A stretch of 64,000 nucleotides of DNA, from assembly GCF_003991905.1 (NCBI RefSeq), contig NZ_RSCL01000026.1, positions 1-64,000 of the forward strand, given 5' to 3'. The translations under genes and the position numbers were made by a program. Below the pieces are notes generated by a model, which saw nothing but the letters and a program-made list of their open reading frames with translations, ran no database searches and had not been told where the DNA came from. Of the stretch, positions 1 to 64,000 are shown one piece after another. This stretch comes from Dulcicalothrix desertica PCC 7102 (GTDB lineage Bacteria; Cyanobacteriota; Cyanobacteriia; Cyanobacteriales; Nostocaceae). Every line of letters begins with the position of its first letter. Within the stretch, counting starts at the first letter, position 1.

Positions 1-11
1 ATAGCTCTCTT

Positions 12-52
12 GTTCCCCCCTTATTAAGGGGGGTTAGGGGGGATCAAAAATC
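12..52. repeat. Dispersed C-rich/G-rich palindromic repeat, copy 1
   Basis: A CCCCCCTTATTAAGGGGGG palindrome is followed by TTAGGGGGGATC. The same unit recurs at about 3424-3470, 3506-3537, 4626-4660 and 4716-4747. When read through as coding sequence it gives PPxPLNKGG. It is a dispersed intergenic repeat of a type common in filamentous cyanobacteria. Confidence 0.8.
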
Positions 53-110
53 TGCGTCAACACATCAAAACTAATGACACAGACTACTAGTAAAAATTTT
101 ACCGTGATTA

Positions 111-141
111 AAAGCCCCCGAAGAACGTATCGAGGGCTTGA
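111..141 (-). terminator. Hairpin terminator for the first DUF2887 gene
   Basis: On the minus strand an AAGCCCTCGA arm pairs with TCGGGGGCTT and is followed by TTTT. It sits just past the stop codon of the minus-strand nuclease gene at 154. A nearly identical sequence lies at about 2950-2980, after the collapsed third copy, so the terminator was duplicated with the gene. Confidence 0.65.
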
Positions 142-153
142 AAAATTGAAAAA

Positions 154-1032
154 TTAGATTGCGCGCGCGTCCAACCAAGGTTGTAAATCAGCAAAAGAAG
201 TAAAATCCAATAAATCCTCACTCAAAGTTTCGAGAGTAGGTAACGGTAAACTTTCTATTTGCGCGCGCATCTCCTCAGATAATTCCTGCCCAAACCGTTT
301 CTTCAAAAGACGGGCAATGAGATTAACTGCTTGTTCTTCTCGTCCTTCTTCTCGTCCTTCTTCTCGTCCTTCTTCTCGTCCTTCTTCTCTAGCTTCCTGA
401 TAAACTCGTGTTTGTTTAAGTGTTATGCCCAACATAGTATCTATATCCTTTCGACTTAATTTTTCAAACTTGCTAACCATTATCGATGTCACTATCTCAA
501 TTATGGCACCACTCAATGCTTCCGATTCTTGCTGTGAGCGTGAGAGTAAATATTTCGCTTCCGAAGGCGCCCTCTTTTTACTCAACGTAGTCAGAACCAT
601 TAATGCGACCCATATCGGGAGCTTGCGTATATTCCCTAGTTTATTCAAATATACTATATGCACTTGCCCGCCATTGAGAAACGAGCGATGTGGATGAAGA
701 TTACTTTGCTCTACACCCTTTGACGGATAAATTACAACGGCTTGCCAGTCACTAAATTTTTCGCGGTTGCGGTAGAAGTATATTGAGGATTCAGCAGTTA
801 ATCTTTCATATAACATCTCGTCCTTCTGGAATTGGACTTCGCAAAAATACACAGTTCCAGGTTGTTTGCTTTCGGGTGGCAAGAATATGCCATCAATTTC
901 AAATTTCGACTCTTTTATAACAACACTATCAAATCTGTAAGCGTCTGTATTGGGCGGTGGTGTCTTAAGTAATTCAAATAGTATCGATGGATATCGTTGG
1001 AAAAGTTCGTAAAATATTGAGTTTCGTTTCAT
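154..1032 (-). CDS. Rpn family nuclease, DUF2887/DUF4351 (copy 1)
   Basis: A 292-residue protein of the Rpn (recombination-promoting nuclease, PD-(D/E)XK) type, in the DUF2887 branch that is abundant in cyanobacteria. The N-terminal nuclease part shows the D of FEIDGIFLPP near residue 47 and the ExQ of YFCEVQFQ near 66-68, which fit the metal-binding core. A charged linker of repeated EEGR units follows near residues 215-235, encoded by a 12-bp in-frame minisatellite. The C-terminal 45 residues, ending in DLQPWL, match DUF4351. Rpn proteins cut DNA and have been linked to recombination and phage defence; the role here is inferred. It is a close paralogue of the next gene, about 75-80 % identical by eye, with the same upstream and downstream sequence, so this is a tandem duplication. 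Confidence 0.85.
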   Translation of the reverse strand: MKRNSIFYELFQRYPSILFELLKTPPPNTDAYRFDSVVIKESKFEIDGIFLPPESKQPGTVYFCEVQFQKDEMLYERLTAESSIYFYRNREKFSDWQAVVIYPSKGVEQSNLHPHRSFLNGGQVHIVYLNKLGNIRKLPIWVALMVLTTLSKKRAPSEAKYLLSRSQQESEALSGAIIEIVTSIMVSKFEKLSRKDIDTMLGITLKQTRVYQEAREEGREEGREEGREEGREEQAVNLIARLLKKRFGQELSEEMRAQIESLPLPTLETLSEDLLDFTSFADLQPWLDARAI

Positions 1033-1122
1033 TTATTCACCCTGGTAACAATATTTTTAGTATTCCGATACACAAGCCAAAGTTACGCGATTTCAGCACT
1101 TTACAGCTTAATAGCGCGAAAA

Positions 1123-2001
1123 TCAGATTACCCTCGTGTCCAACCAAGGTTGTAAATCAGCGAAAGAACTAAAATCCAATAAATCCTCTGTCAAATTTTC
1201 AAGATTAGGTAAGGGTAAACTCTCTAGTCGCTGGCGCATCTCTTCAGATAATTCCTGCCCAAATCGTTTCTTTAAAAGACGGGCGATGAAATTGACTGCT
1301 TGTTCTTCTCGTCCTTCTTCTCGTCCTTCTTCTCGCCCTTCTTCTCGTCCTTCTTCTCTAGCTTCTTGGTAAACTCGTGTTTCCTTTATTGTTATGCCTA
1401 ACATAGTATCTATTTCGTTTCTACTCAGTTGTTCAAACTTGTAAACCATTATCGACGTTACCACCTCAAGTACGGCGCCACTTGAAACTTCCGGTTCTTG
1501 TCGTGAGCGTTCGAGCAAATATCTTGCTTCTGTTGGCGCCACTGTTTCATTGAGCGTAGTCAACACCATTACAGCAACCCAAATTGGGAGTTTGCGAATA
1601 TCCCCTAGTTCATCTAAATAAACTCTATGTACTTGCCCGCCATTAAGATACGAGCGATGTGGGTAAACATTACTTTGTTCTACACTTTTCGATGGATAAA
1701 TTACAACAGCTTGCCAGTCACTGAATTTTGAACGGTTGCGATAAAAGTACAGATGAGATTCAGCAAAAAATTTTTCATATAACATCTCATCCTTCTCGAA
1801 CTGTGCTTCACAAAAATATACAGTTCCAGTTGTCTCGGTTGCTGGTGGCAATAATATACCATCAATTTCAAATTTTGGTTCTTTGACAGCGACACAATCA
1901 AATCTGTAAGCGTCTGCGTTTAATGGTGGCGTTTTGAGTAATTGAAATAGTGCAGATGGATATTGCTGGAAAAGTTTGTAAAATATAGAGTCTCGCTTCA
2001 T
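1123..2001 (-). CDS. Rpn family nuclease, DUF2887/DUF4351 (copy 2)
   Basis: A second 292-residue DUF2887 protein with the same layout as its neighbour: nuclease core with FEIDGILLPP and YFCEAQFE, an EEGR-repeat linker, then DUF4351 ending in DLQPWL. The E of the ExQ pair is kept. The product is probably a Mg-dependent DNA endonuclease (known for the family). The gap to the downstream copy is only 90 bp. Inside the gene an in-frame ATG (MVYKFEQLSR) is preceded by a GAGGTGG sequence about 11 bases upstream. That could allow a separate C-terminal product, as reported for some Rpn genes, but this is speculative. Confidence 0.85.
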   Translation of the reverse strand: MKRDSIFYKLFQQYPSALFQLLKTPPLNADAYRFDCVAVKEPKFEIDGILLPPATETTGTVYFCEAQFEKDEMLYEKFFAESHLYFYRNRSKFSDWQAVVIYPSKSVEQSNVYPHRSYLNGGQVHRVYLDELGDIRKLPIWVAVMVLTTLNETVAPTEARYLLERSRQEPEVSSGAVLEVVTSIMVYKFEQLSRNEIDTMLGITIKETRVYQEAREEGREEGREEGREEGREEQAVNFIARLLKKRFGQELSEEMRQRLESLPLPNLENLTEDLLDFSSFADLQPWLDTRVI

Positions 2002-2191
2002 TACCCTGATAATAATATTGTTTGCGCCTCAATAAGAGGATAAACTCAAGCTTTTTAAAGCTTTAATATTAATATATTACTATAAATAGTATTTAAACTT
2101 TAATTAATTATGACAGATATTGTACTGGCATAACTAGATTATTATGCTGTTTTAAATATGCTTTAAATGTGAAAAAATAATTTTCATTAGT

Positions 2192-2551
2192 TTACAATAC
2201 TAATGGCTGTTTACATTCAATATAGGCTATTAATACTATATTTTCTGGACACAATGCTACCGAGGCGTTTGATTGTTTTAATTTTTGTTCGATTTGACGT
2301 GCATAGTTTTTAGATATTATTGGTTCGTAAGAGCGGTAATAATCTTTTTTATATATATTTCTGTATATGCTCCACTTAGCTCTTGTTATTATTTGATATC
2401 TTTTAGCAAGGGCGCCTATATAATCGATAGGAACATTTTGCTCTGTCAACTCCTGTGCTATGTAACTACCTGCTGTACAAAGTCCTTGAAGGTTTCTTGA
2501 CCAGGATGTTTTGTTTAATACATCATATTCTGTAATATATGCAAGTTTCAT
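2192..2551 (-). pseudogene. Truncated family 4-like glycosyltransferase, N-terminal fragment
   Basis: 119 residues resemble the first third of a GT4-type glycosyltransferase: an MKLAYITEYD start, a YIAQEL helix, VDYIG-type spacing, and an end in IAYIECKQPLVL. In full-length proteins that last stretch continues into the donor-binding domain. Here translation stops directly and no downstream continuation is present in the following 190 bases. I infer a gene remnant left after deletion. It lies between Rpn copies 2 and 3, so it may have been cut by the rearrangement that copied them. It is unlikely to be active. Confidence 0.6.
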
Positions 2552-2574
2552 AATTGTTCAACAATACAAGTATA

Positions 2575-2668
2575 TTTCCCAAGCAGGCGCCGGGTATTGT
2601 TATTGTTCCCAAGTATTATTCCCAAACAGGCGCCGTGTAATGTTATTTTTTCCAAGTGGGCGCCGGAT
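2575..2668. repeat. Three short repeats, each centred on GGCGCC
   Basis: Three imperfect units of the pattern CCAAnnnGGCGCCGnnTAATG-TT occur about 42 and 35 bases apart. Each has the hexamer GGCGCC at its centre. The surrounding stretch from 2552 to 2984 has no gene that I can support. It also holds a C-rich/G-rich hairpin sequence at about 2690-2785 and the terminator copy near 2950-2980. Confidence 0.6.
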
Positions 2669-2984
2669 AATGATTGTTATATGTAAAAAACCTAACCCCC
2701 ATTCCAGAGTTCCCTTCAAGGAAAGGCAGAACAAATTTACTCTCCTCTCCTCGTAGGAGAGGGGTTGGGGGAGAGGTTCTTAACAGGCATGAAAAACAAG
2801 TTGATTGACCCTCTAACCAAGTTGGTAAATCAGCACGTTAATTTTATATCTCGCTCACGTAATTTATTTCCATAAATACGCTTTGTTCGCGGCTTGTAAA
2901 GCAAATTATAGAAACAACGGGCGCCTCTGCTTAAAATTTTACCCTTATTAAAAGCCCCCGAAGAACGTATCGAGGCTTGAAAAA

Positions 2985-3240
2985 TTAGATCGCCCGCGCG
3001 TCCAACCAAGGTTGTAAATTATCCAAAGATGTAAAATCTAATAAATCCTCACTCAAAGTTTCAAGAGTAGGTAACGGTAAACTTTCTATTTGCGCGCGCG
3101 CCTCTTCTGATACTTGCTGCCCAAACCGTAATACAATCAAAGCTGTAAGCGTCCGCATTTGCTGGTGGCGCCTTAAGTAATTCAAACAGTACAAATGGAT
3201 ACTGTTGGAAAAGTTTATAAAATATTGAGTCTCGTTTCAT
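2985..3240 (-). pseudogene. Rpn/DUF2887 copy 3, collapsed by an internal deletion
   Basis: The first about 39 residues (MKRDSIFYKLFQQYPFVLFE onward to SFDCI) and the last about 45 residues (FGQQVSEEARAQ to PWLDARAI) of a DUF2887 protein are joined near 3122-3132. The join is out of frame. About 190 codons, including the whole nuclease core and the EEGR linker, are missing. The upstream 150 bases (3241-3384) match the upstream region of copy 2, and the downstream hairpin matches copy 1. This was therefore a full third copy that lost its centre. Confidence 0.85.
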
Positions 3241-3423
3241 TACCCACCCTGGTAACAATATTGCTGATACCTCATTACAGAGGTAAAGTTCAAGTTTCTT
3301 AAAACTTTCATATAAATATATTACTCTGATTAAATATTTTAATTTTGAGCAATTATGACAGAAATAATACTGGCATAAACGCATAATTATATGATTGCAA
3401 ATATGATGTTTATATTAACAATA

Positions 3424-3537
3424 AATCCCCCCAACCTCCCTTAATAAGGGGGCTAAGAGGTGAGTCAAATTCTTTTATAATAAAGCGCTAAAATACCCTT
3501 ATTATCTCCCCCTTATTAAGGGGGGCTAGGGGGGATT
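3424..3537. repeat. Dispersed C-rich/G-rich repeat, copies 2 and 3
   Basis: Two copies of the palindromic repeat seen at 12-52 lie back to back, at about 3424-3470 and 3506-3537. The second one ends within a few bases of the stop codon of the following minus-strand glycosyltransferase. Confidence 0.75.
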
Positions 3538-3538
3538 T

Positions 3539-4525
3539 TCAAGGATAATTAACTTTGATATAACCAAAAAATGTACTCGTATCCGAAAGACGAGGAAATT
3601 TATTTAATAAGTCAGTTGCACTTTTTGGAGATAAAAACGACATCGCAGCTAGTTTTAATAAAGCTTTATATAATATTGGTTTAAATAGCAGAGTTTTATC
3701 ATATTTAACTGCTGTAACTAAAAACCTTACAGCAATTTTAGCATTATGTTGACCAGGTGGCGCCGAGAGTGCTTTATGACTAAGATATTTATATAGGTTT
3801 GCGATGCTAACTGATTTTAAATGCTGATACTGCAATGCTTTGGGATGTGCATAAGCTCGTTCAATAACTTGCAAGTTTGCTTTTTCTAGCCCCAATACAT
3901 TAGAAGACATAGAACTTGCAGAAATACGGTATAAAACTTGTACTTTTTTTACTACAACAAAATCACCTAATGCAGCTAAACGAAACCATAAATCAGTATC
4001 TTGCGCGTTAGAAAGCGAACCGTCAAAACCACCTACTTCTGTAAATGCTTCAGCACGTATCATCACATTTGAACCGCTTCCAATAAAGTCATCTAAAAGC
4101 AGTTGTGCAAAAACATCACTTGACCACGCTGCATGACTACATGGACGCAAAAATTTATCATTCTCATCTATCGCATCAGTAAAACTATAAGCCACAACAC
4201 TATTACTTTCCACTAAGGCATTGTACTGTGCTTCGAGCTTATCCGGCGCCCAAATATCATCAGCATCTAAAAAGCTAATAAATTTACCTAAACAATGTTC
4301 AAATCCACGATTACGATTAACTGCAACATTTGCTTTGGGATATGAGTATACACGAAGTCGAGAATCTTTAATTTGTGAAATTATTGAAAATGTAGAATCA
4401 GTTGATCCTGCGTCAATTACGATTAATTCAAAATCTGTTAAAGTTTGTTTTAATACACTATTAATTGTTCTTTTTATAGTTGTTTCGCCGTTATATACTG
4501 GAATTATTACTGAGACAATAGGCAT
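3539..4525 (-). CDS. Family 2 glycosyltransferase
   Basis: A 328-residue GT-A fold glycosyltransferase. The N-terminus (VSVIIPVYNGETTIKRTINS) is the classical nucleotide-sugar binding start. A DADD motif near residue 91 supplies the metal-binding DXD, and an acceptor-side WxRxA-like segment (DTDLWFRLAALGD) lies near 187. The C-terminal 100 residues are helical without clear membrane spans, so the enzyme is probably cytoplasmic or peripheral. It is probably involved in exopolysaccharide synthesis together with the HpsE-like enzyme next to it. The sugar and acceptor cannot be read from sequence. The stop codon directly abuts a dispersed repeat. Confidence 0.85.
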   Translation of the reverse strand: MPIVSVIIPVYNGETTIKRTINSVLKQTLTDFELIVIDAGSTDSTFSIISQIKDSRLRVYSYPKANVAVNRNRGFEHCLGKFISFLDADDIWAPDKLEAQYNALVESNSVVAYSFTDAIDENDKFLRPCSHAAWSSDVFAQLLLDDFIGSGSNVMIRAEAFTEVGGFDGSLSNAQDTDLWFRLAALGDFVVVKKVQVLYRISASSMSSNVLGLEKANLQVIERAYAHPKALQYQHLKSVSIANLYKYLSHKALSAPPGQHNAKIAVRFLVTAVKYDKTLLFKPILYKALLKLAAMSFLSPKSATDLLNKFPRLSDTSTFFGYIKVNYP

Positions 4526-4625
4526 ATAATATCAATTAAATAAAATATAATTGATATGCTAATTTGAATCAACTGCTAAACGGCTCAGTTAATTTGCGGA
4601 TTTGTTTGTGAAATTATTATATAAA

Positions 4626-4747
4626 AATCCCCCCTAGCCCCCCTTAATAAGGGGGGGACAGGACAATAAAGTATTTTTAGCTGTTATGAAGTAAGAGTAA
4701 AAATGAGCTATCTTAAGCCCCCCTTATTAAGGGGGGTTGGGGGGATT
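4626..4747. repeat. Dispersed C-rich/G-rich repeat, copies 4 and 5
   Basis: Two further copies of the palindrome lie at about 4626-4660 and 4716-4747. The second overlaps the 3' end of the HpsE-like gene and encodes its last residues. Confidence 0.75.
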
Positions 4748-5697
4748 AAACCCAGAATTATGTTCCTAAACAAATAAAATGGACTGATAAAAGTACCAAG
4801 TAGCCTTTCCATCTCACAAGCCACTAAAATATCACTTTCTATCACCTTATAATTACGGATAAAATACACCAATAACTTCCGAGAATCATTCAGTACATAC
4901 ACAAAAAAAGCAAAAGGTCTCTGCCAAGCATTGAGTAACAGCATTCTTAAATAAAACCGCGCTAACCCAACACCACGCATCAAATTAACTAAATAATTCC
5001 TTTCCAGGCGCCATGCCGGAATAACATGGTCAACTTCCATAGCTGGGTTATACCAAATTTCCCAACCAGCAGCATGAATATAAAACAAAGCCTCTGCATC
5101 TTCGCTACCTATCATCGAACCACCAACTCGACCCACTAAAAACAACTTCGCAGGCACATTATCTTTCCATGCATCCCGACGAACTACCAAACCTGCAGAT
5201 GGAGGAAACCCTTTACGGCGAGGTTCAAATACATGAGGTTTATCACCACGTTCGGTAATAGCTAAGTAAAAAAGCAGTGACTTCAAATTCTCTGGTGGTT
5301 CAACCTCAAAGTCTCCGTGAATTTGACTAGCAATAGCTCCTGCTAGAGGGTATTCCTGAATAAACTTATACGCCTCTAATATCCAAGTCTCATAAGGCAA
5401 ATTATCATCATCCAAAAACCCAACTATTTCCCCCTCTGCCTCTATAATCGCGCGCTGACGTGCATAAGCGGCGCCTTGTTCACATTCCAAACAATAACGC
5501 AACTGTGCCGGATGGCGCCAATTTTCCTGATACTCTTGAACTAACTTCGCCGTTCCATCACTACTATTATTATCAACAATAATTATTTCCCAACTCAGAT
5601 GCTCAACACCAGTCTGAATCTGTAATTTCTCCAACACCTCCGGTAAACGACAGGCACCATTATAAGTAGGGATAGCAACAGTAAAGTCAACAGTCAT
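4708..5697 (-). CDS. hpsE: HpsE-like hormogonium polysaccharide glycosyltransferase
   Basis: A 329-residue family 2 glycosyltransferase. The N-terminal FTVAIPTYNGA, the DNNSSDGT loop near residue 43, the GFLDDDN metal motif near 95 and the AGWEIWYNPAMEVDH block near 208 resemble HpsE of Nostoc punctiforme as I remember it. That enzyme helps make the polysaccharide secreted by gliding hormogonia. The C-terminus carries a short hydrophobic segment (FISPFYLFRNIILGLI). The final residues, PPTPLNKGGLR, are translated from an inserted dispersed repeat, so the natural end was probably replaced. The enzyme is most likely membrane-associated on the cytoplasmic side. It could instead be a paralogue within the hps set. 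Confidence 0.7.
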   Translation of the reverse strand: MTVDFTVAIPTYNGACRLPEVLEKLQIQTGVEHLSWEIIIVDNNSSDGTAKLVQEYQENWRHPAQLRYCLECEQGAAYARQRAIIEAEGEIVGFLDDDNLPYETWILEAYKFIQEYPLAGAIASQIHGDFEVEPPENLKSLLFYLAITERGDKPHVFEPRRKGFPPSAGLVVRRDAWKDNVPAKLFLVGRVGGSMIGSEDAEALFYIHAAGWEIWYNPAMEVDHVIPAWRLERNYLVNLMRGVGLARFYLRMLLLNAWQRPFAFFVYVLNDSRKLLVYFIRNYKVIESDILVACEMERLLGTFISPFYLFRNIILGLIPPTPLNKGGLR

Positions 5698-5798
5698 AAT
5701 ATCAAGGCATAAGTCCTATAACTCTAGTATGCCCAGTTCTAATTGTGAAATTTCCATAACTTTATCTGATTTAGGTTTGTAGTAGTGTATTAATGGGT

Positions 5799-5832
5799 CT
5801 ACAGTAATTGTCCGGTGGTGATGGCAATTACT
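5799..5832. repeat. Inverted repeat / hairpin
   Basis: ACAGTAATTGTC and GGCAATTACTGT form an 11 of 12 bp stem with a 10-base loop. It lies between the HpsE-like gene and the end of the next minus-strand gene. It may end transcription of the latter, but there is no clear T tract. Confidence 0.55.
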
Positions 5833-5851
5833 GTATTAACCCGCCCTTACT

Positions 5852-6844
5852 TTAAACGCGCGCGAGCCAGTTCTTTAAATCCGTAATTGAATTAAAATTT
5901 AAGTGCGCTTTGATCAAATCATCTAAGCGTTGTGTAGAAAGACCTTGAATACGTTCCCGCTGACCTTGACTTAAGTTCCCTAAACGAGATTCAAGTAGGA
6001 ACAGAGCTACGGATGCAGCATGTTCTTGCTTACCTAGTTGTCTACCTAGTTCTGTGCCTTCTTCCCTACCTTCTTCCCTACCTAGTTGTCTACCTATTTG
6101 TATACCTTCTTCCTTACCCTTCTCTATACCTTTTTCCATCCAGCTAGTAACAATTTCCATAACTTGCTCCTTCTGTTTTGGTTCTATGGTAGCAATTTGT
6201 TGATTAAACATTTCTTCCTCCTCTGTATTTAGTTTAAGGTAAGTATCGATAAATACGGAGATTTGATTAACTAACGCTTGATTTAAGCCTAATGAGGCAA
6301 GTAACTGTAGTGATACTAACTTTACCGTTGGACGTTCGTTAGCATCCATCTGCATTTTCGACATCAAAGCGCTTGCAACAGGGTTTTGGATATTCGCAAA
6401 GTCTTGCCAGTTGAGTTGATTTAACTGAACTACTTCATAATCAAACTGTATGACACTTTTGCCTCTCACACTGATGTTGAAAGACGATGGTTGCTTGGTC
6501 ATCGGTACATCATGAGAGAAGATGATAATTGGCAATATTGGAACACCATTCAGCTTATACAAATCAGCATAGTAACAAAACATACGTTCACCCAAGTCTT
6601 TTGGGATATAAGACTGATGCTCGATGTGTATAATAAATAGCGTTTCCTCATTTTGATATTTCGCTTGGACTAATATATCTACAATCTTTTTATCACCTTT
6701 CCTCAAATCTGTAAGTATCTCTTGTGGTAAAAATGTTATAGAGTCTTTATCCAAAACACTACTGATATCTGGAAAGAACAATTCAATAAACTCAGGAAAG
6801 AAATTTTGAATTAACTTCTTAAATAAGCTATCGTGGTCAATCAT
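5852..6844 (-). CDS. Rpn-like PD-(D/E)XK nuclease with DUF4351
   Basis: A 330-residue protein starting at the ATG at 6844 (MIDHDSLFKKLI), which matches family starts. An upstream extension of 33 hydrophobic codons is unlike the family and I left it out. The nuclease core shows D near residue 55 (KKIVDILVQAKY) and IHIEHQ near 72. A linker rich in KGKEEG, GRQLGREEG and GTELGRQLG units follows, then a C-terminal DUF4351 block ending in DLKNWL. It is a distant relative of the DUF2887 proteins to its left and shares their overall plan of nuclease, charged glycine-rich linker and DUF4351. Role in recombination or defence is inferred. Confidence 0.8.
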   Translation of the reverse strand: MIDHDSLFKKLIQNFFPEFIELFFPDISSVLDKDSITFLPQEILTDLRKGDKKIVDILVQAKYQNEETLFIIHIEHQSYIPKDLGERMFCYYADLYKLNGVPILPIIIFSHDVPMTKQPSSFNISVRGKSVIQFDYEVVQLNQLNWQDFANIQNPVASALMSKMQMDANERPTVKLVSLQLLASLGLNQALVNQISVFIDTYLKLNTEEEEMFNQQIATIEPKQKEQVMEIVTSWMEKGIEKGKEEGIQIGRQLGREEGREEGTELGRQLGKQEHAASVALFLLESRLGNLSQGQRERIQGLSTQRLDDLIKAHLNFNSITDLKNWLARV

Positions 6845-7011
6845 GAACTCAATTCCACTTTTTGTGCAACCTGGATAGTACGCAATTATCAAACATAGAA
6901 TATTCAATATACAAATTATTTTAGTAAGTCTTAATAATTCCAATTATCTAGGCATTGCCCATACATATAGAGGCGCCTAAACAACTATTTTCACCAAAAA
7001 TAAACAATCGT

Positions 7012-7041
7012 AAAAAACCCGCCTTTTACTGAACGGCAGGT
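7012..7041 (-). terminator. Rho-independent terminator
   Basis: On the minus strand ACCTGCC pairs with GGCGGGT and is followed by a run of T. It lies about 30 bases past the stop codon of the minus-strand gene at 7069. Confidence 0.6.
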
Positions 7042-7068
7042 ATCTGGCAATAATTTTTAGTATAAACA

Positions 7069-7314
7069 TTAATCAGCGATAACCTTTACTGATTTAATGC
7101 CTGTACTGCATTTTTGAATCAAAAGCCATTTTTTGGCATCTTTATCTAGGGTAGGTAAAACGCGGAAATTAAAAACATCTTGCCATGTTTCGGCGCCGTG
7201 TGTATTAACAAAATCCCACTCCATTGCATTAAACTGTTCGTAGTCCCGGTCACTAATAGCCGTAAACATTGGGATTACTGCGCTTAGTGGTATTTGTGTT
7301 GCTGTCTCACTCAT
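7069..7314 (-). CDS. Small conserved-type unknown protein
   Basis: An 81-residue soluble protein that I do not recognise. It is acidic-neutral, has a WDFVNTHGAETWQDVFNF core and no membrane span. It starts 11 bases after the stop codon of the ribbon-helix-helix gene on the same strand, and a terminator follows, so the two form a two-gene unit. That layout resembles a small regulatory or toxin-antitoxin pair, but no toxin fold is visible. Confidence 0.55.
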   Translation of the reverse strand: MSETATQIPLSAVIPMFTAISDRDYEQFNAMEWDFVNTHGAETWQDVFNFRVLPTLDKDAKKWLLIQKCSTGIKSVKVIAD

Positions 7315-7325
7315 CTAAATAACCC

Positions 7326-7553
7326 TCATCCAGTTTCCCTGTTTTTGTGTCGTTCTTTGTACTCATCAATTGATTTTTTAGTTAGGGCTAACACCAGTCC
7401 TGCGACAGTGCGATATTCGCGTTCTGCCCAGTCTTTTAAGACTTCGTACTCTTCATCACTGACTCGGATAGTTATAGACGGTTTTTTAGATGGCACGTTA
7501 TGACACTCAACAATAAATGCTGCACGACATCTATTATTATCTAGCTTTATCAC
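7326..7553 (-). CDS. Ribbon-helix-helix (CopG-like) DNA-binding protein
   Basis: 75 residues from the first possible start. The segment PSITIRVSDEEYEVLKDWAE is a CopG/Arc-type beta strand and first helix, followed by YRTVAGLVLALTKKSIDEY as the second helix. A GTG codon at the V of NVPSKKPSITIRV, preceded by a GAGTG sequence, would give a 56-residue protein and looks the more natural start. It is probably a homodimeric repressor. The next gene follows after 11 bases. Three copies of a 15-bp direct repeat lie 300-420 bp upstream and are possible binding sites. Confidence 0.7.
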   Translation of the reverse strand: MIKLDNNRCRAAFIVECHNVPSKKPSITIRVSDEEYEVLKDWAEREYRTVAGLVLALTKKSIDEYKERHKNRETG

Positions 7554-8202
7554 AAATCCTTCCAGTCACTTGCATTTCTTTGCACTTTACTAAAATTGAC
7601 TTAGAGTATTAAGAGGTGAACACCTGTTGATGATTATAACACCATAGCCAACTTGTGCAATTGCCACTCACGGAACGGCGCCTTTCGGTTATCTCAATTT
7701 TCTGTAGTAGATGGCGCCAGTATTTGCAGTTTCTTAGCAGCATGGTTGTTTGATGGTTATGAAAATTGTTGATTGGCTTACTAAATTTCAAGTAGCAATA
7801 TATACTCAATTTTGAAATACAATTATTATGCGCTATTTTTTCAAACTCACTTCCGCTATTTTCTTAACCTTAGAAGCTGTAAAGCCTATTATCTCGTAGA
7901 GAGGTCAATTTTTTAGCTACAAATTGCCTTTTTCACTTCCGCTATTTTGTCAAACCCACTTCCGCTATTTTTCCAACCCAAAAGCCACAACCCTTAATTT
8001 ACCGTAGCACATTAAAGTTGATAATTTTTTCATACTGACTTATATAATTAGATCTATTGTAATAAATTACACTTTTGCCTAAGTCTTTTTTACTAAATTA
8101 CTGTTATTGTTTAAAGGTTTGTATGTTGGGTGAAGGCACAGAGTACACGAACAAAATATAAAATTATGTTGGGTTCTGTTCCTCCACCCAACCTACGAAT
8201 AA
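7554..8202. other. Gene-poor AT-rich stretch with direct repeats
   Basis: No supported gene lies here. The stretch holds two GGCGCC sites near 7677 and 7712 and three copies of CACTTCCGCTATTTT, listed separately. It also holds a weak inverted sequence (TTGGGTGAAGG against CCACCCAAC) at about 8127-8195, near the end of the fic gene. The rest is AT-rich without visible structure. Confidence 0.5.
7848..7972 (+). repeat. Three direct copies of CACTTCCGCTATTTT
   Basis: Perfect 15-bp copies start at 7848, 7934 and 7958, and a half copy (CGCTATTTTT) lies at 7831. The spacings are 86 and 24 bp. They resemble iterons or operators and lie upstream of the ribbon-helix-helix gene. Confidence 0.7.
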
Positions 8203-9333
8203 TTATGATGCTGTCATTTTGAAGCACGTTTCAATCCATTCTGAGGCAAGTATATAGCTACGGACTCTTTCACCTGAACCCGTTGTAACCGCATTCACAA
8301 AGCCTTCCTCTGCCCACTGTTTAAGCCATTCGCGTGCTGTACGTTCAGAAACACCGAACCAAGAGTCAATATCTGAGGAATTAATAACAAAGGGATTTTC
8401 TAAGCCGTCAAGAACTCGCGCTAAAAGTCTTGTCAGAAGTTGCTGCGATGTTCTTGGTAATCTTTCCCAAGGTGGTATTTCAGGGGCACCTGCTCTATAA
8501 AGTGTTCTGGCTTTAGCTTGTAATTCCTCTGCAGCGCTAGCCATTGTCTCCACAAAATACAGTATCCAAGGAGTATGGTCTGGGTTATGGCGCCCATCAT
8601 AAAAATCTACAGGCAAACCCATTTGCAAATTATTATAGTAACGTTCGCGGTCAGCATTAAAATACTCATCAAAAGAGAAAAACCCCCGCATCCTATAACC
8701 AGAACGCCAAAGTTCCGCAGTTGCCAACAGTCTACCTGTACGACCATTACCATCGTTAAAAGGATGAATGCTTAAAAAACGATGTGTAAGAATAGCGGCA
8801 CGAATAGGAGCAGGCAAGTTAATAGCAGTTATAGAAGACAGCCATTCAACTAGTTCACGCATTAATACAGGAACATCTTCTGGTGTAGGAGGTGCATAAT
8901 CAATTTTTCGCGTCACAGTATCAACTACTGGACACTCTGTAGTACGATACTCACTTTTGCTTCCCCTTCGTCCACTCCTGGTGACAATTACAATTCGATG
9001 TAACTCTTTTATAAATACTTCTGTAATAGGCGCCTGTGCATCTGCAAATTGTTCAACCCTATCAAGCGCGCGCCAATAATTACGAACTTCTTGCTCTGCA
9101 TTACTTCCAGTACGGTCGCTACGAGCTATTGCCCGCCTAACCTCAGCATCATCCAAAGGGTTCCCCTCAATTCGAGTCGAACTGCGTGTACTTTTTTGTA
9201 CAGCATCATGACGCAACTGCAAAGCGCTATCAGGTGGAAGAGGTAATACTTCAACAACAGCACGTGCTGCTTCAATAGTTCCTAGATGCTTTACTAATGC
9301 GTTACAATAATTAAAGCGTGGTTCAAAAACCAT
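8203..9333 (-). CDS. Fic domain protein (probable AMP-transferase)
   Basis: A 376-residue Fic/DOC protein. The catalytic motif HPFNDGNGRTGR begins at residue 190 with all key residues present. The STRIEGN motif near residue 52 is the S/T-xxx-E-G/N inhibitory helix placed N-terminally (class II), so activity should be self-restrained. The last about 70 residues look like a winged helix (WFGVSERTAREWLKQW), as in many Fic regulators. Family members transfer AMP from ATP to target hydroxyls; the target is unknown. The gene is the last of a three-gene minus-strand unit, 42 bases after the HIRAN gene. Whether the three proteins cooperate is an inference from the layout. Confidence 0.9.
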   Translation of the reverse strand: MVFEPRFNYCNALVKHLGTIEAARAVVEVLPLPPDSALQLRHDAVQKSTRSSTRIEGNPLDDAEVRRAIARSDRTGSNAEQEVRNYWRALDRVEQFADAQAPITEVFIKELHRIVIVTRSGRRGSKSEYRTTECPVVDTVTRKIDYAPPTPEDVPVLMRELVEWLSSITAINLPAPIRAAILTHRFLSIHPFNDGNGRTGRLLATAELWRSGYRMRGFFSFDEYFNADRERYYNNLQMGLPVDFYDGRHNPDHTPWILYFVETMASAAEELQAKARTLYRAGAPEIPPWERLPRTSQQLLTRLLARVLDGLENPFVINSSDIDSWFGVSERTAREWLKQWAEEGFVNAVTTGSGERVRSYILASEWIETCFKMTAS

Positions 9334-9375
9334 ACATTTGCCATTATTATCTGACTATGAAGCCTATTTAAGATA

Positions 9376-10134
9376 TCACACTGTTGCTTTTTCAGTGATA
9401 AGAGGTTGATATTGAAGACTATTAAACAGGCGCCCTTCATGTTGTATATCAAAAGTCATCTCACACATCAAACGGTATTGAAACGGTGTAGAAGGTGCAT
9501 TTACATGTTCTACCCTTATTTCTACACGTGATTTCTGTTTTATTTGTTCAAAAACTTCAGTTAATAAATATCTTGGACAATAACCAACTATATAATGGTC
9601 TTTTGTGCTAACGCTCAAAGCTTCAAAATTATAAGGGTTTTGAAACTCGTGAGCTAGCAATAATTTTTCTTGATGTTGTAATTGATTAATTCGCTCAATA
9701 GAACATAATGGTAAATCTTGCAGTCCTTGTAATGAAAAGTAAAAATGATACAATCCATCTTCATCGCATTCAGGCAAAGGAAAGACAGTTAATGTATCTG
9801 TTTGTCGTTGTCCACCACTACGGGCTAATATAGTAAATGGATTACTTTCATCTTTAGAAAGGTTTAGCCGCTGCATAAAACTAGAATAATCAGGACGCGC
9901 GCGCGACATCAAGCGATTTGTAAATACGGCAAACAAATAAGTTGATGTATATACTTCACCAAAGCGTGGAAATGAGTTCAAAGGGCTAAAAGCACATTTT
10001 TCTTTCGCTTCTTGGGCGCCATGCGTATAAACAAATTCATATTTATCTTCCTTATAAGTTAATCGACCAATAGGAAACCAAAAGCGACTGGTTGAGTCTT
10101 GCCAAGCTAAAAATAGTGTTTTTGGTGTTTTCAA
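9376..10134 (-). CDS. HIRAN-domain protein paired with HipA-like kinase
   Basis: A 252-residue protein. The start (LFLAWQDSTSRFWFPIGRLTY) resembles the N-terminal domain of HipA-type proteins. Residues about 160-215 (FQNPYNFEALSVSTKDHYIV, then GYCPRYLL) fit a HIRAN domain, known from HLTF/Rad5 and often found beside HipA-like kinases in bacteria. No catalytic motif is seen, so it is probably the partner or regulator of the kinase encoded 5 bases upstream. It could serve as antitoxin or as a DNA-end sensor; neither is shown by the sequence. Confidence 0.7.
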   Translation of the reverse strand: MKTPKTLFLAWQDSTSRFWFPIGRLTYKEDKYEFVYTHGAQEAKEKCAFSPLNSFPRFGEVYTSTYLFAVFTNRLMSRARPDYSSFMQRLNLSKDESNPFTILARSGGQRQTDTLTVFPLPECDEDGLYHFYFSLQGLQDLPLCSIERINQLQHQEKLLLAHEFQNPYNFEALSVSTKDHYIVGYCPRYLLTEVFEQIKQKSRVEIRVEHVNAPSTPFQYRLMCEMTFDIQHEGRLFNSLQYQPLITEKATV

Positions 10135-10139
10135 GGTAG

Positions 10140-11117
10140 TTACTCTCTCAAATTAACTAGTTTCTGTTTATTAATTCTAAGAATTTTTTGAGCAAAGTCA
10201 GCGGCAATAGACGAGAGACGGTCTCTTGGAATTAAATTAAAAATATTTTTTATATTATCTTCACTAATGCTTTCAAGCTGTGCTAACCAAATATTAGCTG
10301 CATCTGGATAACTTTGAACAACTTGCTGGAAAACATCAAAAGTCTTCAAGGGCTTTTTATCACCAATATTTCCATAAAATGCTGAGAAGGACTTGTTTGT
10401 ATAAGACTCTACCGAGCGTTGCTGTCTTTGTTCATCAGAAAGGTCACGTCCCAAACATGAAGCATGGTTATAAGTAGGCGCCAAATATTCTGTCTGTTCT
10501 AAAGTAGATTCAATTTTTCTAACAATAGCCCAGTTTTCATGGTGACGGTCTCCGTTACCTATCCAAGCATCCAACAGCAAATAGCCAACAAAAACATCGA
10601 CAGGCGCCTGAATACTAGAAATAGCTGACCAACCAATAGGCAAATTAATAGATTCGTTGTTTATAGCCATCAGCACCACATCTATAGTGTGCTGCGATAT
10701 ACCATAAGTACCAAACGTTGGATAGTTAGGTACTATCGAAGTCAAAAGCTCATTTCCATGAACCAGTATACTATCTGATGATAAAAAATCAGGTGAAACT
10801 ACGCCACGATTACCCTCGCTTGTTAAAGCCAACTCATAAGTAGCATGAGGAAGTACCAATAGTTTACATAATTCTGATGCTATTTTTTCAGCCCAGTCTT
10901 CTCCTGAATTAGCTCTTGCTTGCTTATACAAACAACGACCTAATTTCTCGTGCTGATACCAAAATTTATATTTGCTTCCTAATGCTTCATCTGTCGAACT
11001 TTTATATGCTTCTTCTGTAACAATTATAATTGGAAATTCATTGGTCATAACTAATATGCGGTAATCTGAAAATGTAGGTATTTCTTTAAAAGCATCATAA
11101 TGATAATTAATACGCAA
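10140..11117 (-). CDS. HipA-like Ser/Thr kinase domain protein
   Basis: 325 residues from a TTG start at 11117; an ATG at 11048 is an alternative that removes 23 residues. The kinase signature LLDAWIGNGDRHHENW lies at residues 181-195 and supplies the catalytic D and N of the HipA/PI3K-like fold. The segment YLAPTYNHASCLG at 211-223 is in the place of the metal-binding loop, but it has N-H-A-S instead of the HipA DxxS type. The N-terminal lobe is short and no HipA N1 domain is fused; that part seems to be carried by the HIRAN neighbour. HipA kinases phosphorylate targets such as glutamyl-tRNA synthetase and cause growth arrest; the target here is unknown. Confidence 0.75.
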   Translation of the reverse strand: MRINYHYDAFKEIPTFSDYRILVMTNEFPIIIVTEEAYKSSTDEALGSKYKFWYQHEKLGRCLYKQARANSGEDWAEKIASELCKLLVLPHATYELALTSEGNRGVVSPDFLSSDSILVHGNELLTSIVPNYPTFGTYGISQHTIDVVLMAINNESINLPIGWSAISSIQAPVDVFVGYLLLDAWIGNGDRHHENWAIVRKIESTLEQTEYLAPTYNHASCLGRDLSDEQRQQRSVESYTNKSFSAFYGNIGDKKPLKTFDVFQQVVQSYPDAANIWLAQLESISEDNIKNIFNLIPRDRLSSIAADFAQKILRINKQKLVNLRE

Positions 11118-11185
11118 AAAACATCAAATCAAATACTTAAGAAAATGTTAATATCTTAAGCATCCCCGTATAAATACGTAGTAAT

Positions 11186-11842
11186 ATGTCTACCACCAAT
11201 AAATTATCGCTTGCTATTGTGAGCATGGCTTGTGTTGTCTTTGGTACAGCCCATGCTGCTGGTGCTTCAACAAAATTAACTTTCGATGAATTAGGTTTTC
11301 CTACACCTGTGGATAATTTGACAGTAAAAGGGGTAACGTTTGATTTCAAAATAGATGGTGTTGACTCAAACGATGCAATGTATAATGCATCTTTTCCACC
11401 ACAATTACCAAGCGGTTTATTAGCTAATGTTCAACAACCATTGTTAGAAGGTAATGCAAAAGGTATTTTATCTCTAGACTTTGCTGCACCAGTAGAAGCG
11501 CTAGAGTTTGCCGTTGGTGTAGAGGCTTTTCGACCTTTGACGCCTGGTTTTTCTGTGGAACTTTTAGACAAAGGATTAAATTCTTTCTTGATTACGCCAG
11601 TTAATACAGCACCGCTAGCTATTTTATCTGAAGGATTATTTAAATACAGTGGCGCCTCAATTAAAAAGGCTATTTTGAGCTTTAATAGTGAATTCTTTTT
11701 AAACCCGGATAATCCGCGATTTTCTCTTGATAACCTTAGCTATACTGTAGTACCTGAACCATCTTCACTTATTGCTTTACTAGCTAGTAGTGCGATAAGT
11801 GCATGTTTATATCGAGTACGTAAACAGCAAAAAGTTGTTTAG
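11186..11842 (+). CDS. PEP-CTERM sorted exported protein
   Basis: A 218-residue secreted protein. A signal peptide (MSTTNKLSLAIVSMACVVFG, cut near AHAAGA) is followed by a beta-rich domain of about 160 residues. The C-terminal tail is VPEPSSLIALLASSAIS, then a basic CLYRVRKQQ end. That is the tripartite PEP-CTERM signal processed by an exosortase, so the protein should be transported and anchored or released at the outer surface. The globular part is of unknown function. The gene is divergent from the HipA-like gene, with about 70 bases between the two starts. Confidence 0.85.
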   Translation: MSTTNKLSLAIVSMACVVFGTAHAAGASTKLTFDELGFPTPVDNLTVKGVTFDFKIDGVDSNDAMYNASFPPQLPSGLLANVQQPLLEGNAKGILSLDFAAPVEALEFAVGVEAFRPLTPGFSVELLDKGLNSFLITPVNTAPLAILSEGLFKYSGASIKKAILSFNSEFFLNPDNPRFSLDNLSYTVVPEPSSLIALLASSAISACLYRVRKQQKVV

Positions 11843-11846
11843 CTCT

Positions 11847-11877
11847 GGGTCGCCAATGGCGACCTTACCCAAACTAA
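11847..11877. terminator. Hairpin between convergent genes
   Basis: GGTCGCC and GGCGACC form a perfect 7-bp stem with an AAT loop at about 11849-11865. It lies between the stop codons of the PEP-CTERM gene and rpmB, which converge, and may end transcription from both sides. Confidence 0.5.
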
Positions 11878-11892
11878 AAGCAAGCGCGCGGT

Positions 11893-12129
11893 TTAGAAGT
11901 GGTTCAAATTGAGACCAGCTTCTTTTGCCATTGCTGCTAAACCCTTGACTTCGATAGTCTTGAGAGCTTTGGTAGAAATTTTTAGCTTCACAAAACGGTT
12001 TCCTTCTGCCCACCAAAGACGCTTTGTTTGCAGGTTAGCTTGTTGCAAACGCTTGGTGCGACGGTGTGAGTGCGATAGTGCGTAACCGTTATTTGCTTTT
12101 TTACCAGTTAATTGACAGCGACGAGCCAT
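11893..12129 (-). CDS. rpmB: 50S ribosomal protein L28
   Basis: 78 residues of a typical bL28: [16 protein letters not shown] at the start, SHRRTKR near residue 22, and a basic C-terminal half. The length is normal for cyanobacteria. It is a structural protein of the large ribosomal subunit near the exit site. A GGAG sequence lies about 11 bases before the ATG. It is transcribed alone on the minus strand. Confidence 0.97.
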
Positions 12130-12178
12130 TTTGTTTATTCTCCGATATTTTTAGTCACAATCTCTTATTGTACAAGTA

Positions 12179-12242
12179 GTGCTGAGTTTTGAGTGCTGAG
12201 TGCTGAGTAGTTACTCCTAACTCTGACTCAGCACTCAGCACT
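12179..12242. repeat. Heptamer repeats (GTGCTGA) forming an inverted pair
   Basis: GAGTGCTGAGTGCTGAGT at the left and ACTCAGCACTCAGCAC at the right form a long stem around a TCCTAACTC-containing loop. Short tandem heptamers of this type are known in heterocyst-forming cyanobacteria. This copy lies directly past the htpG stop codon and could act as its terminator. Confidence 0.7.
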
Positions 12243-12250
12243 TTTAACTC

Positions 12251-14206
12251 TTACTTCGTTGCTTGTTCAGTCAACTTGGTTAGTACATCGTTGGAGCGTT
12301 CGACAAAAGATTTCATACCTTCTGCGTCAAAACCTTTTTGCGACATTAGTGCCAAGTCATATACGTGTTGGCATATCATGTTCGCTAGGTTTCCGGTTGG
12401 GGACTCTCCTCCACCCTGAATAATACTGCCTTGGCTTAATGTTGCCAAGTTTTGTATTAATGGGTGTGCTGTATTAACCACCAAAACATGCTCATCGGGG
12501 AATTCTACTGCTTGTTGCTGCATCATTGCGTTCATCTCACGCAGGCGCCGCAATATCTCAGGTAATAGTACCATTGCTGGTGGTGTGCCCTGTGGATTAT
12601 CCGATTTTAATGATTCTGTACGAATGTTCAGTTTAGGCTTGTTGATGGCTTTCTCAAATAGTTCTTTGATAACTTCGCTCTTCGTTTTGTTTGTGGTGGG
12701 GTCTACTATTTCTGCTGGTTTTTCTTTATCGAGGAGGGTGTTATCAAGTTCTGAGTCTACGCGCGTAAATTTAACATCATTATATTCGCGCTCTAAGAAG
12801 TTGATAAAGTGAGTATCGATAAAGGAGTCCATATATAGGACTTCCAATCCTTGGCTCTTATGTAATTCTACGTATGCCGCTTGTGATGCTTCTTCTGTAC
12901 AGTAGAATACACGGTTCTCGTGACGCTCTTTGTTACGTTCTAAATACTCTTTAATGTTGGTATAAGGTAACTTGGCGCCTGCATTTACATCTTGCCAAGC
13001 ATCACTATCATCGGTTTGTACTTGTACAGTAGGAGTATCTTGGCTTGGTTGATAAGTTGTGCGGAAGACAATTATATCTTCAACTTGCTTTTTGAATTTC
13101 TCGTCGTTGAGGGCGCCGAATTTAACGAAAGTTCCCAAGTCTTTCCATGCACCTACATACTGCTCCCGGTTATCACGGTAAAGCTCTTTGAGTCTATCCC
13201 CAACTTTCTTGGCAATATAATCACCAATCTTCTTAACTGTTCTATCACCTTGCAGCGAACTACGCGATACGTTAAGCGGAATATCTGTACTATCTACAAC
13301 ACCGCGCATTGGTAGTAAGAACTGCGGAATAATTTCCTCAACGTTATCGCTGACAAATACTTGGTTACAGAACAGCTTAATTTGTCCTTTAGTAACATCA
13401 ACATCAGGACGCAGTTTCGGAAAATACAAAATCCCATTGATAATAAATGGGTAATCAGTATTCAAATGCACCCAAAGCAAAGGTTCTTCTTGGAATGGAT
13501 ACAAGTATCGATAGAACTCTAAATAGTCTTCCTTACTTAGATTACTCGATGACTCACGCCAAGGCGCCTTTTGTTTGTTAACCACCTCACCATCAAGTTT
13601 GATGGCAACCGACATAAAGTCACAGTATGTTTTTACCAGAGTCTTGACGCGCGCTTCTTCGAGATATTCTAATTCCTCCTCCATCAAATGCAGCGTAATA
13701 GTAGTACCACGAGTAGTACGTGCAGAATCTTCGAGAGTGAAATTTGGCGAACCGTCACAACTCCAATGTACTGCAGAGGCGCCGTCTCTATATGACAAAG
13801 TATCGATTTCTACTTGGTTCGCTACCATAAACGAAGAGTAGAAACCTAAACCAAAGTGACCGATAATTGGCTGATTAGAGTCACCCTTATACTTCTGGAT
13901 AAATTCTTCAGCGCTAGAAAAAGCTACCTGGTTGATATACTTCTTAATTTCATCAGCCGTCATCCCAATCCCATTATCGGTAATTGAGAGCGTTTTTTTA
14001 TCCTTATCAATCGCAACAACGATTTCAGGTTCGCCAATATCGCCAGAATACTCACCCGCGCGTGATACCATACTCAGCTTCTGGATAGCATCCACAGCGT
14101 TTGACACGAGTTCCCGAAAGAAGATTTGATGGTCAGAGTAAAGCGACTTCTTAATAATCGGGAATATATTCTCGGTATGAATACTGATAGTACCTTGCTC
14201 TAGCAT
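12251..14206 (-). CDS. htpG: Molecular chaperone HtpG (Hsp90)
   Basis: A 651-residue bacterial Hsp90. The N-terminal GHKL ATPase domain has RELVSNAVDAIQKL (catalytic E and Mg-binding N), DNGIGM and GHFGLGFYSSFM. The middle domain spans roughly residues 220-500 and includes NVSRSSLQGD with the catalytic arginine. A dimerisation domain ends the protein. In cyanobacteria HtpG acts in heat, oxidative and light stress. An AGGAAT sequence precedes the ATG. No heat-shock operator (CIRCE-like) was seen upstream. Confidence 0.97.
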   Translation of the reverse strand: MLEQGTISIHTENIFPIIKKSLYSDHQIFFRELVSNAVDAIQKLSMVSRAGEYSGDIGEPEIVVAIDKDKKTLSITDNGIGMTADEIKKYINQVAFSSAEEFIQKYKGDSNQPIIGHFGLGFYSSFMVANQVEIDTLSYRDGASAVHWSCDGSPNFTLEDSARTTRGTTITLHLMEEELEYLEEARVKTLVKTYCDFMSVAIKLDGEVVNKQKAPWRESSSNLSKEDYLEFYRYLYPFQEEPLLWVHLNTDYPFIINGILYFPKLRPDVDVTKGQIKLFCNQVFVSDNVEEIIPQFLLPMRGVVDSTDIPLNVSRSSLQGDRTVKKIGDYIAKKVGDRLKELYRDNREQYVGAWKDLGTFVKFGALNDEKFKKQVEDIIVFRTTYQPSQDTPTVQVQTDDSDAWQDVNAGAKLPYTNIKEYLERNKERHENRVFYCTEEASQAAYVELHKSQGLEVLYMDSFIDTHFINFLEREYNDVKFTRVDSELDNTLLDKEKPAEIVDPTTNKTKSEVIKELFEKAINKPKLNIRTESLKSDNPQGTPPAMVLLPEILRRLREMNAMMQQQAVEFPDEHVLVVNTAHPLIQNLATLSQGSIIQGGGESPTGNLANMICQHVYDLALMSQKGFDAEGMKSFVERSNDVLTKLTEQATK

Positions 14207-14648
14207 AATTCCTGTGTGTGAAAGACTAATAAATTTTAATGGGTTTTACGCAGAATAGCTCTATAGACCTATTCCTAAAGACATTTCCATTAAGGATTGT
14301 AAGCGCAACCGTACTCAAATGCCTCCCAACGACTAAGTACTGTTTGCCGATAAACCTAAATTCGGTTTTCCCTACCGACACTCCCAGAAACCTGGTTTCC
14401 CCACCACTGAACACAACAATCTTCATATTTAACAAAGGAAACCAGGTTTCTTGTTAAGGACGCCCATCCCACAAAACTTTTAACCAAAATTAACATCCAT
14501 AAAGAGTGAAAGTGAGGCGCCTGGAGCTAACATAAGCAGTACATATAAATTAATCTACTGGTTTAGAACGGGGGTACCAACCGATGGTAACAACACAGGA
14601 ATCATGGGAAAAGTTAAACAAGAAAATGGACTGTTAGTTATTCGTTTA
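14207..14648. other. Intergenic stretch with inverted AGAAACC/GGTTTC repeats
   Basis: No supported gene. It contains CCCAGAAACCTGGTTTCC at about 14383-14400 and GGAAACCAGGTTTCTTG at about 14437-14453, two copies of a dispersed palindrome also found at 44877-44956. A CATCCCACAA sequence at about 14466 is the end of another dispersed repeat, and a GGCGCC lies at about 14516. Confidence 0.55.
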
Positions 14649-14806
14649 TCAACATCGTTTGCCTTGAATTCTAGCTTTAACTTCTTCCCAAGAACTAGCT
14701 GTGATTGTTTTTCCTCATACGCAGCTTTCCTGCGGTCAAGCTCTGATAATTGCCATTCAGTCAATGGAATTTGTTCTGGAAATACAATAATATTATCCCA
14801 CAGTTC
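14649..14806 (-). pseudogene. Frameshifted addiction-module antitoxin
   Basis: Minus-strand codons read ELWDNIIVFPEQIPLTEWQL, then SELDRRKAAYEEKQSQL. After a one-base shift near 14695 they read SSWEEVKARIQGKRC and stop. This is the hallmark C-terminal half of the small RelB/StbD-like addiction-module family (LTEWQxxELDRR ... SWEEVKARI). The N-terminal part upstream is broken by stop codons. The reading after the stop starts MLINE, the usual beginning of the partner RelE-type toxin, and stops at once. The pair is therefore dead. Confidence 0.7.
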
Positions 14807-14865
14807 TTACACTAACTGTCATCTTTCGCTAATCGCTAGGTTAAGTAATTCAGAATATAATGTGT

Positions 14866-15147
14866 TTATGACTTGCTGGCATCTTTAATTTCTGCAATTG
14901 TTTTTTTAAGCATCTGTTCTGTTTCTTCTAGCGCTGCTAATTTTTTTAACGTTTCCTCTTTTCGTCGCAATATTTTGTTCAAGTATTTCTCAAAACAACT
15001 TCCGTCTATTACTGATTGAAGTCTAGCGTCATACTCCTCTTCTGAAAAAGGTGTACCAGCTATTGCAGTTAAACCGAGTTCATTTAATTCTCTCCATTTT
15101 GCTAACTCTTCGGGTGTTAGTTCGTGCTTATCTGACGTTTGTGTCAT
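14866..15147 (-). CDS. Small coiled-coil unknown protein
   Basis: 93 residues, mostly helical and highly charged: LTPEELAKWRELNELGLTAI at the N-terminus and a predicted coiled coil over the last 40 residues (RRKEETLKKLAALEETEQML). No membrane span and no recognised family. Its ATG overlaps the stop codon of the preceding GNAT-like gene by four bases, so the two are translationally coupled and probably work together. It could be a partner or antidote of that protein; there is no direct evidence. Confidence 0.6.
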   Translation of the reverse strand: MTQTSDKHELTPEELAKWRELNELGLTAIAGTPFSEEEYDARLQSVIDGSCFEKYLNKILRRKEETLKKLAALEETEQMLKKTIAEIKDASKS

Positions 15148-15749
15148 TGTGCTGTTCCTCTTATACGTAGTTGGTTTTGTACAAATAATTGCGCTGCTTC
15201 TTTTGTTAAAATCATTTCTCTGTCAAAATCAGGGTTTGACTGAAAGCCAATACTTTCATAAAAACTTCTTGCTCTGTCAATTGTTAATAATTTAGTTACT
15301 CCTTCAATATTAGTGTCTATTACTTCAATAATTATATCTGCCATCAACCAAGTTGCCGCTCCTTTTATTGTTTCAGGAAATGCAACTCCCTCCAAACAGT
15401 TCCAAGGAGGTGTGGTAAATGGGTCAATAGATAAATACTCTCTTTGTTCTATATCAGGATATATTACTCCGTACTGCCTCGATACTATCGCACCTGCTTG
15501 TAAACGACCGCTTTCATCCCTTACTCCTCTAAACAAAGACGCATCATCTGAATCTATCACACTATCTACTAGGAATTCAACTTTACTAACACAATCTCCA
15601 AATTTTGTTCCTCTTATCCTACTTCTGTCTCCTTCAAAAAACCGATTAATATATTGTAATGAAATCGTTATCCAACTGATTAATTCGTTTTGGGTTGCTT
15701 GGTCTGCACCAATAACATAACTAAATTTATTTACTATGAAATCATTCAT
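15144..15749 (-). CDS. GNAT-fold protein (divergent acetyltransferase)
   Basis: 201 residues. The C-terminal half has a GNAT-like pattern: YLSIDPFTTPPWNC (where GNAT enzymes have beta 4 before the acetyl-CoA loop), a helix with KGAATWLMADIIIEVI, and the final RARSFYESIGFQ (the common A-x-x-F-Y-x-x-x-G-F). The acetyl-CoA pyrophosphate loop Q/RxxGxG/A is not obvious, so activity is uncertain. The N-terminal 80 residues are unique. It is followed by a four-base overlapping small gene. The area from 14520 to 16090 has no GGCGCC site, unlike most of the window. Confidence 0.55.
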   Translation of the reverse strand: MNDFIVNKFSYVIGADQATQNELISWITISLQYINRFFEGDRSRIRGTKFGDCVSKVEFLVDSVIDSDDASLFRGVRDESGRLQAGAIVSRQYGVIYPDIEQREYLSIDPFTTPPWNCLEGVAFPETIKGAATWLMADIIIEVIDTNIEGVTKLLTIDRARSFYESIGFQSNPDFDREMILTKEAAQLFVQNQLRIRGTAQ

Positions 15750-16033
15750 CTTTAAGCATCACTTTATTCTGCCATCTTACTGCCAATTATTAGTTATAGT
15801 TCCTTTGTTCGTCAATAACGTTCATGTTGATTTTTGTATCAAATTTTGTATCAAATAATTACATTATGTTTTCAGCGCGTTATCTTTCAAACTTGAATAA
15901 CATTGTTTAATTTCATTGTCGAGCTATACAAAACTTAATAAATAGGTATTTGCTTAGATAAAGCGCCTAGCTAAGTTTTTAGGTAAAATTAGGAGTCCCG
16001 AAAAGCTAAAAACACGCTTATAAGTATAAACAA

Positions 16034-16351
16034 TTACTTGAATACATCAATACCCAGTTCTCTCAACTTGGCTTGTAAATCTTCCTCAGTGGCGCCGCAA
16101 TAGTAATATTTTTTCTCTAGTAGGTTTGCTAAGTAATATCCATGCTGTCCACCATTAATGCGAAATAATTCTACAACTACATCTTTCTTAGTTGTCCCAA
16201 AAAATGCTTCTATATCCAAATTTTTCAAATTCGGGGTCGGTAAATTTGTGAGATTACAAAACAGCGCTGGACGTTCAAAAGCCCAACCAACTTTACCATT
16301 CCTAATTTCATGTTTTATAATACGCCAACAAAGAGGATATATAAGCGTCAT
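16034..16351 (-). CDS. Unknown small protein
   Basis: 105 residues. The recognisable body begins near GKVGWAFERPALFCNLTNLP and ends with the helix EEDLQAKLRELGIDVF; between them is a beta-rich NGGQHGYYLANLLEKKYYYCG segment. No family recognised. The start could be internal, because the first 20 residues look unlike the rest. The gene lies 61 bases past the next upstream gene on the same strand and may be co-transcribed with it. Confidence 0.5.
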   Translation of the reverse strand: MTLIYPLCWRIIKHEIRNGKVGWAFERPALFCNLTNLPTPNLKNLDIEAFFGTTKKDVVVELFRINGGQHGYYLANLLEKKYYYCGATEEDLQAKLRELGIDVFK

Positions 16352-16412
16352 AATACCACGCCATCTTGGTTTACTAAGCTTTTACTGCTGGTAGGTGAAC
16401 AGCATCGCTTTT

Positions 16413-16733
16413 CTAATTTTCTAAAGTCTTGTCTCGTTTCAAAAACTCATCTAAAAGTTGGAAAAAGTATGTGATACCTTCTTTTTCGTCTACTGAATAG
16501 AGCAAAATAATTTTATCCCAAGAATTAACTGTTTTTACCTCTAATTTTTGTTGTAGCCACGGTTGGAAATTTTTATAAAAGTCGCCTTCGCTGTCTTGAT
16601 TTTCTAATCCCATTTCTCGACGAGCAAATTGGTAACTACCCAAAACATTCTTAGGGAAGTTATTGAGGCTGTACCTAAATACATTCCAGGTATGCAGCTT
16701 AATTTTTTCTAGCAGTTCGTATAACTTACTCAT
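16413..16733 (-). CDS. Unknown protein, possible immunity-type family
   Basis: 106 residues with an AAGGAAA ribosome site before the ATG. The pattern MSKLYELLEKIK, YQFARREMGL, NFQPWLQQKL, VNSWDKIILLYS and FFQLLDEFLKR resembles, from memory, a widespread small cytoplasmic family often seen among polymorphic-toxin immunity genes. In those relatives the stretch after LEKIK reads RPGMYIG; here it is HTWNVFRY, so this copy may be divergent. No toxin gene is next to it. Confidence 0.5.
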   Translation of the reverse strand: MSKLYELLEKIKLHTWNVFRYSLNNFPKNVLGSYQFARREMGLENQDSEGDFYKNFQPWLQQKLEVKTVNSWDKIILLYSVDEKEGITYFFQLLDEFLKRDKTLEN

Positions 16734-17052
16734 ATTGTTTCCTTTTTGTAGTTATATAATGTTTAAAATTCTTCAATTATTTCTTCGTCACTCATGTTTT
16801 AATGCTAACTTTGAATTTAAGCATTTAAATATAATAAAATTTTTTGAGAGTAAATTTACTGCTGTTTACATTTTTTTGACTTATATAGCCTTTAAGCTGA
16901 TGATTTTAGTACGTTTATAACGTACTTTTGCTATTAGCCTTAGAATTGCATTCTAAGGCGGTTTATATTGTAATGGGTTGATGTTGGGTTACTACATCTC
17001 TATCCTGATAGAACGGGCAAGGATGCCCATTCCACAAGAGTTGCTGTTTAAG
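16734..17052. other. Intergenic stretch with one dispersed repeat
   Basis: AT-rich, without a supported gene. A hairpin repeat ACGGGCAAGGATGCCCAT followed by TCCACAAGAG at 17013-17040 sits directly past clpB. Related copies lie at 22911-22940 and 35221-35288. Confidence 0.55.
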
Positions 17053-19725
17053 TTAGCTTGCTTCGGAGGTTGTTTCGATTAATTGGACTGTTGTTTGAGC
17101 TACGGGTATTTTGGCAGGCGCCTTTTTATCAAAAGACAAACCGTGTTCTGCTTTGTCGATGACAACGGTGTCTCCGGGGACAAAGGTGTTTTCGAGAATT
17201 TTGGTTGCTAAAGTGTTCTCGACTTCTCTTTGTATTGCGCGTTTGATGGGTCTGGCGCCATATGTTGGGTCGTAACCGACTTCGATTAAATACTCGCAAG
17301 CTTCTTTTGATATTTCTAAGCTGATTTTTTGGTCTGCGAGTAAGTTTTCGACTCGTTTGAGTTGAATTCTAATGATTTGACCCATTTCGCTACGGCTGAG
17401 AGGATGGAAGATTATCAAATCATCAACGCGGTTGACGAATTCGGGACGGAAGTGGACTCGAAGTGATTCTAATACGCGGTTACGCATTTTTTCATACTGA
17501 TTGTCATCGCCGGAAATATCAAGGATATGTTCGCTACCGATGTTGCTGGTCATGACAATTACGGTGTTACGAAAGTCTACAGCACGTCCTTGAGAGTCTG
17601 TAATTCTACCGTCATCGAGTACTTGTAAAAGTATATTAAATACATCTGGATGCGCTTTTTCGACTTCATCCAATAGCACTACCGAGTAAGGACGGCGCCG
17701 TATTGCTTCGGAAAGTTGTCCTCCTTCTTCGTAACCAACGTATCCTGGAGGGGCGCCGACGAGTCGAGATACTGAGTGTTTTTCCATGTACTCAGACATA
17801 TCAAGACGCACTATGGCATCGTCGGAGTCAAACATAAATTGTGCTAATGCACGTGCTAACTCGGTTTTTCCTACACCTGTTGGTCCCATAAATAAGAATG
17901 AACCAATGGGACGGTTGAGGTCTTTTAATCCTGCACGCGCGCGACGTATGGCAGCAGAAACTTTTTCGACTGCTTCAGATTGTCCTACTACACGTAAATG
18001 TAAATGACTTTCGAGTTGTAGAAGCTTTTTCCGTTCCGATTCTAATAAACGGTTTACAGGAATACCCGTCCATTTAGCAACAATTTCAGCAATATCAGCT
18101 TCGGTAACTTGCTCGCGTAATAAAGTCGAACCTTCGCTTTGCAAGTCTACTAATTGGGTTTCTTTGGCTTCGCGTTCGCGCTGCACTCCTTCTAATTTGC
18201 CGTACTTTAACTGCGCTGCTTTATTCAAATCATACGCGCGTTCGGCTTGCTCAATTTGTACCCGCAGCTTTTCTTCTTCTTGCTTTAAGGCACTAATTGC
18301 TTCTAATATATTTTTTTCACCTTGCCATTGGTCATTTAATTCGTGCTGTTTTTCGGTTAAGCTCGAAATTTCTGACTCAATACGTTGCAATCTTTCTTTG
18401 GTTTGTAGAGTTGTTTTTTCTTCTCCTGCTAAGGAAAGCTTTTCCATTTCCAACTGCATTAGGCGCCTGTCTATCGCTTCTAAGTCCGCTGGTTTGGAAG
18501 TGATTTCCATTTTCAATTGTGCCGCAGCTTCGTCAACTAAGTCAATCGCTTTGTCTGGTAGAAAACGGTCGGAAATATAACGTGCTGATAATGTGGCAGC
18601 AGCTACTAACGCACTATCAGATATTTTGACGTTATGGTGAACTTCGTAACGTTCTTTCAAACCCCGTAATATCGAGATTGTATTTTCAACGGTGGGTTGG
18701 TCTACATATACTTGTTGAAAACGTCTTTCTAATGCGGCATCTTTCTCTATATATTTACGGTACTCATCCAAAGTGCTGGCGCCGATACACCGTAATTCAC
18801 CACGTGCTAACATTGGCTTGAGCAAGTTTCCAGCATCCATTGAACCTTGTTGCCCAGAACCTGCACCAACTACAGTATGTAGCTCATCTATAAATAAAAC
18901 AATTTGCCCGTTCGATTCAGTAACTTCACGTAGAACGGCTTTGAGACGGTCTTCAAATTCACCACGATATTTGGCGCCTGCAATTAAACTACCAATATCA
19001 AGCGAAATTAACTGACGGTTTTTCAGAGACTCAGGTACATCACCATTAACTATCCGCTGTGCTAAAGCTTCGGCAATAGCAGTCTTACCAACCCCAGGTT
19101 CACCAATTAACACAGGGTTATTTTTACTGCGTCGCGATAGTACTTGAATAACTCGACGAATTTCATCATCACGCCCAATTACAGGGTCAAGTTTCCCAGC
19201 TTTTGCAGCTTCCGTCAAATCGCGTCCAAACTTTTGTAGTGCTTCGTAACGTGACTCTGGGTTTTGGTCGGTGACTTTTTGACTACCACGTACCGTTTTA
19301 ATTGTAGTCTCTAACTTCGTTACATCTAAATCAACGTTTCTGAGAACTTTTTTTCCTATACGTTCATCATCAACGAAACCCAACAGCATATGCTCTACTG
19401 ATATATACGAATCATTCATTCGTGTTCGTGCTTCTTCTGCACGGTCAAGCATTGTGTCTAAACTACGACCTAAATACAATTGTTCGCCACGAGCAACTTT
19501 TGGTTGACGACGTGCGTAATCTTCGAGTTGCTGTAGTATTTTATTGGCATCGGCGCCTGCTCGGTTAATTAAACGCGCGGCTAATCCGTTATCTTGTTGT
19601 AAGGCAGCAATAATTAAATGCTCAACATCCAACTGCTGCTGTTGGTAAGCACGAACGATATCCTGCGACTTAACAATGATATCCCAAGCTTTATCTGTAA
19701 ATTTATCGGGGTCTGTAGGCTGCAT
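17053..19725 (-). CDS. clpB: ATP-dependent chaperone ClpB
   Basis: An 890-residue disaggregase of normal length. It has an N domain (residues 1-150), a first AAA+ module with Walker A GEPGVGKT and Walker B VLFIDELH, and the long coiled-coil middle domain (about 400-530) that distinguishes ClpB from ClpC/ClpA. The second AAA+ module has [11 protein letters not shown] and [11 protein letters not shown]. It works with DnaK to rescue aggregated proteins after heat stress. Transcribed alone; a dispersed repeat follows its stop codon. Confidence 0.97.
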
Positions 19726-20036
19726 TTTAAATAGTTATGAGTTAAGAGTAATGTAGAGACGTGATACATCACGTCTAAGGTTAGGATTTTTAATTTTTTT
19801 ACTTAGCAGAATTATCTACAATATATATACTCGCATTTTGCAGCCTTTTCAGTAAGACTGCATCATGCTAAAAGCTTAAACCTCGGCGCCAACTTTATTG
19901 TAACTAGTACAAAAGGCTAGAAGAGAAGCTAGCTGTTTAACCATTAGAGATTATTACACGTTAAGACATGTTGACCTGATATTAATTTTAACTCTTGACT
20001 CCTGGGGAGACGTGACATGTCACGTCTCTACATAAT
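19726..20036. other. Intergenic stretch with two AGACGT hairpins
   Basis: TGTAGAGACGTGATACATCA pairing with its ACGTCT end at 19751-19778, and GGAGACGTGACATGTCACGT followed by CTCTACA at 20005-20033, are members of a dispersed hairpin family. Other copies occur at 26220-26247, 42022-42049, 56110-56140 and 59738-59788. No gene seen. Confidence 0.6.
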
Positions 20037-21641
20037 TTAAAACGAAAATACTGTTCTGAGGGTGCTTTGCCAGATTGTACCGTTATCTTTATCGTTGTCG
20101 GGGTTGGTGACGATGGTAAATATGGGGGTGACGCTTACGCTGTCACTAAGTCTAAGGTTATAAAATGCCTCGAAGTTAGTTTGAGTTGCGTTTCCTAAGT
20201 CACCTGTTACAAAAGGTTGACCAACTGCTACTCCAGCAAGGGTTCCCGGTATTACAAGGTTACGCTGTTGTAAACCTACTGACCAACTAAAAGGATGTGC
20301 GTCTAAATTACGGTTGATAGCGGTGTTAAATCCTTCGTAACTTCCGTACCCCACTCTTCCAAAAAACCCAGTGTTTAGATTCATCCGGTACTCGGCGTTA
20401 ACACCAAAAGCGTTGATATCAGTGTCGTTAATTTGAGCGTTAGTATATTGTAATTTTAATTTTAGCTGATTGCTAGGAGCATATTCTACTTCTACGCTCG
20501 CTTGGCGCCTGTCTGCTGATATGCCTTGAGTTGGTTGATTTGCGTCTGCTGCTATATATAAACCACGTGCTGCAAATTTACTATTTTTTGGACTCCATGC
20601 TACGGCAATACCTGCTCCTGATGTACGGTCGATTTGATTTTGGATGATAAGTGGATTATTTAAAAATATACCAGAACTAAAATCAAGTGCTTCATCGTTA
20701 GCATAAGAGTTTTTATCGATAAAATCACGTGGCGCCATTTTTGCCCCTACTGTTACAGCTAAGTCATCCTGGGGACGAAATGTGTAGTATAGGCGCCTTA
20801 GTTTCAAATTTGACTCATAATCACTATAATCAAGCCCACCAGCATTCGCAAATAAACCTGCGCTACCTAATAAATTAAACCCTTCTCGCTGTTCTGCCCC
20901 CACAGCATCACTACCGTTATTACCTGACTCTAACTGAGTAACGAGTAAATCTTTTTGATTAAAGCTAGTTATTAAGTTCAAACGAGTACGCGAAACAATT
21001 GTACTCGAAGCACTACTTCCCCCTGTAATAGCTGCTATTTGTTGTCCTTGTAATTTTGTTGTGGTCGAAAATTGATTTGCTTCAAGTTCCGCAGCTTTAG
21101 ACTCTGTATTGTCGATACGTTCCCTAACTTGGCTTAATACAGTAGCATACTCTTTTTGCAGGCGCCGAACTGTAATAGCATCTTGCCGAACATATTGGTC
21201 ACCGATGGCATTCGCGAGTATTCCTTCGATTTTATCAAGAGTTGTCGCCAGTGCTGCGGCAAACTCGTATCGCGTCATTGGTTTATTACCGCGAAATGTT
21301 TTGTCTGGATACGCCGATAATATACCGTAACGTTCCATTAGCGACTTTAACGCTTGATATGCCCAATCAGTTGGTTTAACGTCCGAAAGTTCGTTCACCA
21401 TCGGTAATTGCTCTAATGCATTTGGGTTGCCATCTGGAGTTGTTACAGGGTCAGTAGCTATGGGGGAAAATTCTGCAACTTGAACACCTACGTCAAGTGT
21501 AGGCGCCTCATGATGTGGTAAAGATGCCATTGAAGGAAAACACAATTGGCTAAATATACCGCAACTCAATAAACCAATGAGTTTAGGGAGCGGTTGCAAC
21601 TGCGACAACCGCGCGTACTGTTTAGGGTTCAACTCCATCAC
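20037..21641 (-). CDS. Iron uptake porin with SLH segment
   Basis: 534 residues. An N-terminal export signal (LPKLIGLLSCGIFSQLCFPS) precedes an SLH-like segment at about residues 88-150 (LSDVKPTDWAYQALKSLMER, then YPDKTFRGNKPMTRYEFAAA). A short coiled coil around 150-185 follows, then an OprB-type beta barrel ending in the aromatic RTVFSF. This is the cyanobacterial outer-membrane porin family, whose members have been linked to iron and other small-solute uptake. The SLH part binds peptidoglycan-linked polymer. The actual substrate cannot be told from sequence. Monocistronic by position, with 20 bases to the gloA gene upstream on the same strand, so partial co-transcription is possible. Confidence 0.9.
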   Translation of the reverse strand: MMELNPKQYARLSQLQPLPKLIGLLSCGIFSQLCFPSMASLPHHEAPTLDVGVQVAEFSPIATDPVTTPDGNPNALEQLPMVNELSDVKPTDWAYQALKSLMERYGILSAYPDKTFRGNKPMTRYEFAAALATTLDKIEGILANAIGDQYVRQDAITVRRLQKEYATVLSQVRERIDNTESKAAELEANQFSTTTKLQGQQIAAITGGSSASSTIVSRTRLNLITSFNQKDLLVTQLESGNNGSDAVGAEQREGFNLLGSAGLFANAGGLDYSDYESNLKLRRLYYTFRPQDDLAVTVGAKMAPRDFIDKNSYANDEALDFSSGIFLNNPLIIQNQIDRTSGAGIAVAWSPKNSKFAARGLYIAADANQPTQGISADRRQASVEVEYAPSNQLKLKLQYTNAQINDTDINAFGVNAEYRMNLNTGFFGRVGYGSYEGFNTAINRNLDAHPFSWSVGLQQRNLVIPGTLAGVAVGQPFVTGDLGNATQTNFEAFYNLRLSDSVSVTPIFTIVTNPDNDKDNGTIWQSTLRTVFSF

Positions 21642-21661
21642 ACCTGCACTATATGTAAAAA

Positions 21662-22096
21662 TTATTTATTAACTAACTGTTGATTAGTTTCATTTTTGGC
21701 TTCTGAACCCTGAGTACCCAACTGTATTAGTTCTACCTTATAACCATCGGGGTCTTCAATGAATGCAATAACGGTTGAACCGTGTTTCATGGGCCCTGGT
21801 TCGCGCGTTACCTTACCACCAAGCTTTTTAACTTCATCGCAGGTAGCATAAATATCATCCACCCCAAGTGCAATATGACCATAAGCATCGCCTAAATCAT
21901 ATTTTTCTTTACCCCAATTATAAGTTAGTTCTAACACCGATGTATCAGATTCGTCACCATACCCAACAAACGCGAGTGTAAATTCTCCACCCGGATAATC
22001 CTTTCGTCGTAGTAATTTCATCCCCAGGACGTTACAGTAAAACTTTAACGACTCTTCAAGATTCCCCACCCGTAGCATTGTGTGTAGTAAACGCAT
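21662..22096 (-). CDS. gloA: Lactoylglutathione lyase (glyoxalase I)
   Basis: 144 residues of the glyoxalase I fold. Metal ligands are visible at H5 (MRLLHT), E56 region (SVLELTYN), H74 region (YGHIALGV) and E122 region (GYKVELIQ). The family converts the hemithioacetal of methylglyoxal and glutathione to S-lactoylglutathione, detoxifying a glycolytic by-product in the cytoplasm. The length is right, with a short polar C-terminal extension. Confidence 0.95.
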
Positions 22097-22199
22097 AAAT
22101 TTATTCCTTCGAGCTTCTTATAAAGATTTTAGATGCATTTCTTCATGTCATCATATCGTTTATGATTAAATAGAAGTACTAATCTACTGTTATCCAACA

Positions 22200-22427
22200 A
22201 TGAAAACTCTTCAAACCAAAGTACAAATAGACACAAGTGGTCAACTGAGTGTAAATATCCCAGTTGCTATGCCTCCTGGAGAGTATCAGGTTGTTTTAGT
22301 AATTGAAGGAAACTCACTTCCTGAAGTCAAGTCATCGCTTCTTAATCTTCCTAAACATGACCTTGGTGCTTGGAATCCTAATCTTTCTCTAAGACGTGAG
22401 GATATGTACGGTGACGACGGTAGATAA
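22200..22427 (+). CDS. Antitoxin of a VapBC-like pair
   Basis: 75 residues with an AbrB-like start (TKVQIDTSGQLSVNIPVAMP) and an acidic/charged tail. The gene overlaps the PIN-domain toxin gene that follows, as in VapBC operons. It is intact. Its partner carries an in-frame stop, so the antitoxin may now be without a functional target. Confidence 0.7.
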   Translation: MKTLQTKVQIDTSGQLSVNIPVAMPPGEYQVVLVIEGNSLPEVKSSLLNLPKHDLGAWNPNLSLRREDMYGDDGR

Positions 22428-22860
22428 AAACTCTATTTTTATTGACACTAATATACTTGTTTTTGCTAGCGTAGTAACTGCTCCTTTGCACGCAATCGCA
22501 CGGCAAACTCTTGTAGAATTGAGTGCTGCTGGTAATAATTTATGGATTAGCAGGCAAGTTCTGCGAGAGTACCTAGCAACCCTTAGTCGTCCACAAAATT
22601 TTACTATTACTTTATCACCTGGAACTCTTAAAAAAGACATCGAAGACTTTCAAAACCAATTTTTAGTTGCAGAAGATAATTTTGAAGTTACTCAAAATTT
22701 ATTAGATTTACTTCAAAAATAAACTGTTGGGGGTAGGCAAATTCACGATGCTAATATTGTTGCGACAATGCTGGCTTATGATATTCCTCAGCTAATTACA
22801 CACAATGTAAGCGACTTTAAGCGGTTTTCTAATTTAATCAATTTGATTTCGTTAGAATAA
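22411..22860 (+). pseudogene. VapC-type PIN toxin with an in-frame stop
   Basis: From a GTG at 22411 (overlapping the antitoxin by 17 bases; another GTG lies at 22396) the frame gives SIFIDTNILVFAS, the first PIN motif. It runs to LLQK and hits TAA at 22720-22722. The same frame then continues without shift: TVGGRQIHDANIVATMLAYD, then ITHNVSDFKRF, and stops at 22858. The two halves together make a complete 149-residue PIN RNase with the acidic residues D (near 9), D of HDA and D of VSDF. A single base change (TAT or TAC to TAA) explains the break. Confidence 0.85.
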
Positions 22861-22910
22861 TAGTAATGTGTGCCTGTTATGGGAATGTAAAGTAATTATT
22901 TTGTATGAAG

Positions 22911-22940
22911 GGACGGGCAAGGATGCCCATCCCACAAGAG
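22911..22940. repeat. Dispersed GGGCAAGGATGCCCAT repeat, copy 2
   Basis: The sequence GGGACGGGCAAGGATGCCCA followed by TCCCACAAGAG matches the repeat after clpB. It lies past the stop codon of the exported DUF2092-like gene. Confidence 0.7.
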
Positions 22941-22983
22941 TTTTATTGATAGTTATTCGCGCATCTAGTGTATGAAGCTGATA

Positions 22984-23865
22984 TTAGAAGGGGCTAATTG
23001 ATAGGGATTTTACTTTTTTGGCGCCTAATGGTGGTGTAAATTTGAAGGTTTGTGGCGCCAGATTTTTGACTTCGGTGCGCTGTTGAATTTTTTCGATTAT
23101 TGCAATATCTAACCCGTCGTCTTTGCCAACAATTTGCATTTGTTCGAGGTTGGCTAGTTGTGGGTTAACGAAAGCACTTATAGTATATCCTTGTTTGGGG
23201 TCGTTGAATGAATATACGTATGTTTGCTTGCCTTCGATGTCGCGTGTTTCTCCTTGAATTGCTTGGTTTGCCGCTGTGTTAATTTCTTTGATAACTTCTG
23301 GTTGAGATAAGGCGCCGCTGGCAATATATTTACCCATATTATTGGCAAATTCAAGGAAAAACGATGAAGAAAGACCAATTAAAAATGAATCATCCGACTT
23401 ATTAAATGCTTGAGATGAAATTACACTATATTGTTTCAAATCAGGTCTATATATGTAAACTTGTTTACCATCAGAAACAACAACTGCTGATTCTTTGCTT
23501 GGTTTACCATTTTGAGTAAAGGCAATTTCTGACCTAAATTGATTCGTTGAATTAACTATGGTTTTGGCTTGTATATAAAAGGTAACATCTGTATTTTGCT
23601 TTGTTCCTCTTAACTGCATTTCTGATACAGTTTGATAATTATTACCTTTAAAAAAACTTTCTCCTGTTTTAATTAGTAACGGTAAATCTAATTGAGAAGA
23701 AGTTGCCGTTGCAGGTTTTGACGACGACGCTATAGATAGACTCGCTGGAGCTTGCAAGTGCGTAGGCACTGCATTACTGTAACCAATAAATCCAAAGTTT
23801 ACAGCAATTATACTTACTGCACTTGCTAAATATTTTGAAAATGAAACTGAAACCATATTCCTCAC
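22984..23865 (-). CDS. Exported DUF2092-like (LolA-fold) protein
   Basis: 293 residues with a signal peptide (FSKYLASAVSIIAVNFGFIG, cut near SNA). After a Ser/Thr/Ala-rich linker comes a beta-rich domain with EIAFTQNGKPSKESAVVVSD and GKQVYIYRPDLKQY, typical of the DUF2092 family that resembles the LolA/LppX lipid-binding fold. It is probably periplasmic and may carry a lipid; this is inferred from fold resemblance. It stands alone on the minus strand. Confidence 0.65.
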   Translation of the reverse strand: MRNMVSVSFSKYLASAVSIIAVNFGFIGYSNAVPTHLQAPASLSIASSSKPATATSSQLDLPLLIKTGESFFKGNNYQTVSEMQLRGTKQNTDVTFYIQAKTIVNSTNQFRSEIAFTQNGKPSKESAVVVSDGKQVYIYRPDLKQYSVISSQAFNKSDDSFLIGLSSSFFLEFANNMGKYIASGALSQPEVIKEINTAANQAIQGETRDIEGKQTYVYSFNDPKQGYTISAFVNPQLANLEQMQIVGKDDGLDIAIIEKIQQRTEVKNLAPQTFKFTPPLGAKKVKSLSISPF

Positions 23866-23970
23866 ACTAGAATTATTGAAACGGTTTTGTCGTAGCGTTT
23901 TGAGTTAATGGTATAAAATTTGATATCTATACCTAGTCTAGTATAGCTTTTGGTAATGGGTCGTTGGCAA

Positions 23971-24058
23971 CGGATGTAACGGATGTAACGGATGTATATT
24001 CGTAAGGGCGGGTTCACCCAATAATAAACATAGTACAAGGAACCACTAAACCCGCCCT
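23971..24058. repeat. Nonamer repeat (CGGATGTAA)3 and a GGGCGGGTT hairpin
   Basis: Three tandem copies of CGGATGTAA begin at 23971; related arrays occur at 27995, 33847 and 48103-48200. Immediately after, AAGGGCGGGTT at about 24004 and AACCCGCCCTT at about 24050 form an inverted repeat. It lies past the stop codon of the NrdG-like gene, and a like element lies at 50522-50577. Confidence 0.65.
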
Positions 24059-24078
24059 TCCCTACACTACCGATAAAC

Positions 24079-24717
24079 TTAATCTTCAGTCGTCAACTCC
24101 AACCCCCCTTGATAACCAGTTATTAAGCGGCTACCATCCTTAAAAATATGAACCTCAATCTGGTCACTCGCCCAATTAATTTTGTCAGAGAGTGCTGGGT
24201 TAAAAACATGGACTCGCTGGTTACTTGAAGAAACTGGAGAATTAGGAGAGTTCACCGCTAACCCCTCAACATAGGCGCCATCAATCAAAATATCAAGTTG
24301 TGTTAATAAGTCTTTGGCGCCAGCTGGGGCATAATCAGATTGGAGTTGTTCTAAGGTAAAGCCAGTAAAGGACATGACATTTAAACCTGCTGCTTTAACT
24401 TTTTTGGCAAGGTTGGCGAGTGCAGAAGCTTGCCAAAAGGGTTCTCCACCTGAAAACGTCACTCCAAGGTTACGAGGGTCAGCAAGGATTTTTTCAACCA
24501 GGTTATCTATAGATATGAGTTGATTAATCTCAAACGACCAAGAAGCTTCATTAAAGCAACCCGGACACTCGCGCATACACCCCTGCACCCAAACAACGGC
24601 GCGCGAACCAGGACCATTTACCTCTGATGCATCAACATACCCCATGATATTGAGATAACCAGCCGGGATTTCAAACAGTGAAACGTAAGGGTGAGTTTTT
24701 TGTTGATATTGAGTCAT
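24079..24717 (-). CDS. NrdG-like radical SAM activating protein
   Basis: 212 residues. The GCMRECPGCFN motif near residue 46 gives the CxxxCxxC triad for the 4Fe-4S cluster of radical SAM enzymes, and VTFSGGEPFWQ near residue 92 is the SAM-binding GGE. The length and the start (GYLNIMGYVDASEVNGPGSR) fit the family of anaerobic ribonucleotide reductase activases. NrdG makes a glycyl radical on NrdD, but no nrdD gene is in the window and similar proteins serve other glycyl radical enzymes. Cytoplasmic, oxygen-sensitive if active. Confidence 0.75.
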   Translation of the reverse strand: MTQYQQKTHPYVSLFEIPAGYLNIMGYVDASEVNGPGSRAVVWVQGCMRECPGCFNEASWSFEINQLISIDNLVEKILADPRNLGVTFSGGEPFWQASALANLAKKVKAAGLNVMSFTGFTLEQLQSDYAPAGAKDLLTQLDILIDGAYVEGLAVNSPNSPVSSSNQRVHVFNPALSDKINWASDQIEVHIFKDGSRLITGYQGGLELTTED

Positions 24718-24821
24718 TTTGTTTACTTTCTTCTGTTTTGATTCAGGTATGGGTTTACTAAAAGATTATGCGGAAAGTTTGAGGACATTGTGAGGGTATT
24801 TAATGAATTATTTCTAATTGA

Positions 24822-26210
<1,389 letters not shown>

Positions 26211-26248
26211 TATTTAATAATGTAGAGACCGAATATATTCGGTCTTTA

Positions 26249-26668
26249 CTAGTAAGCTAAATGATAAGTATCCTTTCCAGTATCAGGAAGCACAATTAAC
26301 TGCTGATTATCCACATCAGGTTTTAACCCTAACTCTTCGAGCTGTATCAAACCTAAAATTGCGCTTTCATCTTCAGACAACTCAATACAACGAGACAGTG
26401 CTTCTCGTCCCTGCACTCTTAAACTTACATGTTTAAAAAGGCGTACTGTTCTAATTCCAGTCGCAGTTTTAACTTCTATTTCTTCTACAAAAGGTAAATC
26501 TAATTTAGCAATAACATCAGCTGGTAAACATAGAAAATGAGTACGTGTGCGAACTACAGCATTATTTATGGTAATAGAGCGAATTTTTTCAGATGGTATA
26601 TAACCGTGTGTTGCCAATACTTCATCCTCAAAATTTGTGACAGTGATTGTAGTAGTAACGATTCCCAT
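26249..26668 (-). CDS. Retropepsin-like protein lacking the catalytic aspartate
   Basis: 139 residues with the layout of small cyanobacterial clan AA aspartic proteases: an N-terminal strand MGIVTTTITVTNF, the active-site turn followed by LCLPADVIAKLDL, and a C-terminal GLIQLEELGLKPD. Where active members have a D-T/S-G triad before the LPADVI segment, this protein reads NAVVRTRTHFLCLPADVI. The D is missing, so proteolysis is unlikely; it may be a non-catalytic relative. A dispersed hairpin (26220-26247) separates it from eno, which is convergent. Confidence 0.6.
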   Translation of the reverse strand: MGIVTTTITVTNFEDEVLATHGYIPSEKIRSITINNAVVRTRTHFLCLPADVIAKLDLPFVEEIEVKTATGIRTVRLFKHVSLRVQGREALSRCIELSEDESAILGLIQLEELGLKPDVDNQQLIVLPDTGKDTYHLAY

Positions 26669-26759
26669 TGATTGATAATTTTTGTAAGGATAACTCTTGG
26701 TAGATTATATAGTATTAGGAAAGACAACGCCTAAAATATGGCTATAAATATTATTTTCA

Positions 26760-27038
26760 GCACTAACAGCAAAAATTGGTTCTCGCATTTCAACTAGAGC
26801 GCTTCAAGCGAGCATAGAAGTAGTTGATATAAAAGGCTAACATGCGTGTTGCTCTAACCCTTGCATGTTTGGTGCCTCAGTATTTGATGTGAAGGTTAAA
26901 TAATTTAATCTAAAAATAAGCGCTTTACCTCAACACATGAATTTACGCTTTCCTCAATATATATTACTCTACCGACGCACGCAGTTGCTACACGCGCAGG
27001 ACAAATCAAAACAGGTTCTTTCTGTCGTAGCGAATGTG
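26760..27038 (+). pseudogene. Fragments of a second enolase copy
   Basis: GCACTAACAGCAAAAATTGG and the three bases after it (26760-26782) match eno 25815-25837 exactly. The stretch 26981-27038 (GCAGTTGCTACACGCGCAGG onward) matches eno 26058-26116 with only a few changes. The two pieces are 221 bp apart here and 243 bp apart in eno, so this looks like one decayed partial copy whose centre was replaced. The right edge abuts a TnpB fragment. Confidence 0.75.
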
Positions 27039-27041
27039 TAA

Positions 27042-27770
27042 GCCCAAAAAGACAAACGCATCTGCGCGGTAGATATTGACTTAGATGGTGATACCATTTG
27101 CACTCTTTCAGTATTAGAACCCGACGTTAATGGTGAAGTTCATGAAGTTGCGAGAGCTTTCGTAAAAGGACACGCTTCACACATCAGACGTAGGAAGAGG
27201 GAACTAGGAAAGATTGCTAAGCTTAGGAACCAAACTGTTTCCGTATCTAAAGGATTTGCTCCAAAATATTGGTCTAAAATTAGTAATCGTGAACAGTCGG
27301 AAGGATACCGAATTTCTTCGGAGATTGTGAATTTTGCAGTCAAACATGATTGTAAGGTTATTGTCTTTGAATATTTAACTTCACTTCGCCCGATTAAAGG
27401 AAAATATTCAAAGCGCTCAAATCAAAAGCGTATGTATTGGTTGAAATCAAAAATCTACTTATATACCAGTCATATTGCGCGAACCAAACACAATCTTTTA
27501 TCTGCAAGAGTCAACCCCAAAAACACTTCTAAATATTCGGCTATCGACAATTCCGAATTATTAAGAACTAATGACCACGAATTTGCAGAGTATTTAGCAA
27601 CTAATCCATCTGCATGGGATACTTTTAAAAATACTCAAGGATACCATCCTGGTTTATGGGCTATTTCTAGAAACGGTTACATGATTCATTCAGGTTTAAA
27701 TGCTTGTAGAAATATTGGCATGAAGTTCTATAAGCGATATACTGAAAAGCTTAAATTTGTAAGAGTTTAA
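27042..27770 (+). pseudogene. Truncated TnpB-like RNA-guided nuclease / transposase
   Basis: 242 codons without a start in the open frame: a stop at 27039 directly precedes it, and the earliest usable internal start is a GTG at 27327. RuvC motif I is present (AVDIDLDGDT) and motif II is CKVIVFEYLTSLRP. The final block reads GYMIHSGLNACRNIG, where related proteins have an Asp before LNA; here it is Gly. The zinc-finger cysteines are also absent, as in a known TnpB subgroup that has TSKYSAIDNSELLR in that place. The N-terminal RNA-binding half is missing. IS200/IS605 family origin is likely. It is probably inactive. Confidence 0.75.
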
Positions 27771-28085
27771 GTTAGGCGCTTCGCTATATGCTGGTGTCTA
27801 AACCCATGTGTAGAGGGTTGATAATTCACTTACTGGTATTAGGTAGTTGCTTACAATGCGTAAGACATTTTTAATAGGTGAGTATTTCCACATTTGGAAT
27901 GATGCTCTTGCTACCCGGATAGAGGTGAACCGAAAACGTAAAAAATGTTGGTGTCTAAAATGTACCGATATTTTCCTACACAAGAGAGAGTTATTCATCC
28001 GTTACATCCGTTTTATCCGTTGCAAGGTTTGTTGGATTGCACAGGCAAGATGCCTGTGCCACAAGAGACAATAATTTTTGGCAAA
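27771..28085. other. Stretch after the TnpB fragment
   Basis: No supported gene. The first 100 bases may include the right end of the IS605-type element, but I cannot fix the boundary. A nonamer array (ATCCGTTAC type) lies at 27995-28021 and a hairpin CACAGGCAAGATGCCTGTG at about 28037-28055, next to the argC stop codon. Confidence 0.45.
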
Positions 28086-29144
28086 TTAAGGGTAGAAGCC
28101 TAGTTTGGGTAGTCCTAGGGTTTCATCCCAGCCCATCATGAGGTTCATGCATTGAACTGCTTGTCCTGCTTGCCCTTTAATTAAGTTGTCGATGACGGAC
28201 ATTACAATAATTCGTCCGGTGCGGGTGTCAACTTCTATACCTATGTAACAAAGGTTACTGCCACATGCCCATTTTGTTTGGGGGTATGTGTCAGCGTCAC
28301 AAATTTTAATCCACGGGGAGTTACGGTAGAACGCGCGGTAAATGGTGATTAAGTCGTCACGTACTAATCCTGGGTCACGAAGGTTTGCGTAGACGGTGGA
28401 GAGGATACCGCGCACCATTGGTACTAAGTGCGGTGTAAATTGGACTGTTACTTCGTGTCCTGCCAGTTCGCTACAAATTTGCTCAATTTCTGGGGTGTGA
28501 CGGTGTTTTGCTACGGCGTATGCTGCTATTGAGTTATCTGCTTCTGCTAGTAACATGTTAACCTTGGCTTCGCGTCCTCCACCTGATGTGCCTGATTTTG
28601 CGTCTATAATGGCTGTTTCAGGTACTATTAGTCCTTGTTTGAGTAATGGTGAAAGGGCCAGTAAGCTCGCTGTTGGATAGCAACCCGGACATCCTACTAG
28701 TTGTGCTTCTGCTATGCGTTCGCGGTATAGTTCTGGTAAGCCATATACGGCTTTTGATGCTGTTTCGTTGTCGCTTCGTTCTTTTCCGTACCACGCTGAG
28801 TATGTTGATAAATTAGTAAATCTATAGTCGGCGCTTAAGTCTAATACTTTACATCCTTTTGCCAAGAGTATAGGCGCCATTTGGCAAGCTAAACCATTGG
28901 GAACTGAAAGAAAGACTACTTCACAACGTTCTGCAATAACTTCTGGGTCTACCTTCTCAACTGTCAAGTTAATTGCGTGTGCTAAGTGCGGGTAAATATC
29001 CGCAAATTTTTTACCAGTAGTGCTATCACCCCCCATGTACACTACCTCTACATCTGGGTGGTCTATTAACAATCGCACTAGCTGAACTCCGCCATAACCG
29101 GACGCGCCAACTATCCCAACTCTTACGCGTCTATAATTACCCAT
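28086..29144 (-). CDS. argC: N-acetyl-gamma-glutamyl-phosphate reductase
   Basis: 352 residues from the ATG at 29144 ([20 protein letters not shown]); an upstream ATG at 29189 adds 15 residues not usual in the family. The N-terminal GASGYGG is the NADP-binding loop. GCPGCYPT near residue 152 holds the catalytic cysteine, and [10 protein letters not shown] follows. The enzyme makes N-acetyl-glutamate semialdehyde in arginine synthesis. Long type, as in other cyanobacteria. Divergent from ribBA. Confidence 0.96.
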
Positions 29145-29315
29145 AATATCAAAATCCTTATCTGTTTTTGTAATTTGCTGTTTAGTCAAAAACTTACTCT
29201 AGTATTAAAACGCAAACAGTGCGAATCGAGAACGAGAACCGCGAATAATTTGCTCGTGAGTTAACATCATAAGCTACAATGATATTTACGATTGGTCGCC
29301 GGATAATTAACATTT

Positions 29316-31001
29316 GTGTCGCAGCATCAAGAAGAACTAGCTACTGAATTTAGATTTGACCCGATTAATGCCGCCCTAGCTGACTTAAAAGCTGGTCGTT
29401 CTATCGTGGTGGTTGATGACGAGAACCGCGAAAACGAGGGTGATTTAATTTGCGCTGCTCAATTTGCTACACCTGACACCATTAATTTTATGGCTGTCGA
29501 AGCGCGCGGTTTGATTTGTTTGGCAATGATGGGTGAGCGTCTCGATGAACTCGATTTGCCTTTGATGGTACGAAATATTACAGATACTAATCAAACTGCA
29601 TTCACAGTCAGTATTGATGCAGGACCAAATTTAGGTGTTAGTACTGGTATTTCCGCCGAAGACCGTGCCAGAACTATTCAAGTAGCTTTAAACCCCGCAA
29701 CTAAACCAGAAGACTTACGGCGCCCTGGTCATATTTTCCCATTACGGGCAAAAGAAGGTGGAGTTCTCAAGCGTGCGGGTCACACCGAAGCAGCAGTAGA
29801 CTTAGCACGGTTAGCTGGTTTATATCCTGCTGGTGTAATTTGTGAAATCCAAAACCGTAACGGTTCGATGGCACGATTACCTGAATTAATCGAATACGCC
29901 AAGCAGCATAACCTGAAAATTATTAGTATTGCCGATTTAATTAGTTACCGTTTACAGCACGACCGTTTAATTGTTCGCGAAACTGTCACCAAACTACCTT
30001 CAAGTTTTGGTCAGTTTAATATTTACGGCTACCGCTATATTCTTAACAATACAGAACACGTTGCCATTGTTAAAGGCGACCCTAGCACTTTTGTTGATGA
30101 ACCAGTAATGGTACGAATGCACTCAGAATGTCTCACCGGTGATGCACTAGGTTCATTACGTTGTGACTGTAGAATGCAACTTGAAGCCGCACTCAAGATG
30201 ATTGAAAATGCGGGTAAAGGTGTTGTTGTATACCTACGCCAAGAAGGTCGAGGTATTGGGTTAATTAATAAACTCAAAGCTTACTCATTGCAGGATATGG
30301 GCTTAGATACAGTCGAAGCTAACAAGCGTTTGGGTTTCCCTGCTGACCTGCGTGACTATGGAATGGGCGCCCAAATTCTCATGGATTTAGGTTTACACCA
30401 GATACGTTTAATTACCAACAATCCCCGTAAAATTGCTGGTTTGAAAGGTTATGATTTAGAAATTGTAGACAGAGTACCGTTGTTAATCGAAGCAAACGAC
30501 TATAACTCTTATTACTTAAGCACAAAAGCCGAGAAACTCGGGCACATGCTGCTGCAAACCTATTTATTAACAGTAGCAATACATTGGAAAGACGACCCAC
30601 AATGTGTCACCGATAGATATGAAAGATTAGAGAAACTAAGATATTTAGCAAAAACCCACGACTTATTATTACAAGAAGACGCGCGTCCATTAGCGATAGC
30701 ACTGTTCGATAAACCATCGTTAGCAGTACACCTCGGTTTTGACCAACCTGGCATGGCAGCAGCAGACTGGTACTCTCAAACAGGTCATCCTTATATACAA
30801 GCTGTGAGCCAAATATTAGATAACTTAATAGATTTACCTTACATCGAAAAGCTAGAATTTCTAGTTTCCCCTGGTGTTGACCCACTCAGCAACCTACAAG
30901 TACAACTAGACCGTGAAGTTTTTGATGTTGGAACTACGGCGCCTTCTTCAGTTTGTCACGACCACTTACAAACACAGAAAATTTATAGCTTTGCAAAGTA
31001 G
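29316..31001 (+). CDS. ribBA: Bifunctional DHBP synthase / GTP cyclohydrolase II
   Basis: 561 residues from a GTG start at 29316. The RibB half (residues 15-215) has [13 protein letters not shown] and [17 protein letters not shown]. The RibA half (about 220-420) has the zinc site [15 protein letters not shown] and the catalytic [11 protein letters not shown]-terminal extension of about 140 residues, ending in KIYSFAK, is common in cyanobacterial RibBA and of unknown role. The two activities start riboflavin synthesis from ribulose 5-phosphate and GTP. No FMN riboswitch was seen upstream. Confidence 0.95.
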
Positions 31002-31004
31002 AAA

Positions 31005-31036
31005 GTGCTGAGTGCTTAGTACTGAGTGCTGAGTGC
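31005..31036. repeat. GTGCTGA heptamer array
   Basis: About four imperfect copies of the heptamer GTGCTGA directly after ribBA. Similar arrays lie at 12179, 38657 and 54946. Confidence 0.7.
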
Positions 31037-31058
31037 AAATTGTCAAGTTTTGGGTATT

Positions 31059-31676
31059 TTATCGTTGCAAAGCTGAGTCAAAAATCTGTTGCGCGGTAAG
31101 GTTAATGTCAGGAAATAGAGGAGAAATGATTAAGTCATTGCCTCGGTACATTTTCTTTCTGTATTCTCCATCGATTAGTTCGCATACAAAAATAGTAGGT
31201 TGTTTGGGGTCGCCTATAAATTCCCGACTCCCCAACGCAGCATAATCTACAATCCAGTACTCAGGGATGCCAATAATTTCATAATCAGCAAACTTTTTAT
31301 GGTAATCGTCCCGCCAATTAGTACTTACAACCTCAATCACAAATGGTATAGAAGCACCATCCATGACAGTTGATTCTTTTTTCCATAAGGGTTCATTTAC
31401 CAGATTGTCACGGTTTATTAACAAAACATCAGGAGAGTAACCTGATGCACTTTCGGGTGGTTTAACCAACGCAGTTTTGGGGATCATATACGGAAGATTC
31501 ATCTTGTATAGCTCGACACTAACTCTACAAGTTAAAAAGCCTGTTACATCCTCATGCTCGCCGACTGGCTGCGACATCTCTACAATTACTCCATCATGTA
31601 ATTCGTAACGCCCACCTTCAGGGCGCCATGCGGTAAATTCTTCAAAGGTTACTAGTAATGGTGGAGCTTGGGTCAT
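31059..31676 (-). CDS. Uma2 family endonuclease-like protein (DUF820)
   Basis: 205 residues of the Uma2 family, a PD-(D/E)XK group strongly expanded in cyanobacteria. The conserved parts are RYELHDGVIVEMS near residue 23, SPDVLLINR with the active-site D near 79, PFVIEVVS with the E near 110, and KFADYEIIGIPEYWIVD near 124-140. The residues expected for metal-dependent cleavage are present, but no Uma2 protein has a well-established role. Alone on the minus strand, convergent with ribBA. Confidence 0.85.
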   Translation of the reverse strand: MTQAPPLLVTFEEFTAWRPEGGRYELHDGVIVEMSQPVGEHEDVTGFLTCRVSVELYKMNLPYMIPKTALVKPPESASGYSPDVLLINRDNLVNEPLWKKESTVMDGASIPFVIEVVSTNWRDDYHKKFADYEIIGIPEYWIVDYAALGSREFIGDPKQPTIFVCELIDGEYRKKMYRGNDLIISPLFPDINLTAQQIFDSALQR

Positions 31677-31785
31677 AATTTATTCAGCCTTTTAGTCGTT
31701 TTTACTTTGTTTTGAGCGTTTTTTTACTTTCAAGCTTTTGAATGTAACGGTTCAAGAAGGCGCCTCTAAATATACGCTTATTTTC

Positions 31786-33630
31786 CTATTCGAGCATTTC
31801 CAGGTTTCTTACGGCGCCTTGATCCGCACTAGTTGCCAGCAATGCATAAGCTTTGAGTGCTGCTGTCACCCGACGCTGCCTCTTTTGTTCAGGCTTCCAG
31901 GCATCTTTGCCTTTTGCTTCCATTGCAGCACGACGGTTGGATAATTCCTCTGTTGATATATCTACATTAATGCTGCGATTGGGGATGTCGATTAAAATTA
32001 AGTCGCCGTCGCGAACTAGAGCAATGTTACCACCCGCTGCGGCTTCTGGAGATGCATGACCTATTGAGAGTCCCGAAGTACCACCTGAGAAGCGACCATC
32101 AGTCAATAATGCACAAACTTTGCCCAGACCCTTAGATTTAATGTAACTTGTTGGATACAGCATTTCTTGCATACCAGGCCCACCACGCGGACCTTCATAG
32201 CGAATAATTACCACGTCGCCCGGTTCCACTTCGTCGCTGAGAATTCCTTTGACTGCGGCATCCTGGCTTTCATAAATACGCGCTTTACCTTTAAATACGT
32301 GAATGCTTTCGTCAACGCCTGCCGTCTTAACAATGCAACCGCGTTCGGCGAGGTTGCCGTATAGCACTGCAAGTCCACCCTCAGTGCTGAAGGCGTTTTT
32401 AATACTGCGGATACAGCCGTTTTCTCTATCTAGATCGAGTGATGCCCAACGAGTTGATTGGCTGAAAGCTTGCTGAGTTGGAATACCCGCAGGGCCAGCC
32501 TTGAAGAAAGTATGAACGGTTTCTGAGTTAGTACGCATGATGTCCCAGTGGTCGAGCGCTTCTTTCAACGTCTTACTGTGAACTGTTGGTACGTCGGTGT
32601 GGAGAAGTTCAGCACGGTCTAGCTCGCCAAGAATGCTGTAAATGCCGCCAGCACGGTGGACATCCTCAACATGATACTTAGGTGTGTTAGGCGCCACCTT
32701 ACAGAGTTGCGGTACTTTACGTGAAAGGCGGTCTATGTCGGTTAGGGTAAAATTTACATTGGCTTCATGTGCGGCAGCAAGCAAGTGCAAAATGGTGTTG
32801 GTGGAGCCTCCCATCGCAATGTCCAGCGTCATGGCATTTACAAACGCTTTAAAACTGGCTATAGAGCGTGGCAGTATCGATTCATCGTCCTGCTCGTAGT
32901 AGCGACGGGTAATGTTGACAATAGTGCGCGCGGCGTTGAGGAACAAATCCTTACGGTCGAAATGGGTGGCGAGTACGGTGCCGTTGCCTGGTAAAGAGAG
33001 ACCGATAGCCTCGGTTAAACAGTTCATAGAGTTTGCTGTAAACATGCCAGAGCAAGAGCCACACGTTGGGCACGCGGAACGCTCATATTCTTCGGCAACC
33101 TCGTCGCTGATACTGTTGTCCGCAGCAACCACCATAGCGTCTACCAAGTCCAGTTTGTGTTCTGAGAGCTTAGTTTTGCCTGCTTCCATCGGACCACCCG
33201 AAACAAAGACTGTAGGAATGTTAAGACGCAGGGCTGCCATTAACATACCAGGAGTGATTTTGTCACAGTTGGAAATGCACACCAAGGCATCGGCACAATG
33301 GGCGTTGACCATGTACTCAACCGAGTCGGCAATTATCTCGCGCGAGGGTAAACTGTAAAGCATCCCGTCATGCCCCATAGCAATGCCATCGTCCACTGCA
33401 ATGGTGTTAAATTCCTTGGCAACAGCACCTGATGCTTCAATTTCACGGCACACCAATTGACCTAAATCTTTTAGGTGAACGTGTCCGGGTACAAATTGGG
33501 TAAAGGAGTTAGCGACCGCAATGATTGGCTTCTCGAAATCTTCTGTATGCATTCCGGTGGCACGCCAAAGCGCGCGGGCGCCTGCCATATTGCGTCCCTG
33601 AGTGGAGGTTTTGGATCGATAGGTCGGCAT
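31786..33630 (-). CDS. ilvD: Dihydroxy-acid dehydratase, enterobacterial type
   Basis: 614 residues closely resembling E. coli IlvD along the whole length ([68 protein letters not shown]). Cluster-binding cysteines are kept ([15 protein letters not shown]). It dehydrates 2,3-dihydroxy-3-methylvalerate and -isovalerate in isoleucine, leucine and valine synthesis. Cyanobacteria normally carry a shorter, different IlvD of about 560 residues. The local GC is about 50 %, clearly above its neighbours. I infer acquisition from a proteobacterium. Whether a native ilvD exists elsewhere cannot be told. Confidence 0.95.
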
Positions 33631-33764
33631 GACACATCTAAAAATTGTTAATAGTTCAAGTTTAGTAGAAGATGTTAGTTAATAAGTCATATTGTGTATT
33701 AATTGGTCATTGGCTGGTATAATTCTTTGCTAAAAATATTTTAAATGCTTTGTTCTTCAGCATG

Positions 33765-33879
33765 ACATTAGATGCTACCCTGCGGGAAAACTGCGTTAAC
33801 GTGCCTCAGCATGACATGAGGTGAAGCTTTTACCCGTTTATTGTATACATCCGTTGTATCTGTTGTATCTGTTGCCATT
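33765..33879. repeat. Dispersed repeat shared with 58027-58075, plus ATCCGTTGT array
   Basis: The segment GATGCTACCCTGCGGGAAAA, then CTGCGTTAACG and CCTCAGCATGACAT (about 33770-33822), recurs with one or two changes inside the MITE-like element at 57900-58112. It is followed by a degenerate nonamer array at 33847-33879. Confidence 0.75.
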
Positions 33880-35149
33880 AGCCAACCCAAAGGTCTTGTG
33901 CAAAACGTATGCTGAAAATAAATAATAGTATTGTGAAAAAGCTTATACTCATGTAGCCCCAACGGGGATGACGCGCGAGAAAAATTCCATATGCGATTAT
34001 TGTAGGGACAATACCGTAAACAAGACGCGAAAGTGAAATAGTTCCACCTGATAATAACAGCATTGCCATTCCCAATAAACCATAAAATAACGTTACAGGG
34101 GTTAATTCATTGCGGTAGTGCCAAAGTAAGAAAGTGCTTACAATAAATACTGAAGTATTTATTACGGGGTCTCCTGCTAGTAACCATAAAGCCAAGAATA
34201 ATACGCCAAAACCATAATCTACTTTTGCTGCACTTAATTTATTTCGATGGCGCCACAGCAAATAACCACATCCTACTATAATTAAAAATATCAAAGGATG
34301 GGTAATGTCTTTGATACCACCGTGTTTATAATTCCGTATCCCCACGGTGATTTGCATTAGCATTTTCCACCATGTCTGCCAGTCAAAACCTGGGTTTGGG
34401 CGCCAAGCTTTTTGAGCATGAATAAATGCAAGCGCGTCTCCATGCTGTACTGCACAATAAATACTGAAACTAACTACTCCTATACTTGTTAAAAGTCCTG
34501 CTATGTAAGCTTTGGGTAATTTATTTTGTTTCCATGCTGCTAACAAAAACCCAGGTATTAATGCTAACCCTGTGGGACGTGTTGCTGTTGCTAAGGCGCC
34601 GAATATTGCTGTTTGAGTATATTTATTTTGGTCAAATGCTCGCAATGCTGCTGTACTAAGTAATAAATATAATGCCTCTGTATATATTGTTGCCGTAAAT
34701 ATTGATAATGGAAATAACGCAGCAAGTGCAACTGTCCAACGTGCAACTCTTTCACCTTGATATTGATATAGCCAAAGATACAATACGTATAAAAATAGCA
34801 AAAATGCTAAATTACTAATTAATATACCCGCAACTTCAAAAGGTAAGCCGATACTCATCAACGCGCGCGCTGTCAACGAATAAAGAGGAAAAAATACTAC
34901 ATTACCTTTACCATTAATGTATTCGTATCCTGAAGTCGCAATGTTATAGTAATGTATACTATCCCAACCTGAAAAGACCCCTAACCCAAATGTTGCGGCA
35001 ATTCCATTACGGGGTGCTGGTAGTAATGGCGCCACTAGCAGCATTGCTACTAATATCAATGTACGACTTGCAAACCAGATTGTCGCGGGAAACATTAGCC
35101 CGTTTGTGGCTTGGGTGACTTTGGTAGATAAAGATTTAACATTAATCAT
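33878..35149 (-). CDS. PIG-V-like mannosyltransferase, multi-pass membrane protein
   Basis: 423 residues with about ten membrane spans. A periplasmic loop after the first span (FSGWDSIHYYNIATSGY) has the W-D-xx-H/Y motif of GT-C glycosyltransferases, and the block VVFFPLYSLTARAL follows, as in PIG-V and related dolichyl- or polyprenyl-phosphate-mannose dependent enzymes. The conserved AALFPLSIFTATIYTEALYL and ATRPTGLALIP blocks are also present. It probably adds a sugar to a lipid or cell-surface glycan at the outer face of the plasma membrane. The donor is not determined. Confidence 0.75.
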   Translation of the reverse strand: MINVKSLSTKVTQATNGLMFPATIWFASRTLILVAMLLVAPLLPAPRNGIAATFGLGVFSGWDSIHYYNIATSGYEYINGKGNVVFFPLYSLTARALMSIGLPFEVAGILISNLAFLLFLYVLYLWLYQYQGERVARWTVALAALFPLSIFTATIYTEALYLLLSTAALRAFDQNKYTQTAIFGALATATRPTGLALIPGFLLAAWKQNKLPKAYIAGLLTSIGVVSFSIYCAVQHGDALAFIHAQKAWRPNPGFDWQTWWKMLMQITVGIRNYKHGGIKDITHPLIFLIIVGCGYLLWRHRNKLSAAKVDYGFGVLFLALWLLAGDPVINTSVFIVSTFLLWHYRNELTPVTLFYGLLGMAMLLLSGGTISLSRLVYGIVPTIIAYGIFLARHPRWGYMSISFFTILLFIFSIRFAQDLWVG

Positions 35150-35220
35150 GAGTATAAACTTATAGCATGATGTACATCATATCTTCTTAGAAACTTCCAA
35201 ATAAAAAATACTCAAAATTT

Positions 35221-35288
35221 TCTTGTGGGGTGGGCATCCCTGCTCGCCCTGAATATTGAAACGGGCAAGGATGCCCATTCCACAAGAT
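35221..35288. repeat. Inverted pair of GGGCAAGGATGCCCAT-type repeats
   Basis: CTTGTGGGGTGGGCATCCCT at the left and GGGCAAGGATGCCCATTCCA with CAAG at the right are inverted copies of the dispersed repeat at 17013 and 22911. They form a long stem between the mannosyltransferase start and the dnaG stop codon, both on the minus strand. Confidence 0.7.
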
Positions 35289-35325
35289 GGATAATTTAAT
35301 TTTTGCAATTTCCTTGGCAAAATAG

Positions 35326-37257
35326 CTACAAATCTAGTATCGAGAACAGCCGCTGTTTATCCAACCCTTTGAGCCTAATACTCTCTTCAGAAAACGCTTG
35401 ATAATAATAGTCATGCCGTTCGCGGTCAACTTCTGGGTCAATTTCTTGCCAAAGTTGTTTGTAATGTTGTATACGCTTCTCACACATGGCTATTTCCATG
35501 CAGGCAATTGCTGCTTTAATTACTTGCTGTGCCCGTAATATTTCTGATTTAGTTTGTGGTGTTAAATGAAACAGGTGTGTAACTGGCGCCGTTTCTTCTG
35601 GATTTTCTAGACATGCATCTTGTAATTTTGATATTACGGCAGAATTATATTCGTCTGATGTTTCTTCTAACACTTTTAGAATTTTTTGCCACAGGAACCG
35701 ATGGTGCGAGTGGCTAAATTGCAAGTCGCGTTTATCTATAATGTCTACTATGTTTTGTCGTTGCCCTGGACAATGTAGAAATATTTGTAGCACCAACCCT
35801 TCTGCTTTTTCTAGTAAGCTTTTTTCTATCCTGGGTTTTGATTTTTCTGTTTCTTTATTATTTGGTGTACTCGCACGATTTATGATGCTTTTATTAGGCG
35901 CCGAATTTGCGCTCTTATTTATTTGTGTTAGTAAGTTTTCTATTCGCAAAGGTACTAACTGCACGTTTCCTAAACTCAGAATTTCTGCACAGTATGTTAC
36001 GTAATAAGACCGTGTGTCTGGATTAACTATATTTTTAAGTAATTTTACGATTTGTTGCGATGCTTGTTGGTAGTCTACTGCTTGTTTAAGGTCTTTGTCT
36101 TTGATGGTTTGCTCAATTTGCCAGTTCAACCATAGCGGCGCCTGAGCTAATAATTGCTGGTACTCTTGGCTTGAATGGGTATGTAAATATTCATCTGCAT
36201 CTTTACCGTCAGGAATATTTAGAATTTTAAGCTGCACTTCTCCTCTGTATGCTAAGTCAGCTATTTCTCCTATGGCACGTTCTGCTGCATTCGTACCTGC
36301 TTTATCTGCATCGAAGTTGAGAACTAGTTGTTTTGACTCAGTGTATCGTAGTGCTAATTTAACTTGTTCGATACTTAATGCAGTTCCTAGCGATGCTACA
36401 GCATTATTTATTCCAGCAGCATGAAGCGCTATGGCATCAAAATATCCTTCTACTACCACAACAGAGTTAAATTGTGATATGCCATTTTTAGCGGCATCGA
36501 GTGCAAATAAGTTTTTGCCTTTACTAAATAACTCGGTTTCTGGGGAATTTAAATACTTTGGTTGCTCGTCTCCCATTGTTCTACCACCAAAGGCTATCAC
36601 ACGCCCCATTACATCGCGAATCGGAATTATTATCCTGTCGCGAAATACATCGTAATACCCGCTTCCTTCTTTACGACGTTTAATTAAACCTGCTTTTTCC
36701 ACTAACTGTACAGGATAATGCTTGTCTTCGACTAAATATCTATATAAAGTCTCCCAACCCTGTGGTGCATACCCCAAACCAAACTGCTGGATTATTTCTG
36801 GACTTAATTTTCGCTTATTCTGTAAATAATCTAAGGCGCCACCACCTGAATTTTTGAGCGCATGTTGGTAAAATTGCGCGCTCAGTGCTAAAACTTGATG
36901 TAACTGCTCACGTAGCGATATTTGACGCTCTAATTCTTGTCTTTGTTCGGGTGCAAGCGTTTTTACTGAAATTTGGTAGCGACGCGCTAAGTCTAATACT
37001 ACCTCCGAAAATGAGCGCTTCTGCAAGTCCATCACGAACTTGATTGAATTCCCTGCTGCCTGACAACCAAAGCAATAGTACATTTGCTTAGTTGGAACAA
37101 CTGTAAAGCTAGGACTTTTCTCATCGTGGAAAGGACATAACCCTACATAATCTTTGCCACGCTTACGTAAAACAACATATTCTGAGACGACATCATATAT
37201 ATCAGCTCGTTGTTTGACTTCTTCTACTGTATCGGGGTGTAAGCGAGGGATTTGCAT
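35326..37257 (-). CDS. dnaG: DNA primase
   Basis: 643 residues. The N-terminal CHC2 zinc site is CPFHDEKSPSF with YYCFGC (residues 41-65). The TOPRIM core follows (VVVVEGYFDAIALHAAGI, then LNFDADKAG). The C-terminal 150 residues form the DnaB helicase-binding helical domain. It makes RNA primers for replication. The length is normal for cyanobacteria. Divergent from the tftA-like gene, with 63 bases between the starts. Confidence 0.97.
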   Translation of the reverse strand: MQIPRLHPDTVEEVKQRADIYDVVSEYVVLRKRGKDYVGLCPFHDEKSPSFTVVPTKQMYYCFGCQAAGNSIKFVMDLQKRSFSEVVLDLARRYQISVKTLAPEQRQELERQISLREQLHQVLALSAQFYQHALKNSGGGALDYLQNKRKLSPEIIQQFGLGYAPQGWETLYRYLVEDKHYPVQLVEKAGLIKRRKEGSGYYDVFRDRIIIPIRDVMGRVIAFGGRTMGDEQPKYLNSPETELFSKGKNLFALDAAKNGISQFNSVVVVEGYFDAIALHAAGINNAVASLGTALSIEQVKLALRYTESKQLVLNFDADKAGTNAAERAIGEIADLAYRGEVQLKILNIPDGKDADEYLHTHSSQEYQQLLAQAPLWLNWQIEQTIKDKDLKQAVDYQQASQQIVKLLKNIVNPDTRSYYVTYCAEILSLGNVQLVPLRIENLLTQINKSANSAPNKSIINRASTPNNKETEKSKPRIEKSLLEKAEGLVLQIFLHCPGQRQNIVDIIDKRDLQFSHSHHRFLWQKILKVLEETSDEYNSAVISKLQDACLENPEETAPVTHLFHLTPQTKSEILRAQQVIKAAIACMEIAMCEKRIQHYKQLWQEIDPEVDRERHDYYYQAFSEESIRLKGLDKQRLFSILDL

Positions 37258-37320
37258 AGGATTGAATGATATAACTTAATTCGCCTGCAATAATGATTTT
37301 AGCAAAGGAAATACTGAGAA

Positions 37321-38658
37321 ATGGGACGTATATTTATTTCAGCAGCACACGGAGGTAGAGAAAACGGAAGAATTGACCCAGGTACTATTGCTGGGGGTAC
37401 TACAGAAGCTCGCGAAATGATTTTGCTACGAGATTTAATAGTTACTGAGTTACGCGGTCGAAATTGGCAAGTTCTCTCAGTTCCTGATGACTTAAGCGCA
37501 CGGGGTACTATTAATTGGATTAATGCCCGTGCAAATTCACGCGATGTTGCGCTCGAAATTCAAACTGATGCGGCGCCTAATCCTTCGGTACGTGGTGCTA
37601 CTGTGTTTTTCATAGGCAATAATGCAGAACGTAAAACTAATGCTGATTTGTTATTGTTAGCTTTAATTCAACGTGTTTCCCAATTACCTAATCGTGGTAC
37701 TAGACCTGATACAAGTATTAGTACAGGTGGTTTAGCTTTTTGCCGTCAAACATCTATTGCTGCGCTGGTTATGGCAGTAGGGTTTTTAACTAGTCCCGAA
37801 GATAGGAGACTGTTGCAAACTCGGCGCCGTGATTTTGCAGTGGGAATTGCAGAGGGTTTAATATCCTGGAGTCGTGTCATTGACCCAAGTGGAACACCTA
37901 GCGAACCAGAATATCCTTCTATCAATATTAATATTAATAGCAAAAATTATCCCAATAGAGGAATTTTAGTTAGCGGTAGCGCTTATATGCCTACTGACTT
38001 AGCCGACGAATTACAAGTTGATTTATCTAAAGGTTCTCTCGGTCGAGTTACTTACCAAGGAGCTACTTATGTTAAAGCTGTTGACTTGCGTACTTTAGGT
38101 GTGTCGGTTGGTTGGGATAGCGCAACTCGCACACTTAACTTAAAATCGGCATCTTCAAACCAAGAAATTAATGAAATTATGGGTTCGGGTAGAGCATCAG
38201 AAGTTCAACTACACATCTTCCTACGTAGCAAAAATGAATCTGGTTCCGTACAGTTTCCCGATATCCCTTCACTTTATATCGAAGAAGCTCGAATTGAAGG
38301 TGTAAATCATGACATTGCTTTTTGCCAAATGTGTTTAGAGACTGATTTTTTGCGCTTTAGTGGTAATATAAAACCTCAGCAAAATAACTTTGCTGGTCTC
38401 GGTACTGTTGAAGGTGGTTCGGAAACTGCTACATTTGAAAGCGCACGTATTGGTGTTAGGGCACATATTCAACATCTTAAAGCTTACGCCAGTTCTGACC
38501 CGTTATCACAAGAAGTTGTTGACCCCAGATTCCGATTTGTAACACGCGGTGTGGCACCTATTGTTGAACAATTATCTGGTCGCTGGTCTGCTGATAGAAA
38601 TTATGGCGCCAAAATTCTCGCTATCGTTCGCCAATTATATCAATCCGCAGGATTATAG
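37321..38658 (+). CDS. tftA: N-acetylmuramoyl-L-alanine amidase-like, TftA-type
   Basis: 445 residues. The N-terminal 180 residues have the Amidase_3 layout: FISAAHGG with a zinc-binding His near residue 10, EARE with a Glu near 32, and EIQTDAAPN where the third ligand sits. The middle (about 215-275) looks like a copper amine oxidase N-terminal-type domain (VSGSAYMPTDLADELQVDLS). The C-terminal 150 residues resemble a glucosaminidase-type domain (AIARxQM-like FCQMCLETDFLRFSG; YGAKILAIVRQLYQSAGL). This architecture matches the protein described as TftA, needed for tapered hormogonium ends in Nostoc punctiforme, as I recall it. No signal peptide is obvious. Confidence 0.65.
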   Translation: MGRIFISAAHGGRENGRIDPGTIAGGTTEAREMILLRDLIVTELRGRNWQVLSVPDDLSARGTINWINARANSRDVALEIQTDAAPNPSVRGATVFFIGNNAERKTNADLLLLALIQRVSQLPNRGTRPDTSISTGGLAFCRQTSIAALVMAVGFLTSPEDRRLLQTRRRDFAVGIAEGLISWSRVIDPSGTPSEPEYPSINININSKNYPNRGILVSGSAYMPTDLADELQVDLSKGSLGRVTYQGATYVKAVDLRTLGVSVGWDSATRTLNLKSASSNQEINEIMGSGRASEVQLHIFLRSKNESGSVQFPDIPSLYIEEARIEGVNHDIAFCQMCLETDFLRFSGNIKPQQNNFAGLGTVEGGSETATFESARIGVRAHIQHLKAYASSDPLSQEVVDPRFRFVTRGVAPIVEQLSGRWSADRNYGAKILAIVRQLYQSAGL

Positions 38659-38690
38659 TGCTGAGTAGAAAGTGCTGAGTGCTGAGTATA
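38657..38690. repeat. GTGCTGA heptamer array
   Basis: About three copies of GTGCTGA interrupted by AGAAA, directly after the tftA-like stop codon. The remaining 250 bases up to sbcC show no other structure that I can support. Confidence 0.65.
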
Positions 38691-38943
38691 ATAGTGAAAA
38701 GCCTTTCCTTAATAATTCCTTAATAATTGTTTTTATTTTTTCAGAGCAAAACTTTTTTGCAGACAAAGAATAGTTGAGTGGCTATTTACAAACGTTAAAT
38801 CTCTCAAAAACTGTAAACATTTGTAAAGATGCAGTCGAGAAGACTAGAAAGATGCATTATAGATAGTTACACTAACGTTTAGGTGTATGTTTGTTCTTAT
38901 TCCTTGAAACCACAAAAAGTAAGATGCTACGGATTGCTAATCG

Positions 38944-41900
38944 ATGATTCCACTACAACTTACCATCAAAAATTTTCTGAGTTATCGCTCTAGCACGTTG
39001 GATTTCCACGGTTTGCATACCGCGTGTATTTGCGGCTCAAACGGCGCCGGAAAATCTTCGCTATTAGAGGCAATCACCTGGGCAATATGGGGTGAAAGTC
39101 GTGCCGCTTCAGAAGATGATGTAATTCATACTGGCAGTAAAGATGTGCGTGTTGATTTTGTCTTCGAGGCAAATCAACAAATTTATCGTGTCATTAGAAC
39201 TCGCAGTCGTGGGGGAACTGGGGGGTTAGAGTTTCAAATCGAAACGCCAAGTGGTTTTAAGGCTTTAACTGGTAAGGGACTAAGGGTAACTCAAGATTTA
39301 ATTCAATCCCATATCAAGCTAGATTACGATACTTTTATAAATTCGGCTTATCTTCGCCAAGGACGCGCTGACGAGTTTATGCTCAAGCGTCCGGCTGAAC
39401 GTAAAGAGATATTAGCTGAGTTACTAAAGCTTAACCAGTATGATGAATTAGAGGAGCGAGCAAAAGAACTATCAAAAACTTTAAAAGTTCGCTCAGATGA
39501 GATAGAACGCACCCTGGACACAATTAAAAGTCAATTGCAAAACCGGGATACCATCACGACTCAGCGCAATTCATTAGAAGCGGAACTTAACCAACTTCAA
39601 CAGCAACAGCAGTTTGAAACAATACAATTGCAAAGCTTGCAGGTTGTGGAACACCAGCGCAAATCTTGGGAAGAGCAACTTAGTTTTGTGCGTTCTTCGT
39701 TTGCGAATTTAACCCAAGACTGTGAGCGTTTAGAAAAAGACCGTTTTAGTGTTGGCGCCGAGTTGGCTAAATTAGATGAATTATTGAAACGTGAAAAAGA
39801 TATCATCGCAGGGTACCAACATTACCAAAATTTGCAAGCAAAAGAAGAAGCTTTTTCGACAAAATTTCAAGAATTTACCCGTACTCAGCAACAGCGTGGT
39901 ATAAAACAGCAGCAGCTTAATCAACAAATTAATGCTTTAGAGCGACAATTACAGCAAGCGGAGGCACAATTAGAAGCGGTACTGCAACAAGAACGGGATA
40001 TTCAACAAACACTGAATAAATCCAAAGAAGTTGAAGCTGCTTTAGAAAAGTTACGGGAATCTCGTAATCATTTAACACATCTTGATGATTTGCAAATGCG
40101 CGTTGCCCCGATATTGCGTCAGCGCACTCAACTGCAAAGCCATCTCGATAAAGCACATGCGGGTTTGGTAGCGCGTATTGAACAACTAGAAACGAATGAA
40201 ATTCAATTACAGCGTGCAACAAAACGTCAACCGCAAATTCAACAGGCAGTATTAGCAGTCGCAGCGCAAATAGAAGAACTCGAAAAAACGCGCGTTTATT
40301 TACAGCGAGTTCAAGAAAAAGGTCAAGAACGGCGCCATTTTATCGAGCGTTTGCAAGCACAGCAGCGCGAATATGAGCGACTTTTGGGCGAACTCGAACA
40401 AAAATTACAGCTTCTCAAAACACCTAACGCCATTTGTCCATTATGTGAACGTCCTTTAGATGAACATCACTGGAACCGAGTTGTTAGTAAAACAGAGACA
40501 GAATATAAAGATACCGAAGGACAGCTATGGGTGTTCCGCGAACAAATGGCTGTATCTGACCGTGAAATTCAAGTTTTAAGGCAAGAATACCGCGACATCT
40601 CCCAAAAATTATCCCCTTACGATACATTACGCGAACAAAGAGGACAATTAGCAGCGCAGTTAGAATCTAGTAGCGATGCAGAAGAACATCTACATCAAAT
40701 TGCTGCTGAAAAAGAAAAATTAGAACGTGCGTTACATTTGGGAGATTATGCACCTGACCAACAAGAGGAATTACGCCACCTTGACGAGTATATACAAAGT
40801 TTAAATTACAACGAACAAGACCATGCTTTAGCACGTAACGAAGTTGAAAGATGGCGATGGGCAGAAATTAAACAAGGGCAAATTAAAGATGCGGCAAAGC
40901 GACAAGCGCAACTCGACAAGCGTAAACCAGAGTTAGAAGCGCAAATCGTTGATTTAGAACGACGTATCGAATTAGAGGCAGTAGAATCTGAATGCGCTTT
41001 AGAAATTGCAGCTTTAGATAAATATATTGCTTCCATTGGTTACGACAATAATGAGCATAACAACATTCGCACCGCACTTCGTACTGCACAAGCTTGGCAT
41101 CTACGTTACCAAGAGTTACATAATGCAAAAACTACATACCCCACCCGGCAATCGCGGTTAAATGAGTTAAGTGCAGCATTAGCTCTTCGTGGAGTTGAGC
41201 GTCAGCGTTTAGCATCGCAAATCGAAGCAACTATTGAGCAATTAAAACAAAGTGCTAACCCAACACAACAAATTCAAACATTAGAAGCACAATTAGCAAT
41301 TAGGCGCCGTCAACTCGACGAACAGCTTGGACGTTTAGGAAGACTCGAACAGCAATCGCAGTACTTAGACACTTTACAAACTCAGTACGGTGAGCAACAG
41401 CAACAACTGACTGAAACACGCAACCAACAGCGTGTATATCAGGAATTAGCGCAAGCCTTTGGTAAAAATGGTATCCAAGCATTCATGATTGAAAACGTGT
41501 TACCTCAGCTTGAAGCCGAGACAAATCAATTACTTTCGCGTTTAACCGCCAATCAGTTACACGTACAATTTGTTACACAACGACATGGACGCAACGGCAA
41601 ATCTACAAAGAAAAATGCCAAATTAATAGATACCTTAGATATTCTCATTGCAGATGCACGAGGAACACGTGCATATGAAACTTATTCAGGTGGTGAAGCA
41701 TTTAGAATCAACTTTGCAATACGACTTGCACTAGCTAAATTATTAGCACAACGTGCAGGCGCCGCGCTGCAAATGCTGATAGTCGATGAAGGTTTTGGGA
41801 CACAAGACGCAGAAGGATGTGACCGTTTAATAGCAGCAATAAACGCTATAGCTCCAGACTTCGCTTGTATCCTGACGGTAACACACATGCCACATCTCAA

Positions 41901-41970
41901 AGAAGCCTTTCAAGCACGTATCGAAGTTACCAAAACTCAAGAAGGTTCACACCTACGCTTACTTGTGTAA
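38944..41970 (+). CDS. sbcC: SbcC/Rad50-type SMC ATPase nuclease subunit
   Basis: 1008 residues. Walker A CGSNGAGKSSLLEAITWA lies near residue 31. Two long glutamine-rich coiled coils flank a zinc hook, NAICPLCERPL, near residue 498. The signature ETYSGGEAFRINFAIRLALA and the Walker B LQMLIVDEGFGTQD lie near residues 905-950. SbcC with SbcD processes DNA ends and hairpins. No sbcD gene lies next to it. The last 15 residues form a normal D-loop end (ILTVTHMPHLKEAF). Confidence 0.93.
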   Translation: MIPLQLTIKNFLSYRSSTLDFHGLHTACICGSNGAGKSSLLEAITWAIWGESRAASEDDVIHTGSKDVRVDFVFEANQQIYRVIRTRSRGGTGGLEFQIETPSGFKALTGKGLRVTQDLIQSHIKLDYDTFINSAYLRQGRADEFMLKRPAERKEILAELLKLNQYDELEERAKELSKTLKVRSDEIERTLDTIKSQLQNRDTITTQRNSLEAELNQLQQQQQFETIQLQSLQVVEHQRKSWEEQLSFVRSSFANLTQDCERLEKDRFSVGAELAKLDELLKREKDIIAGYQHYQNLQAKEEAFSTKFQEFTRTQQQRGIKQQQLNQQINALERQLQQAEAQLEAVLQQERDIQQTLNKSKEVEAALEKLRESRNHLTHLDDLQMRVAPILRQRTQLQSHLDKAHAGLVARIEQLETNEIQLQRATKRQPQIQQAVLAVAAQIEELEKTRVYLQRVQEKGQERRHFIERLQAQQREYERLLGELEQKLQLLKTPNAICPLCERPLDEHHWNRVVSKTETEYKDTEGQLWVFREQMAVSDREIQVLRQEYRDISQKLSPYDTLREQRGQLAAQLESSSDAEEHLHQIAAEKEKLERALHLGDYAPDQQEELRHLDEYIQSLNYNEQDHALARNEVERWRWAEIKQGQIKDAAKRQAQLDKRKPELEAQIVDLERRIELEAVESECALEIAALDKYIASIGYDNNEHNNIRTALRTAQAWHLRYQELHNAKTTYPTRQSRLNELSAALALRGVERQRLASQIEATIEQLKQSANPTQQIQTLEAQLAIRRRQLDEQLGRLGRLEQQSQYLDTLQTQYGEQQQQLTETRNQQRVYQELAQAFGKNGIQAFMIENVLPQLEAETNQLLSRLTANQLHVQFVTQRHGRNGKSTKKNAKLIDTLDILIADARGTRAYETYSGGEAFRINFAIRLALAKLLAQRAGAALQMLIVDEGFGTQDAEGCDRLIAAINAIAPDFACILTVTHMPHLKEAFQARIEVTKTQEGSHLRLLV

Positions 41971-42021
41971 GGTGAGCAATACCCATCCTACCGTGAAAAT
42001 TTTCCTCAAAAGGCGCCTACA

Positions 42022-42066
42022 TTGTAGAGACTGTACATGTACAGTCTCCAAATGTCACGTCTCTCA
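42022..42066. repeat. AGAGACTG hairpin repeat
   Basis: TGTAGAGACTGTACATGTAC followed by AGTCTCCA forms a hairpin of the dispersed family seen at 19751, 20005, 26220, 56110 and 59738. It lies between the convergent sbcC and the recombinase-domain gene and may end both transcripts. Confidence 0.6.
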
Positions 42067-42438
42067 GTCTTCTTCCTCAAAGTCCAAAGATTCGCCAATA
42101 AGGCAATCAACTCCAGACATTCTCAACGATTTTCCATAAAGCCTATCTAAAACTCGTTTGACAGATATTCGTTTCCACAACTGACAACGCTTAGTCCGAT
42201 ATCCTTGCTCATTGAGCCAGTTAGCTATCTGTTGTAGAGACTTTCCTGATTTGTGATGACGGCGAATTAGCTCAATTACAGCTTGTTCGTGGGGTTCTTC
42301 AACAAGTTCACCGTTAATTGACGTCAAACCAAAAGGTGGCGAACCGTAGCCAGCATAGCCACCGCGCGCCGCTTTGAGTTTTCGTCCTTGTTCTAGCCTC
42401 TCCCAGATACTTCCTCTTTGGGAGCTATCTGCTGTCAT
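42064..42438 (-). CDS. Stand-alone Recombinase (serine-integrase linker) domain protein
   Basis: 124 residues matching only the DNA-binding Recombinase domain of large serine recombinases: the start REQGRK-like WERLEQGRKLKAARGGYAGYG, GSPPFGL, then EPHEQAVIELIRRHHKSGKS and LQQIANWLNEQGYRTKR, WKRISVKRVLDRL. The catalytic N-terminal resolvase domain with its serine is absent. It may bind DNA without cutting, as a regulator or a directionality partner, or be what is left of an integrase. The reading frame is clean and of the length seen in similar cyanobacterial proteins, so I favour a functional gene. Confidence 0.7.
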   Translation of the reverse strand: MTADSSQRGSIWERLEQGRKLKAARGGYAGYGSPPFGLTSINGELVEEPHEQAVIELIRRHHKSGKSLQQIANWLNEQGYRTKRCQLWKRISVKRVLDRLYGKSLRMSGVDCLIGESLDFEEED

Positions 42439-43015
42439 GATTGTAGGGTATGTGTAAAAGACGTTGCTATTTTAACTTAAATCAGTCAGTATGTACACGC
42501 AAATTATAATCATCATTTATAAAACTCATCTATCTAAAGACTTAATTATTACATTAAATCAATATGACTTTGGAGATAATTAATCAATAAATCAAATAAT
42601 TACTGTTACATCCGTCTTAGAAATCAGGTCTCTAAATTTGAGAACTATAGTTTTGAATGTATTTTTAAATGCAAATTTTAATGTTCAAACTGGTTTTTAT
42701 ACACAGAAATAGTTATAACTATTAGTATAAGCCCGTCAAGATATGTAATTAATTTTAACCGAATAGGGTGCTGATACCTTCATAAGTACTTGTACGAACT
42801 AATTTCTTAATAGTGCGTAGCACTAACTTGTGAGATTACGACAATATCATAAACCCTTAAACTACACATAGGAATGCTATAGATTAGACATTAATTTAAG
42901 AATGTCTAATTTCTCATCTCTAGATTAACAAGTGTTTCCCAAGTTTAAATATCGAAATTTTGTTTACACTTTTCAAAACAACTTTTAAGTAACTTAATTT
43001 TAATAGGTGGCATTT
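42439..43015. other. AT-rich intergenic stretch, no gene seen
   Basis: About 70 % AT, without repeats, hairpins or coding potential that I can support. It contains the promoters of the divergent recombinase-domain gene and of the histidine kinase. An AGGTGG ribosome site at 43005-43010 decides the kinase start. Confidence 0.5.
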
Positions 43016-44872
43016 ATGTTGACTCGGTTAGTAATCAATACAGCAACCTTAAGTACATTTGATTTAAATAATATTACAAGCTATCGCAGTTTAATTGTAT
43101 TTTTAGATACACTAATTCTGCTTATAGGTGGAGTAATAGTTAGAAAAATATGGTCGATAAAGCATATAGGTAAAACTATCTATAACTTACTTCCAAATTC
43201 GTTAACGAAACAGTGGCAAGCATACGATGAATGGGTAATTCAAACGAAAAAAATATTTGATACAATCGAAGTGCTACGTCAAAGCGAGGAAAGGTTTCGA
43301 GTTATTTTTGAAGCAGCAGCAGTAGGAATTTCTCATACTGGTATAGATGGACGTATTCTGCGGACGAATCCAAAGTTTTGTCAAATAGTTGGATATGAAG
43401 CTTCGGAACTGTTATCAATGCGGTTTCAAGATATTACTCATCCAGGTGATTTATTACTTGAACTGTCATTACAGCAAAAACTGTTAAAGTTAGAACAAAC
43501 TAGTTATCATATCGAAAAGCGCTATATTCGTCGTGATGGTACGCTTGTTTGGATAAAATTGTCTGTTTCGGTTATTTGCGACTCGAACGGTAAACCAATT
43601 GAGCTAATTAAAGTTATCGAAGATATTAGCGATAGAAAAAATGCTGAACTTGCGCTAAGACGGAGCGAAGAACGTTATCGTTCGTTAGTTGCAGCAACCT
43701 CGCAGATAGTATGTATTAGTGATGAAAATGGTAATTTAACACACATGTTCGCAGGCGCCGGATATCGAGTCAAGGATATTGAAGGGTTACAGCGAGTTGG
43801 TTGGGTAGAAAGAATTCATCCCGAAGACCTTCCACAAGTTCAACAAGCTTGGCAGTTTGCACACTGTAATAAAAGCTTTTACGAAGTTGAGCATCGACTA
43901 ATGGATGCTGATGGGAACTATAGATATATGCAGACGCGCGCAGTTCCGGTATTATCAGAAGATGGTAATGTACGCGAGTGGATATCGGCGATTACAGATA
44001 TTTCCACACGTAAACAAGCAGAAGCAGAATTGCTTGAAAGAGCCATCCAAAAACTTGCTGACACCCAAGCACAATTAATTCAAAACGAAAAAATGTCCTC
44101 TTTGAGACAACTTGTTGCGGGTGTTGCCCACGAAATTAATAACCCTGTTAGCTTTATTTATGGAAACATTAGCCATATCCACGAATATACTCAAGATTTG
44201 CTGAAACTAGTTTTACTATATAAACAACACTATCCCAAACCTTCGTCATGTATTAATAAAGTACTTCAAGCTATTGACCTTGACTTTATTCAAGAAGACT
44301 TGCCCAAAATTTTATCATCAATGATTAAAGGCGCCGACCGTATTCGGCAAATAGTTTTATCACTACGGAACTTTTCGCGACTAGATGAAGCATCGTTAAA
44401 GGCAGTTGATATTCACGAAGGAATAGACAGTACACTATTGATATTACAAAGCCGTCTCAGTAGTTCATCAAACGCTCCAAACATTGAAATTGTCAAACAA
44501 TATGGCGCCATTGGAAAAATTGAATGCTACGCAGGACAATTAAATCAAGTATTTATGAATATTCTTAACAATGCCATTGACGCAATTTACAACTTAGGCA
44601 GTCATCGACCAGGTAAAATAGTTATCAATACAAACATTAACGAACAAAGTCAAGTAGTTATCAATATTATAGATAACGGGTGCGGAATGAACGAAGAAAC
44701 AAGGCGCCGAATTTACGACCCATTCTTTACAACAAAACCCGTTGGTTCAGGCAACGGGTTAGGAATGGCTGTTAGCTACAAAATTATAGAAAAACATGGT
44801 GGTAAGCTCGAATGTTCCTCTACCGTTGGAGAAGGAACAAAGTTTACTATCTTGTTACCAAAACAACCATAA
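43016..44872 (+). CDS. PAS-PAS sensor histidine kinase
   Basis: 618 residues from the ATG at 43016, five bases after AGGTGG; a GTG at 43007 is in frame but lacks this spacing. One membrane span near residues 25-45 (LIVFLDTLILLIGGVIV) is followed by two PAS/PAC domains (about 90-210 and 215-335; EERFRVIFEAAAVGISHTGI and EERYRSLVAATSQIV). Then come the phospho-acceptor VAGVAHEINNPVSF near 365 and a HATPase with NILNNAIDAI, DNGCGM and GSGNGLGMAVS. The signal is unknown. No response regulator gene is adjacent. Confidence 0.93.
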   Translation: MLTRLVINTATLSTFDLNNITSYRSLIVFLDTLILLIGGVIVRKIWSIKHIGKTIYNLLPNSLTKQWQAYDEWVIQTKKIFDTIEVLRQSEERFRVIFEAAAVGISHTGIDGRILRTNPKFCQIVGYEASELLSMRFQDITHPGDLLLELSLQQKLLKLEQTSYHIEKRYIRRDGTLVWIKLSVSVICDSNGKPIELIKVIEDISDRKNAELALRRSEERYRSLVAATSQIVCISDENGNLTHMFAGAGYRVKDIEGLQRVGWVERIHPEDLPQVQQAWQFAHCNKSFYEVEHRLMDADGNYRYMQTRAVPVLSEDGNVREWISAITDISTRKQAEAELLERAIQKLADTQAQLIQNEKMSSLRQLVAGVAHEINNPVSFIYGNISHIHEYTQDLLKLVLLYKQHYPKPSSCINKVLQAIDLDFIQEDLPKILSSMIKGADRIRQIVLSLRNFSRLDEASLKAVDIHEGIDSTLLILQSRLSSSSNAPNIEIVKQYGAIGKIECYAGQLNQVFMNILNNAIDAIYNLGSHRPGKIVINTNINEQSQVVINIIDNGCGMNEETRRRIYDPFFTTKPVGSGNGLGMAVSYKIIEKHGGKLECSSTVGEGTKFTILLPKQP

Positions 44873-44876
44873 CTCA

Positions 44877-44956
44877 TAGAAACCCGGTTTCTTCATTGAA
44901 ATATTGTAATAAAAACGACAAATTTGCGTAGAAACCGGGTTTCTTCATTGAAATAT
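44877..44956. repeat. Direct repeat with AGAAACC-GGTTTCT palindromes
   Basis: AGAAACCCGGTTTCTTCATT followed by GAAATATTG occurs twice, at about 44877 and 44930. Each copy contains a palindrome related to those at 14383-14453. Confidence 0.75.
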
Positions 44957-44986
44957 TGAGCGCAAAACATCTTTAAAGTTTTCACA

Positions 44987-45163
44987 TTACAAATCGTCTG
45001 GTTCAACTCCTTGGTCAATCCAAGCATCAATTGCTCTTTTTACTTCCGATTCTGTTACAGCTGACCATTGTTTTTCATTGAGAGTTGTTTGGAATACTGC
45101 TCTTTTTCCGTGACCTACTTTTTCGATTGTGTGCCCGCGATACTGATTGTTAGGTTTAACCAT
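44987..45163 (-). CDS. Small unknown protein (58 aa)
   Basis: An open frame of 58 codons from the ATG at 45163: MVKPNNQYRGHTIEKVGHGK, then QTTLNEKQWSAVTESEVKRA and a final AWIDQGVEPDDL. The composition is protein-like, with a strand-helix pattern similar to phage- or plasmid-borne small proteins. It has no recognised family. It lies between the histidine kinase and the 3'-end fragment of the exported-protein gene. Confidence 0.55.
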   Translation of the reverse strand: MVKPNNQYRGHTIEKVGHGKRAVFQTTLNEKQWSAVTESEVKRAIDAWIDQGVEPDDL

Positions 45164-45203
45164 TTTTAGTGCGATTTTATTTTTTATTATAGCAAATCTG
45201 GAG

Positions 45204-45390
45204 GCGCCATTTTTTCTTAGCTATTGTTTGTAGTGTTAAATTATAACTTAAATTTATACAGTGCTACAGGAAAAGCGGCGCCTGCTTTGAAGTAGTTGAG
45301 GTCTTGGGTAGATAGGTAAACTACGGTAACTTGGTCGGCTACAATGGCAGGTTGTTTTGTTGGTTGTTGTTGATACACAGTATAATATTG
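45204..45390 (-). pseudogene. 3'-end fragment of a paralogue of the 47209-48009 gene
   Basis: Read on the minus strand the stretch gives PAIVADQVTVVYLSTQDLNY, then FKAGAAFPVALYKFKL and stop. It matches the last about 50 codons of the exported protein encoded at 47209-48009 (AIVADQVTAVYLSPQDPNYF), with roughly 75 % nucleotide identity by eye, and the similarity continues past the stop codon. The rest of the gene is missing. The fragment and the intact gene flank the ParA/nuclease operon. The neighbouring bases 45391-45501 show nothing else. Confidence 0.75.
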
Positions 45391-45501
45391 GGTTTTTTAA
45401 CGTTTCTAGCATTGCCCAAACTACAACTACAGGGTGTGTAAAGCTTTAGAGCGCGGAGGCAAACTGGCAAAAATACGTGGTTGATAAAGCTAGCTTTTTG
45501 C

Positions 45502-45957
45502 TTACGGCTCCACTATTTTCACATCTTCTAAACCTGCTAATTTTGGTAAATCTTTTTTAGATAATTGAAATGCATCATTTTGTTCAAAAATATCGCGAAG
45601 TGTTAATAAATGGATGTTAATACTAGTAATATCTGGGTGTCCAAACAATCGCTGTTTAAATGTTTCTTTGTAACCAATTCCTGCAAGCATGATGCTTATA
45701 TCTATCTTATGATAATTCAAATCTGAGTAATACATGCGAGCATCATCTTTATCTAAAAATTCGCTTCTCAGTTTACATTGAAAATGTATTTTTTGCCCTT
45801 TCTCATTAAACCCAAAGCCATCGATACCATCATCAGGTCCTTCTGGTCCAGGTTCTAAACCTAGTTTTTCAGCAAATCGACGACCTAGCTTTTGTTTTGC
45901 AGTATTACTTGAACCAGTTATACCTATAATAAGCGCGCGGATTTGAAATTCGTTCAT
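45502..45957 (-). CDS. Mrr-like PD-(D/E)XK nuclease
   Basis: 151 residues. The start NEFQIRALIIGITGSSNTAK is helical and followed by GPDDGIDGFGFNEKGQ and KIHFQCKLRSEF. The pattern G-x-D-G ... Q-C-K matches the catalytic D-(E/Q)xK of Mrr-type restriction endonucleases. No separate DNA-recognition domain is fused, so targeting may come from its partners. The start overlaps the preceding gene by four bases, so it is translationally coupled. It is the last gene of the ParA / ribbon-helix-helix / nuclease operon. A role in defence or in plasmid-like maintenance is inference. Confidence 0.65.
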   Translation of the reverse strand: MNEFQIRALIIGITGSSNTAKQKLGRRFAEKLGLEPGPEGPDDGIDGFGFNEKGQKIHFQCKLRSEFLDKDDARMYYSDLNYHKIDISIMLAGIGYKETFKQRLFGHPDITSINIHLLTLRDIFEQNDAFQLSKKDLPKLAGLEDVKIVEP

Positions 45958-46400
45958 TCCTGGTTAGTAATTTTAATGTTGTTTGTTTTCTCATTTTTAA
46001 CTATAATTAATTTTTTATAAAGCAATTTAATACCTACTACCACACACTCCGAAATCTTTTTATCTAAGTTAGCTTCTTGCAGTCTGGTAGTTGTTTTACC
46101 AGTGATTGATACTTTCATAATATTTGAACCCAGCCGTTTTGGGTAGTCTTTCAACTCAGTAAAGTTAACTTGCTGAATTTTTACGTAGTATAAAGAATAC
46201 TTAATAGCTAAGTTTACAATAGTTTCTAAAGACAATCCTGTAACATCACTAAGTTGCTCTAATTTTTCTTCTTGGGCTTCTGTCAGTTTAATTACACTTT
46301 TGTCTTGCCACTCATCTTCATTAAATTGCTGCTGACCAATTAATAAAGCTCTTTCAACAACCCCATTTTTAACTTGATTTAATTGTGCTTTAGTAGACAT
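45954..46400 (-). CDS. Probable tandem ribbon-helix-helix protein
   Basis: 148 residues that read as two ribbon-helix-helix units. The first is SVIKLTEAQEEKLEQLSDVT with GLSLETIVNLAIKYSLYYV (about residues 35-74). The second is NIMKVSITGKTTTRLQEANL with DKKISECVVVGIKLLYKKL (about 94-132). A single chain could thus form an intramolecular dimer-like DNA-binding unit. ParA-type ATPases often pair with ribbon-helix-helix partners (ParG, omega), so this may be the DNA-binding partner of the ATPase encoded 11 bases upstream. I recognised no named family. Confidence 0.6.
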   Translation of the reverse strand: MSTKAQLNQVKNGVVERALLIGQQQFNEDEWQDKSVIKLTEAQEEKLEQLSDVTGLSLETIVNLAIKYSLYYVKIQQVNFTELKDYPKRLGSNIMKVSITGKTTTRLQEANLDKKISECVVVGIKLLYKKLIIVKNEKTNNIKITNQE

Positions 46401-46411
46401 ATCTCTTTATT

Positions 46412-47134
46412 TTAAATATCTATTTCTATTATTGAGCTAAAATAATCTAATAATTCTTCATAGCCAGAATAATTCCAAATATACTTCCTTTCTTTTTTTG
46501 CTTTGTTCATTCTAGCTTGTAGATTTCTCATTGCTGGTGCAGCTTTACAATTTTCTGGCTTATCTTGAGATTGTTCAATCCTTATAGAAACCAAATTTTG
46601 CCCTACACCCAGAGGAACCACTCTAACCATCGGGGAATAATCAGAACCACAAATTTGATACAATACTCCAAGAAAGTCGGGGAGGTCTTCTAAGGCTGTA
46701 TCTCTTTGCGAGGCATTAATAGGTGAGAGTATTATATTTGGACTGTTATTACTAATCATAGCGATTGCATCCTCCAGTGGCGCATCCGTATCCATAACTA
46801 TATAACCATATTCATCTAATTCTGCTTTTTTTATAGGTCGGAATCTTTCTTTCTTGCCATATTGTGGAGGGTTCCAGACTATATCGAAGCGTTTGTTAAC
46901 TTCTATGAATTTATTTTCTTCGCCTGAATTCGGTTTTCTACCCAGATAAAAACGCCAAGAATCAGGTCGGGGGTCAGCGTCAATTAACAGTATTCGTTCT
47001 TTGGTTACAGATAAAAGTAAACCTGTAACATGAACCGCAAGTATAGTTTTACCGACACCACCCTTGGGAAACGTGGAAAGAATTATCACTCTCGTTCTTG
47101 AAAATAAGTGCTTTATATTGCTTTGTATTTTCAC
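46412..47134 (-). CDS. ParA/MinD-like ATPase
   Basis: 240 residues. A deviant Walker A, FPKGGVGKTILAVHV, lies near residue 23, followed by LLIDADPRPDSW (Walker A', near 49) and YIVMDTDAPLEDA (Walker B, near 112). These define the ParA/Soj/MinD family of dimerising ATPases. No N-terminal DNA-binding domain precedes it, as in short type Ib ParA proteins. It is first in a three-gene operon with a probable ribbon-helix-helix protein and a nuclease. The operon is free of GGCGCC over more than 2 kb, which suggests a foreign origin. Confidence 0.85.
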   Translation of the reverse strand: MKIQSNIKHLFSRTRVIILSTFPKGGVGKTILAVHVTGLLLSVTKERILLIDADPRPDSWRFYLGRKPNSGEENKFIEVNKRFDIVWNPPQYGKKERFRPIKKAELDEYGYIVMDTDAPLEDAIAMISNNSPNIILSPINASQRDTALEDLPDFLGVLYQICGSDYSPMVRVVPLGVGQNLVSIRIEQSQDKPENCKAAPAMRNLQARMNKAKKERKYIWNYSGYEELLDYFSSIIEIDI

Positions 47135-47208
47135 ACGCTAAAGTGTGGTGTGTCAATAAATCAAATTAATATAATCGAGTGGTTAATGCATGTGCATTCC
47201 TGCTCTAC

Positions 47209-48009
47209 CTACTTCGACATTGCCATTTTTTCTTGACTATTGTTTGTAGCGTGAAATTCTAACTTATATTTATACAGTGCTACTGGTTTAGTTCCAGCTT
47301 TAAAGTAATTGGGGTCTTGGGGGGATAGGTAGACTGCGGTAACTTGGTCGGCTACAATAGCTGGGTATGGAGTGGGTTGTTGGCTGTAAGCGGTTGTTGA
47401 TTCTACTATATTAAAGTAAGGATTTTTGGCGCCTTTAAATAATTGCTGGAATACTTCGCTTGTAATATAATCATCGGGTGTAATTTCTATTGCTCGTGTA
47501 GTAACTATTGATACTAGCTGTAAGTTATTTTTGAGTGTGGTAATTTGACGGTTGGGTGATGGGTCTACTTTAACAGATATTACTGCGTCTTCTCCTAGAT
47601 ATGCACGTGCTAAACTTAAACTGTTGTATGCTCTATCTGCAACAATAGAAGCAGATTTGTTTACAATACGAGGAATTAGCTTGGAACCAGTAATATAAGT
47701 TTTTTCTGGTACAAATTTAACTTTAAAACTAACTGGTTGATTTAAATACTGTCGATTTCCTTCAAACCCTGGTGTAATTATATCAGGCGCCAAAGGTGCA
47801 GCTAAGTCAACAAGGGTACTTTTTACCAGCCATTCACCTTGCATCCAAGTGGGGTATATTAAATCTCCATTTGCGGGTTGTGTTGTGGTTAGTCTCTGCC
47901 ATTGCGGAAAATTAGCTAATCGTTGTGCTAACTCTCCTGCCTTTGCCTCACCATTCCATACCAATAGCCCAACAACTAGGCAAAAACTTAATATAAATAA
48001 CTTTCTCAT
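47209..48009 (-). CDS. Exported protein, DUF6816-like
   Basis: 266 residues with a clear signal peptide (MRKLFILSFCLVVGLLVWNG, cut near AKA) and a beta-rich body: YPTWMQGEWLVKSTLVDLAA near residue 53 resembles lipocalin-like or DUF6816 proteins of cyanobacteria, which I recall only by layout. Probably periplasmic or thylakoid-lumenal. Function unknown. The 3' end of a diverged second copy lies on the far side of the ParA operon at 45204-45390. Confidence 0.6.
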   Translation of the reverse strand: MRKLFILSFCLVVGLLVWNGEAKAGELAQRLANFPQWQRLTTTQPANGDLIYPTWMQGEWLVKSTLVDLAAPLAPDIITPGFEGNRQYLNQPVSFKVKFVPEKTYITGSKLIPRIVNKSASIVADRAYNSLSLARAYLGEDAVISVKVDPSPNRQITTLKNNLQLVSIVTTRAIEITPDDYITSEVFQQLFKGAKNPYFNIVESTTAYSQQPTPYPAIVADQVTAVYLSPQDPNYFKAGTKPVALYKYKLEFHATNNSQEKMAMSK

Positions 48010-48101
48010 TCTCGTTGATGTTAGCAGTCAAACTACAAATATACAACAGTTATGGCGCCACTACTGGTCTGTGTCATAAAATTTGGGGAGTAGATAGATT
48101 A

Positions 48102-48200
48102 GCAACGGATGATGAACGGATGTAACGGATAATTGATTTTAAATAATTAGACTTTCTTTTATACCAATAACTCATCCGTTACATCCGTTACATCCGTTGC
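48102..48200. repeat. Nonamer repeats arranged as an inverted pair
   Basis: GCAACGGATGATGAACGGAT followed by GTAACGGAT on the left faces CATCCGTTACATCCGTTACA with TCCGTTGC on the right, about 40 bases apart. They are the same family as the arrays at 23971, 27995 and 33847. Confidence 0.75.
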
Positions 48201-48283
48201 CAGCCAACATACCAAAACTTATGACACGAACCACAACCCCGAAACATATTGAAAAATCATCCTCATAGTTAAGGATAGGTTAA

Positions 48284-49748
48284 GAAAACAAATCGGCGGC
48301 AAAAGTTTTAATACCCCTTTTGGATGTATTACAATCTATTCCTGTATTATCAATTGCACCTGGTGTTGTTTTAGGTTTAATTGCTTTATTTCCTGGTCAG
48401 CGAATTGGTATAGAAATTGCAGCAATTTTAATGATTTTTACTGGTATGACTTGGAACATGGTGTTCAGTTTTTATCAGTCTTTGCGTGGTATTCCTATTG
48501 AATTAAGAGAAGCTGCGCGCGTTTATGGTTTAAGCGGTTGGCAACGATTTTGGACTTTAGAACTACCAAGTGGCGCCATTGGTTTGGTATGGAATAGCGT
48601 CATGTCGGTTGCTGGTGGTTGGTTTTTTCTAATAGCTATTGAATCTTTAACGTTGGGAGACAAAAATTTCCGTCTCCCTGGCTTAGGCGCCTCGGAACGG
48701 TGCAGCAGCAGATACAGGTAATTTTGTTGCCTTAACTTGGGGTTTGATAGTTCTAATTGGAGTGATTACTGTTACAGACTTTTTTATCTGGCGCCCGTTA
48801 ATTACTTGGGCAGAAAAGTTTAAATACGAAACAGTTGAGTCAGAAAATGTCCCAACCTCTGCAGTTTTAGATTTCTTAAGAAGGTCACCAACTGTTAGGG
48901 TTATGACTGAACGAGTTTGGAAACCTGTAACAAAAACTCTTTCTCCAAAACCTCGTAACCGACCACACACAACAGTTACCCCTACTTCTAATTCTTCTGT
49001 TGGTCAGTGGATTAATTGGTTGTTTGTTAGTGGACTTGGTTTTATTGTATTGTGGGGAACTTGGGAAGCTGTGATGATGTTACGCTTACTAAGTTTTTCT
49101 GATTGGCTATCTGTTATTACTGGCGCCATTTGGACATCGTTTCGAGTTTTTACAGCTTTAGTGCTATCACTGTTATGGACGATACCAGTAGGGGTAATCA
49201 TTGGTCGTAACCCAAAACTCGCGCAACTACTACAGCCAATTGTCCAAATTGCCGCTTCGGTACCTGCAACAGCTTTATTTCCTGTGTTGCTTTTATTTCT
49301 AATTCGTATTGGTGGTGGTTTAAAGATTGGTTCGGTAGCTTTAATGATGCTAGGAACGATGTGGTATATCTTATTTAATGTTATCGCAGGCGCCCAATCT
49401 ATCCCATCAGAACTATTTGAAGCTGCTACTGTTTATAAGCTTAAAACTTTCCAACGTTGGCGAACTGTAATCTTACCAGGTATTTTTCCATACTTAATCA
49501 CAGGTATTATTACAGCAGTTGGCGGCGCCTGGAATGCGAGCATTGTTAGTGAGTATGTACAGTTTCAAGGGCAAACTATTACCACTCCTGGTTTGGGTTC
49601 AATCATTTCTCAAGCTTCAGCAAATGCTCAATATCCACTTCTATTAGCTGCTACTGCTGTAATGTCTATTTTAGTCGTTTTAACTAACCGCTTAGTTTGG
49701 CGCCCGTTGTATCGTCTCGCGCAAGAAAAATATCAATTGCTTGTTTAA
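48284..49748 (+). pseudogene. ABC transporter permease with two permease domains, decayed
   Basis: The frame from 48284 gives KVLIPLLDVLQSIPVLSIAP, the middle of a binding-protein-dependent permease domain; the first about 80-100 residues are missing and a stop precedes it. Near 48688 a frameshift breaks the sequence after NFRLPGLG; the next frame carries on with AADTGNFVALTWGLIVLIGV and a complete second permease domain to 49748 (334 codons from 48744). Intact relatives are fused double permeases of 550 residues or more in NrtB-like uptake systems. No ATPase or binding protein is next to it. Confidence 0.8.
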
Positions 49749-49852
49749 TGTCATGAGTCGCGCAGTGAAGCATCTCTCATAATATTCGCAATTATAAAGA
49801 TTCTTCGCTACGTGACTAATGACAATTTCGCGTAGCGAAGAATGACATTCAA

Positions 49853-50473
49853 TTAAAGTATGTACAGTAAACCGAATAAGATAATCCAAATTACATCAAC
49901 GAAGTGCCAATACAATTCAGCCGCTTCGATACCGAAATGATTTTGGTCGCTGTAATGACCAGGTTTGCGAGAACGCCATAATACGGCGAGAATTGCAATT
50001 ACACCAATTGTTACGTGTAACCCGTGAAAACCAGTTAGTACATAAAATGCACTAGCAAATAAGTTTGTTGTTAAACCAAATTCAAGGTGGGTGTATTCAT
50101 ATACTTGACCAAACAAGAATGTGATTCCCATTAGCGCGGTAATTCCAAACCACAATTGCATTCCCCGCACGTCGTTTTTCTTAATTGCGGTGTCAGCATT
50201 ATGGATAACAAAGCTGCTAGCTATTAGGTTAACGGTGTTAATACCAGGTAGTAGTAACTCAAGTTCGGGGGTTCCTTCGGGTGGAAAAACGGGTAGCACA
50301 GACCTAAAGGCAAGATAGGCGCCGAATAAGCCCATAAAAATCATACCTTCAGCAATTAGGAAGAAAACAAGTCCAAACATACGATGGTCTGGGTGTTCTT
50401 CGTGATGCGCTTCAGTTGTTGTATGGTGATGATTTAACTCGGTTTGCTTTGGGTCAATAGTTTGACTTTGCAT
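49853..50473 (-). CDS. ctaE: Cytochrome c oxidase subunit III
   Basis: 206 residues with five predicted membrane spans after a His-rich polar N-terminus (HHHTTTEAHHEEHPDHR). Typical features are RMFGLVFFLIAEGMIFMGLF, TGFHGLHVTIGVIAI and AAELYWHFVDVIWIILFGLL. It is the shorter form usual in cyanobacteria. Subunit III stabilises the catalytic subunit I. Third gene of the ctaC-ctaD-ctaE operon; a GGGCGGGTT inverted repeat lies between it and ctaD. Confidence 0.95.
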   Translation of the reverse strand: MQSQTIDPKQTELNHHHTTTEAHHEEHPDHRMFGLVFFLIAEGMIFMGLFGAYLAFRSVLPVFPPEGTPELELLLPGINTVNLIASSFVIHNADTAIKKNDVRGMQLWFGITALMGITFLFGQVYEYTHLEFGLTTNLFASAFYVLTGFHGLHVTIGVIAILAVLWRSRKPGHYSDQNHFGIEAAELYWHFVDVIWIILFGLLYIL

Positions 50474-50521
50474 GAAGATTTATTATTTAAAGAACAGGAG
50501 ATTTTCATAGGGGGCGGGGAA

Positions 50522-50577
50522 GAGGGGCGGGTTTATTAGATAGTAAACTTTGTTTTAGGATATCTGTTAACCCGCCC
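50522..50577. repeat. GGGCGGGTT / AACCCGCCC inverted repeat
   Basis: A 9-bp perfect stem separated by about 38 bases, in the gap between ctaD and ctaE. A similar element is at about 24004-24060. It could reduce transcription into ctaE. Confidence 0.6.
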
Positions 50578-50586
50578 TTACTAGCT

Positions 50587-52329
50587 TTATCGTTCGTCAG
50601 TTTTTGCTGCTATTGATGGATATGGTTCGTCAGGGTCTGCCCGTAGTACAGAGTTTGTGCCTGCCGATGTTAGTGGGTCACCGCTTTCCATCGGTACGCC
50701 GTATTTGGCATTTTCTAAACCGTAGTCGTAGGGACCTGTTGCTAATACAGGAATTCCTTCAAAATTCTCAATTGCTGGTGGCGAAGTTGTCATCCACTCT
50801 AGGGTGAGACTTCTCCAAGGGTTGTCACCTGCTTTTTCGCCATACAACCAACTCCAAGCCATGTTAACAATAAAGGGCAAGGTTGAGATAGCAAGAAGAT
50901 AAGAACCGTAAGTGCAAATTTCGTTTACTGATGTAAATTTTGGGTCGTACTGAGCAATACGACGGTTCATACCCATCAAACCTAGTTTGTGCATGGGTAA
51001 GAAGGTCATGTTCAAACCAACAATTGTTAAGGCAAAGTGAACTTTACCCCAAAACTCGTTGAACATCCGTCCGGTCATTTTGGGGAACCAATGATAAATT
51101 CCTGCGAAAATGCCGAGAACGCTACCACCAAATAATACGTAGTGAAGGTGGGCAACTACAAAGTATGTATCGTGAACGTGAATATCAAATGGTACAGCCG
51201 CAAGCATTACACCACTGATACCACCAATAACGAATGTACCAACAAACCCCATAGCAAAAAGCATTGGAGTGTTGAGTTGAATTTTACCGCCCCACATTGT
51301 CGCCAACCAGCTAAATATTTTGATACCAGTAGGTACGGCGATAATCATGGTGGTAATCATGAAAAACATCCGTAACCAACCTGGAATACCACTGGTAAAC
51401 ATGTGGTGCGCCCAAACTATTAATCCAAGGAAGCTGATAGCTAAACTTGAATAGGCAATAGCTTTGTAACCAAATATTGGCTTACGCGCGTGGGTAGGAA
51501 TAATTTCGGAGATAGCCCCAAAGAAGGGCAAAATCATAATGTATACGGCTGGGTGGGAGTAGAACCAAAACATGTGCTGGTAAACTACTGGGTCACCACC
51601 ACCCGTAGGATTAAAAAATGTCGTTCCGGCAATTAAGTCAAACGACAGCAAAATTAAACCTGCTGCTAATACTGGGGTAGAAACTAATACCAATGCCGAA
51701 GTTGCGAGCATTGCCCAGCAAAATAATGGCATTTGGTGGAAACCCATTCCCGGTATACGCATTTTGAGCAGCGTTACAAGGAAATTAATCGCCCCTAAAA
51801 TTGACGATGTTCCCAGTAACAAAACGCTCAAAATCCAAATCATTTCCCCTACCTGCCCTGTAACTAGTGACAGTGGGGGGTATGAAGTCCAGCCTGCATC
51901 TGGTGCGTCTCCGACAGCTAAACTACTAATCAGTAGCAAACCGCCTATAGGAATCATCCAAAATGCAACAGCGTTGAGACGCGGGAATGCCATATCTTTG
52001 GCGCCAATCATTAGGGGTATTAAATAATTGGCAAATCCGGCGCCGACAGGCACAATCCACAAGAAAATCATGATTGTGGCGTGCAATGTAAATAAGCTGT
52101 TATACAGTTCTGGGCTGACGAAATCGCTTTCTGGAGTTCGCAACTCGGTACGAACCAAGTCAGCCATTACCCCACCAATACAATAAAAAATGAAGCTGGT
52201 AACAATGTACTGAATACCAATAACCTTATGGTCGGTGCTAAAGGTGAAAAACTCCCACCATTTTCTAACACCAGGTTCTTCAATCTTTGCTGGAATATTC
52301 GCAGCTTCCTGAATTTTTGCTTGTGCCAT
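50587..52329 (-). CDS. ctaD: Cytochrome c oxidase subunit I
   Basis: 580 residues with twelve membrane spans. Heme and copper ligands are visible: TLHATIMIFLWIVP (low-spin heme His), WFYSHPAVYIMILP (CuB His with the cross-linking Tyr), AHHMFTSG (two CuB His) and VAHLHYVLFGGSVLGIFAG (heme a and a3 His). It is the aa3-type oxidase that reduces O2 to water and pumps protons; in cyanobacteria it is in the thylakoid and plasma membranes. Second gene of its operon, 42 bases after ctaC. Confidence 0.98.
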   Translation of the reverse strand: MAQAKIQEAANIPAKIEEPGVRKWWEFFTFSTDHKVIGIQYIVTSFIFYCIGGVMADLVRTELRTPESDFVSPELYNSLFTLHATIMIFLWIVPVGAGFANYLIPLMIGAKDMAFPRLNAVAFWMIPIGGLLLISSLAVGDAPDAGWTSYPPLSLVTGQVGEMIWILSVLLLGTSSILGAINFLVTLLKMRIPGMGFHQMPLFCWAMLATSALVLVSTPVLAAGLILLSFDLIAGTTFFNPTGGGDPVVYQHMFWFYSHPAVYIMILPFFGAISEIIPTHARKPIFGYKAIAYSSLAISFLGLIVWAHHMFTSGIPGWLRMFFMITTMIIAVPTGIKIFSWLATMWGGKIQLNTPMLFAMGFVGTFVIGGISGVMLAAVPFDIHVHDTYFVVAHLHYVLFGGSVLGIFAGIYHWFPKMTGRMFNEFWGKVHFALTIVGLNMTFLPMHKLGLMGMNRRIAQYDPKFTSVNEICTYGSYLLAISTLPFIVNMAWSWLYGEKAGDNPWRSLTLEWMTTSPPAIENFEGIPVLATGPYDYGLENAKYGVPMESGDPLTSAGTNSVLRADPDEPYPSIAAKTDER

Positions 52330-52371
52330 AAAGGAAAGAAATTATCGTAGTAAGTACTTTAGTGCTTACAA

Positions 52372-53457
52372 CTAATGATGAATTTGATGTAATACTTCGT
52401 TTGATTCAATTCCCATGTGCTGGGTATAAGGCGCCAAGAAATCAGAAACTGATTTATCTGTAGGATTCATAGCTACAGCTTGATTAAGGGTTTCTCGACT
52501 AGCAACTAATTGCTCTTGTATCCAATTATCGTACTCTTGTTTCGTTTGTACTACGACAGTTGTGTGCATGGCGCCGTGGTAAGGGCCGCACAACTCAGCA
52601 CAAATTAAAGGATAATCGCCTTCTTTTTGTGGAGTAAAACGAATTTCTGTTTGGCGACCAGGAATTATGTCTTGCTTAAGTCGAAACTCTGGAACCCAAA
52701 ATGCATGGATAACATCGTTAGCACTCATTTCTAACTTGACTTCGCGTCCAATGGGAACGTGGAGTTCGCCACTTGTTACACCTGCTTCAGGATAAGTAAA
52801 AATGAAGGCGTATTGTAAACCTGTGACATTAACTACTAATTCAGGCGCCTTTCCTTCTTTATCGGGAGTGGCGCCTAATCTTGGAGAACTGATCCCCATA
52901 CCTGGAGCATCGTTTTTCTGGGGTATTTGGTCGGCATTGCGAACTGCAGCAGTTGCGGGGTCAAGATTAGCCTCGTCTGACTGTTCCTGGTTGCGGTTAG
53001 GTTGGTCAGTGGGTGGAGTATCATTTAACGTCGCCGCTATTGCCGCACCTGGCATTTTCATTGCTTCAGGAGACATTGGCGCCGCATGTGCCGCATGGGG
53101 ATCAAAACCACCCATGTCGTTGTACACTTCAAAGCTGTATACAGATATACCAATAACAATAATTGCTGGAATCGCAGTCCACAGAATTTCTAATGGGACG
53201 TTCCCGTGTACTGGGGCGCCGTCTGTTTCATCTCCGGCTTTGCGGCGATACTTAAAAGCGCTGTAAATTAAAATACCTTCAACTAAGACGAAGATACCAA
53301 CAGAGACGGTCATCATGGTATTGAACAAACCGTCAATGAGAAAGGCTTCACTACTAGCAGCGGTTGGTAACAAGCCATGATTTTGACCGTACCAAAGGCT
53401 GACAAGGGTCAGCAGAATGCCAATAAGTAAAGTCCAGATTGAACTTGGAATTTTCAC
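52372..53457 (-). CDS. ctaC: Cytochrome c oxidase subunit II
   Basis: 361 residues from a GTG start at 53457. Two N-terminal membrane spans precede a polar insertion rich in Pro, Asn, Asp and Gln (about residues 120-205). The cupredoxin domain with the CuA site HAFWVPEFRLKQD and CAELCGPYHGAMH follows, with all ligands present. It takes electrons from cytochrome c6 or plastocyanin. First gene of ctaC-ctaD-ctaE. The 120-residue region between the spans and the CuA domain seems longer than in many homologues. Confidence 0.96.
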   Translation of the reverse strand: MKIPSSIWTLLIGILLTLVSLWYGQNHGLLPTAASSEAFLIDGLFNTMMTVSVGIFVLVEGILIYSAFKYRRKAGDETDGAPVHGNVPLEILWTAIPAIIVIGISVYSFEVYNDMGGFDPHAAHAAPMSPEAMKMPGAAIAATLNDTPPTDQPNRNQEQSDEANLDPATAAVRNADQIPQKNDAPGMGISSPRLGATPDKEGKAPELVVNVTGLQYAFIFTYPEAGVTSGELHVPIGREVKLEMSANDVIHAFWVPEFRLKQDIIPGRQTEIRFTPQKEGDYPLICAELCGPYHGAMHTTVVVQTKQEYDNWIQEQLVASRETLNQAVAMNPTDKSVSDFLAPYTQHMGIESNEVLHQIHH

Positions 53458-53931
53458 GGTGGATTTACGCTCTCCGACTTAACTAATGCATGGAACTAAC
53501 TGCCCACTCTCTACTACGGTAATCCAGCCTATACGACATGGAGTAATAGAAGGTGAAATAATTATTAATTTTTTAGGGTTGAGTTAGATAGTCAAATATG
53601 TGAAAACCCTTTGGCATAACTTACTCCTGGGTGTGTATTTGAGTAAAAAGACGCACCCACTAGAATAATGGTTGTTGTGTGCTGCTTATAAACTAAAAAA
53701 TATCTAAAGCTTTTGGCAAGGTCGTAATGACTTATCTTTAGATTGATTAGTAGCAAACAGTAAAAGTTTATCTCCAACCCGAAATCTATGAGCTAGGGTG
53801 TAGGTAAGCAGAACACAATTTTTGTAAACTTCTTAGATTAATATTGCTTATTAATCAAATTGTCCGTTCGTTACTAAATAAATTACGTTCGGTTAGTATA
53901 GTCTACGAGTAGTGGGCAAAAGGTATCATTC
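53458..53931. promoter_or_regulatory. Divergent control region between ctaC and ctaA
   Basis: 474 bases without a supported gene, containing both promoters of the divergent oxidase and heme A operons. I see no clear NtcA site or other palindrome. It is AT-rich, and no GGCGCC occurs in it. Confidence 0.45.
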
Positions 53932-54882
53932 ATGAGCGAGTTTGTCCTTGAACAAAATGAACAACGAAATATAGCGGCAGAAACTCAACCAGTTGAGCGA
54001 ACTCGTCGCTTGGTCTGGAAGATTTCTATTGCCACACTGATTCTAATCGCGATTGGCAGTGCCACTCGTGTAATGAACGCTGGACTCGCTTGTCCTGACT
54101 GGCCTCTGTGCTACGGTGAACTTGTTCCAGCCAAACAAATGAATCTTCAAGTCTTCTTGGAGTGGTTTCATCGATTGGATGCTTCGCTAATCGGTCTAAG
54201 TGCCATCGTACTAGTGTTTTTAAGCTGGTGGAAACGGCGCCATCTTCCCAATTGGCTACCCATAGCATCGACATTTGCCTTATTCCTAATTGTTTTCCAA
54301 GGTGTATTAGGTGGTCTAACAGTTACTCAATTGTTACGATTCGACATTGTGACGGCACACCTAGGAACGGCATTATTATTCTTCATAACTCTGCTAATCA
54401 TCGGTACAGCTTTGACACCATACCAGGGGACTGGAACTGTCGGCAAGCTACCTTGGATAGGTTTAACTGCTGCGATTTTGGTGTATGTTCAAAGTTTGCT
54501 AGGCGCCGTTGTTGGGTCACGTTGGGCACTTCACCAATGTTTTGCAGGATACCAACTCTGCGGTGTCATGTATAGCCACATTTTTGGCTTGATACCGCCA
54601 ACAGTAGCAATTGTGTCTTTAGTTGTAATGGCATGGCGAACTCCAGCGTTACACCCAGCTTTACGAAAACTAGCAAACTATGCAGGTGGATTGCTTGTTC
54701 TACAAATTTTGTTAGGTGTCGCCACATTTAGACTACATCTTCAAGTTGAACCGCTGACTGTATTGCACTCAACAATAGGCGCCACATTGTTAGGAACGCT
54801 AGTTGTCTTCACTGTTTTAGCAATGCGTGATGCACAAACAAATAAACAAACAGAACTAGCAATAACAGCAACAGCCCAGTAA
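53932..54882 (+). CDS. ctaA: Heme A synthase
   Basis: 316 residues with eight membrane spans. The conserved GSATRVMNAGLACPDWPLCY block near residue 42, EWFHRLDASLIG (first heme His) and TAHLGTALLFF near 140 are present. The second half repeats the pattern (ALHQCFAGYQLCGVMYSHIF and LHSTIGATLLGTL). It oxidises heme O to heme A for the aa3 oxidase. Followed by ctaB, with a heptamer repeat array between them. Confidence 0.96.
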   Translation: MSEFVLEQNEQRNIAAETQPVERTRRLVWKISIATLILIAIGSATRVMNAGLACPDWPLCYGELVPAKQMNLQVFLEWFHRLDASLIGLSAIVLVFLSWWKRRHLPNWLPIASTFALFLIVFQGVLGGLTVTQLLRFDIVTAHLGTALLFFITLLIIGTALTPYQGTGTVGKLPWIGLTAAILVYVQSLLGAVVGSRWALHQCFAGYQLCGVMYSHIFGLIPPTVAIVSLVVMAWRTPALHPALRKLANYAGGLLVLQILLGVATFRLHLQVEPLTVLHSTIGATLLGTLVVFTVLAMRDAQTNKQTELAITATAQ

Positions 54883-54945
54883 AAAGAACAAGTTCACCTC
54901 TTACAGAATCAAATTCATAAAAAGAGAGAAATTAGAAGAGTTAGG

Positions 54946-55075
54946 AGTGCTGAGTGCTGAGTGCTGAGTGCTGAGTGCTGAGTGCTAAGTGCTGAGTGCT
55001 GAGTGCTGAGTAGTAAATTATAACTGCTAATTCCTCACTCCTAATTCCTAACTCCTAACTCCTAACTCCTAACTA
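54946..55075. repeat. Heptamer arrays (GTGCTGA)n and (CTAACTC)n between ctaA and ctaB
   Basis: About nine copies of the heptamer GTGCTGA run from 54946 to 55011, followed by about six copies of CTCCTAA/CTAACTC at 55032-55075. These are short tandemly repeated heptanucleotides of the kind described in Calothrix and Nostoc. Copy number is likely to vary between strains. Confidence 0.9.
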
Positions 55076-55109
55076 TTCAGTTATTTATAAATAAGGAACT
55101 AGTGCCAAA

Positions 55110-56066
55110 ATGATTGAGACTAATGTCTCGAGACACCACCAAACTTTTTTAGAAGTGGTTCAGAGCTACTATTTGCTCACTAAACCCCGTATTATCCCAT
55201 TACTACTAATTACCACCGCTGGCAGCATGTGGATTGCCGCCAAAGGACAAGTAGACCCATTACTGTTGTTAGTAACTCTAGCTGGTGGTACTCTCGCGGC
55301 AGCTAGTGCCCAAACAATCAATTGCGTTTACGACCGGGATATTGATTATGACATGGAGCGCACGCGCCATCGTCCCTTACCTTCAGGCAAAGTTCAATCA
55401 CGCGATGCTTTAATTTTTGCTGCTGTCCTCGCAATTCTTTCTTTTACGCTTTTATCTGTTTTCGCTAATTTGCTTGCTGCACTTTTAGCAATGTCAGGTA
55501 TTGTATTTTACGTATTGATTTACACGCACCTTCTCAAGCGTCATAGTACTCAAAATATTGTAATTGGTGGCGCCGCTGGTGCAATTCCGGCTTTAGTTGG
55601 TTGGGCAGCAGTGACAGGAACCCTTAGCTGGGCTGCATGGTTAATTTTTGCTATCGTCTTCGTTTGGACACCTCCCCATTTCTGGGCATTGGCGTTAATG
55701 ATTCGGGATGATTACGCAAAAGTTGGTATTCCAATGCTACCAGTAGTTGCAGGTGCCAAAGCTACAGTACAACAAATTTGGTATTATACCTTAATAACAG
55801 TATTGGCAAGTCTCCTACTAATTTATCCCTTGCATGAGACAGGATTTATTTATGGTGCAATAGCAGCATCTCTAGGTGGTGTATTCATACATAAAGCTTG
55901 GAAATTATTACACAATCCAGAAGATAAACCCACGGCAAAAGCATTGTTTCTCTATTCGATTTCTTACATGATGTTACTTTGCTTAGGTATGGTTGTCGAT
56001 AGTCTCCCCATCACTCATCATGCAGTGAATTTCGCGGTTAGTAAATTACATTTGCTCGTTGGGTAA
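55110..56066 (+). CDS. ctaB: Protoheme IX farnesyltransferase (heme O synthase)
   Basis: 318 residues of the UbiA prenyltransferase fold with about eight membrane spans. The first Asp-rich motif is [20 protein letters not shown] near residue 71, and the second is [14 protein letters not shown] near 202. The start ATG follows AAGGA. It adds farnesyl to protoheme, making heme O, the substrate of CtaA. Second gene of ctaA-ctaB. Confidence 0.97.
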
Positions 56067-56109
56067 TATTTTCTATGCGTGGAAATCACACATTGTAAAA
56101 ATCACGCAA

Positions 56110-56140
56110 TTGTAGAGACGCGACATGTAACGTCTCTACA
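56110..56140. repeat. AGAGACG hairpin repeat
   Basis: TGTAGAGACGCGACATGTAA followed by CGTCTCTACA is a member of the dispersed family at 19751, 20005, 26220, 42022 and 59738. It lies about 45 bases past the ctaB stop codon. Confidence 0.65.
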
Positions 56141-56225
56141 TTTATTTGTGTGATGTTATTTTTCGCATAATTTTGGGAAATATAAATTTGTAAATTGGTT
56201 TCCCAAGATTTTAACGAAAATAATA

Positions 56226-57854
56226 ATGAATTTCAAATTAATAAAAAAGTATATATCTTGTTCTTTTATACTCATTCTCACAGGGTGTCAGAATAGTTGT
56301 CAGCAAAAAAAGATAGAACAAACCAAACTATTACCACTACCTCAAGACCCATTGATTCAAGTCTATTTAAATCATTCCGAAACTTTAGAATATCAAGAAC
56401 CTTATAAAGATAAAAAGCGTCAGGGTAATGATTTAGAAAAACAAATAGTTGATATAATAATGGGCGCCAAGTCTCAAGTAGATATAGCAGTACAAGAGCT
56501 ACGCTTACCAAAAATAGCCCAAGCTATAGCAGCAAAGCAGAAAGCAGGGGTAAAAGTTAGATTAATTATAGAAAACACATACAATCGTCCGATTAGTAGT
56601 TTATCACCCCAAGAAGTCAAAAAGCTCAAACCAAGGGAAGCGCAGAAGTATAAAGAATATCGTAGTTTTGTTGACATCAATCAAGATGGTAAACTAGATA
56701 CGAAAGAAATAGAACAGCGTGATGCTTTAGTAATTCTCGACAAAGCCAAAGTCACAAAACTCGATGATACGTCAGATGGTAGTCGTGGTAGTGACTTGAT
56801 GCATCATAAATTTGTTATAGTCGATAACCGTTTTGTTATTGTCACATCAGCAAACTTTACACTTTCAGATGTTCACGGTGACTATACAAAACCAGAAACT
56901 TTGGGAAATGCCAACAACTTATTAAAAATTGACAGTCCTGATATCGCAGCACTATTTACAGAAGAATTTAATTTGATGTGGGGAAGTGGGGGTAAAACTA
57001 GTCAAAAATTTGGACTGAAAAAACCAATACGGGCGCCAAGAACAATCAAAATAGGAGATAGTACAGTTACAGTTCACTTTTCACCGACTTCCCCAACCCA
57101 ACCCTGGACAAATAGTAGTAATGGATTAATAAATACAAATTTATCAGCAGCTACCAAATCTGTAGACATGGCGTTGTTTGTTTTTTCCGAACAACGACTA
57201 GCTAATATCTTAGAATGGCGCCATCAACAAAACGTTCAAATTAGAGCATTACTCGAAAAAAGCTTTGCATATCGTTCTTATAGTGAAGGGTTAGACATGA
57301 TGGGTCTGGCACTTAGCGACAAATGTAAGTATGAAGTTGATAATAAACCTTGGCGCCAACCCATCACTACCGTTGCTATACCCTCATTACAACAAGGTGA
57401 CTTATTACACCATAAATTTGGTGTTATCGATAATCAAACAGTTATTACAGGTTCACACAACTGGTCAGAAGCAGCTAATAGTGGCAACGACGAAACACTT
57501 TTAGTAATTCAAAACCCCGTTATCGCTGCTCACTACACGCGCGAATTTGAAAGATTATACAAAAAATCACAACCTGGAATACCACAAAAAATTCAGCAAA
57601 AAATCAAATCTCAACAAAAACAATGTCAGAAAATAGAGTCACCATCAACGATAGAAAATAAATCTGTGCAGGTTAATTTAAATACTGCAACTCTTGCTGA
57701 AATTGAAGCACTACCTGGTATCGGTAAAAAAACAGCACAGCGAATTATTGACGCACGACAACTAAAACCTTTTACATCATTAAAAGATTTGGAACGAGTA
57801 AAGGGATTAAATTATAATAAATTACAAAGATTACAAGGTTATGTAAGTTGGTAA
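56226..57854 (+). CDS. Phospholipase-D-like lipoprotein with EF-hand-like loop and ComEA-like HhH tail
   Basis: 542 residues. A lipoprotein signal (CSFILILTGCQNS) places it outside the plasma membrane. Two PLD domains follow, with catalytic motifs HHKFVIVDNRFVIVTSANFT near residue 196 and HHKFGVIDNQTVITGSHNWS near 396. Between the start of domain 1 and its motif is a calcium-loop-like DINQDGKLDTKEIEQRD near 154. The last 60 residues (VNLNTATLAEIEALPGIGKK) are a helix-hairpin-helix pair as in ComEA, which binds DNA. The combination suggests an extracytoplasmic DNA nuclease rather than a lipase. Function is inferred from domains only. Confidence 0.85.
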   Translation: MNFKLIKKYISCSFILILTGCQNSCQQKKIEQTKLLPLPQDPLIQVYLNHSETLEYQEPYKDKKRQGNDLEKQIVDIIMGAKSQVDIAVQELRLPKIAQAIAAKQKAGVKVRLIIENTYNRPISSLSPQEVKKLKPREAQKYKEYRSFVDINQDGKLDTKEIEQRDALVILDKAKVTKLDDTSDGSRGSDLMHHKFVIVDNRFVIVTSANFTLSDVHGDYTKPETLGNANNLLKIDSPDIAALFTEEFNLMWGSGGKTSQKFGLKKPIRAPRTIKIGDSTVTVHFSPTSPTQPWTNSSNGLINTNLSAATKSVDMALFVFSEQRLANILEWRHQQNVQIRALLEKSFAYRSYSEGLDMMGLALSDKCKYEVDNKPWRQPITTVAIPSLQQGDLLHHKFGVIDNQTVITGSHNWSEAANSGNDETLLVIQNPVIAAHYTREFERLYKKSQPGIPQKIQQKIKSQQKQCQKIESPSTIENKSVQVNLNTATLAEIEALPGIGKKTAQRIIDARQLKPFTSLKDLERVKGLNYNKLQRLQGYVSW

Positions 57855-57899
57855 TCTTTATAGGTACTGTCTTCAGGAACGTGACCCAACAAAAATCCC

Positions 57900-58112
57900 G
57901 CATACGACTTAGAGGATGTTTGAAAAGTTGGCTCAGGTATAAATTGTCATTCTGAGTGGAGTCTTACGGAACGTAATGCGGAGCATTTGCCGCAGGCTAG
58001 AATCTAGGGTTTTGAACATATACTGAGATGCTACCCTGCGGGAAAACTGCGTTAACGTTCCTCAGCATGACATTCACGGACACTTTTCAAACAACCTCTT
58101 AGAGTCGTATGC
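57900..58112. mobile_element. MITE-like element with 30-bp terminal inverted repeats
   Basis: GCATACGACTTAGAGGATGT, then TTGAAAAGT at 57900-57928 faces its imperfect complement ACTTTTCAAACAACCTCTTA, then GAGTCGTATGC at 58082-58112. The 213-bp element carries no gene. Inside is the segment (about 58027-58075) that recurs at 33770-33822. It could be a miniature element mobilised by a transposase encoded elsewhere. Confidence 0.7.
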
Positions 58113-58261
58113 TAATAGCTTAAGTCCGTTAAAATGGACTTAGGATAAATTCGGTACAAGTATATTGTTTCATGTTATTAATTTTGTCAGTATAAAAATA
58201 TCTGTAGGTTATCTGCTCCAAACCGTAATACAAGCAGGAGGGCGCCTATATAGTCATATAT
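58113..58261. other. Intergenic stretch before the tandem array
   Basis: AT-rich, without a gene. The part at about 58150-58190 (ACAAGTATATTGTTTC, then TTTTGTCAG) resembles the centre of the array units that follow and may be a decayed extra unit. A GGCGCC lies at about 58241. Confidence 0.4.
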
Positions 58262-58894
58262 AAATTCCTAGAGGATAAATTGAATATAGATATATCCTCT
58301 AGGAAAATTTACCAAGCCAATAATTTTCTAGAGAAAATACAATACAAATATATTATTTATTCTGACAAGAAGTAAATATTGCTGCCTGATTTATTCAAAA
58401 TTACGTATTTATCTCTTTAGGAGCGCCTTTTCATATCTAAAAAATGTCTCCAATAAGTTTTTTTATACATGATTAAGATTAATTACTTATATGAAACAAC
58501 TCAGAGACTAAATTTCGCTCACAGCCAAATTCCTAGAGGATAAGTTGAATGTAAATATATCCTCTAGGAACTAGCAAGCCAATAATTTTCTAGAGAAAAT
58601 ACAATACAAATATATTGTTTATTCTGACAACAAGTAAATAATGTTGCCTGATTTATTCCAAATTACGTATTTGTCTTTTTAGGAGCGCCTTTTTATATCT
58701 AAAAAATGTGTCGAATATTTTTTTTTATACATGATTAAGATTAATTACTTATATGCAACTGCCCAGATACTAAATTTCTAAGCAGCCAAATTCCTAGAGG
58801 ATAAGTTGAATGTAAATATATCCTCTAGGAAAATCTAGCAAGCCAATAATTTTTTAGAAAAATACAATACAAATATATTGTCGTTCTGACAACT
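58262..58894. repeat. Tandem array of a 265-bp non-coding unit with a 13-bp hairpin
   Basis: Units start at 58262, 58527 and 58788; the third is partial (about 105 bp). Each begins with TTCCTAGAGGATA, a spacer of about 15 bases and TATCCTCTAGGAA, a perfect 13-bp stem. It continues with a second small palindrome (ATTTTCTAGAGAAAAT, altered in unit 3), a conserved ACAATACAAATATATTG and AGGAGCGCC segment. Units 1 and 2 are about 85-90 % alike by eye. No reading frame is conserved, so it is not coding. It ends about 70 bp before vapB. Confidence 0.85.
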
Positions 58895-58967
58895 TTTTTG
58901 ATTTTTTGGATAAAGTTGGATTACAATAATTTTGTACAAGTTGAGTAAATTTGTAGAAAAATAAAAA

Positions 58968-59243
58968 ATGGACTATCGTGCAGAAATACAAAAGGGCGGT
59001 AGAGTCACAATACCTTCTGTTCTCCGTAAAAAGTTGAATATGGCAGAAGGCGATATTGTGACTATTCGTGAGGAGAATGGCGATATCAAGCTTATTACGC
59101 AGCATCAAGCATTAGCAGAGGCGCGAGCGCTGGCGAATCAATATTTGACGAATGATAATACCGTTGATGATTTTCTGAGATGGCGTAAGGAAGAAGCTAT
59201 TGCTGAAGAGGATAAAATGAATCGTATCTTTAAAACAAAATGA
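58968..59243 (+). CDS. vapB: VapB-type antitoxin (AbrB/SpoVT fold)
   Basis: 91 residues. The N-terminal EIQKGGRVTIPSVLRKKLNM, then GDIVTIREENGDIKL is a swapped-hairpin AbrB DNA-binding domain. The charged C-terminal helix (TVDDFLRWRKEEAIAEEDKM) should wrap the toxin. The stop overlaps the vapC start by four bases. It probably represses its own operon. Operator not identified. Confidence 0.85.
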   Translation: MDYRAEIQKGGRVTIPSVLRKKLNMAEGDIVTIREENGDIKLITQHQALAEARALANQYLTNDNTVDDFLRWRKEEAIAEEDKMNRIFKTK

Positions 59244-59623
59244 CAGCAATTGTTTTTGATAGTTCGGTTCTTATTGCTATCCTCAAACAAGAAAGAGGAT
59301 ATGAGCAAGGTGAAGCTTTAATAAGTCAGGCTCTCGTGTTGACAATAAATTTGGCGGAGGTTGCAACATATTTAGCAAGGCAAGGGGCGCCGTTTGAAAC
59401 AATTCAAGCAATCTTAGGAAAATTTCCTTGTCAAATCGTTGATTTTACTAATGAACTAGTTGCGATGTCTGGTTTTTTGTATCATCAGACAAAATCGTTC
59501 GGACTTTCGCTGGGAGACCGTTCTTGTCTTGCTTTAGCCATAACAAGAAATCTTCCTGTTCTTACAGCAGATACTGCTTGGACAAATCTATCGTTATCTG
59601 TCGATATTCAGACAATTCGTTGA
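59240..59623 (+). CDS. vapC: VapC-type PIN-domain RNase toxin
   Basis: 127 residues. The PIN acidic residues are visible as D8 (IVFDSSVLIAILKQE), E39 (LAEVATYL), D93 region (LGDRSCLALA) and D110 region (VLTADTAW). Typical VapC proteins cut RNA, often tRNA or rRNA, when freed from the antitoxin. This copy is intact, unlike the pair at 22200-22860. Confidence 0.88.
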   Translation: MTAIVFDSSVLIAILKQERGYEQGEALISQALVLTINLAEVATYLARQGAPFETIQAILGKFPCQIVDFTNELVAMSGFLYHQTKSFGLSLGDRSCLALAITRNLPVLTADTAWTNLSLSVDIQTIR

Positions 59624-59737
59624 CCTTCCCAAAATGTCGGTCAGATAAATCACTCAAGACAATAAAAAATAAATTAATAAAAGCAAATATTTTCTATTCA
59701 TTTTGCAATCCACTTATCATTTGCAAAATCGGTGTGT

Positions 59738-59788
59738 TGTAGAGACGCAATTTATTGCGTCTATATTGCGTATATATTGCGTCTCTAC
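59738..59788. repeat. AGAGACGCAA hairpin repeat, extended
   Basis: GTAGAGACGCAATTTATTGC with GTCTATATTGCGTATATATTGCG-type continuation and GTCTCTACG at the end. A longer member of the dispersed AGAGACG hairpin family. Confidence 0.65.
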
Positions 59789-59877
59789 GTGAATATAATT
59801 TTTACGATTTCTCAAGAACTGCGATAAAAAAGCATAAATATGCTAATTGTGTTTTATTGTTTGAGTGAATCATCAGA

Positions 59878-60549
59878 GTGTATACTGCCCCCAAATTATT
59901 TAGAAACCTTGATATCCGACCAAGACTACTGATTTCTATTGTCGGCGCCGTCTTAGTTGCTACACTACTATTACCATCTTGGCTACATCTGTCTACACGT
60001 ATTCTTTGTGGTTGGAATGCTGGAGTTGACGTTTTTTTAGTTTCAACTTTGTGGAATATGTTCAGGGCAACTCCAGAAAAAATGCGTCGTTATGCTTTAA
60101 CTGAATATCAAGGTCGTTTGACACTGTTATTACTAGTCACTGCTGCTGCGAGTGCAAGTATCTTTGCCATTGGGTTTTTACTTTCGGATACCAAAGGACT
60201 TTCTATATCAATAGTAGTATTTCACGTTGTAGTCTCAGCTTTGACAATTGTTGGTTCTTGGTTACTGGTGCATACTATGTTTGCCTTAGAATATGCATAT
60301 AGGTATTACCACGACACGAATATAACAAGCAAGCAATCTCCATGTTTAGATTTTCCTAACGAAACTGACCCAGACTATTGGGACTTTTTATACTTTTCGT
60401 TCGTTATTGGTATGACAAGTCAAGTTTCTGATGTTCAAACAACATCGCGCTTAATGCGGCGCCTTGCACTCTTACATGGCATAATATCTTTTTTCTTCAA
60501 TACTTCTATTTTGGCGATGAGTATAAATATTATCGCTGCTCTGATTTAA
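59878..60549 (+). CDS. DUF1345 membrane protein
   Basis: 223 residues from a GTG start. Five or so membrane spans and the family hallmark CGWNAGVDVFLVSTLWNM near residue 39, then ALEYAYRYYHDT near 138 and DPDYWDFLYFSFVIGMTSQV with SDVQTTSRLMRRLALLHGI at the end match DUF1345. The family is widespread in bacteria, of unknown function, and resembles the ion-channel-like proteins. It is followed after 16 bases by an unknown gene on the same strand. Confidence 0.85.
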   Translation: MYTAPKLFRNLDIRPRLLISIVGAVLVATLLLPSWLHLSTRILCGWNAGVDVFLVSTLWNMFRATPEKMRRYALTEYQGRLTLLLLVTAAASASIFAIGFLLSDTKGLSISIVVFHVVVSALTIVGSWLLVHTMFALEYAYRYYHDTNITSKQSPCLDFPNETDPDYWDFLYFSFVIGMTSQVSDVQTTSRLMRRLALLHGIISFFFNTSILAMSINIIAALI

Positions 60550-60565
60550 AAACAAAATCACTCAG

Positions 60566-60952
60566 ATGGCGCCACCTATTTACAAAAATCAAAATAATAC
60601 TACTGTTCTTTATCGTCCCGTTGGGCAAAAAGAATTAGATTTGATTCAAGAAAGTGGTTATACAACCTTTCCAGCAAGACTTCCTCATCAACCTATTTTT
60701 TATCCTGTACTTAACGAAGAGTACGCTATTCAAATAGCTAGAGATTGGAATACTAAAGATAAAGCATCTGGTTACGTAGGATATGTGACTCGCTTTCAAG
60801 TTAAAAGTGATTTTTTACAAAGATATACTGTACAAACTGTAGGTGGTTTGCAACACCAAGAGTATTGGATACCTGCTGAAGATTTAGATAATTTTAATAC
60901 TCACATTGTCGGTAAAATTGAGGTAATTGCTGAGTTTAGGAATGAAGAGTAG
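60566..60952 (+). CDS. Unknown protein, 'ADP-ribosylation/crystallin J1'-type annotation
   Basis: 128 residues. The pattern LYRPVGQKELDLIQESGYTT, PARLPHQPIFYPVLNEEYA, YVGYVTRFQV and HQEYWIPAEDLDNFN recalls a small cyanobacterial family often labelled ADP-ribosylation/crystallin J1. The label is not proof of activity. The H/R ... E layout is loosely like an ADP-ribosyltransferase, but I cannot identify a catalytic triad. It lies between DUF1345 and a GNAT gene and may be co-transcribed with DUF1345. Confidence 0.55.
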   Translation: MAPPIYKNQNNTTVLYRPVGQKELDLIQESGYTTFPARLPHQPIFYPVLNEEYAIQIARDWNTKDKASGYVGYVTRFQVKSDFLQRYTVQTVGGLQHQEYWIPAEDLDNFNTHIVGKIEVIAEFRNEE

Positions 60953-61006
60953 AAGAACGAAATATTTTTTCGTTAAAATAGTTTTTTAGCGTGATGTGAT
61001 TATTAT

Positions 61007-61570
61007 ATGCTGCTAAAAACTGACGAAATTTCGATTCGTCTCATGCAAGATAATATGCATGACTATGAGTTGATGGCAAAGTGGTTAACTGATGAGAAGG
61101 TTTTGGAATTTTTTGAAGGTCGAGATAATCCTTTTCCACTTGAACGAGTTATTGAGACCTATCAACCAACTGTTTGTGGTGAAGATGCTGAAGTTGCTTG
61201 CTTTATCTACTACCAAAATCAGCCTATTGGTTACTTACAATATTGTGCTTTAGATGAATTAACACAAGCGGATAGGGAAACTTACAACTTGGAAGATACG
61301 AGTGGGGTGTATGCGATAGATTTGTTTATTGGCGAAACTGAGTATTGGAATCAAGGCATTGGTAGTAGAGTTATATCAAAGCTTGTTGACTATTTATTTA
61401 ATGAACTCAACGTGCGAAGAGTTGTCGTAGACCCAGAAACTTGGAACACACGTGCTATTCATTGCTACGAAAAATGTGGGTTTGTAAAAGTGAAACTGCT
61501 ACCCAAACATGAATTGCATGAAGGTGAGTATCGAGATTGCTGGTTAATGGCAATCAACAGGAATAAATAA
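61007..61570 (+). CDS. GNAT N-acetyltransferase, AAC(6')-like
   Basis: 187 residues. Core motifs are VYAIDLFIGETEYWNQGIGS (strand 4 and the Q-x-x-G-x-G acetyl-CoA loop), RVISKLVDYLFNE and TRAIHCYEKCGFVKV at the C-terminus. The start (ISIRLMQDNMHDYELMAKWL) fits the Acetyltransf_8 / aminoglycoside 6'-N-acetyltransferase group. Relatives acylate aminoglycosides or siderophore-type amines; substrate here is unknown. No antibiotic-resistance context is visible. Confidence 0.8.
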   Translation: MLLKTDEISIRLMQDNMHDYELMAKWLTDEKVLEFFEGRDNPFPLERVIETYQPTVCGEDAEVACFIYYQNQPIGYLQYCALDELTQADRETYNLEDTSGVYAIDLFIGETEYWNQGIGSRVISKLVDYLFNELNVRRVVVDPETWNTRAIHCYEKCGFVKVKLLPKHELHEGEYRDCWLMAINRNK

Positions 61571-61619
61571 GTACACTAAATAGTAGACCCATGCGCGCCC
61601 TTAACACCACATTTGACAA

Positions 61620-62813
61620 ATGTCTGAACAATCTGCACGAATTTGTATACTAGGTGGAGGTTTTGGCGGTCTTTATACCGCTTTACGCCTCAGCCAGTTA
61701 CCTTGGGATAATAACCAAAAGCCTGAAATTATCCTTGTTGACCAAAGCGACCGCTTTTTATTCTCTCCGTTATTGTACGAACTATTGACTGGAGAGTTAC
61801 AAACTTGGGAAATTGCACCCCCTTTTGCTGAACTACTGCAAAATACAGGTGTACGTTTTTGCCAAGCTGCTGTATCTGGAATTGATGTTGACTCAAAAAG
61901 TATTCACTTACATGATGGTCCCGAAATTAAATGTGACCGTTTAGTTTTGGCATTAGGTGGTGAAACTCCGCTTGATATGGTACCAGGAGCAACATCTTAT
62001 GCCTATTCATTCCGTACAATTACAGATGCATATCGTCTAGAAGAACGTTTACGCATTTTAGAAGAATCTGATAAAGATAAAATTCGTATCGCTATTGTCG
62101 GCGCCGGTTATAGCGGTGTGGAGTTAGCGTGTAAATTATCTGATAGACTTGGCGACCGAGGAAGATTTAGATTAGTTGAAGTCAGCGACCAAATTTTACG
62201 CACTTCTCCCGAATTTAACCGCGAAGCAGCGCAAAAAGCTTTAGAAAAACATGGAGTCTTTCTCGACCTCGACACCAAGGTAGAGTCTATTAGCCAAGAT
62301 AGCATCACCCTTGAATATAAAAATCAACTTGATACTATTCCTGTTGATTTGGTAATTTGGACTGTAGGGACAAGAGTGGCGCCTGTAGTTCGTGGTCTTC
62401 CTTTAAAGCAAAACCAACGCGGTCAAATTATCGTTGAACCAACTTTACAGGCGCCTGACTATCCTGATATTTTTGCTTTGGGTGATTTAGCTGAATGTCA
62501 CGATGCTCAAGGACAAAGAGTTCCAAGCACCGCTCAATCTGCTTTCCAACAAGCTGATTATACTGCGTGGAATATTTGGGCAAGTTTAACAAATCGTCCA
62601 TTGTTACCTTTCCGTTACCAACCATTAGGCGAAATGATGACGTTGGGTGTTGATAATGCTACCCTCACAGGATTAGGTATTAAACTTTCTGGACCACTTG
62701 CTAATATTGCCCGTCGTGCAGCTTATTTATATCGAATGCCTACATTAGACCACCAGTTAAAAGTTGGTTTCAACTGGCTCGCTCGTCCTATTATTGAAGT
62801 ACTTTCAAGTTAA
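61620..62813 (+). CDS. ndbB: Type II NADH dehydrogenase family, NdbB-like (demethylphylloquinone reductase)
   Basis: 397 residues. FAD-binding ICILGGGFGGLYTALRL at the start, and NAD(P)H-binding RIAIVGAGYSGVELACKL near 158. The second FAD motif DIFALGDLAE lies near 283. The blocks FLFSPLLYELLTGELQTWEI and PFRYQPLGEMMTLG match Synechocystis NdbB (slr1743) as I remember it, which reduces demethylphylloquinone in vitamin K1 synthesis. It could also act as a general NAD(P)H:quinone reductase. Peripheral membrane protein. Confidence 0.75.
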   Translation: MSEQSARICILGGGFGGLYTALRLSQLPWDNNQKPEIILVDQSDRFLFSPLLYELLTGELQTWEIAPPFAELLQNTGVRFCQAAVSGIDVDSKSIHLHDGPEIKCDRLVLALGGETPLDMVPGATSYAYSFRTITDAYRLEERLRILEESDKDKIRIAIVGAGYSGVELACKLSDRLGDRGRFRLVEVSDQILRTSPEFNREAAQKALEKHGVFLDLDTKVESISQDSITLEYKNQLDTIPVDLVIWTVGTRVAPVVRGLPLKQNQRGQIIVEPTLQAPDYPDIFALGDLAECHDAQGQRVPSTAQSAFQQADYTAWNIWASLTNRPLLPFRYQPLGEMMTLGVDNATLTGLGIKLSGPLANIARRAAYLYRMPTLDHQLKVGFNWLARPIIEVLSS

Positions 62814-62814
62814 T

Positions 62815-62843
62815 CCCCCAACCTCCCGAATTTCGGGGGGTTA
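62815..62843 (+). terminator. Hairpin after ndbB
   Basis: CCTCCCGAATTTCGGGGGG forms a stem of about seven base pairs, followed by a short T-containing stretch. An AAGGAG ribosome site for the next gene lies directly after it. Confidence 0.5.
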
Positions 62844-62860
62844 TAAGGAGTAAAATTGCT

Positions 62861-63253
62861 ATGCCTTCACCTTTTCCAGGGATGAATCCTTACTTAGAAA
62901 ATCCCGCATTTTGGTCAGAATTTCATAACCTTTTAATTTCATCGATTTCTCAAACACTAAACCCAATATTAAGACCTAAATATCGAGTTGCTATAGAACA
63001 GCGAGTATATCAAACAACTGATGGAGATTCTCTTTTAGTTGGCGTTCCAGATGTAGCGGTGCAAAGTCACCAAACTGCAAATAATCAGGAAACAGGGAAT
63101 GTTGCTGTTGCTTCTCCTCCTACTCAAGCGGTTACTGTAACTATCCCAATGCCAGAAAGAGTACGAGAGACTTACTTGGAAGTGCGGGATGTTGCAACAA
63201 AGGAAGTAGTAACAGTTATTGAAGTATTATCTCGTGACGACTCCACACGCTAA
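62861..63253 (+). pseudogene. DUF4058 gene cut by the IscB element
   Basis: 130 codons from the ATG give the usual DUF4058 start (MPSPFPGMNPYLENPAFWSE) and run to VVTVIEVLS, where relatives continue with PTNKR and another 100 or more residues. Here the frame runs into foreign sequence (RDDSTR) and stops at 63253. The break is at about 63230-63240. DUF4058 is a nuclease-like (PD-(D/E)XK-related) cyanobacterial family of unknown role. The remaining part is expected beyond the IscB element outside the window. Confidence 0.8.
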
Positions 63254-63538
63254 CTGCTTGCAGTATAGCGTCGGCTTCTAGAAGGAAACTTTTAGAGGTT
63301 CGTCATTAGCCTCAGTATTCCGTAATGCAAGGGATACTACGTTTATTCAGAATGTATAGGCACTCCAGAATGTAAGGGGTAGCGCCCTGTCTTATAGTTT
63401 TGGACACTGCGGTTAGCGATTAAACATCCCTACTTGGTAGAGGGGAAGTGTTGCTGACAAGAAACCTGGGTAAACATTGGCGAAGAAGACCACCCACGAG
63501 GGATGAACTTTTTATTAGTTCAATTACAAACAACGAAA
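63232..63538 (+). ncRNA. Probable omega RNA (HEARO-type) region of the IscB element
   Basis: About 300 non-coding bases between the broken DUF4058 frame and the iscB start. They include several short complementary segments and end in GACAAGAAACCTGGGTAAAC, then ACCACCCACGAGGGATGAA. IscB systems are known to be preceded by a structured omega RNA, first described as HEARO RNA, in just this position. In those systems the guide is read from the flank at the 5' end, which here would be DUF4058 sequence. Exact ends were not determined. Confidence 0.65.
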
Positions 63539-64000
63539 ATGAAAGTATTAGTTATCAACAAACATGGGCAACCCTTAATGCCCACATCACCCCGGAAAGC
63601 AAGGTTACTTCTATCTTCAGGAAAAGCCAAAATTGTTGGACGTGACCCTTTTACAATCCAATTAATTTACGGTTCTAGTGGTTACAAGCAAGAAGTAACG
63701 CTTGGAATTGATGCTGGTTATCAACATATCGGATTTAGCGCGATTACTGAAAAGGAAGAATTAATCGGCGGAGAATTGGAATTATTAGATGGTGTATCAG
63801 AACGTATTACTGAACGTTTTAAGTACCGCAGACAAAGAAGAAATAGATTAAGACATCGCGCACCAAGATTCGATAACCGCACACGGGAGGAAGGATGGTT
63901 AACTCCATCAGTCCAACATAAACTTGATACCCACATCAAAATCGTCGAACGTATTAAATCAATATTGCCAGTAACGAAAATTATCATTGAAACAGCAAAC
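63539..64000 (+). CDS. iscB: IscB RNA-guided nuclease (5' part, runs off the window)
   Basis: 154 codons from the ATG at 63539 without a stop. The start MKVLVINKHGQPLMPTSPRK, then ARLLLSSGKAKIV is the PLMP domain. RuvC motif I is TLGIDAGYQHIGFSAI near residue 60. An arginine-rich bridge helix follows (FKYRRQRRNRLRHRAPRFDN, near 98-118), and RuvC motif II is KIIIETAN at the window edge. These mark IscB, the ancestor-like relative of Cas9 carried by IS200/IS605-type elements. The HNH domain and motif III lie outside. All visible catalytic residues are present. Confidence 0.88.
   Translation, partial: MKVLVINKHGQPLMPTSPRKARLLLSSGKAKIVGRDPFTIQLIYGSSGYKQEVTLGIDAGYQHIGFSAITEKEELIGGELELLDGVSERITERFKYRRQRRNRLRHRAPRFDNRTREEGWLTPSVQHKLDTHIKIVERIKSILPVTKIIIETAN

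Follow-up and report, generated by a model that had tools for sequence, protein, structure and literature searches.

GGCGCC as the highly iterated palindrome of one Calothrix genus in place of HIP1, with a predicted orphan GRCGYC-type methyltransferase

HIP1 (GCGATCGC), which is associated with GATC and CGATCG methyltransferases, is a GC-rich palindrome that recurs roughly once every 600-1,000 bp, and its function is a long-standing open question. HIP1 is reported to be maintained by selection (Xu et al. 2018, as cited in PMC6604393). Alternate HIPs, a class described by Elhai, are GC-rich palindromes that reach about 1,000-2,000 per Mb, are confined to genomes with little or no HIP1, and are expected to be methylated in the cell and to come with an encoded methyltransferase of predicted matching specificity. 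The published case with the same motif is Calothrix PCC 7103, in which GGCGCC stands in place of HIP1, HIP1 is near absent and a GRCGYC-type methyltransferase is present (Elhai 2015, PMC4390886); this is also the precedent for the statement, made in an earlier sequence-only reading of the DNA studied here, that other palindromes have been reported to replace HIP1. The same paper notes, as an observation and not a definition, that alternate HIPs turn up sporadically and are not maintained within clades, and that repair bias stops producing new sites at saturation (PMC4390886). GRCGYC is also the target of the BsaHI, HgiDI and HindV restriction-modification (R-M) systems, and M.BsaHI methylates its central C (PMC2413257).

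Here, the window is a stretch of 64,000 bp (G000:C26:1-64000) from a source genome, G000, of 11,419,637 bp in 109 contigs. Its dominant word resembles HIP1 as a dispersed GC-rich palindrome of comparable density and differs from it in sequence, in a background with HIP1 itself near chance level and without the putative CGATCG enzyme. The sequence-only reading had estimated about 120 copies of GGCGCC, one per 530 bp or so, where some three would be expected by chance; counting gave 122, one per 525 bp, against 4-6 expected at the window's GC content of 39.3% (3.7, 5.8 and 5.4 under models of order 0, 1 and 2). GGCGCC ranks first in frequency among all hexamers of the window, and a maximal-order Markov model expects 60 copies but is fed by the 5-mers of GGCGCC itself. 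Sites lie in genes and between them, as had been described, at 2.08 per kb within ORFs (simple calls that take the longest frames of 100 codons or more) and 1.23 per kb outside, with the three reading frames represented 52/24/30. The flanks do vary from site to site; C immediately 3' and G immediately 5' are under-used, and otherwise there is no clear extension. HIP1, not seen by the earlier reader, has 0 copies where 0.3-0.5 are expected. Examples are listed in Table 1.

Table 1. The dispersed palindrome in the window, with example sites
Feature	Coordinates	Strand	Evidence
Dispersed GGCGCC field (alternate HIP), 122 sites, 1 per 525 bp, no GCGATCGC	1..64000	.	count vs 4-6 expected
First GGCGCC of the window (example)	566..571	.	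motif count
GGCGCC in a close group (52000, 52039, 52430, 52570, 52844, 52870), example	52000..52005	.	motif count
Last GGCGCC of the window (example)	62450..62455	.	motif count

The complete source genome (11.42 Mb) contains 19,393 GGCGCC, or 1,698 per Mb, and a single copy of the reversed pattern CCGCGG. In a 464-kb sample, consisting of the window and 20 stretches of 20 kb, 788 sites were found where an order-2 model expects 32.9 and an order-0 model 22.7, and density was 1.05-2.45 per kb in each of the 21 stretches. HIP1 occurs 58 times in the entire genome and its reversed control 62 times. Both the excess over Markov expectation and the rarity of HIP1, on which the sequence-only reading had staked its claim, thus extend well beyond the window.

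All seven genomes of the genus carry GGCGCC at alternate-HIP density, with 1,150-1,711 per Mb, 7,475-20,380 per genome and a spacing of about 590 letters, and none of the 138 other family genomes examined exceeds about 111 per Mb. HIP1 numbers 31-163 per genome across the genus and roughly 1,000 to 8,800 in other family genomes, the exceptions being G288, G337 and G338. The correlation counts as one event because all seven positive genomes are one lineage. GGCGCC is supported as the highly iterated palindrome of the whole Calothrix genus, and the replacement of HIP1 proposed from the window is borne out. PCC 7103 is itself a member of the genus, and the 163 HIP1 copies counted here in its 11.6 Mb agree with the published figure of 14 per Mb (PMC4390886). 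The motif swap was already known; what is new is the genus-wide state, inherited through speciation in seven genomes whereas alternate HIPs were described as not persisting in clades, together with conservation at hexamer resolution, an orphan enzyme placed among R-M enzymes and present as a single copy in two genomes, and the enzyme losses set out below. CGCGCG is likewise over-represented and over-conserved in the genus and is scarce in the relatives' loci examined.

Between the source genome and PCC 7716 (G387), NIES-4105 (G366) and PCC 7103 (G377), GGCGCC was kept at 350/388, 207/275 and 115/137 sites, compared with 75%, 53% and 65% of other all-GC hexamers. Codon-matched comparison gave 320 intact sites where 194 were expected (n=350), 194 where 64 were expected (n=255) and 105 where 66 were expected (n=127), with 302 observed and 112 expected (n=392) between G387 and G366, and the excess was present in each of the three reading frames. 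Among 1,788, 1,127 and 2,050 hexamers in three comparisons, GGCGCC came top by both z and ratio, the median ratio being 1.05-1.07. Substitutions within the hexamer were 0.21, 0.39, 0.43 and 0.41 of expected in four comparisons, G000/G377 being the fourth, and 1.03, 1.17, 1.22 and 0.75 of expected only 1 nt away; the G000/G377 flanks stayed at 0.75-0.84 of expected at most distances within 30 nt. GGCGCC is protected base by base, in all frames and, on weaker data, outside genes, and neighbouring bases are not consistently protected. The suggestion of the hexamer itself as the unit has strong support, as only within the six bases are substitutions suppressed. A repair bias exact to the site would mimic selection. 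When 48 sites that differ between the source genome and PCC 7716 were polarised with NIES-4105 as outgroup, there were 30 apparent losses, 2 clear gains and 16 undecided cases, with no sign of active accumulation of GGCGCC.

At differing sites the most frequent single change was central C>T/G>A (35/53, 16/20, 22/44 and 32/78). Despite this large raw excess, a deamination fingerprint at the central C was rejected as proof of methylation: codon-matched, the excess of central over outer transitions was modest (0.30/0.21, 0.85/0.17, 0.46/0.37 and 0.54/0.34), and outside sites, too, GGC changes to GGT about two times as often as GCC does to GCT. The fingerprint lends weak support only, because the frame-0 excess about equals codon-specific rates.

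A matching methyltransferase, anticipated from the window, was found in predicted form. The source genome has 11 m5C methyltransferase genes, among them L004 (PF00145 match, 219 bits), whose group alignment displays intact m5C methyltransferase motifs PCQ, ENV, QSRKR and GNAVP. At 30 loci with a HindVP nuclease, the best match of the neighbouring ORF among these 11 genes was L004 in 29, at 54-67% identity, with two of these matches resting on fragments, and such neighbours are the closest kin of L004. The enzyme thus belongs to the family of the BsaHI, HgiDI and HindV methyltransferases, but those systems differ from the state in the genus, where the RE_HindVP nuclease was found in 0/7 genomes and GGCGCC is over-represented instead of scarce. 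L004 homologues occur in 7/7 genus genomes with dN/dS of 0.05-0.15 in five comparisons, and form an orphan clade nested among R-M methyltransferases in a tree that has 50 of 64 loci as rows, required two motifs and left out the genus member G332. A target-recognition core, [TI/TV]R[SG]VNRP, is common to 10 aligned rows. L004 is therefore predicted to be an orphan GRCGYC-type m5C methyltransferase of R-M descent, with a specificity that would cover GGCGCC and be less strict than that hexamer. No nuclease-family match was seen in the scanned neighbour of L003, L005 or L006, in a scan that omitted L009 and L004. The L004-type enzyme gave one match each in G000 and G354 (E 1e-60), so a requirement for a second GRCGYC methyltransferase copy is unsupported.

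Other enzymes also distinguish the genus. The L220 group, present in 130/145 family genomes and in 0/7 of the genus, is probably the CGATCG methyltransferase, as assigned by distribution only. A DpnII nuclease adjoins a Dam-family gene in 7/7 genus genomes. Neither of these features, nor orphan status of the GRCGYC enzyme, is a sufficient cause by itself, each being rejected by counter-examples. HIP1 stands at about 384-969 per Mb in eight family genomes that lie outside the genus and are likewise devoid of the L220 group; DpnII is present in HIP1-rich G325 and, by homology, in G277; and eight genomes outside the genus have a GRCGYC enzyme without the HindVP nuclease, with only 3-277 GGCGCC and ordinary HIP1. 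Two of the latter, G326 and G350, are without the L220 group as well, so an orphan enzyme and L220 loss are insufficient even together. No single condition suffices, and relatives with one or two of them retain HIP1. In G288, HIP1 falls to 50 per Mb and GATC to 1 copy where 115 are expected in 33 kb; no replacement palindrome was seen within that 33 kb, and there was no GRCGYC enzyme match.

We consider it reasonably probable that GGCGCC is an alternate HIP passed on stably, with the methylatable hexamer as its unit, and was established by an orphan enzyme and a takeover. An ancestor would have lost its GRCGYC nuclease, leaving a methyltransferase that, judged by homology, would methylate the central C (GG-m5C-GCC) as M.BsaHI does. 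The ancestor would also have lost its CGATCG methyltransferase, and HIP1 would have been purged because a DpnII-type system purges GATC. GGCGCC could then have taken over the job done by methylated HIP1 in relatives. Less certainly, what now keeps the site may be selection on the methylated hexamer, as a mark that some repair, strand-discrimination or chromosome-maintenance factor reads, or else a restoring bias exact to the site; mismatch repair of the general methylation-directed kind, acting over about 1 kb, appears disfavoured in comparison. A bolder version is put forward tentatively, namely that GGCGCC is a selected functional genome-wide mark, that an orphaned R-M methyltransferase and its site replaced HIP1 and its methyltransferases as a unit, that the role needs a dispersed methylated GC-rich palindrome and not the HIP1 sequence, that the reader protein tolerated or followed the switch, and that CGCGCG is a second such mark. 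A genus with a swapped word but the same density and base-exact conservation separates a need for the sequence from a need for a methylated palindrome about every 600-1,000 bp, and the swap can be tested directly in the seven genomes, among them those of the named strains PCC 7103, PCC 7716 and NIES-4105.

Under Elhai's G-m5C-dependent mismatch-repair ratchet, GGCGCC would instead be an epiphenomenon: GRCGYC methylation biases repair and the hexamer accumulates to about one per kb with its sequence unselected. The association of enzyme and site fits this account, as does the fact that M.BsaHI methylates the central C (PMC2413257), the base whose methylation the ratchet needs, and 95-97% of bases have a site no more than 1 kb away. 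A ratchet that ends at GGCGCC also predicts scarcity of the other GRCGYC members, and in 480 kb the observed/expected counts are 4/63 for GACGTC, 8/40 for GGCGTC and 14/40 for GACGCC, against 822/25 for GGCGCC. Yet we regard the ratchet as unlikely. A 1-kb repair field would spread protection, so its confinement to six bases, with no protection at 1 nt and beyond in any of the four comparisons except G000/G377, counts against it, and strong site conservation persists at saturation, where the bias should stop making new sites. Sporadic exceptional HIPs that fail to persist in clades do not describe this genus, and a second copy of the GRCGYC enzyme, which had been considered possibly critical, was not found in G000 or G354.

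That the partner of GGCGCC is another enzyme of the source genome is improbable: several of its 11 m5C genes are of unassigned specificity and CGCGCG is over-represented with no assigned enzyme, but L004 alone comes out as the top match of genes paired with GRCGYC-type nucleases, and HIP1-rich genomes contain counterparts of L003, L005 and L009 at 68-78% identity. A DNA-uptake or phage/mobile-element signal would also be short, dispersed and intact through speciation, but GGCGCC is palindromic, has no flanking consensus and is found where HIP1 is lost together with a fitting methyltransferase type, which makes such a signal highly improbable. Codon usage or base composition alone, favouring GGC-GCC (Gly-Ala) and related codon pairs, is scarcely credible. 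Frame 0 (GGC|GCC) is the commonest in a 480-kb stretch (408 of 724 ORF sites) and density there is 1.84 per kb in ORFs and 1.14 outside. However, GGCGCC is 35-fold over the order-0 and 24-fold over the order-2 expectation at 38% GC, occurs in all three frames and in non-ORF DNA, and is missing from sister loci of similar GC. For the source genome this bias is refuted by the fold excess, by conservation above codon-matched expectation in every frame and by the hexamer ranking.

Among 271 genomes in an order-wide search, only G059 (9,489 GGCGCC in 3.8 Mb) is denser than the source genome. The third densest, G116 (about 1,075 per Mb), was set aside, since it has 66% GC and GGCGCC lies under order-2 expectation in 52 kb. 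G059 was not accepted as an independent second genome with GGCGCC as its HIP and looks like a case of codon or composition bias. In 92 kb of this genome, GC is about 53%, HIP1 is low (2 copies), 96 of 189 GGCGCC sites fall within CGGCGCCG, and words that narrowly miss the motif, CAGCGCCG and CGGCGCTG among them, are common too.

GGCGCC is most likely the alternate HIP of the genus, i.e. the palindrome iterated there in place of HIP1. The sequence-only reading had put about 120 copies in the window against about three expected; 122 were counted, with 3.7-5.8 predicted by composition models up to order 2, and HIP1 is indeed absent from the window (0 copies). HIP1 is not frequent elsewhere either, numbering 58 in the whole genome, with 62 for the reversed HIP1 pattern. 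Dulcicalothrix desertica PCC 7102 (11,419,637 bp), in which the window forms the initial 64 kb of contig C26, contains 19,393 GGCGCC, or 1 per 589 bp, and in a 464-kb sample it is the most over-represented palindromic hexamer, 24-fold above the order-2 Markov expectation and 35-fold above order 0, at a density of 1.05-2.45 per kb in all 21 stretches. As had been claimed, sites occur both in and between genes, being found within ORFs in all three frames and outside ORFs. Their spacing is near random, save for a deficit of pairs less than 50 bp apart, which are under half as common as expected at random (2.7-3.7% vs 7.3-8.3%; D. desertica contig C4, PCC 7716 and NIES-4105).

All seven genomes of the genus are rich in GGCGCC (7,475-20,380 per genome, 1,150-1,711 per Mb) and poor in HIP1 (31-163 per genome, 3.6-23 per Mb). 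The remaining 138 of the 145 family genomes hold 0-1,053 GGCGCC each, at most ~111 per Mb, and 1,117-8,803 HIP1, the exceptions being G288 (535), G337 (30 in 3.2 Mb) and G338 (990). Among 271 genomes drawn from the order, one designated G059 is alone in being denser in GGCGCC than D. desertica.

The motif and the alternate-HIP kind are already known. As far as our searches show, genus-wide inheritance, base-exact maintenance, the descent of the orphan methyltransferase from a restriction-modification (R-M) system and the counter-examples on the conditions for the switch are apparently undescribed. Xu et al. 2018 is reportedly a study of selection on HIP1, and may treat GGCGCC. In the literature searched, Elhai 2015 is the sole paper found on GGCGCC with Calothrix; the available part reports replacement of HIP1 by GGCGCC in Calothrix PCC 7103, with two GRCGYC-type methyltransferases there, and proposes a repair ratchet directed by G-m5C (PMC4390886). 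D. desertica is 92% identical to PCC 7103 across 83 kb aligned, so the window does not derive from PCC 7103 itself.

Conservation was assessed by aligning contig C4 of D. desertica with PCC 7716 (94% identity, 218 kb), NIES-4105 (86%, 153 kb) and PCC 7103 (the 83 kb above), and PCC 7716 with NIES-4105 (86%, 235 kb); the pairs share members, so the comparisons are not independent. In the first three, 350/388, 207/275 and 115/137 GGCGCC sites are kept, vs 75, 53 and 65% of other all-GC hexamers. Against an expectation derived from how often the same codons are conserved away from GGCGCC sites, conserved ORF sites number 320 vs 194 expected (n=350), 194 vs 64 (n=255) and 105 vs 66 (n=127), and 302 vs 112 (n=392) in the fourth pair, with an excess in every reading frame. 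When the same test was applied to all hexamers with at least 40 sites in three genome pairs, GGCGCC ranked first by both z and ratio among 1,788, 1,127 and 2,050 hexamers (median ratio 1.05-1.07); most runners-up overlap GGCGCC, the main independent one being CGCGCG. Non-ORF sites, although few, point in the same direction (30/38, 13/20 and 18/30 kept vs 72, 41 and 40% for other hexamers). D. desertica and PCC 7716 differ at 48 sites, where just one of the two has GGCGCC; at these, NIES-4105 has the site in 30 cases, the alternative in 2 and a third state in 16, and 234 sites are common to both genomes in the same comparison; this split indicates a set near steady state or slowly losing sites, not growing.

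In the four pairs (the last being D. desertica/PCC 7103), substitutions within the hexamer fall to 0.21, 0.39, 0.43 and 0.41 times the expected number. The ratios are 1.03, 1.17, 1.22 and 0.75 at 1 nt away, 0.97, 1.35, 1.33 and 0.82 at 2-3 nt, and discordant beyond 1 kb (1.32, 0.62, 0.86 and 0.33). The suggestion that the hexamer itself is the unit is thus strongly supported. Because protection stops at the hexamer edges, we favour selection acting on GGCGCC, or a bias that restores precisely this hexamer, rather than a repair field of ~1 kb. The orphan GRCGYC enzyme would methylate GGCGCC, and the methylated hexamer would be what is maintained. The commonest changes in GGCGCC sites are central-base transitions, as predicted by deamination of a central m5C, but codon-matched ratios weaken this signal.

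The genome has 13 PF00145 stretches, representing 11 m5C methyltransferase genes, one truncated, and adjoining nucleases assign several of these (TdeIII, Bpu10I, BsuBI/PstI and two Eco29kI families). The GRCGYC enzyme was sought across the 271 order genomes via the nuclease family RE_HindVP (PF09519); the available part of the BsaHI paper groups the nuclease after which this family is named with BsaHI, HgiDI and HgiGI (PMC2413257). RE_HindVP is present in 47 of the 271 and was found neither in D. desertica nor in any of the seven genus genomes. For the ORF adjoining RE_HindVP, the nearest D. desertica gene is the methyltransferase gene L004 in 29 of 30 fetched loci (54-67% identity).

Coordinates of methyltransferase and R-M loci in D. 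desertica PCC 7102 (G000)
Feature	Location	Strand	Description
L004	G000:C4:441733-442671	minus	m5C methyltransferase, GRCGYC type by kinship
L010	G000:C62		Eco29kI-family R-M pair; adjoining ORF with pPIWI_RE domains
L012	G000:C4:342.9-344 kb		Eco29kI-family R-M pair

L004 homologues (E <=1e-60) occur in 44 of the 145 family genomes, including all seven of the genus, so that the matching methyltransferase anticipated by the sequence-only reading has a GRCGYC-type candidate throughout, its specificity being predicted. The homologue is full-length in six of the seven, and the upstream ORF is the same in D. desertica and five named loci. In HK-06 the counterpart was seen only as contig-end fragments (96% and 95% identical), alongside a further, distinct copy that is full-length but has altered motifs. 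Extra L004-type copies (~56-63% identity, some partial) are found in PCC 7103, FI2-JRJ7, NIES-4105, PCC 7716 and HK-06, and none was found in D. desertica or C42_A2020_038 at E <=1e-60; D. desertica, with one L004-type match, therefore differs from Elhai's PCC 7103. L004 shows dN/dS of 0.05-0.15 against five orthologues. In a 50-row tree, the six rows from the genus come together in a single clade (SH-aLRT 100), nested in a larger group (support 99) that also contains R-M enzymes from sister genera. The available text of Elhai 2015 states that the methylated base is unknown for GRCGYC specificity (PMC4390886), which can be updated, since M.BsaHI methylates the central C of GRCGYC (PMC2413257) and a report available in part describes detection of the GRCGYC motif in H. 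influenzae Rd by RIMS-seq (PMC8565308).

Outside the genus, 37 family genomes carry the GRCGYC enzyme. The 29 that also carry RE_HindVP hold 0-81 GGCGCC (<=12 in 26), a scarcity that is not proof of restriction because counts are also low in genomes with neither gene; the eight without RE_HindVP hold 3-277, with HIP1 at ~329-1,027 per Mb. A further m5C group (L218-L221), which we read from its distribution as a putative CGATCG enzyme, turned up in each of the four HIP1-rich genomes that were scanned and has no D. desertica counterpart above ~36% identity. It occurs in 130 of the 145 family genomes and is missing from all seven of the genus and eight others, which have HIP1 at ~384-969 per Mb. 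In two genomes, G326 and G350, the GRCGYC enzyme is likewise an orphan and the L218-L221 group is missing, yet both keep HIP1 and are low in GGCGCC. Furthermore, in all seven genus genomes a Dam-family gene precedes a DpnII-family nuclease (88-97% identical to the D. desertica one), GATC stands at ~8-18% of expectation in four large samples, and DpnII also occurs in the HIP1-rich G325. The orphan enzyme, absence of L218-L221 and DpnII were seen in combination only in the genus (DpnII sought in 11 genomes); as the genus is one lineage, cause cannot be read from this correlation.

The 10.7-Mb relative G288 has HIP1 at 50 per Mb and appears to have lost it without a visible successor: 33 kb (loci L272, L273) contained no obvious replacement palindrome, with GATC at 1 vs 115 expected and GGCC at 0 vs 43. 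G059 holds 9,489 GGCGCC in 3.8 Mb, with 2 HIP1 in 92 kb (loci L034-L037, L274, L275), and three genus-mates hold 304-343 GGCGCC. Half of its sampled sites sit within CGGCGCCG, and its density is probably a composition effect, although it may instead reflect a mixed assembly or an alternate HIP that arose independently.

CGCGCG (and GCGCGC) is another over-represented palindrome of the genus (window, loci L081-L085 and L097, and stretches of PCC 7716 and NIES-4105). The window has 41 overlapping CGCGCG, the first at 162, 262 and 2995; genus loci carry 55 copies across 121.5 kb and 23 across 74.9 kb (order-0 expectation 6.6 and 2.8), three Calothrix outgroup loci 0 in 57 kb, and HIP1-rich relatives 2 in 132 kb. 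Its conservation exceeds codon expectation against NIES-4105 (35 vs 15.9 and 68 vs 31.3 expected), and more weakly against PCC 7716 (57 vs 45.6). D. desertica seems to hold, or once to have held, many R-M systems. The Eco29kI family is that of a CCGCGG enzyme; the genome has two R-M pairs of this family, and CCGCGG has a single copy in its 11.42 Mb. Other near-absent palindromes in the 464-kb sample are TGCGCA, GTGCAC, GTCGAC and CCATGG (0 each) and TTCGAA and GAGCTC (1 each), for which order-2 expectations are 34-158.
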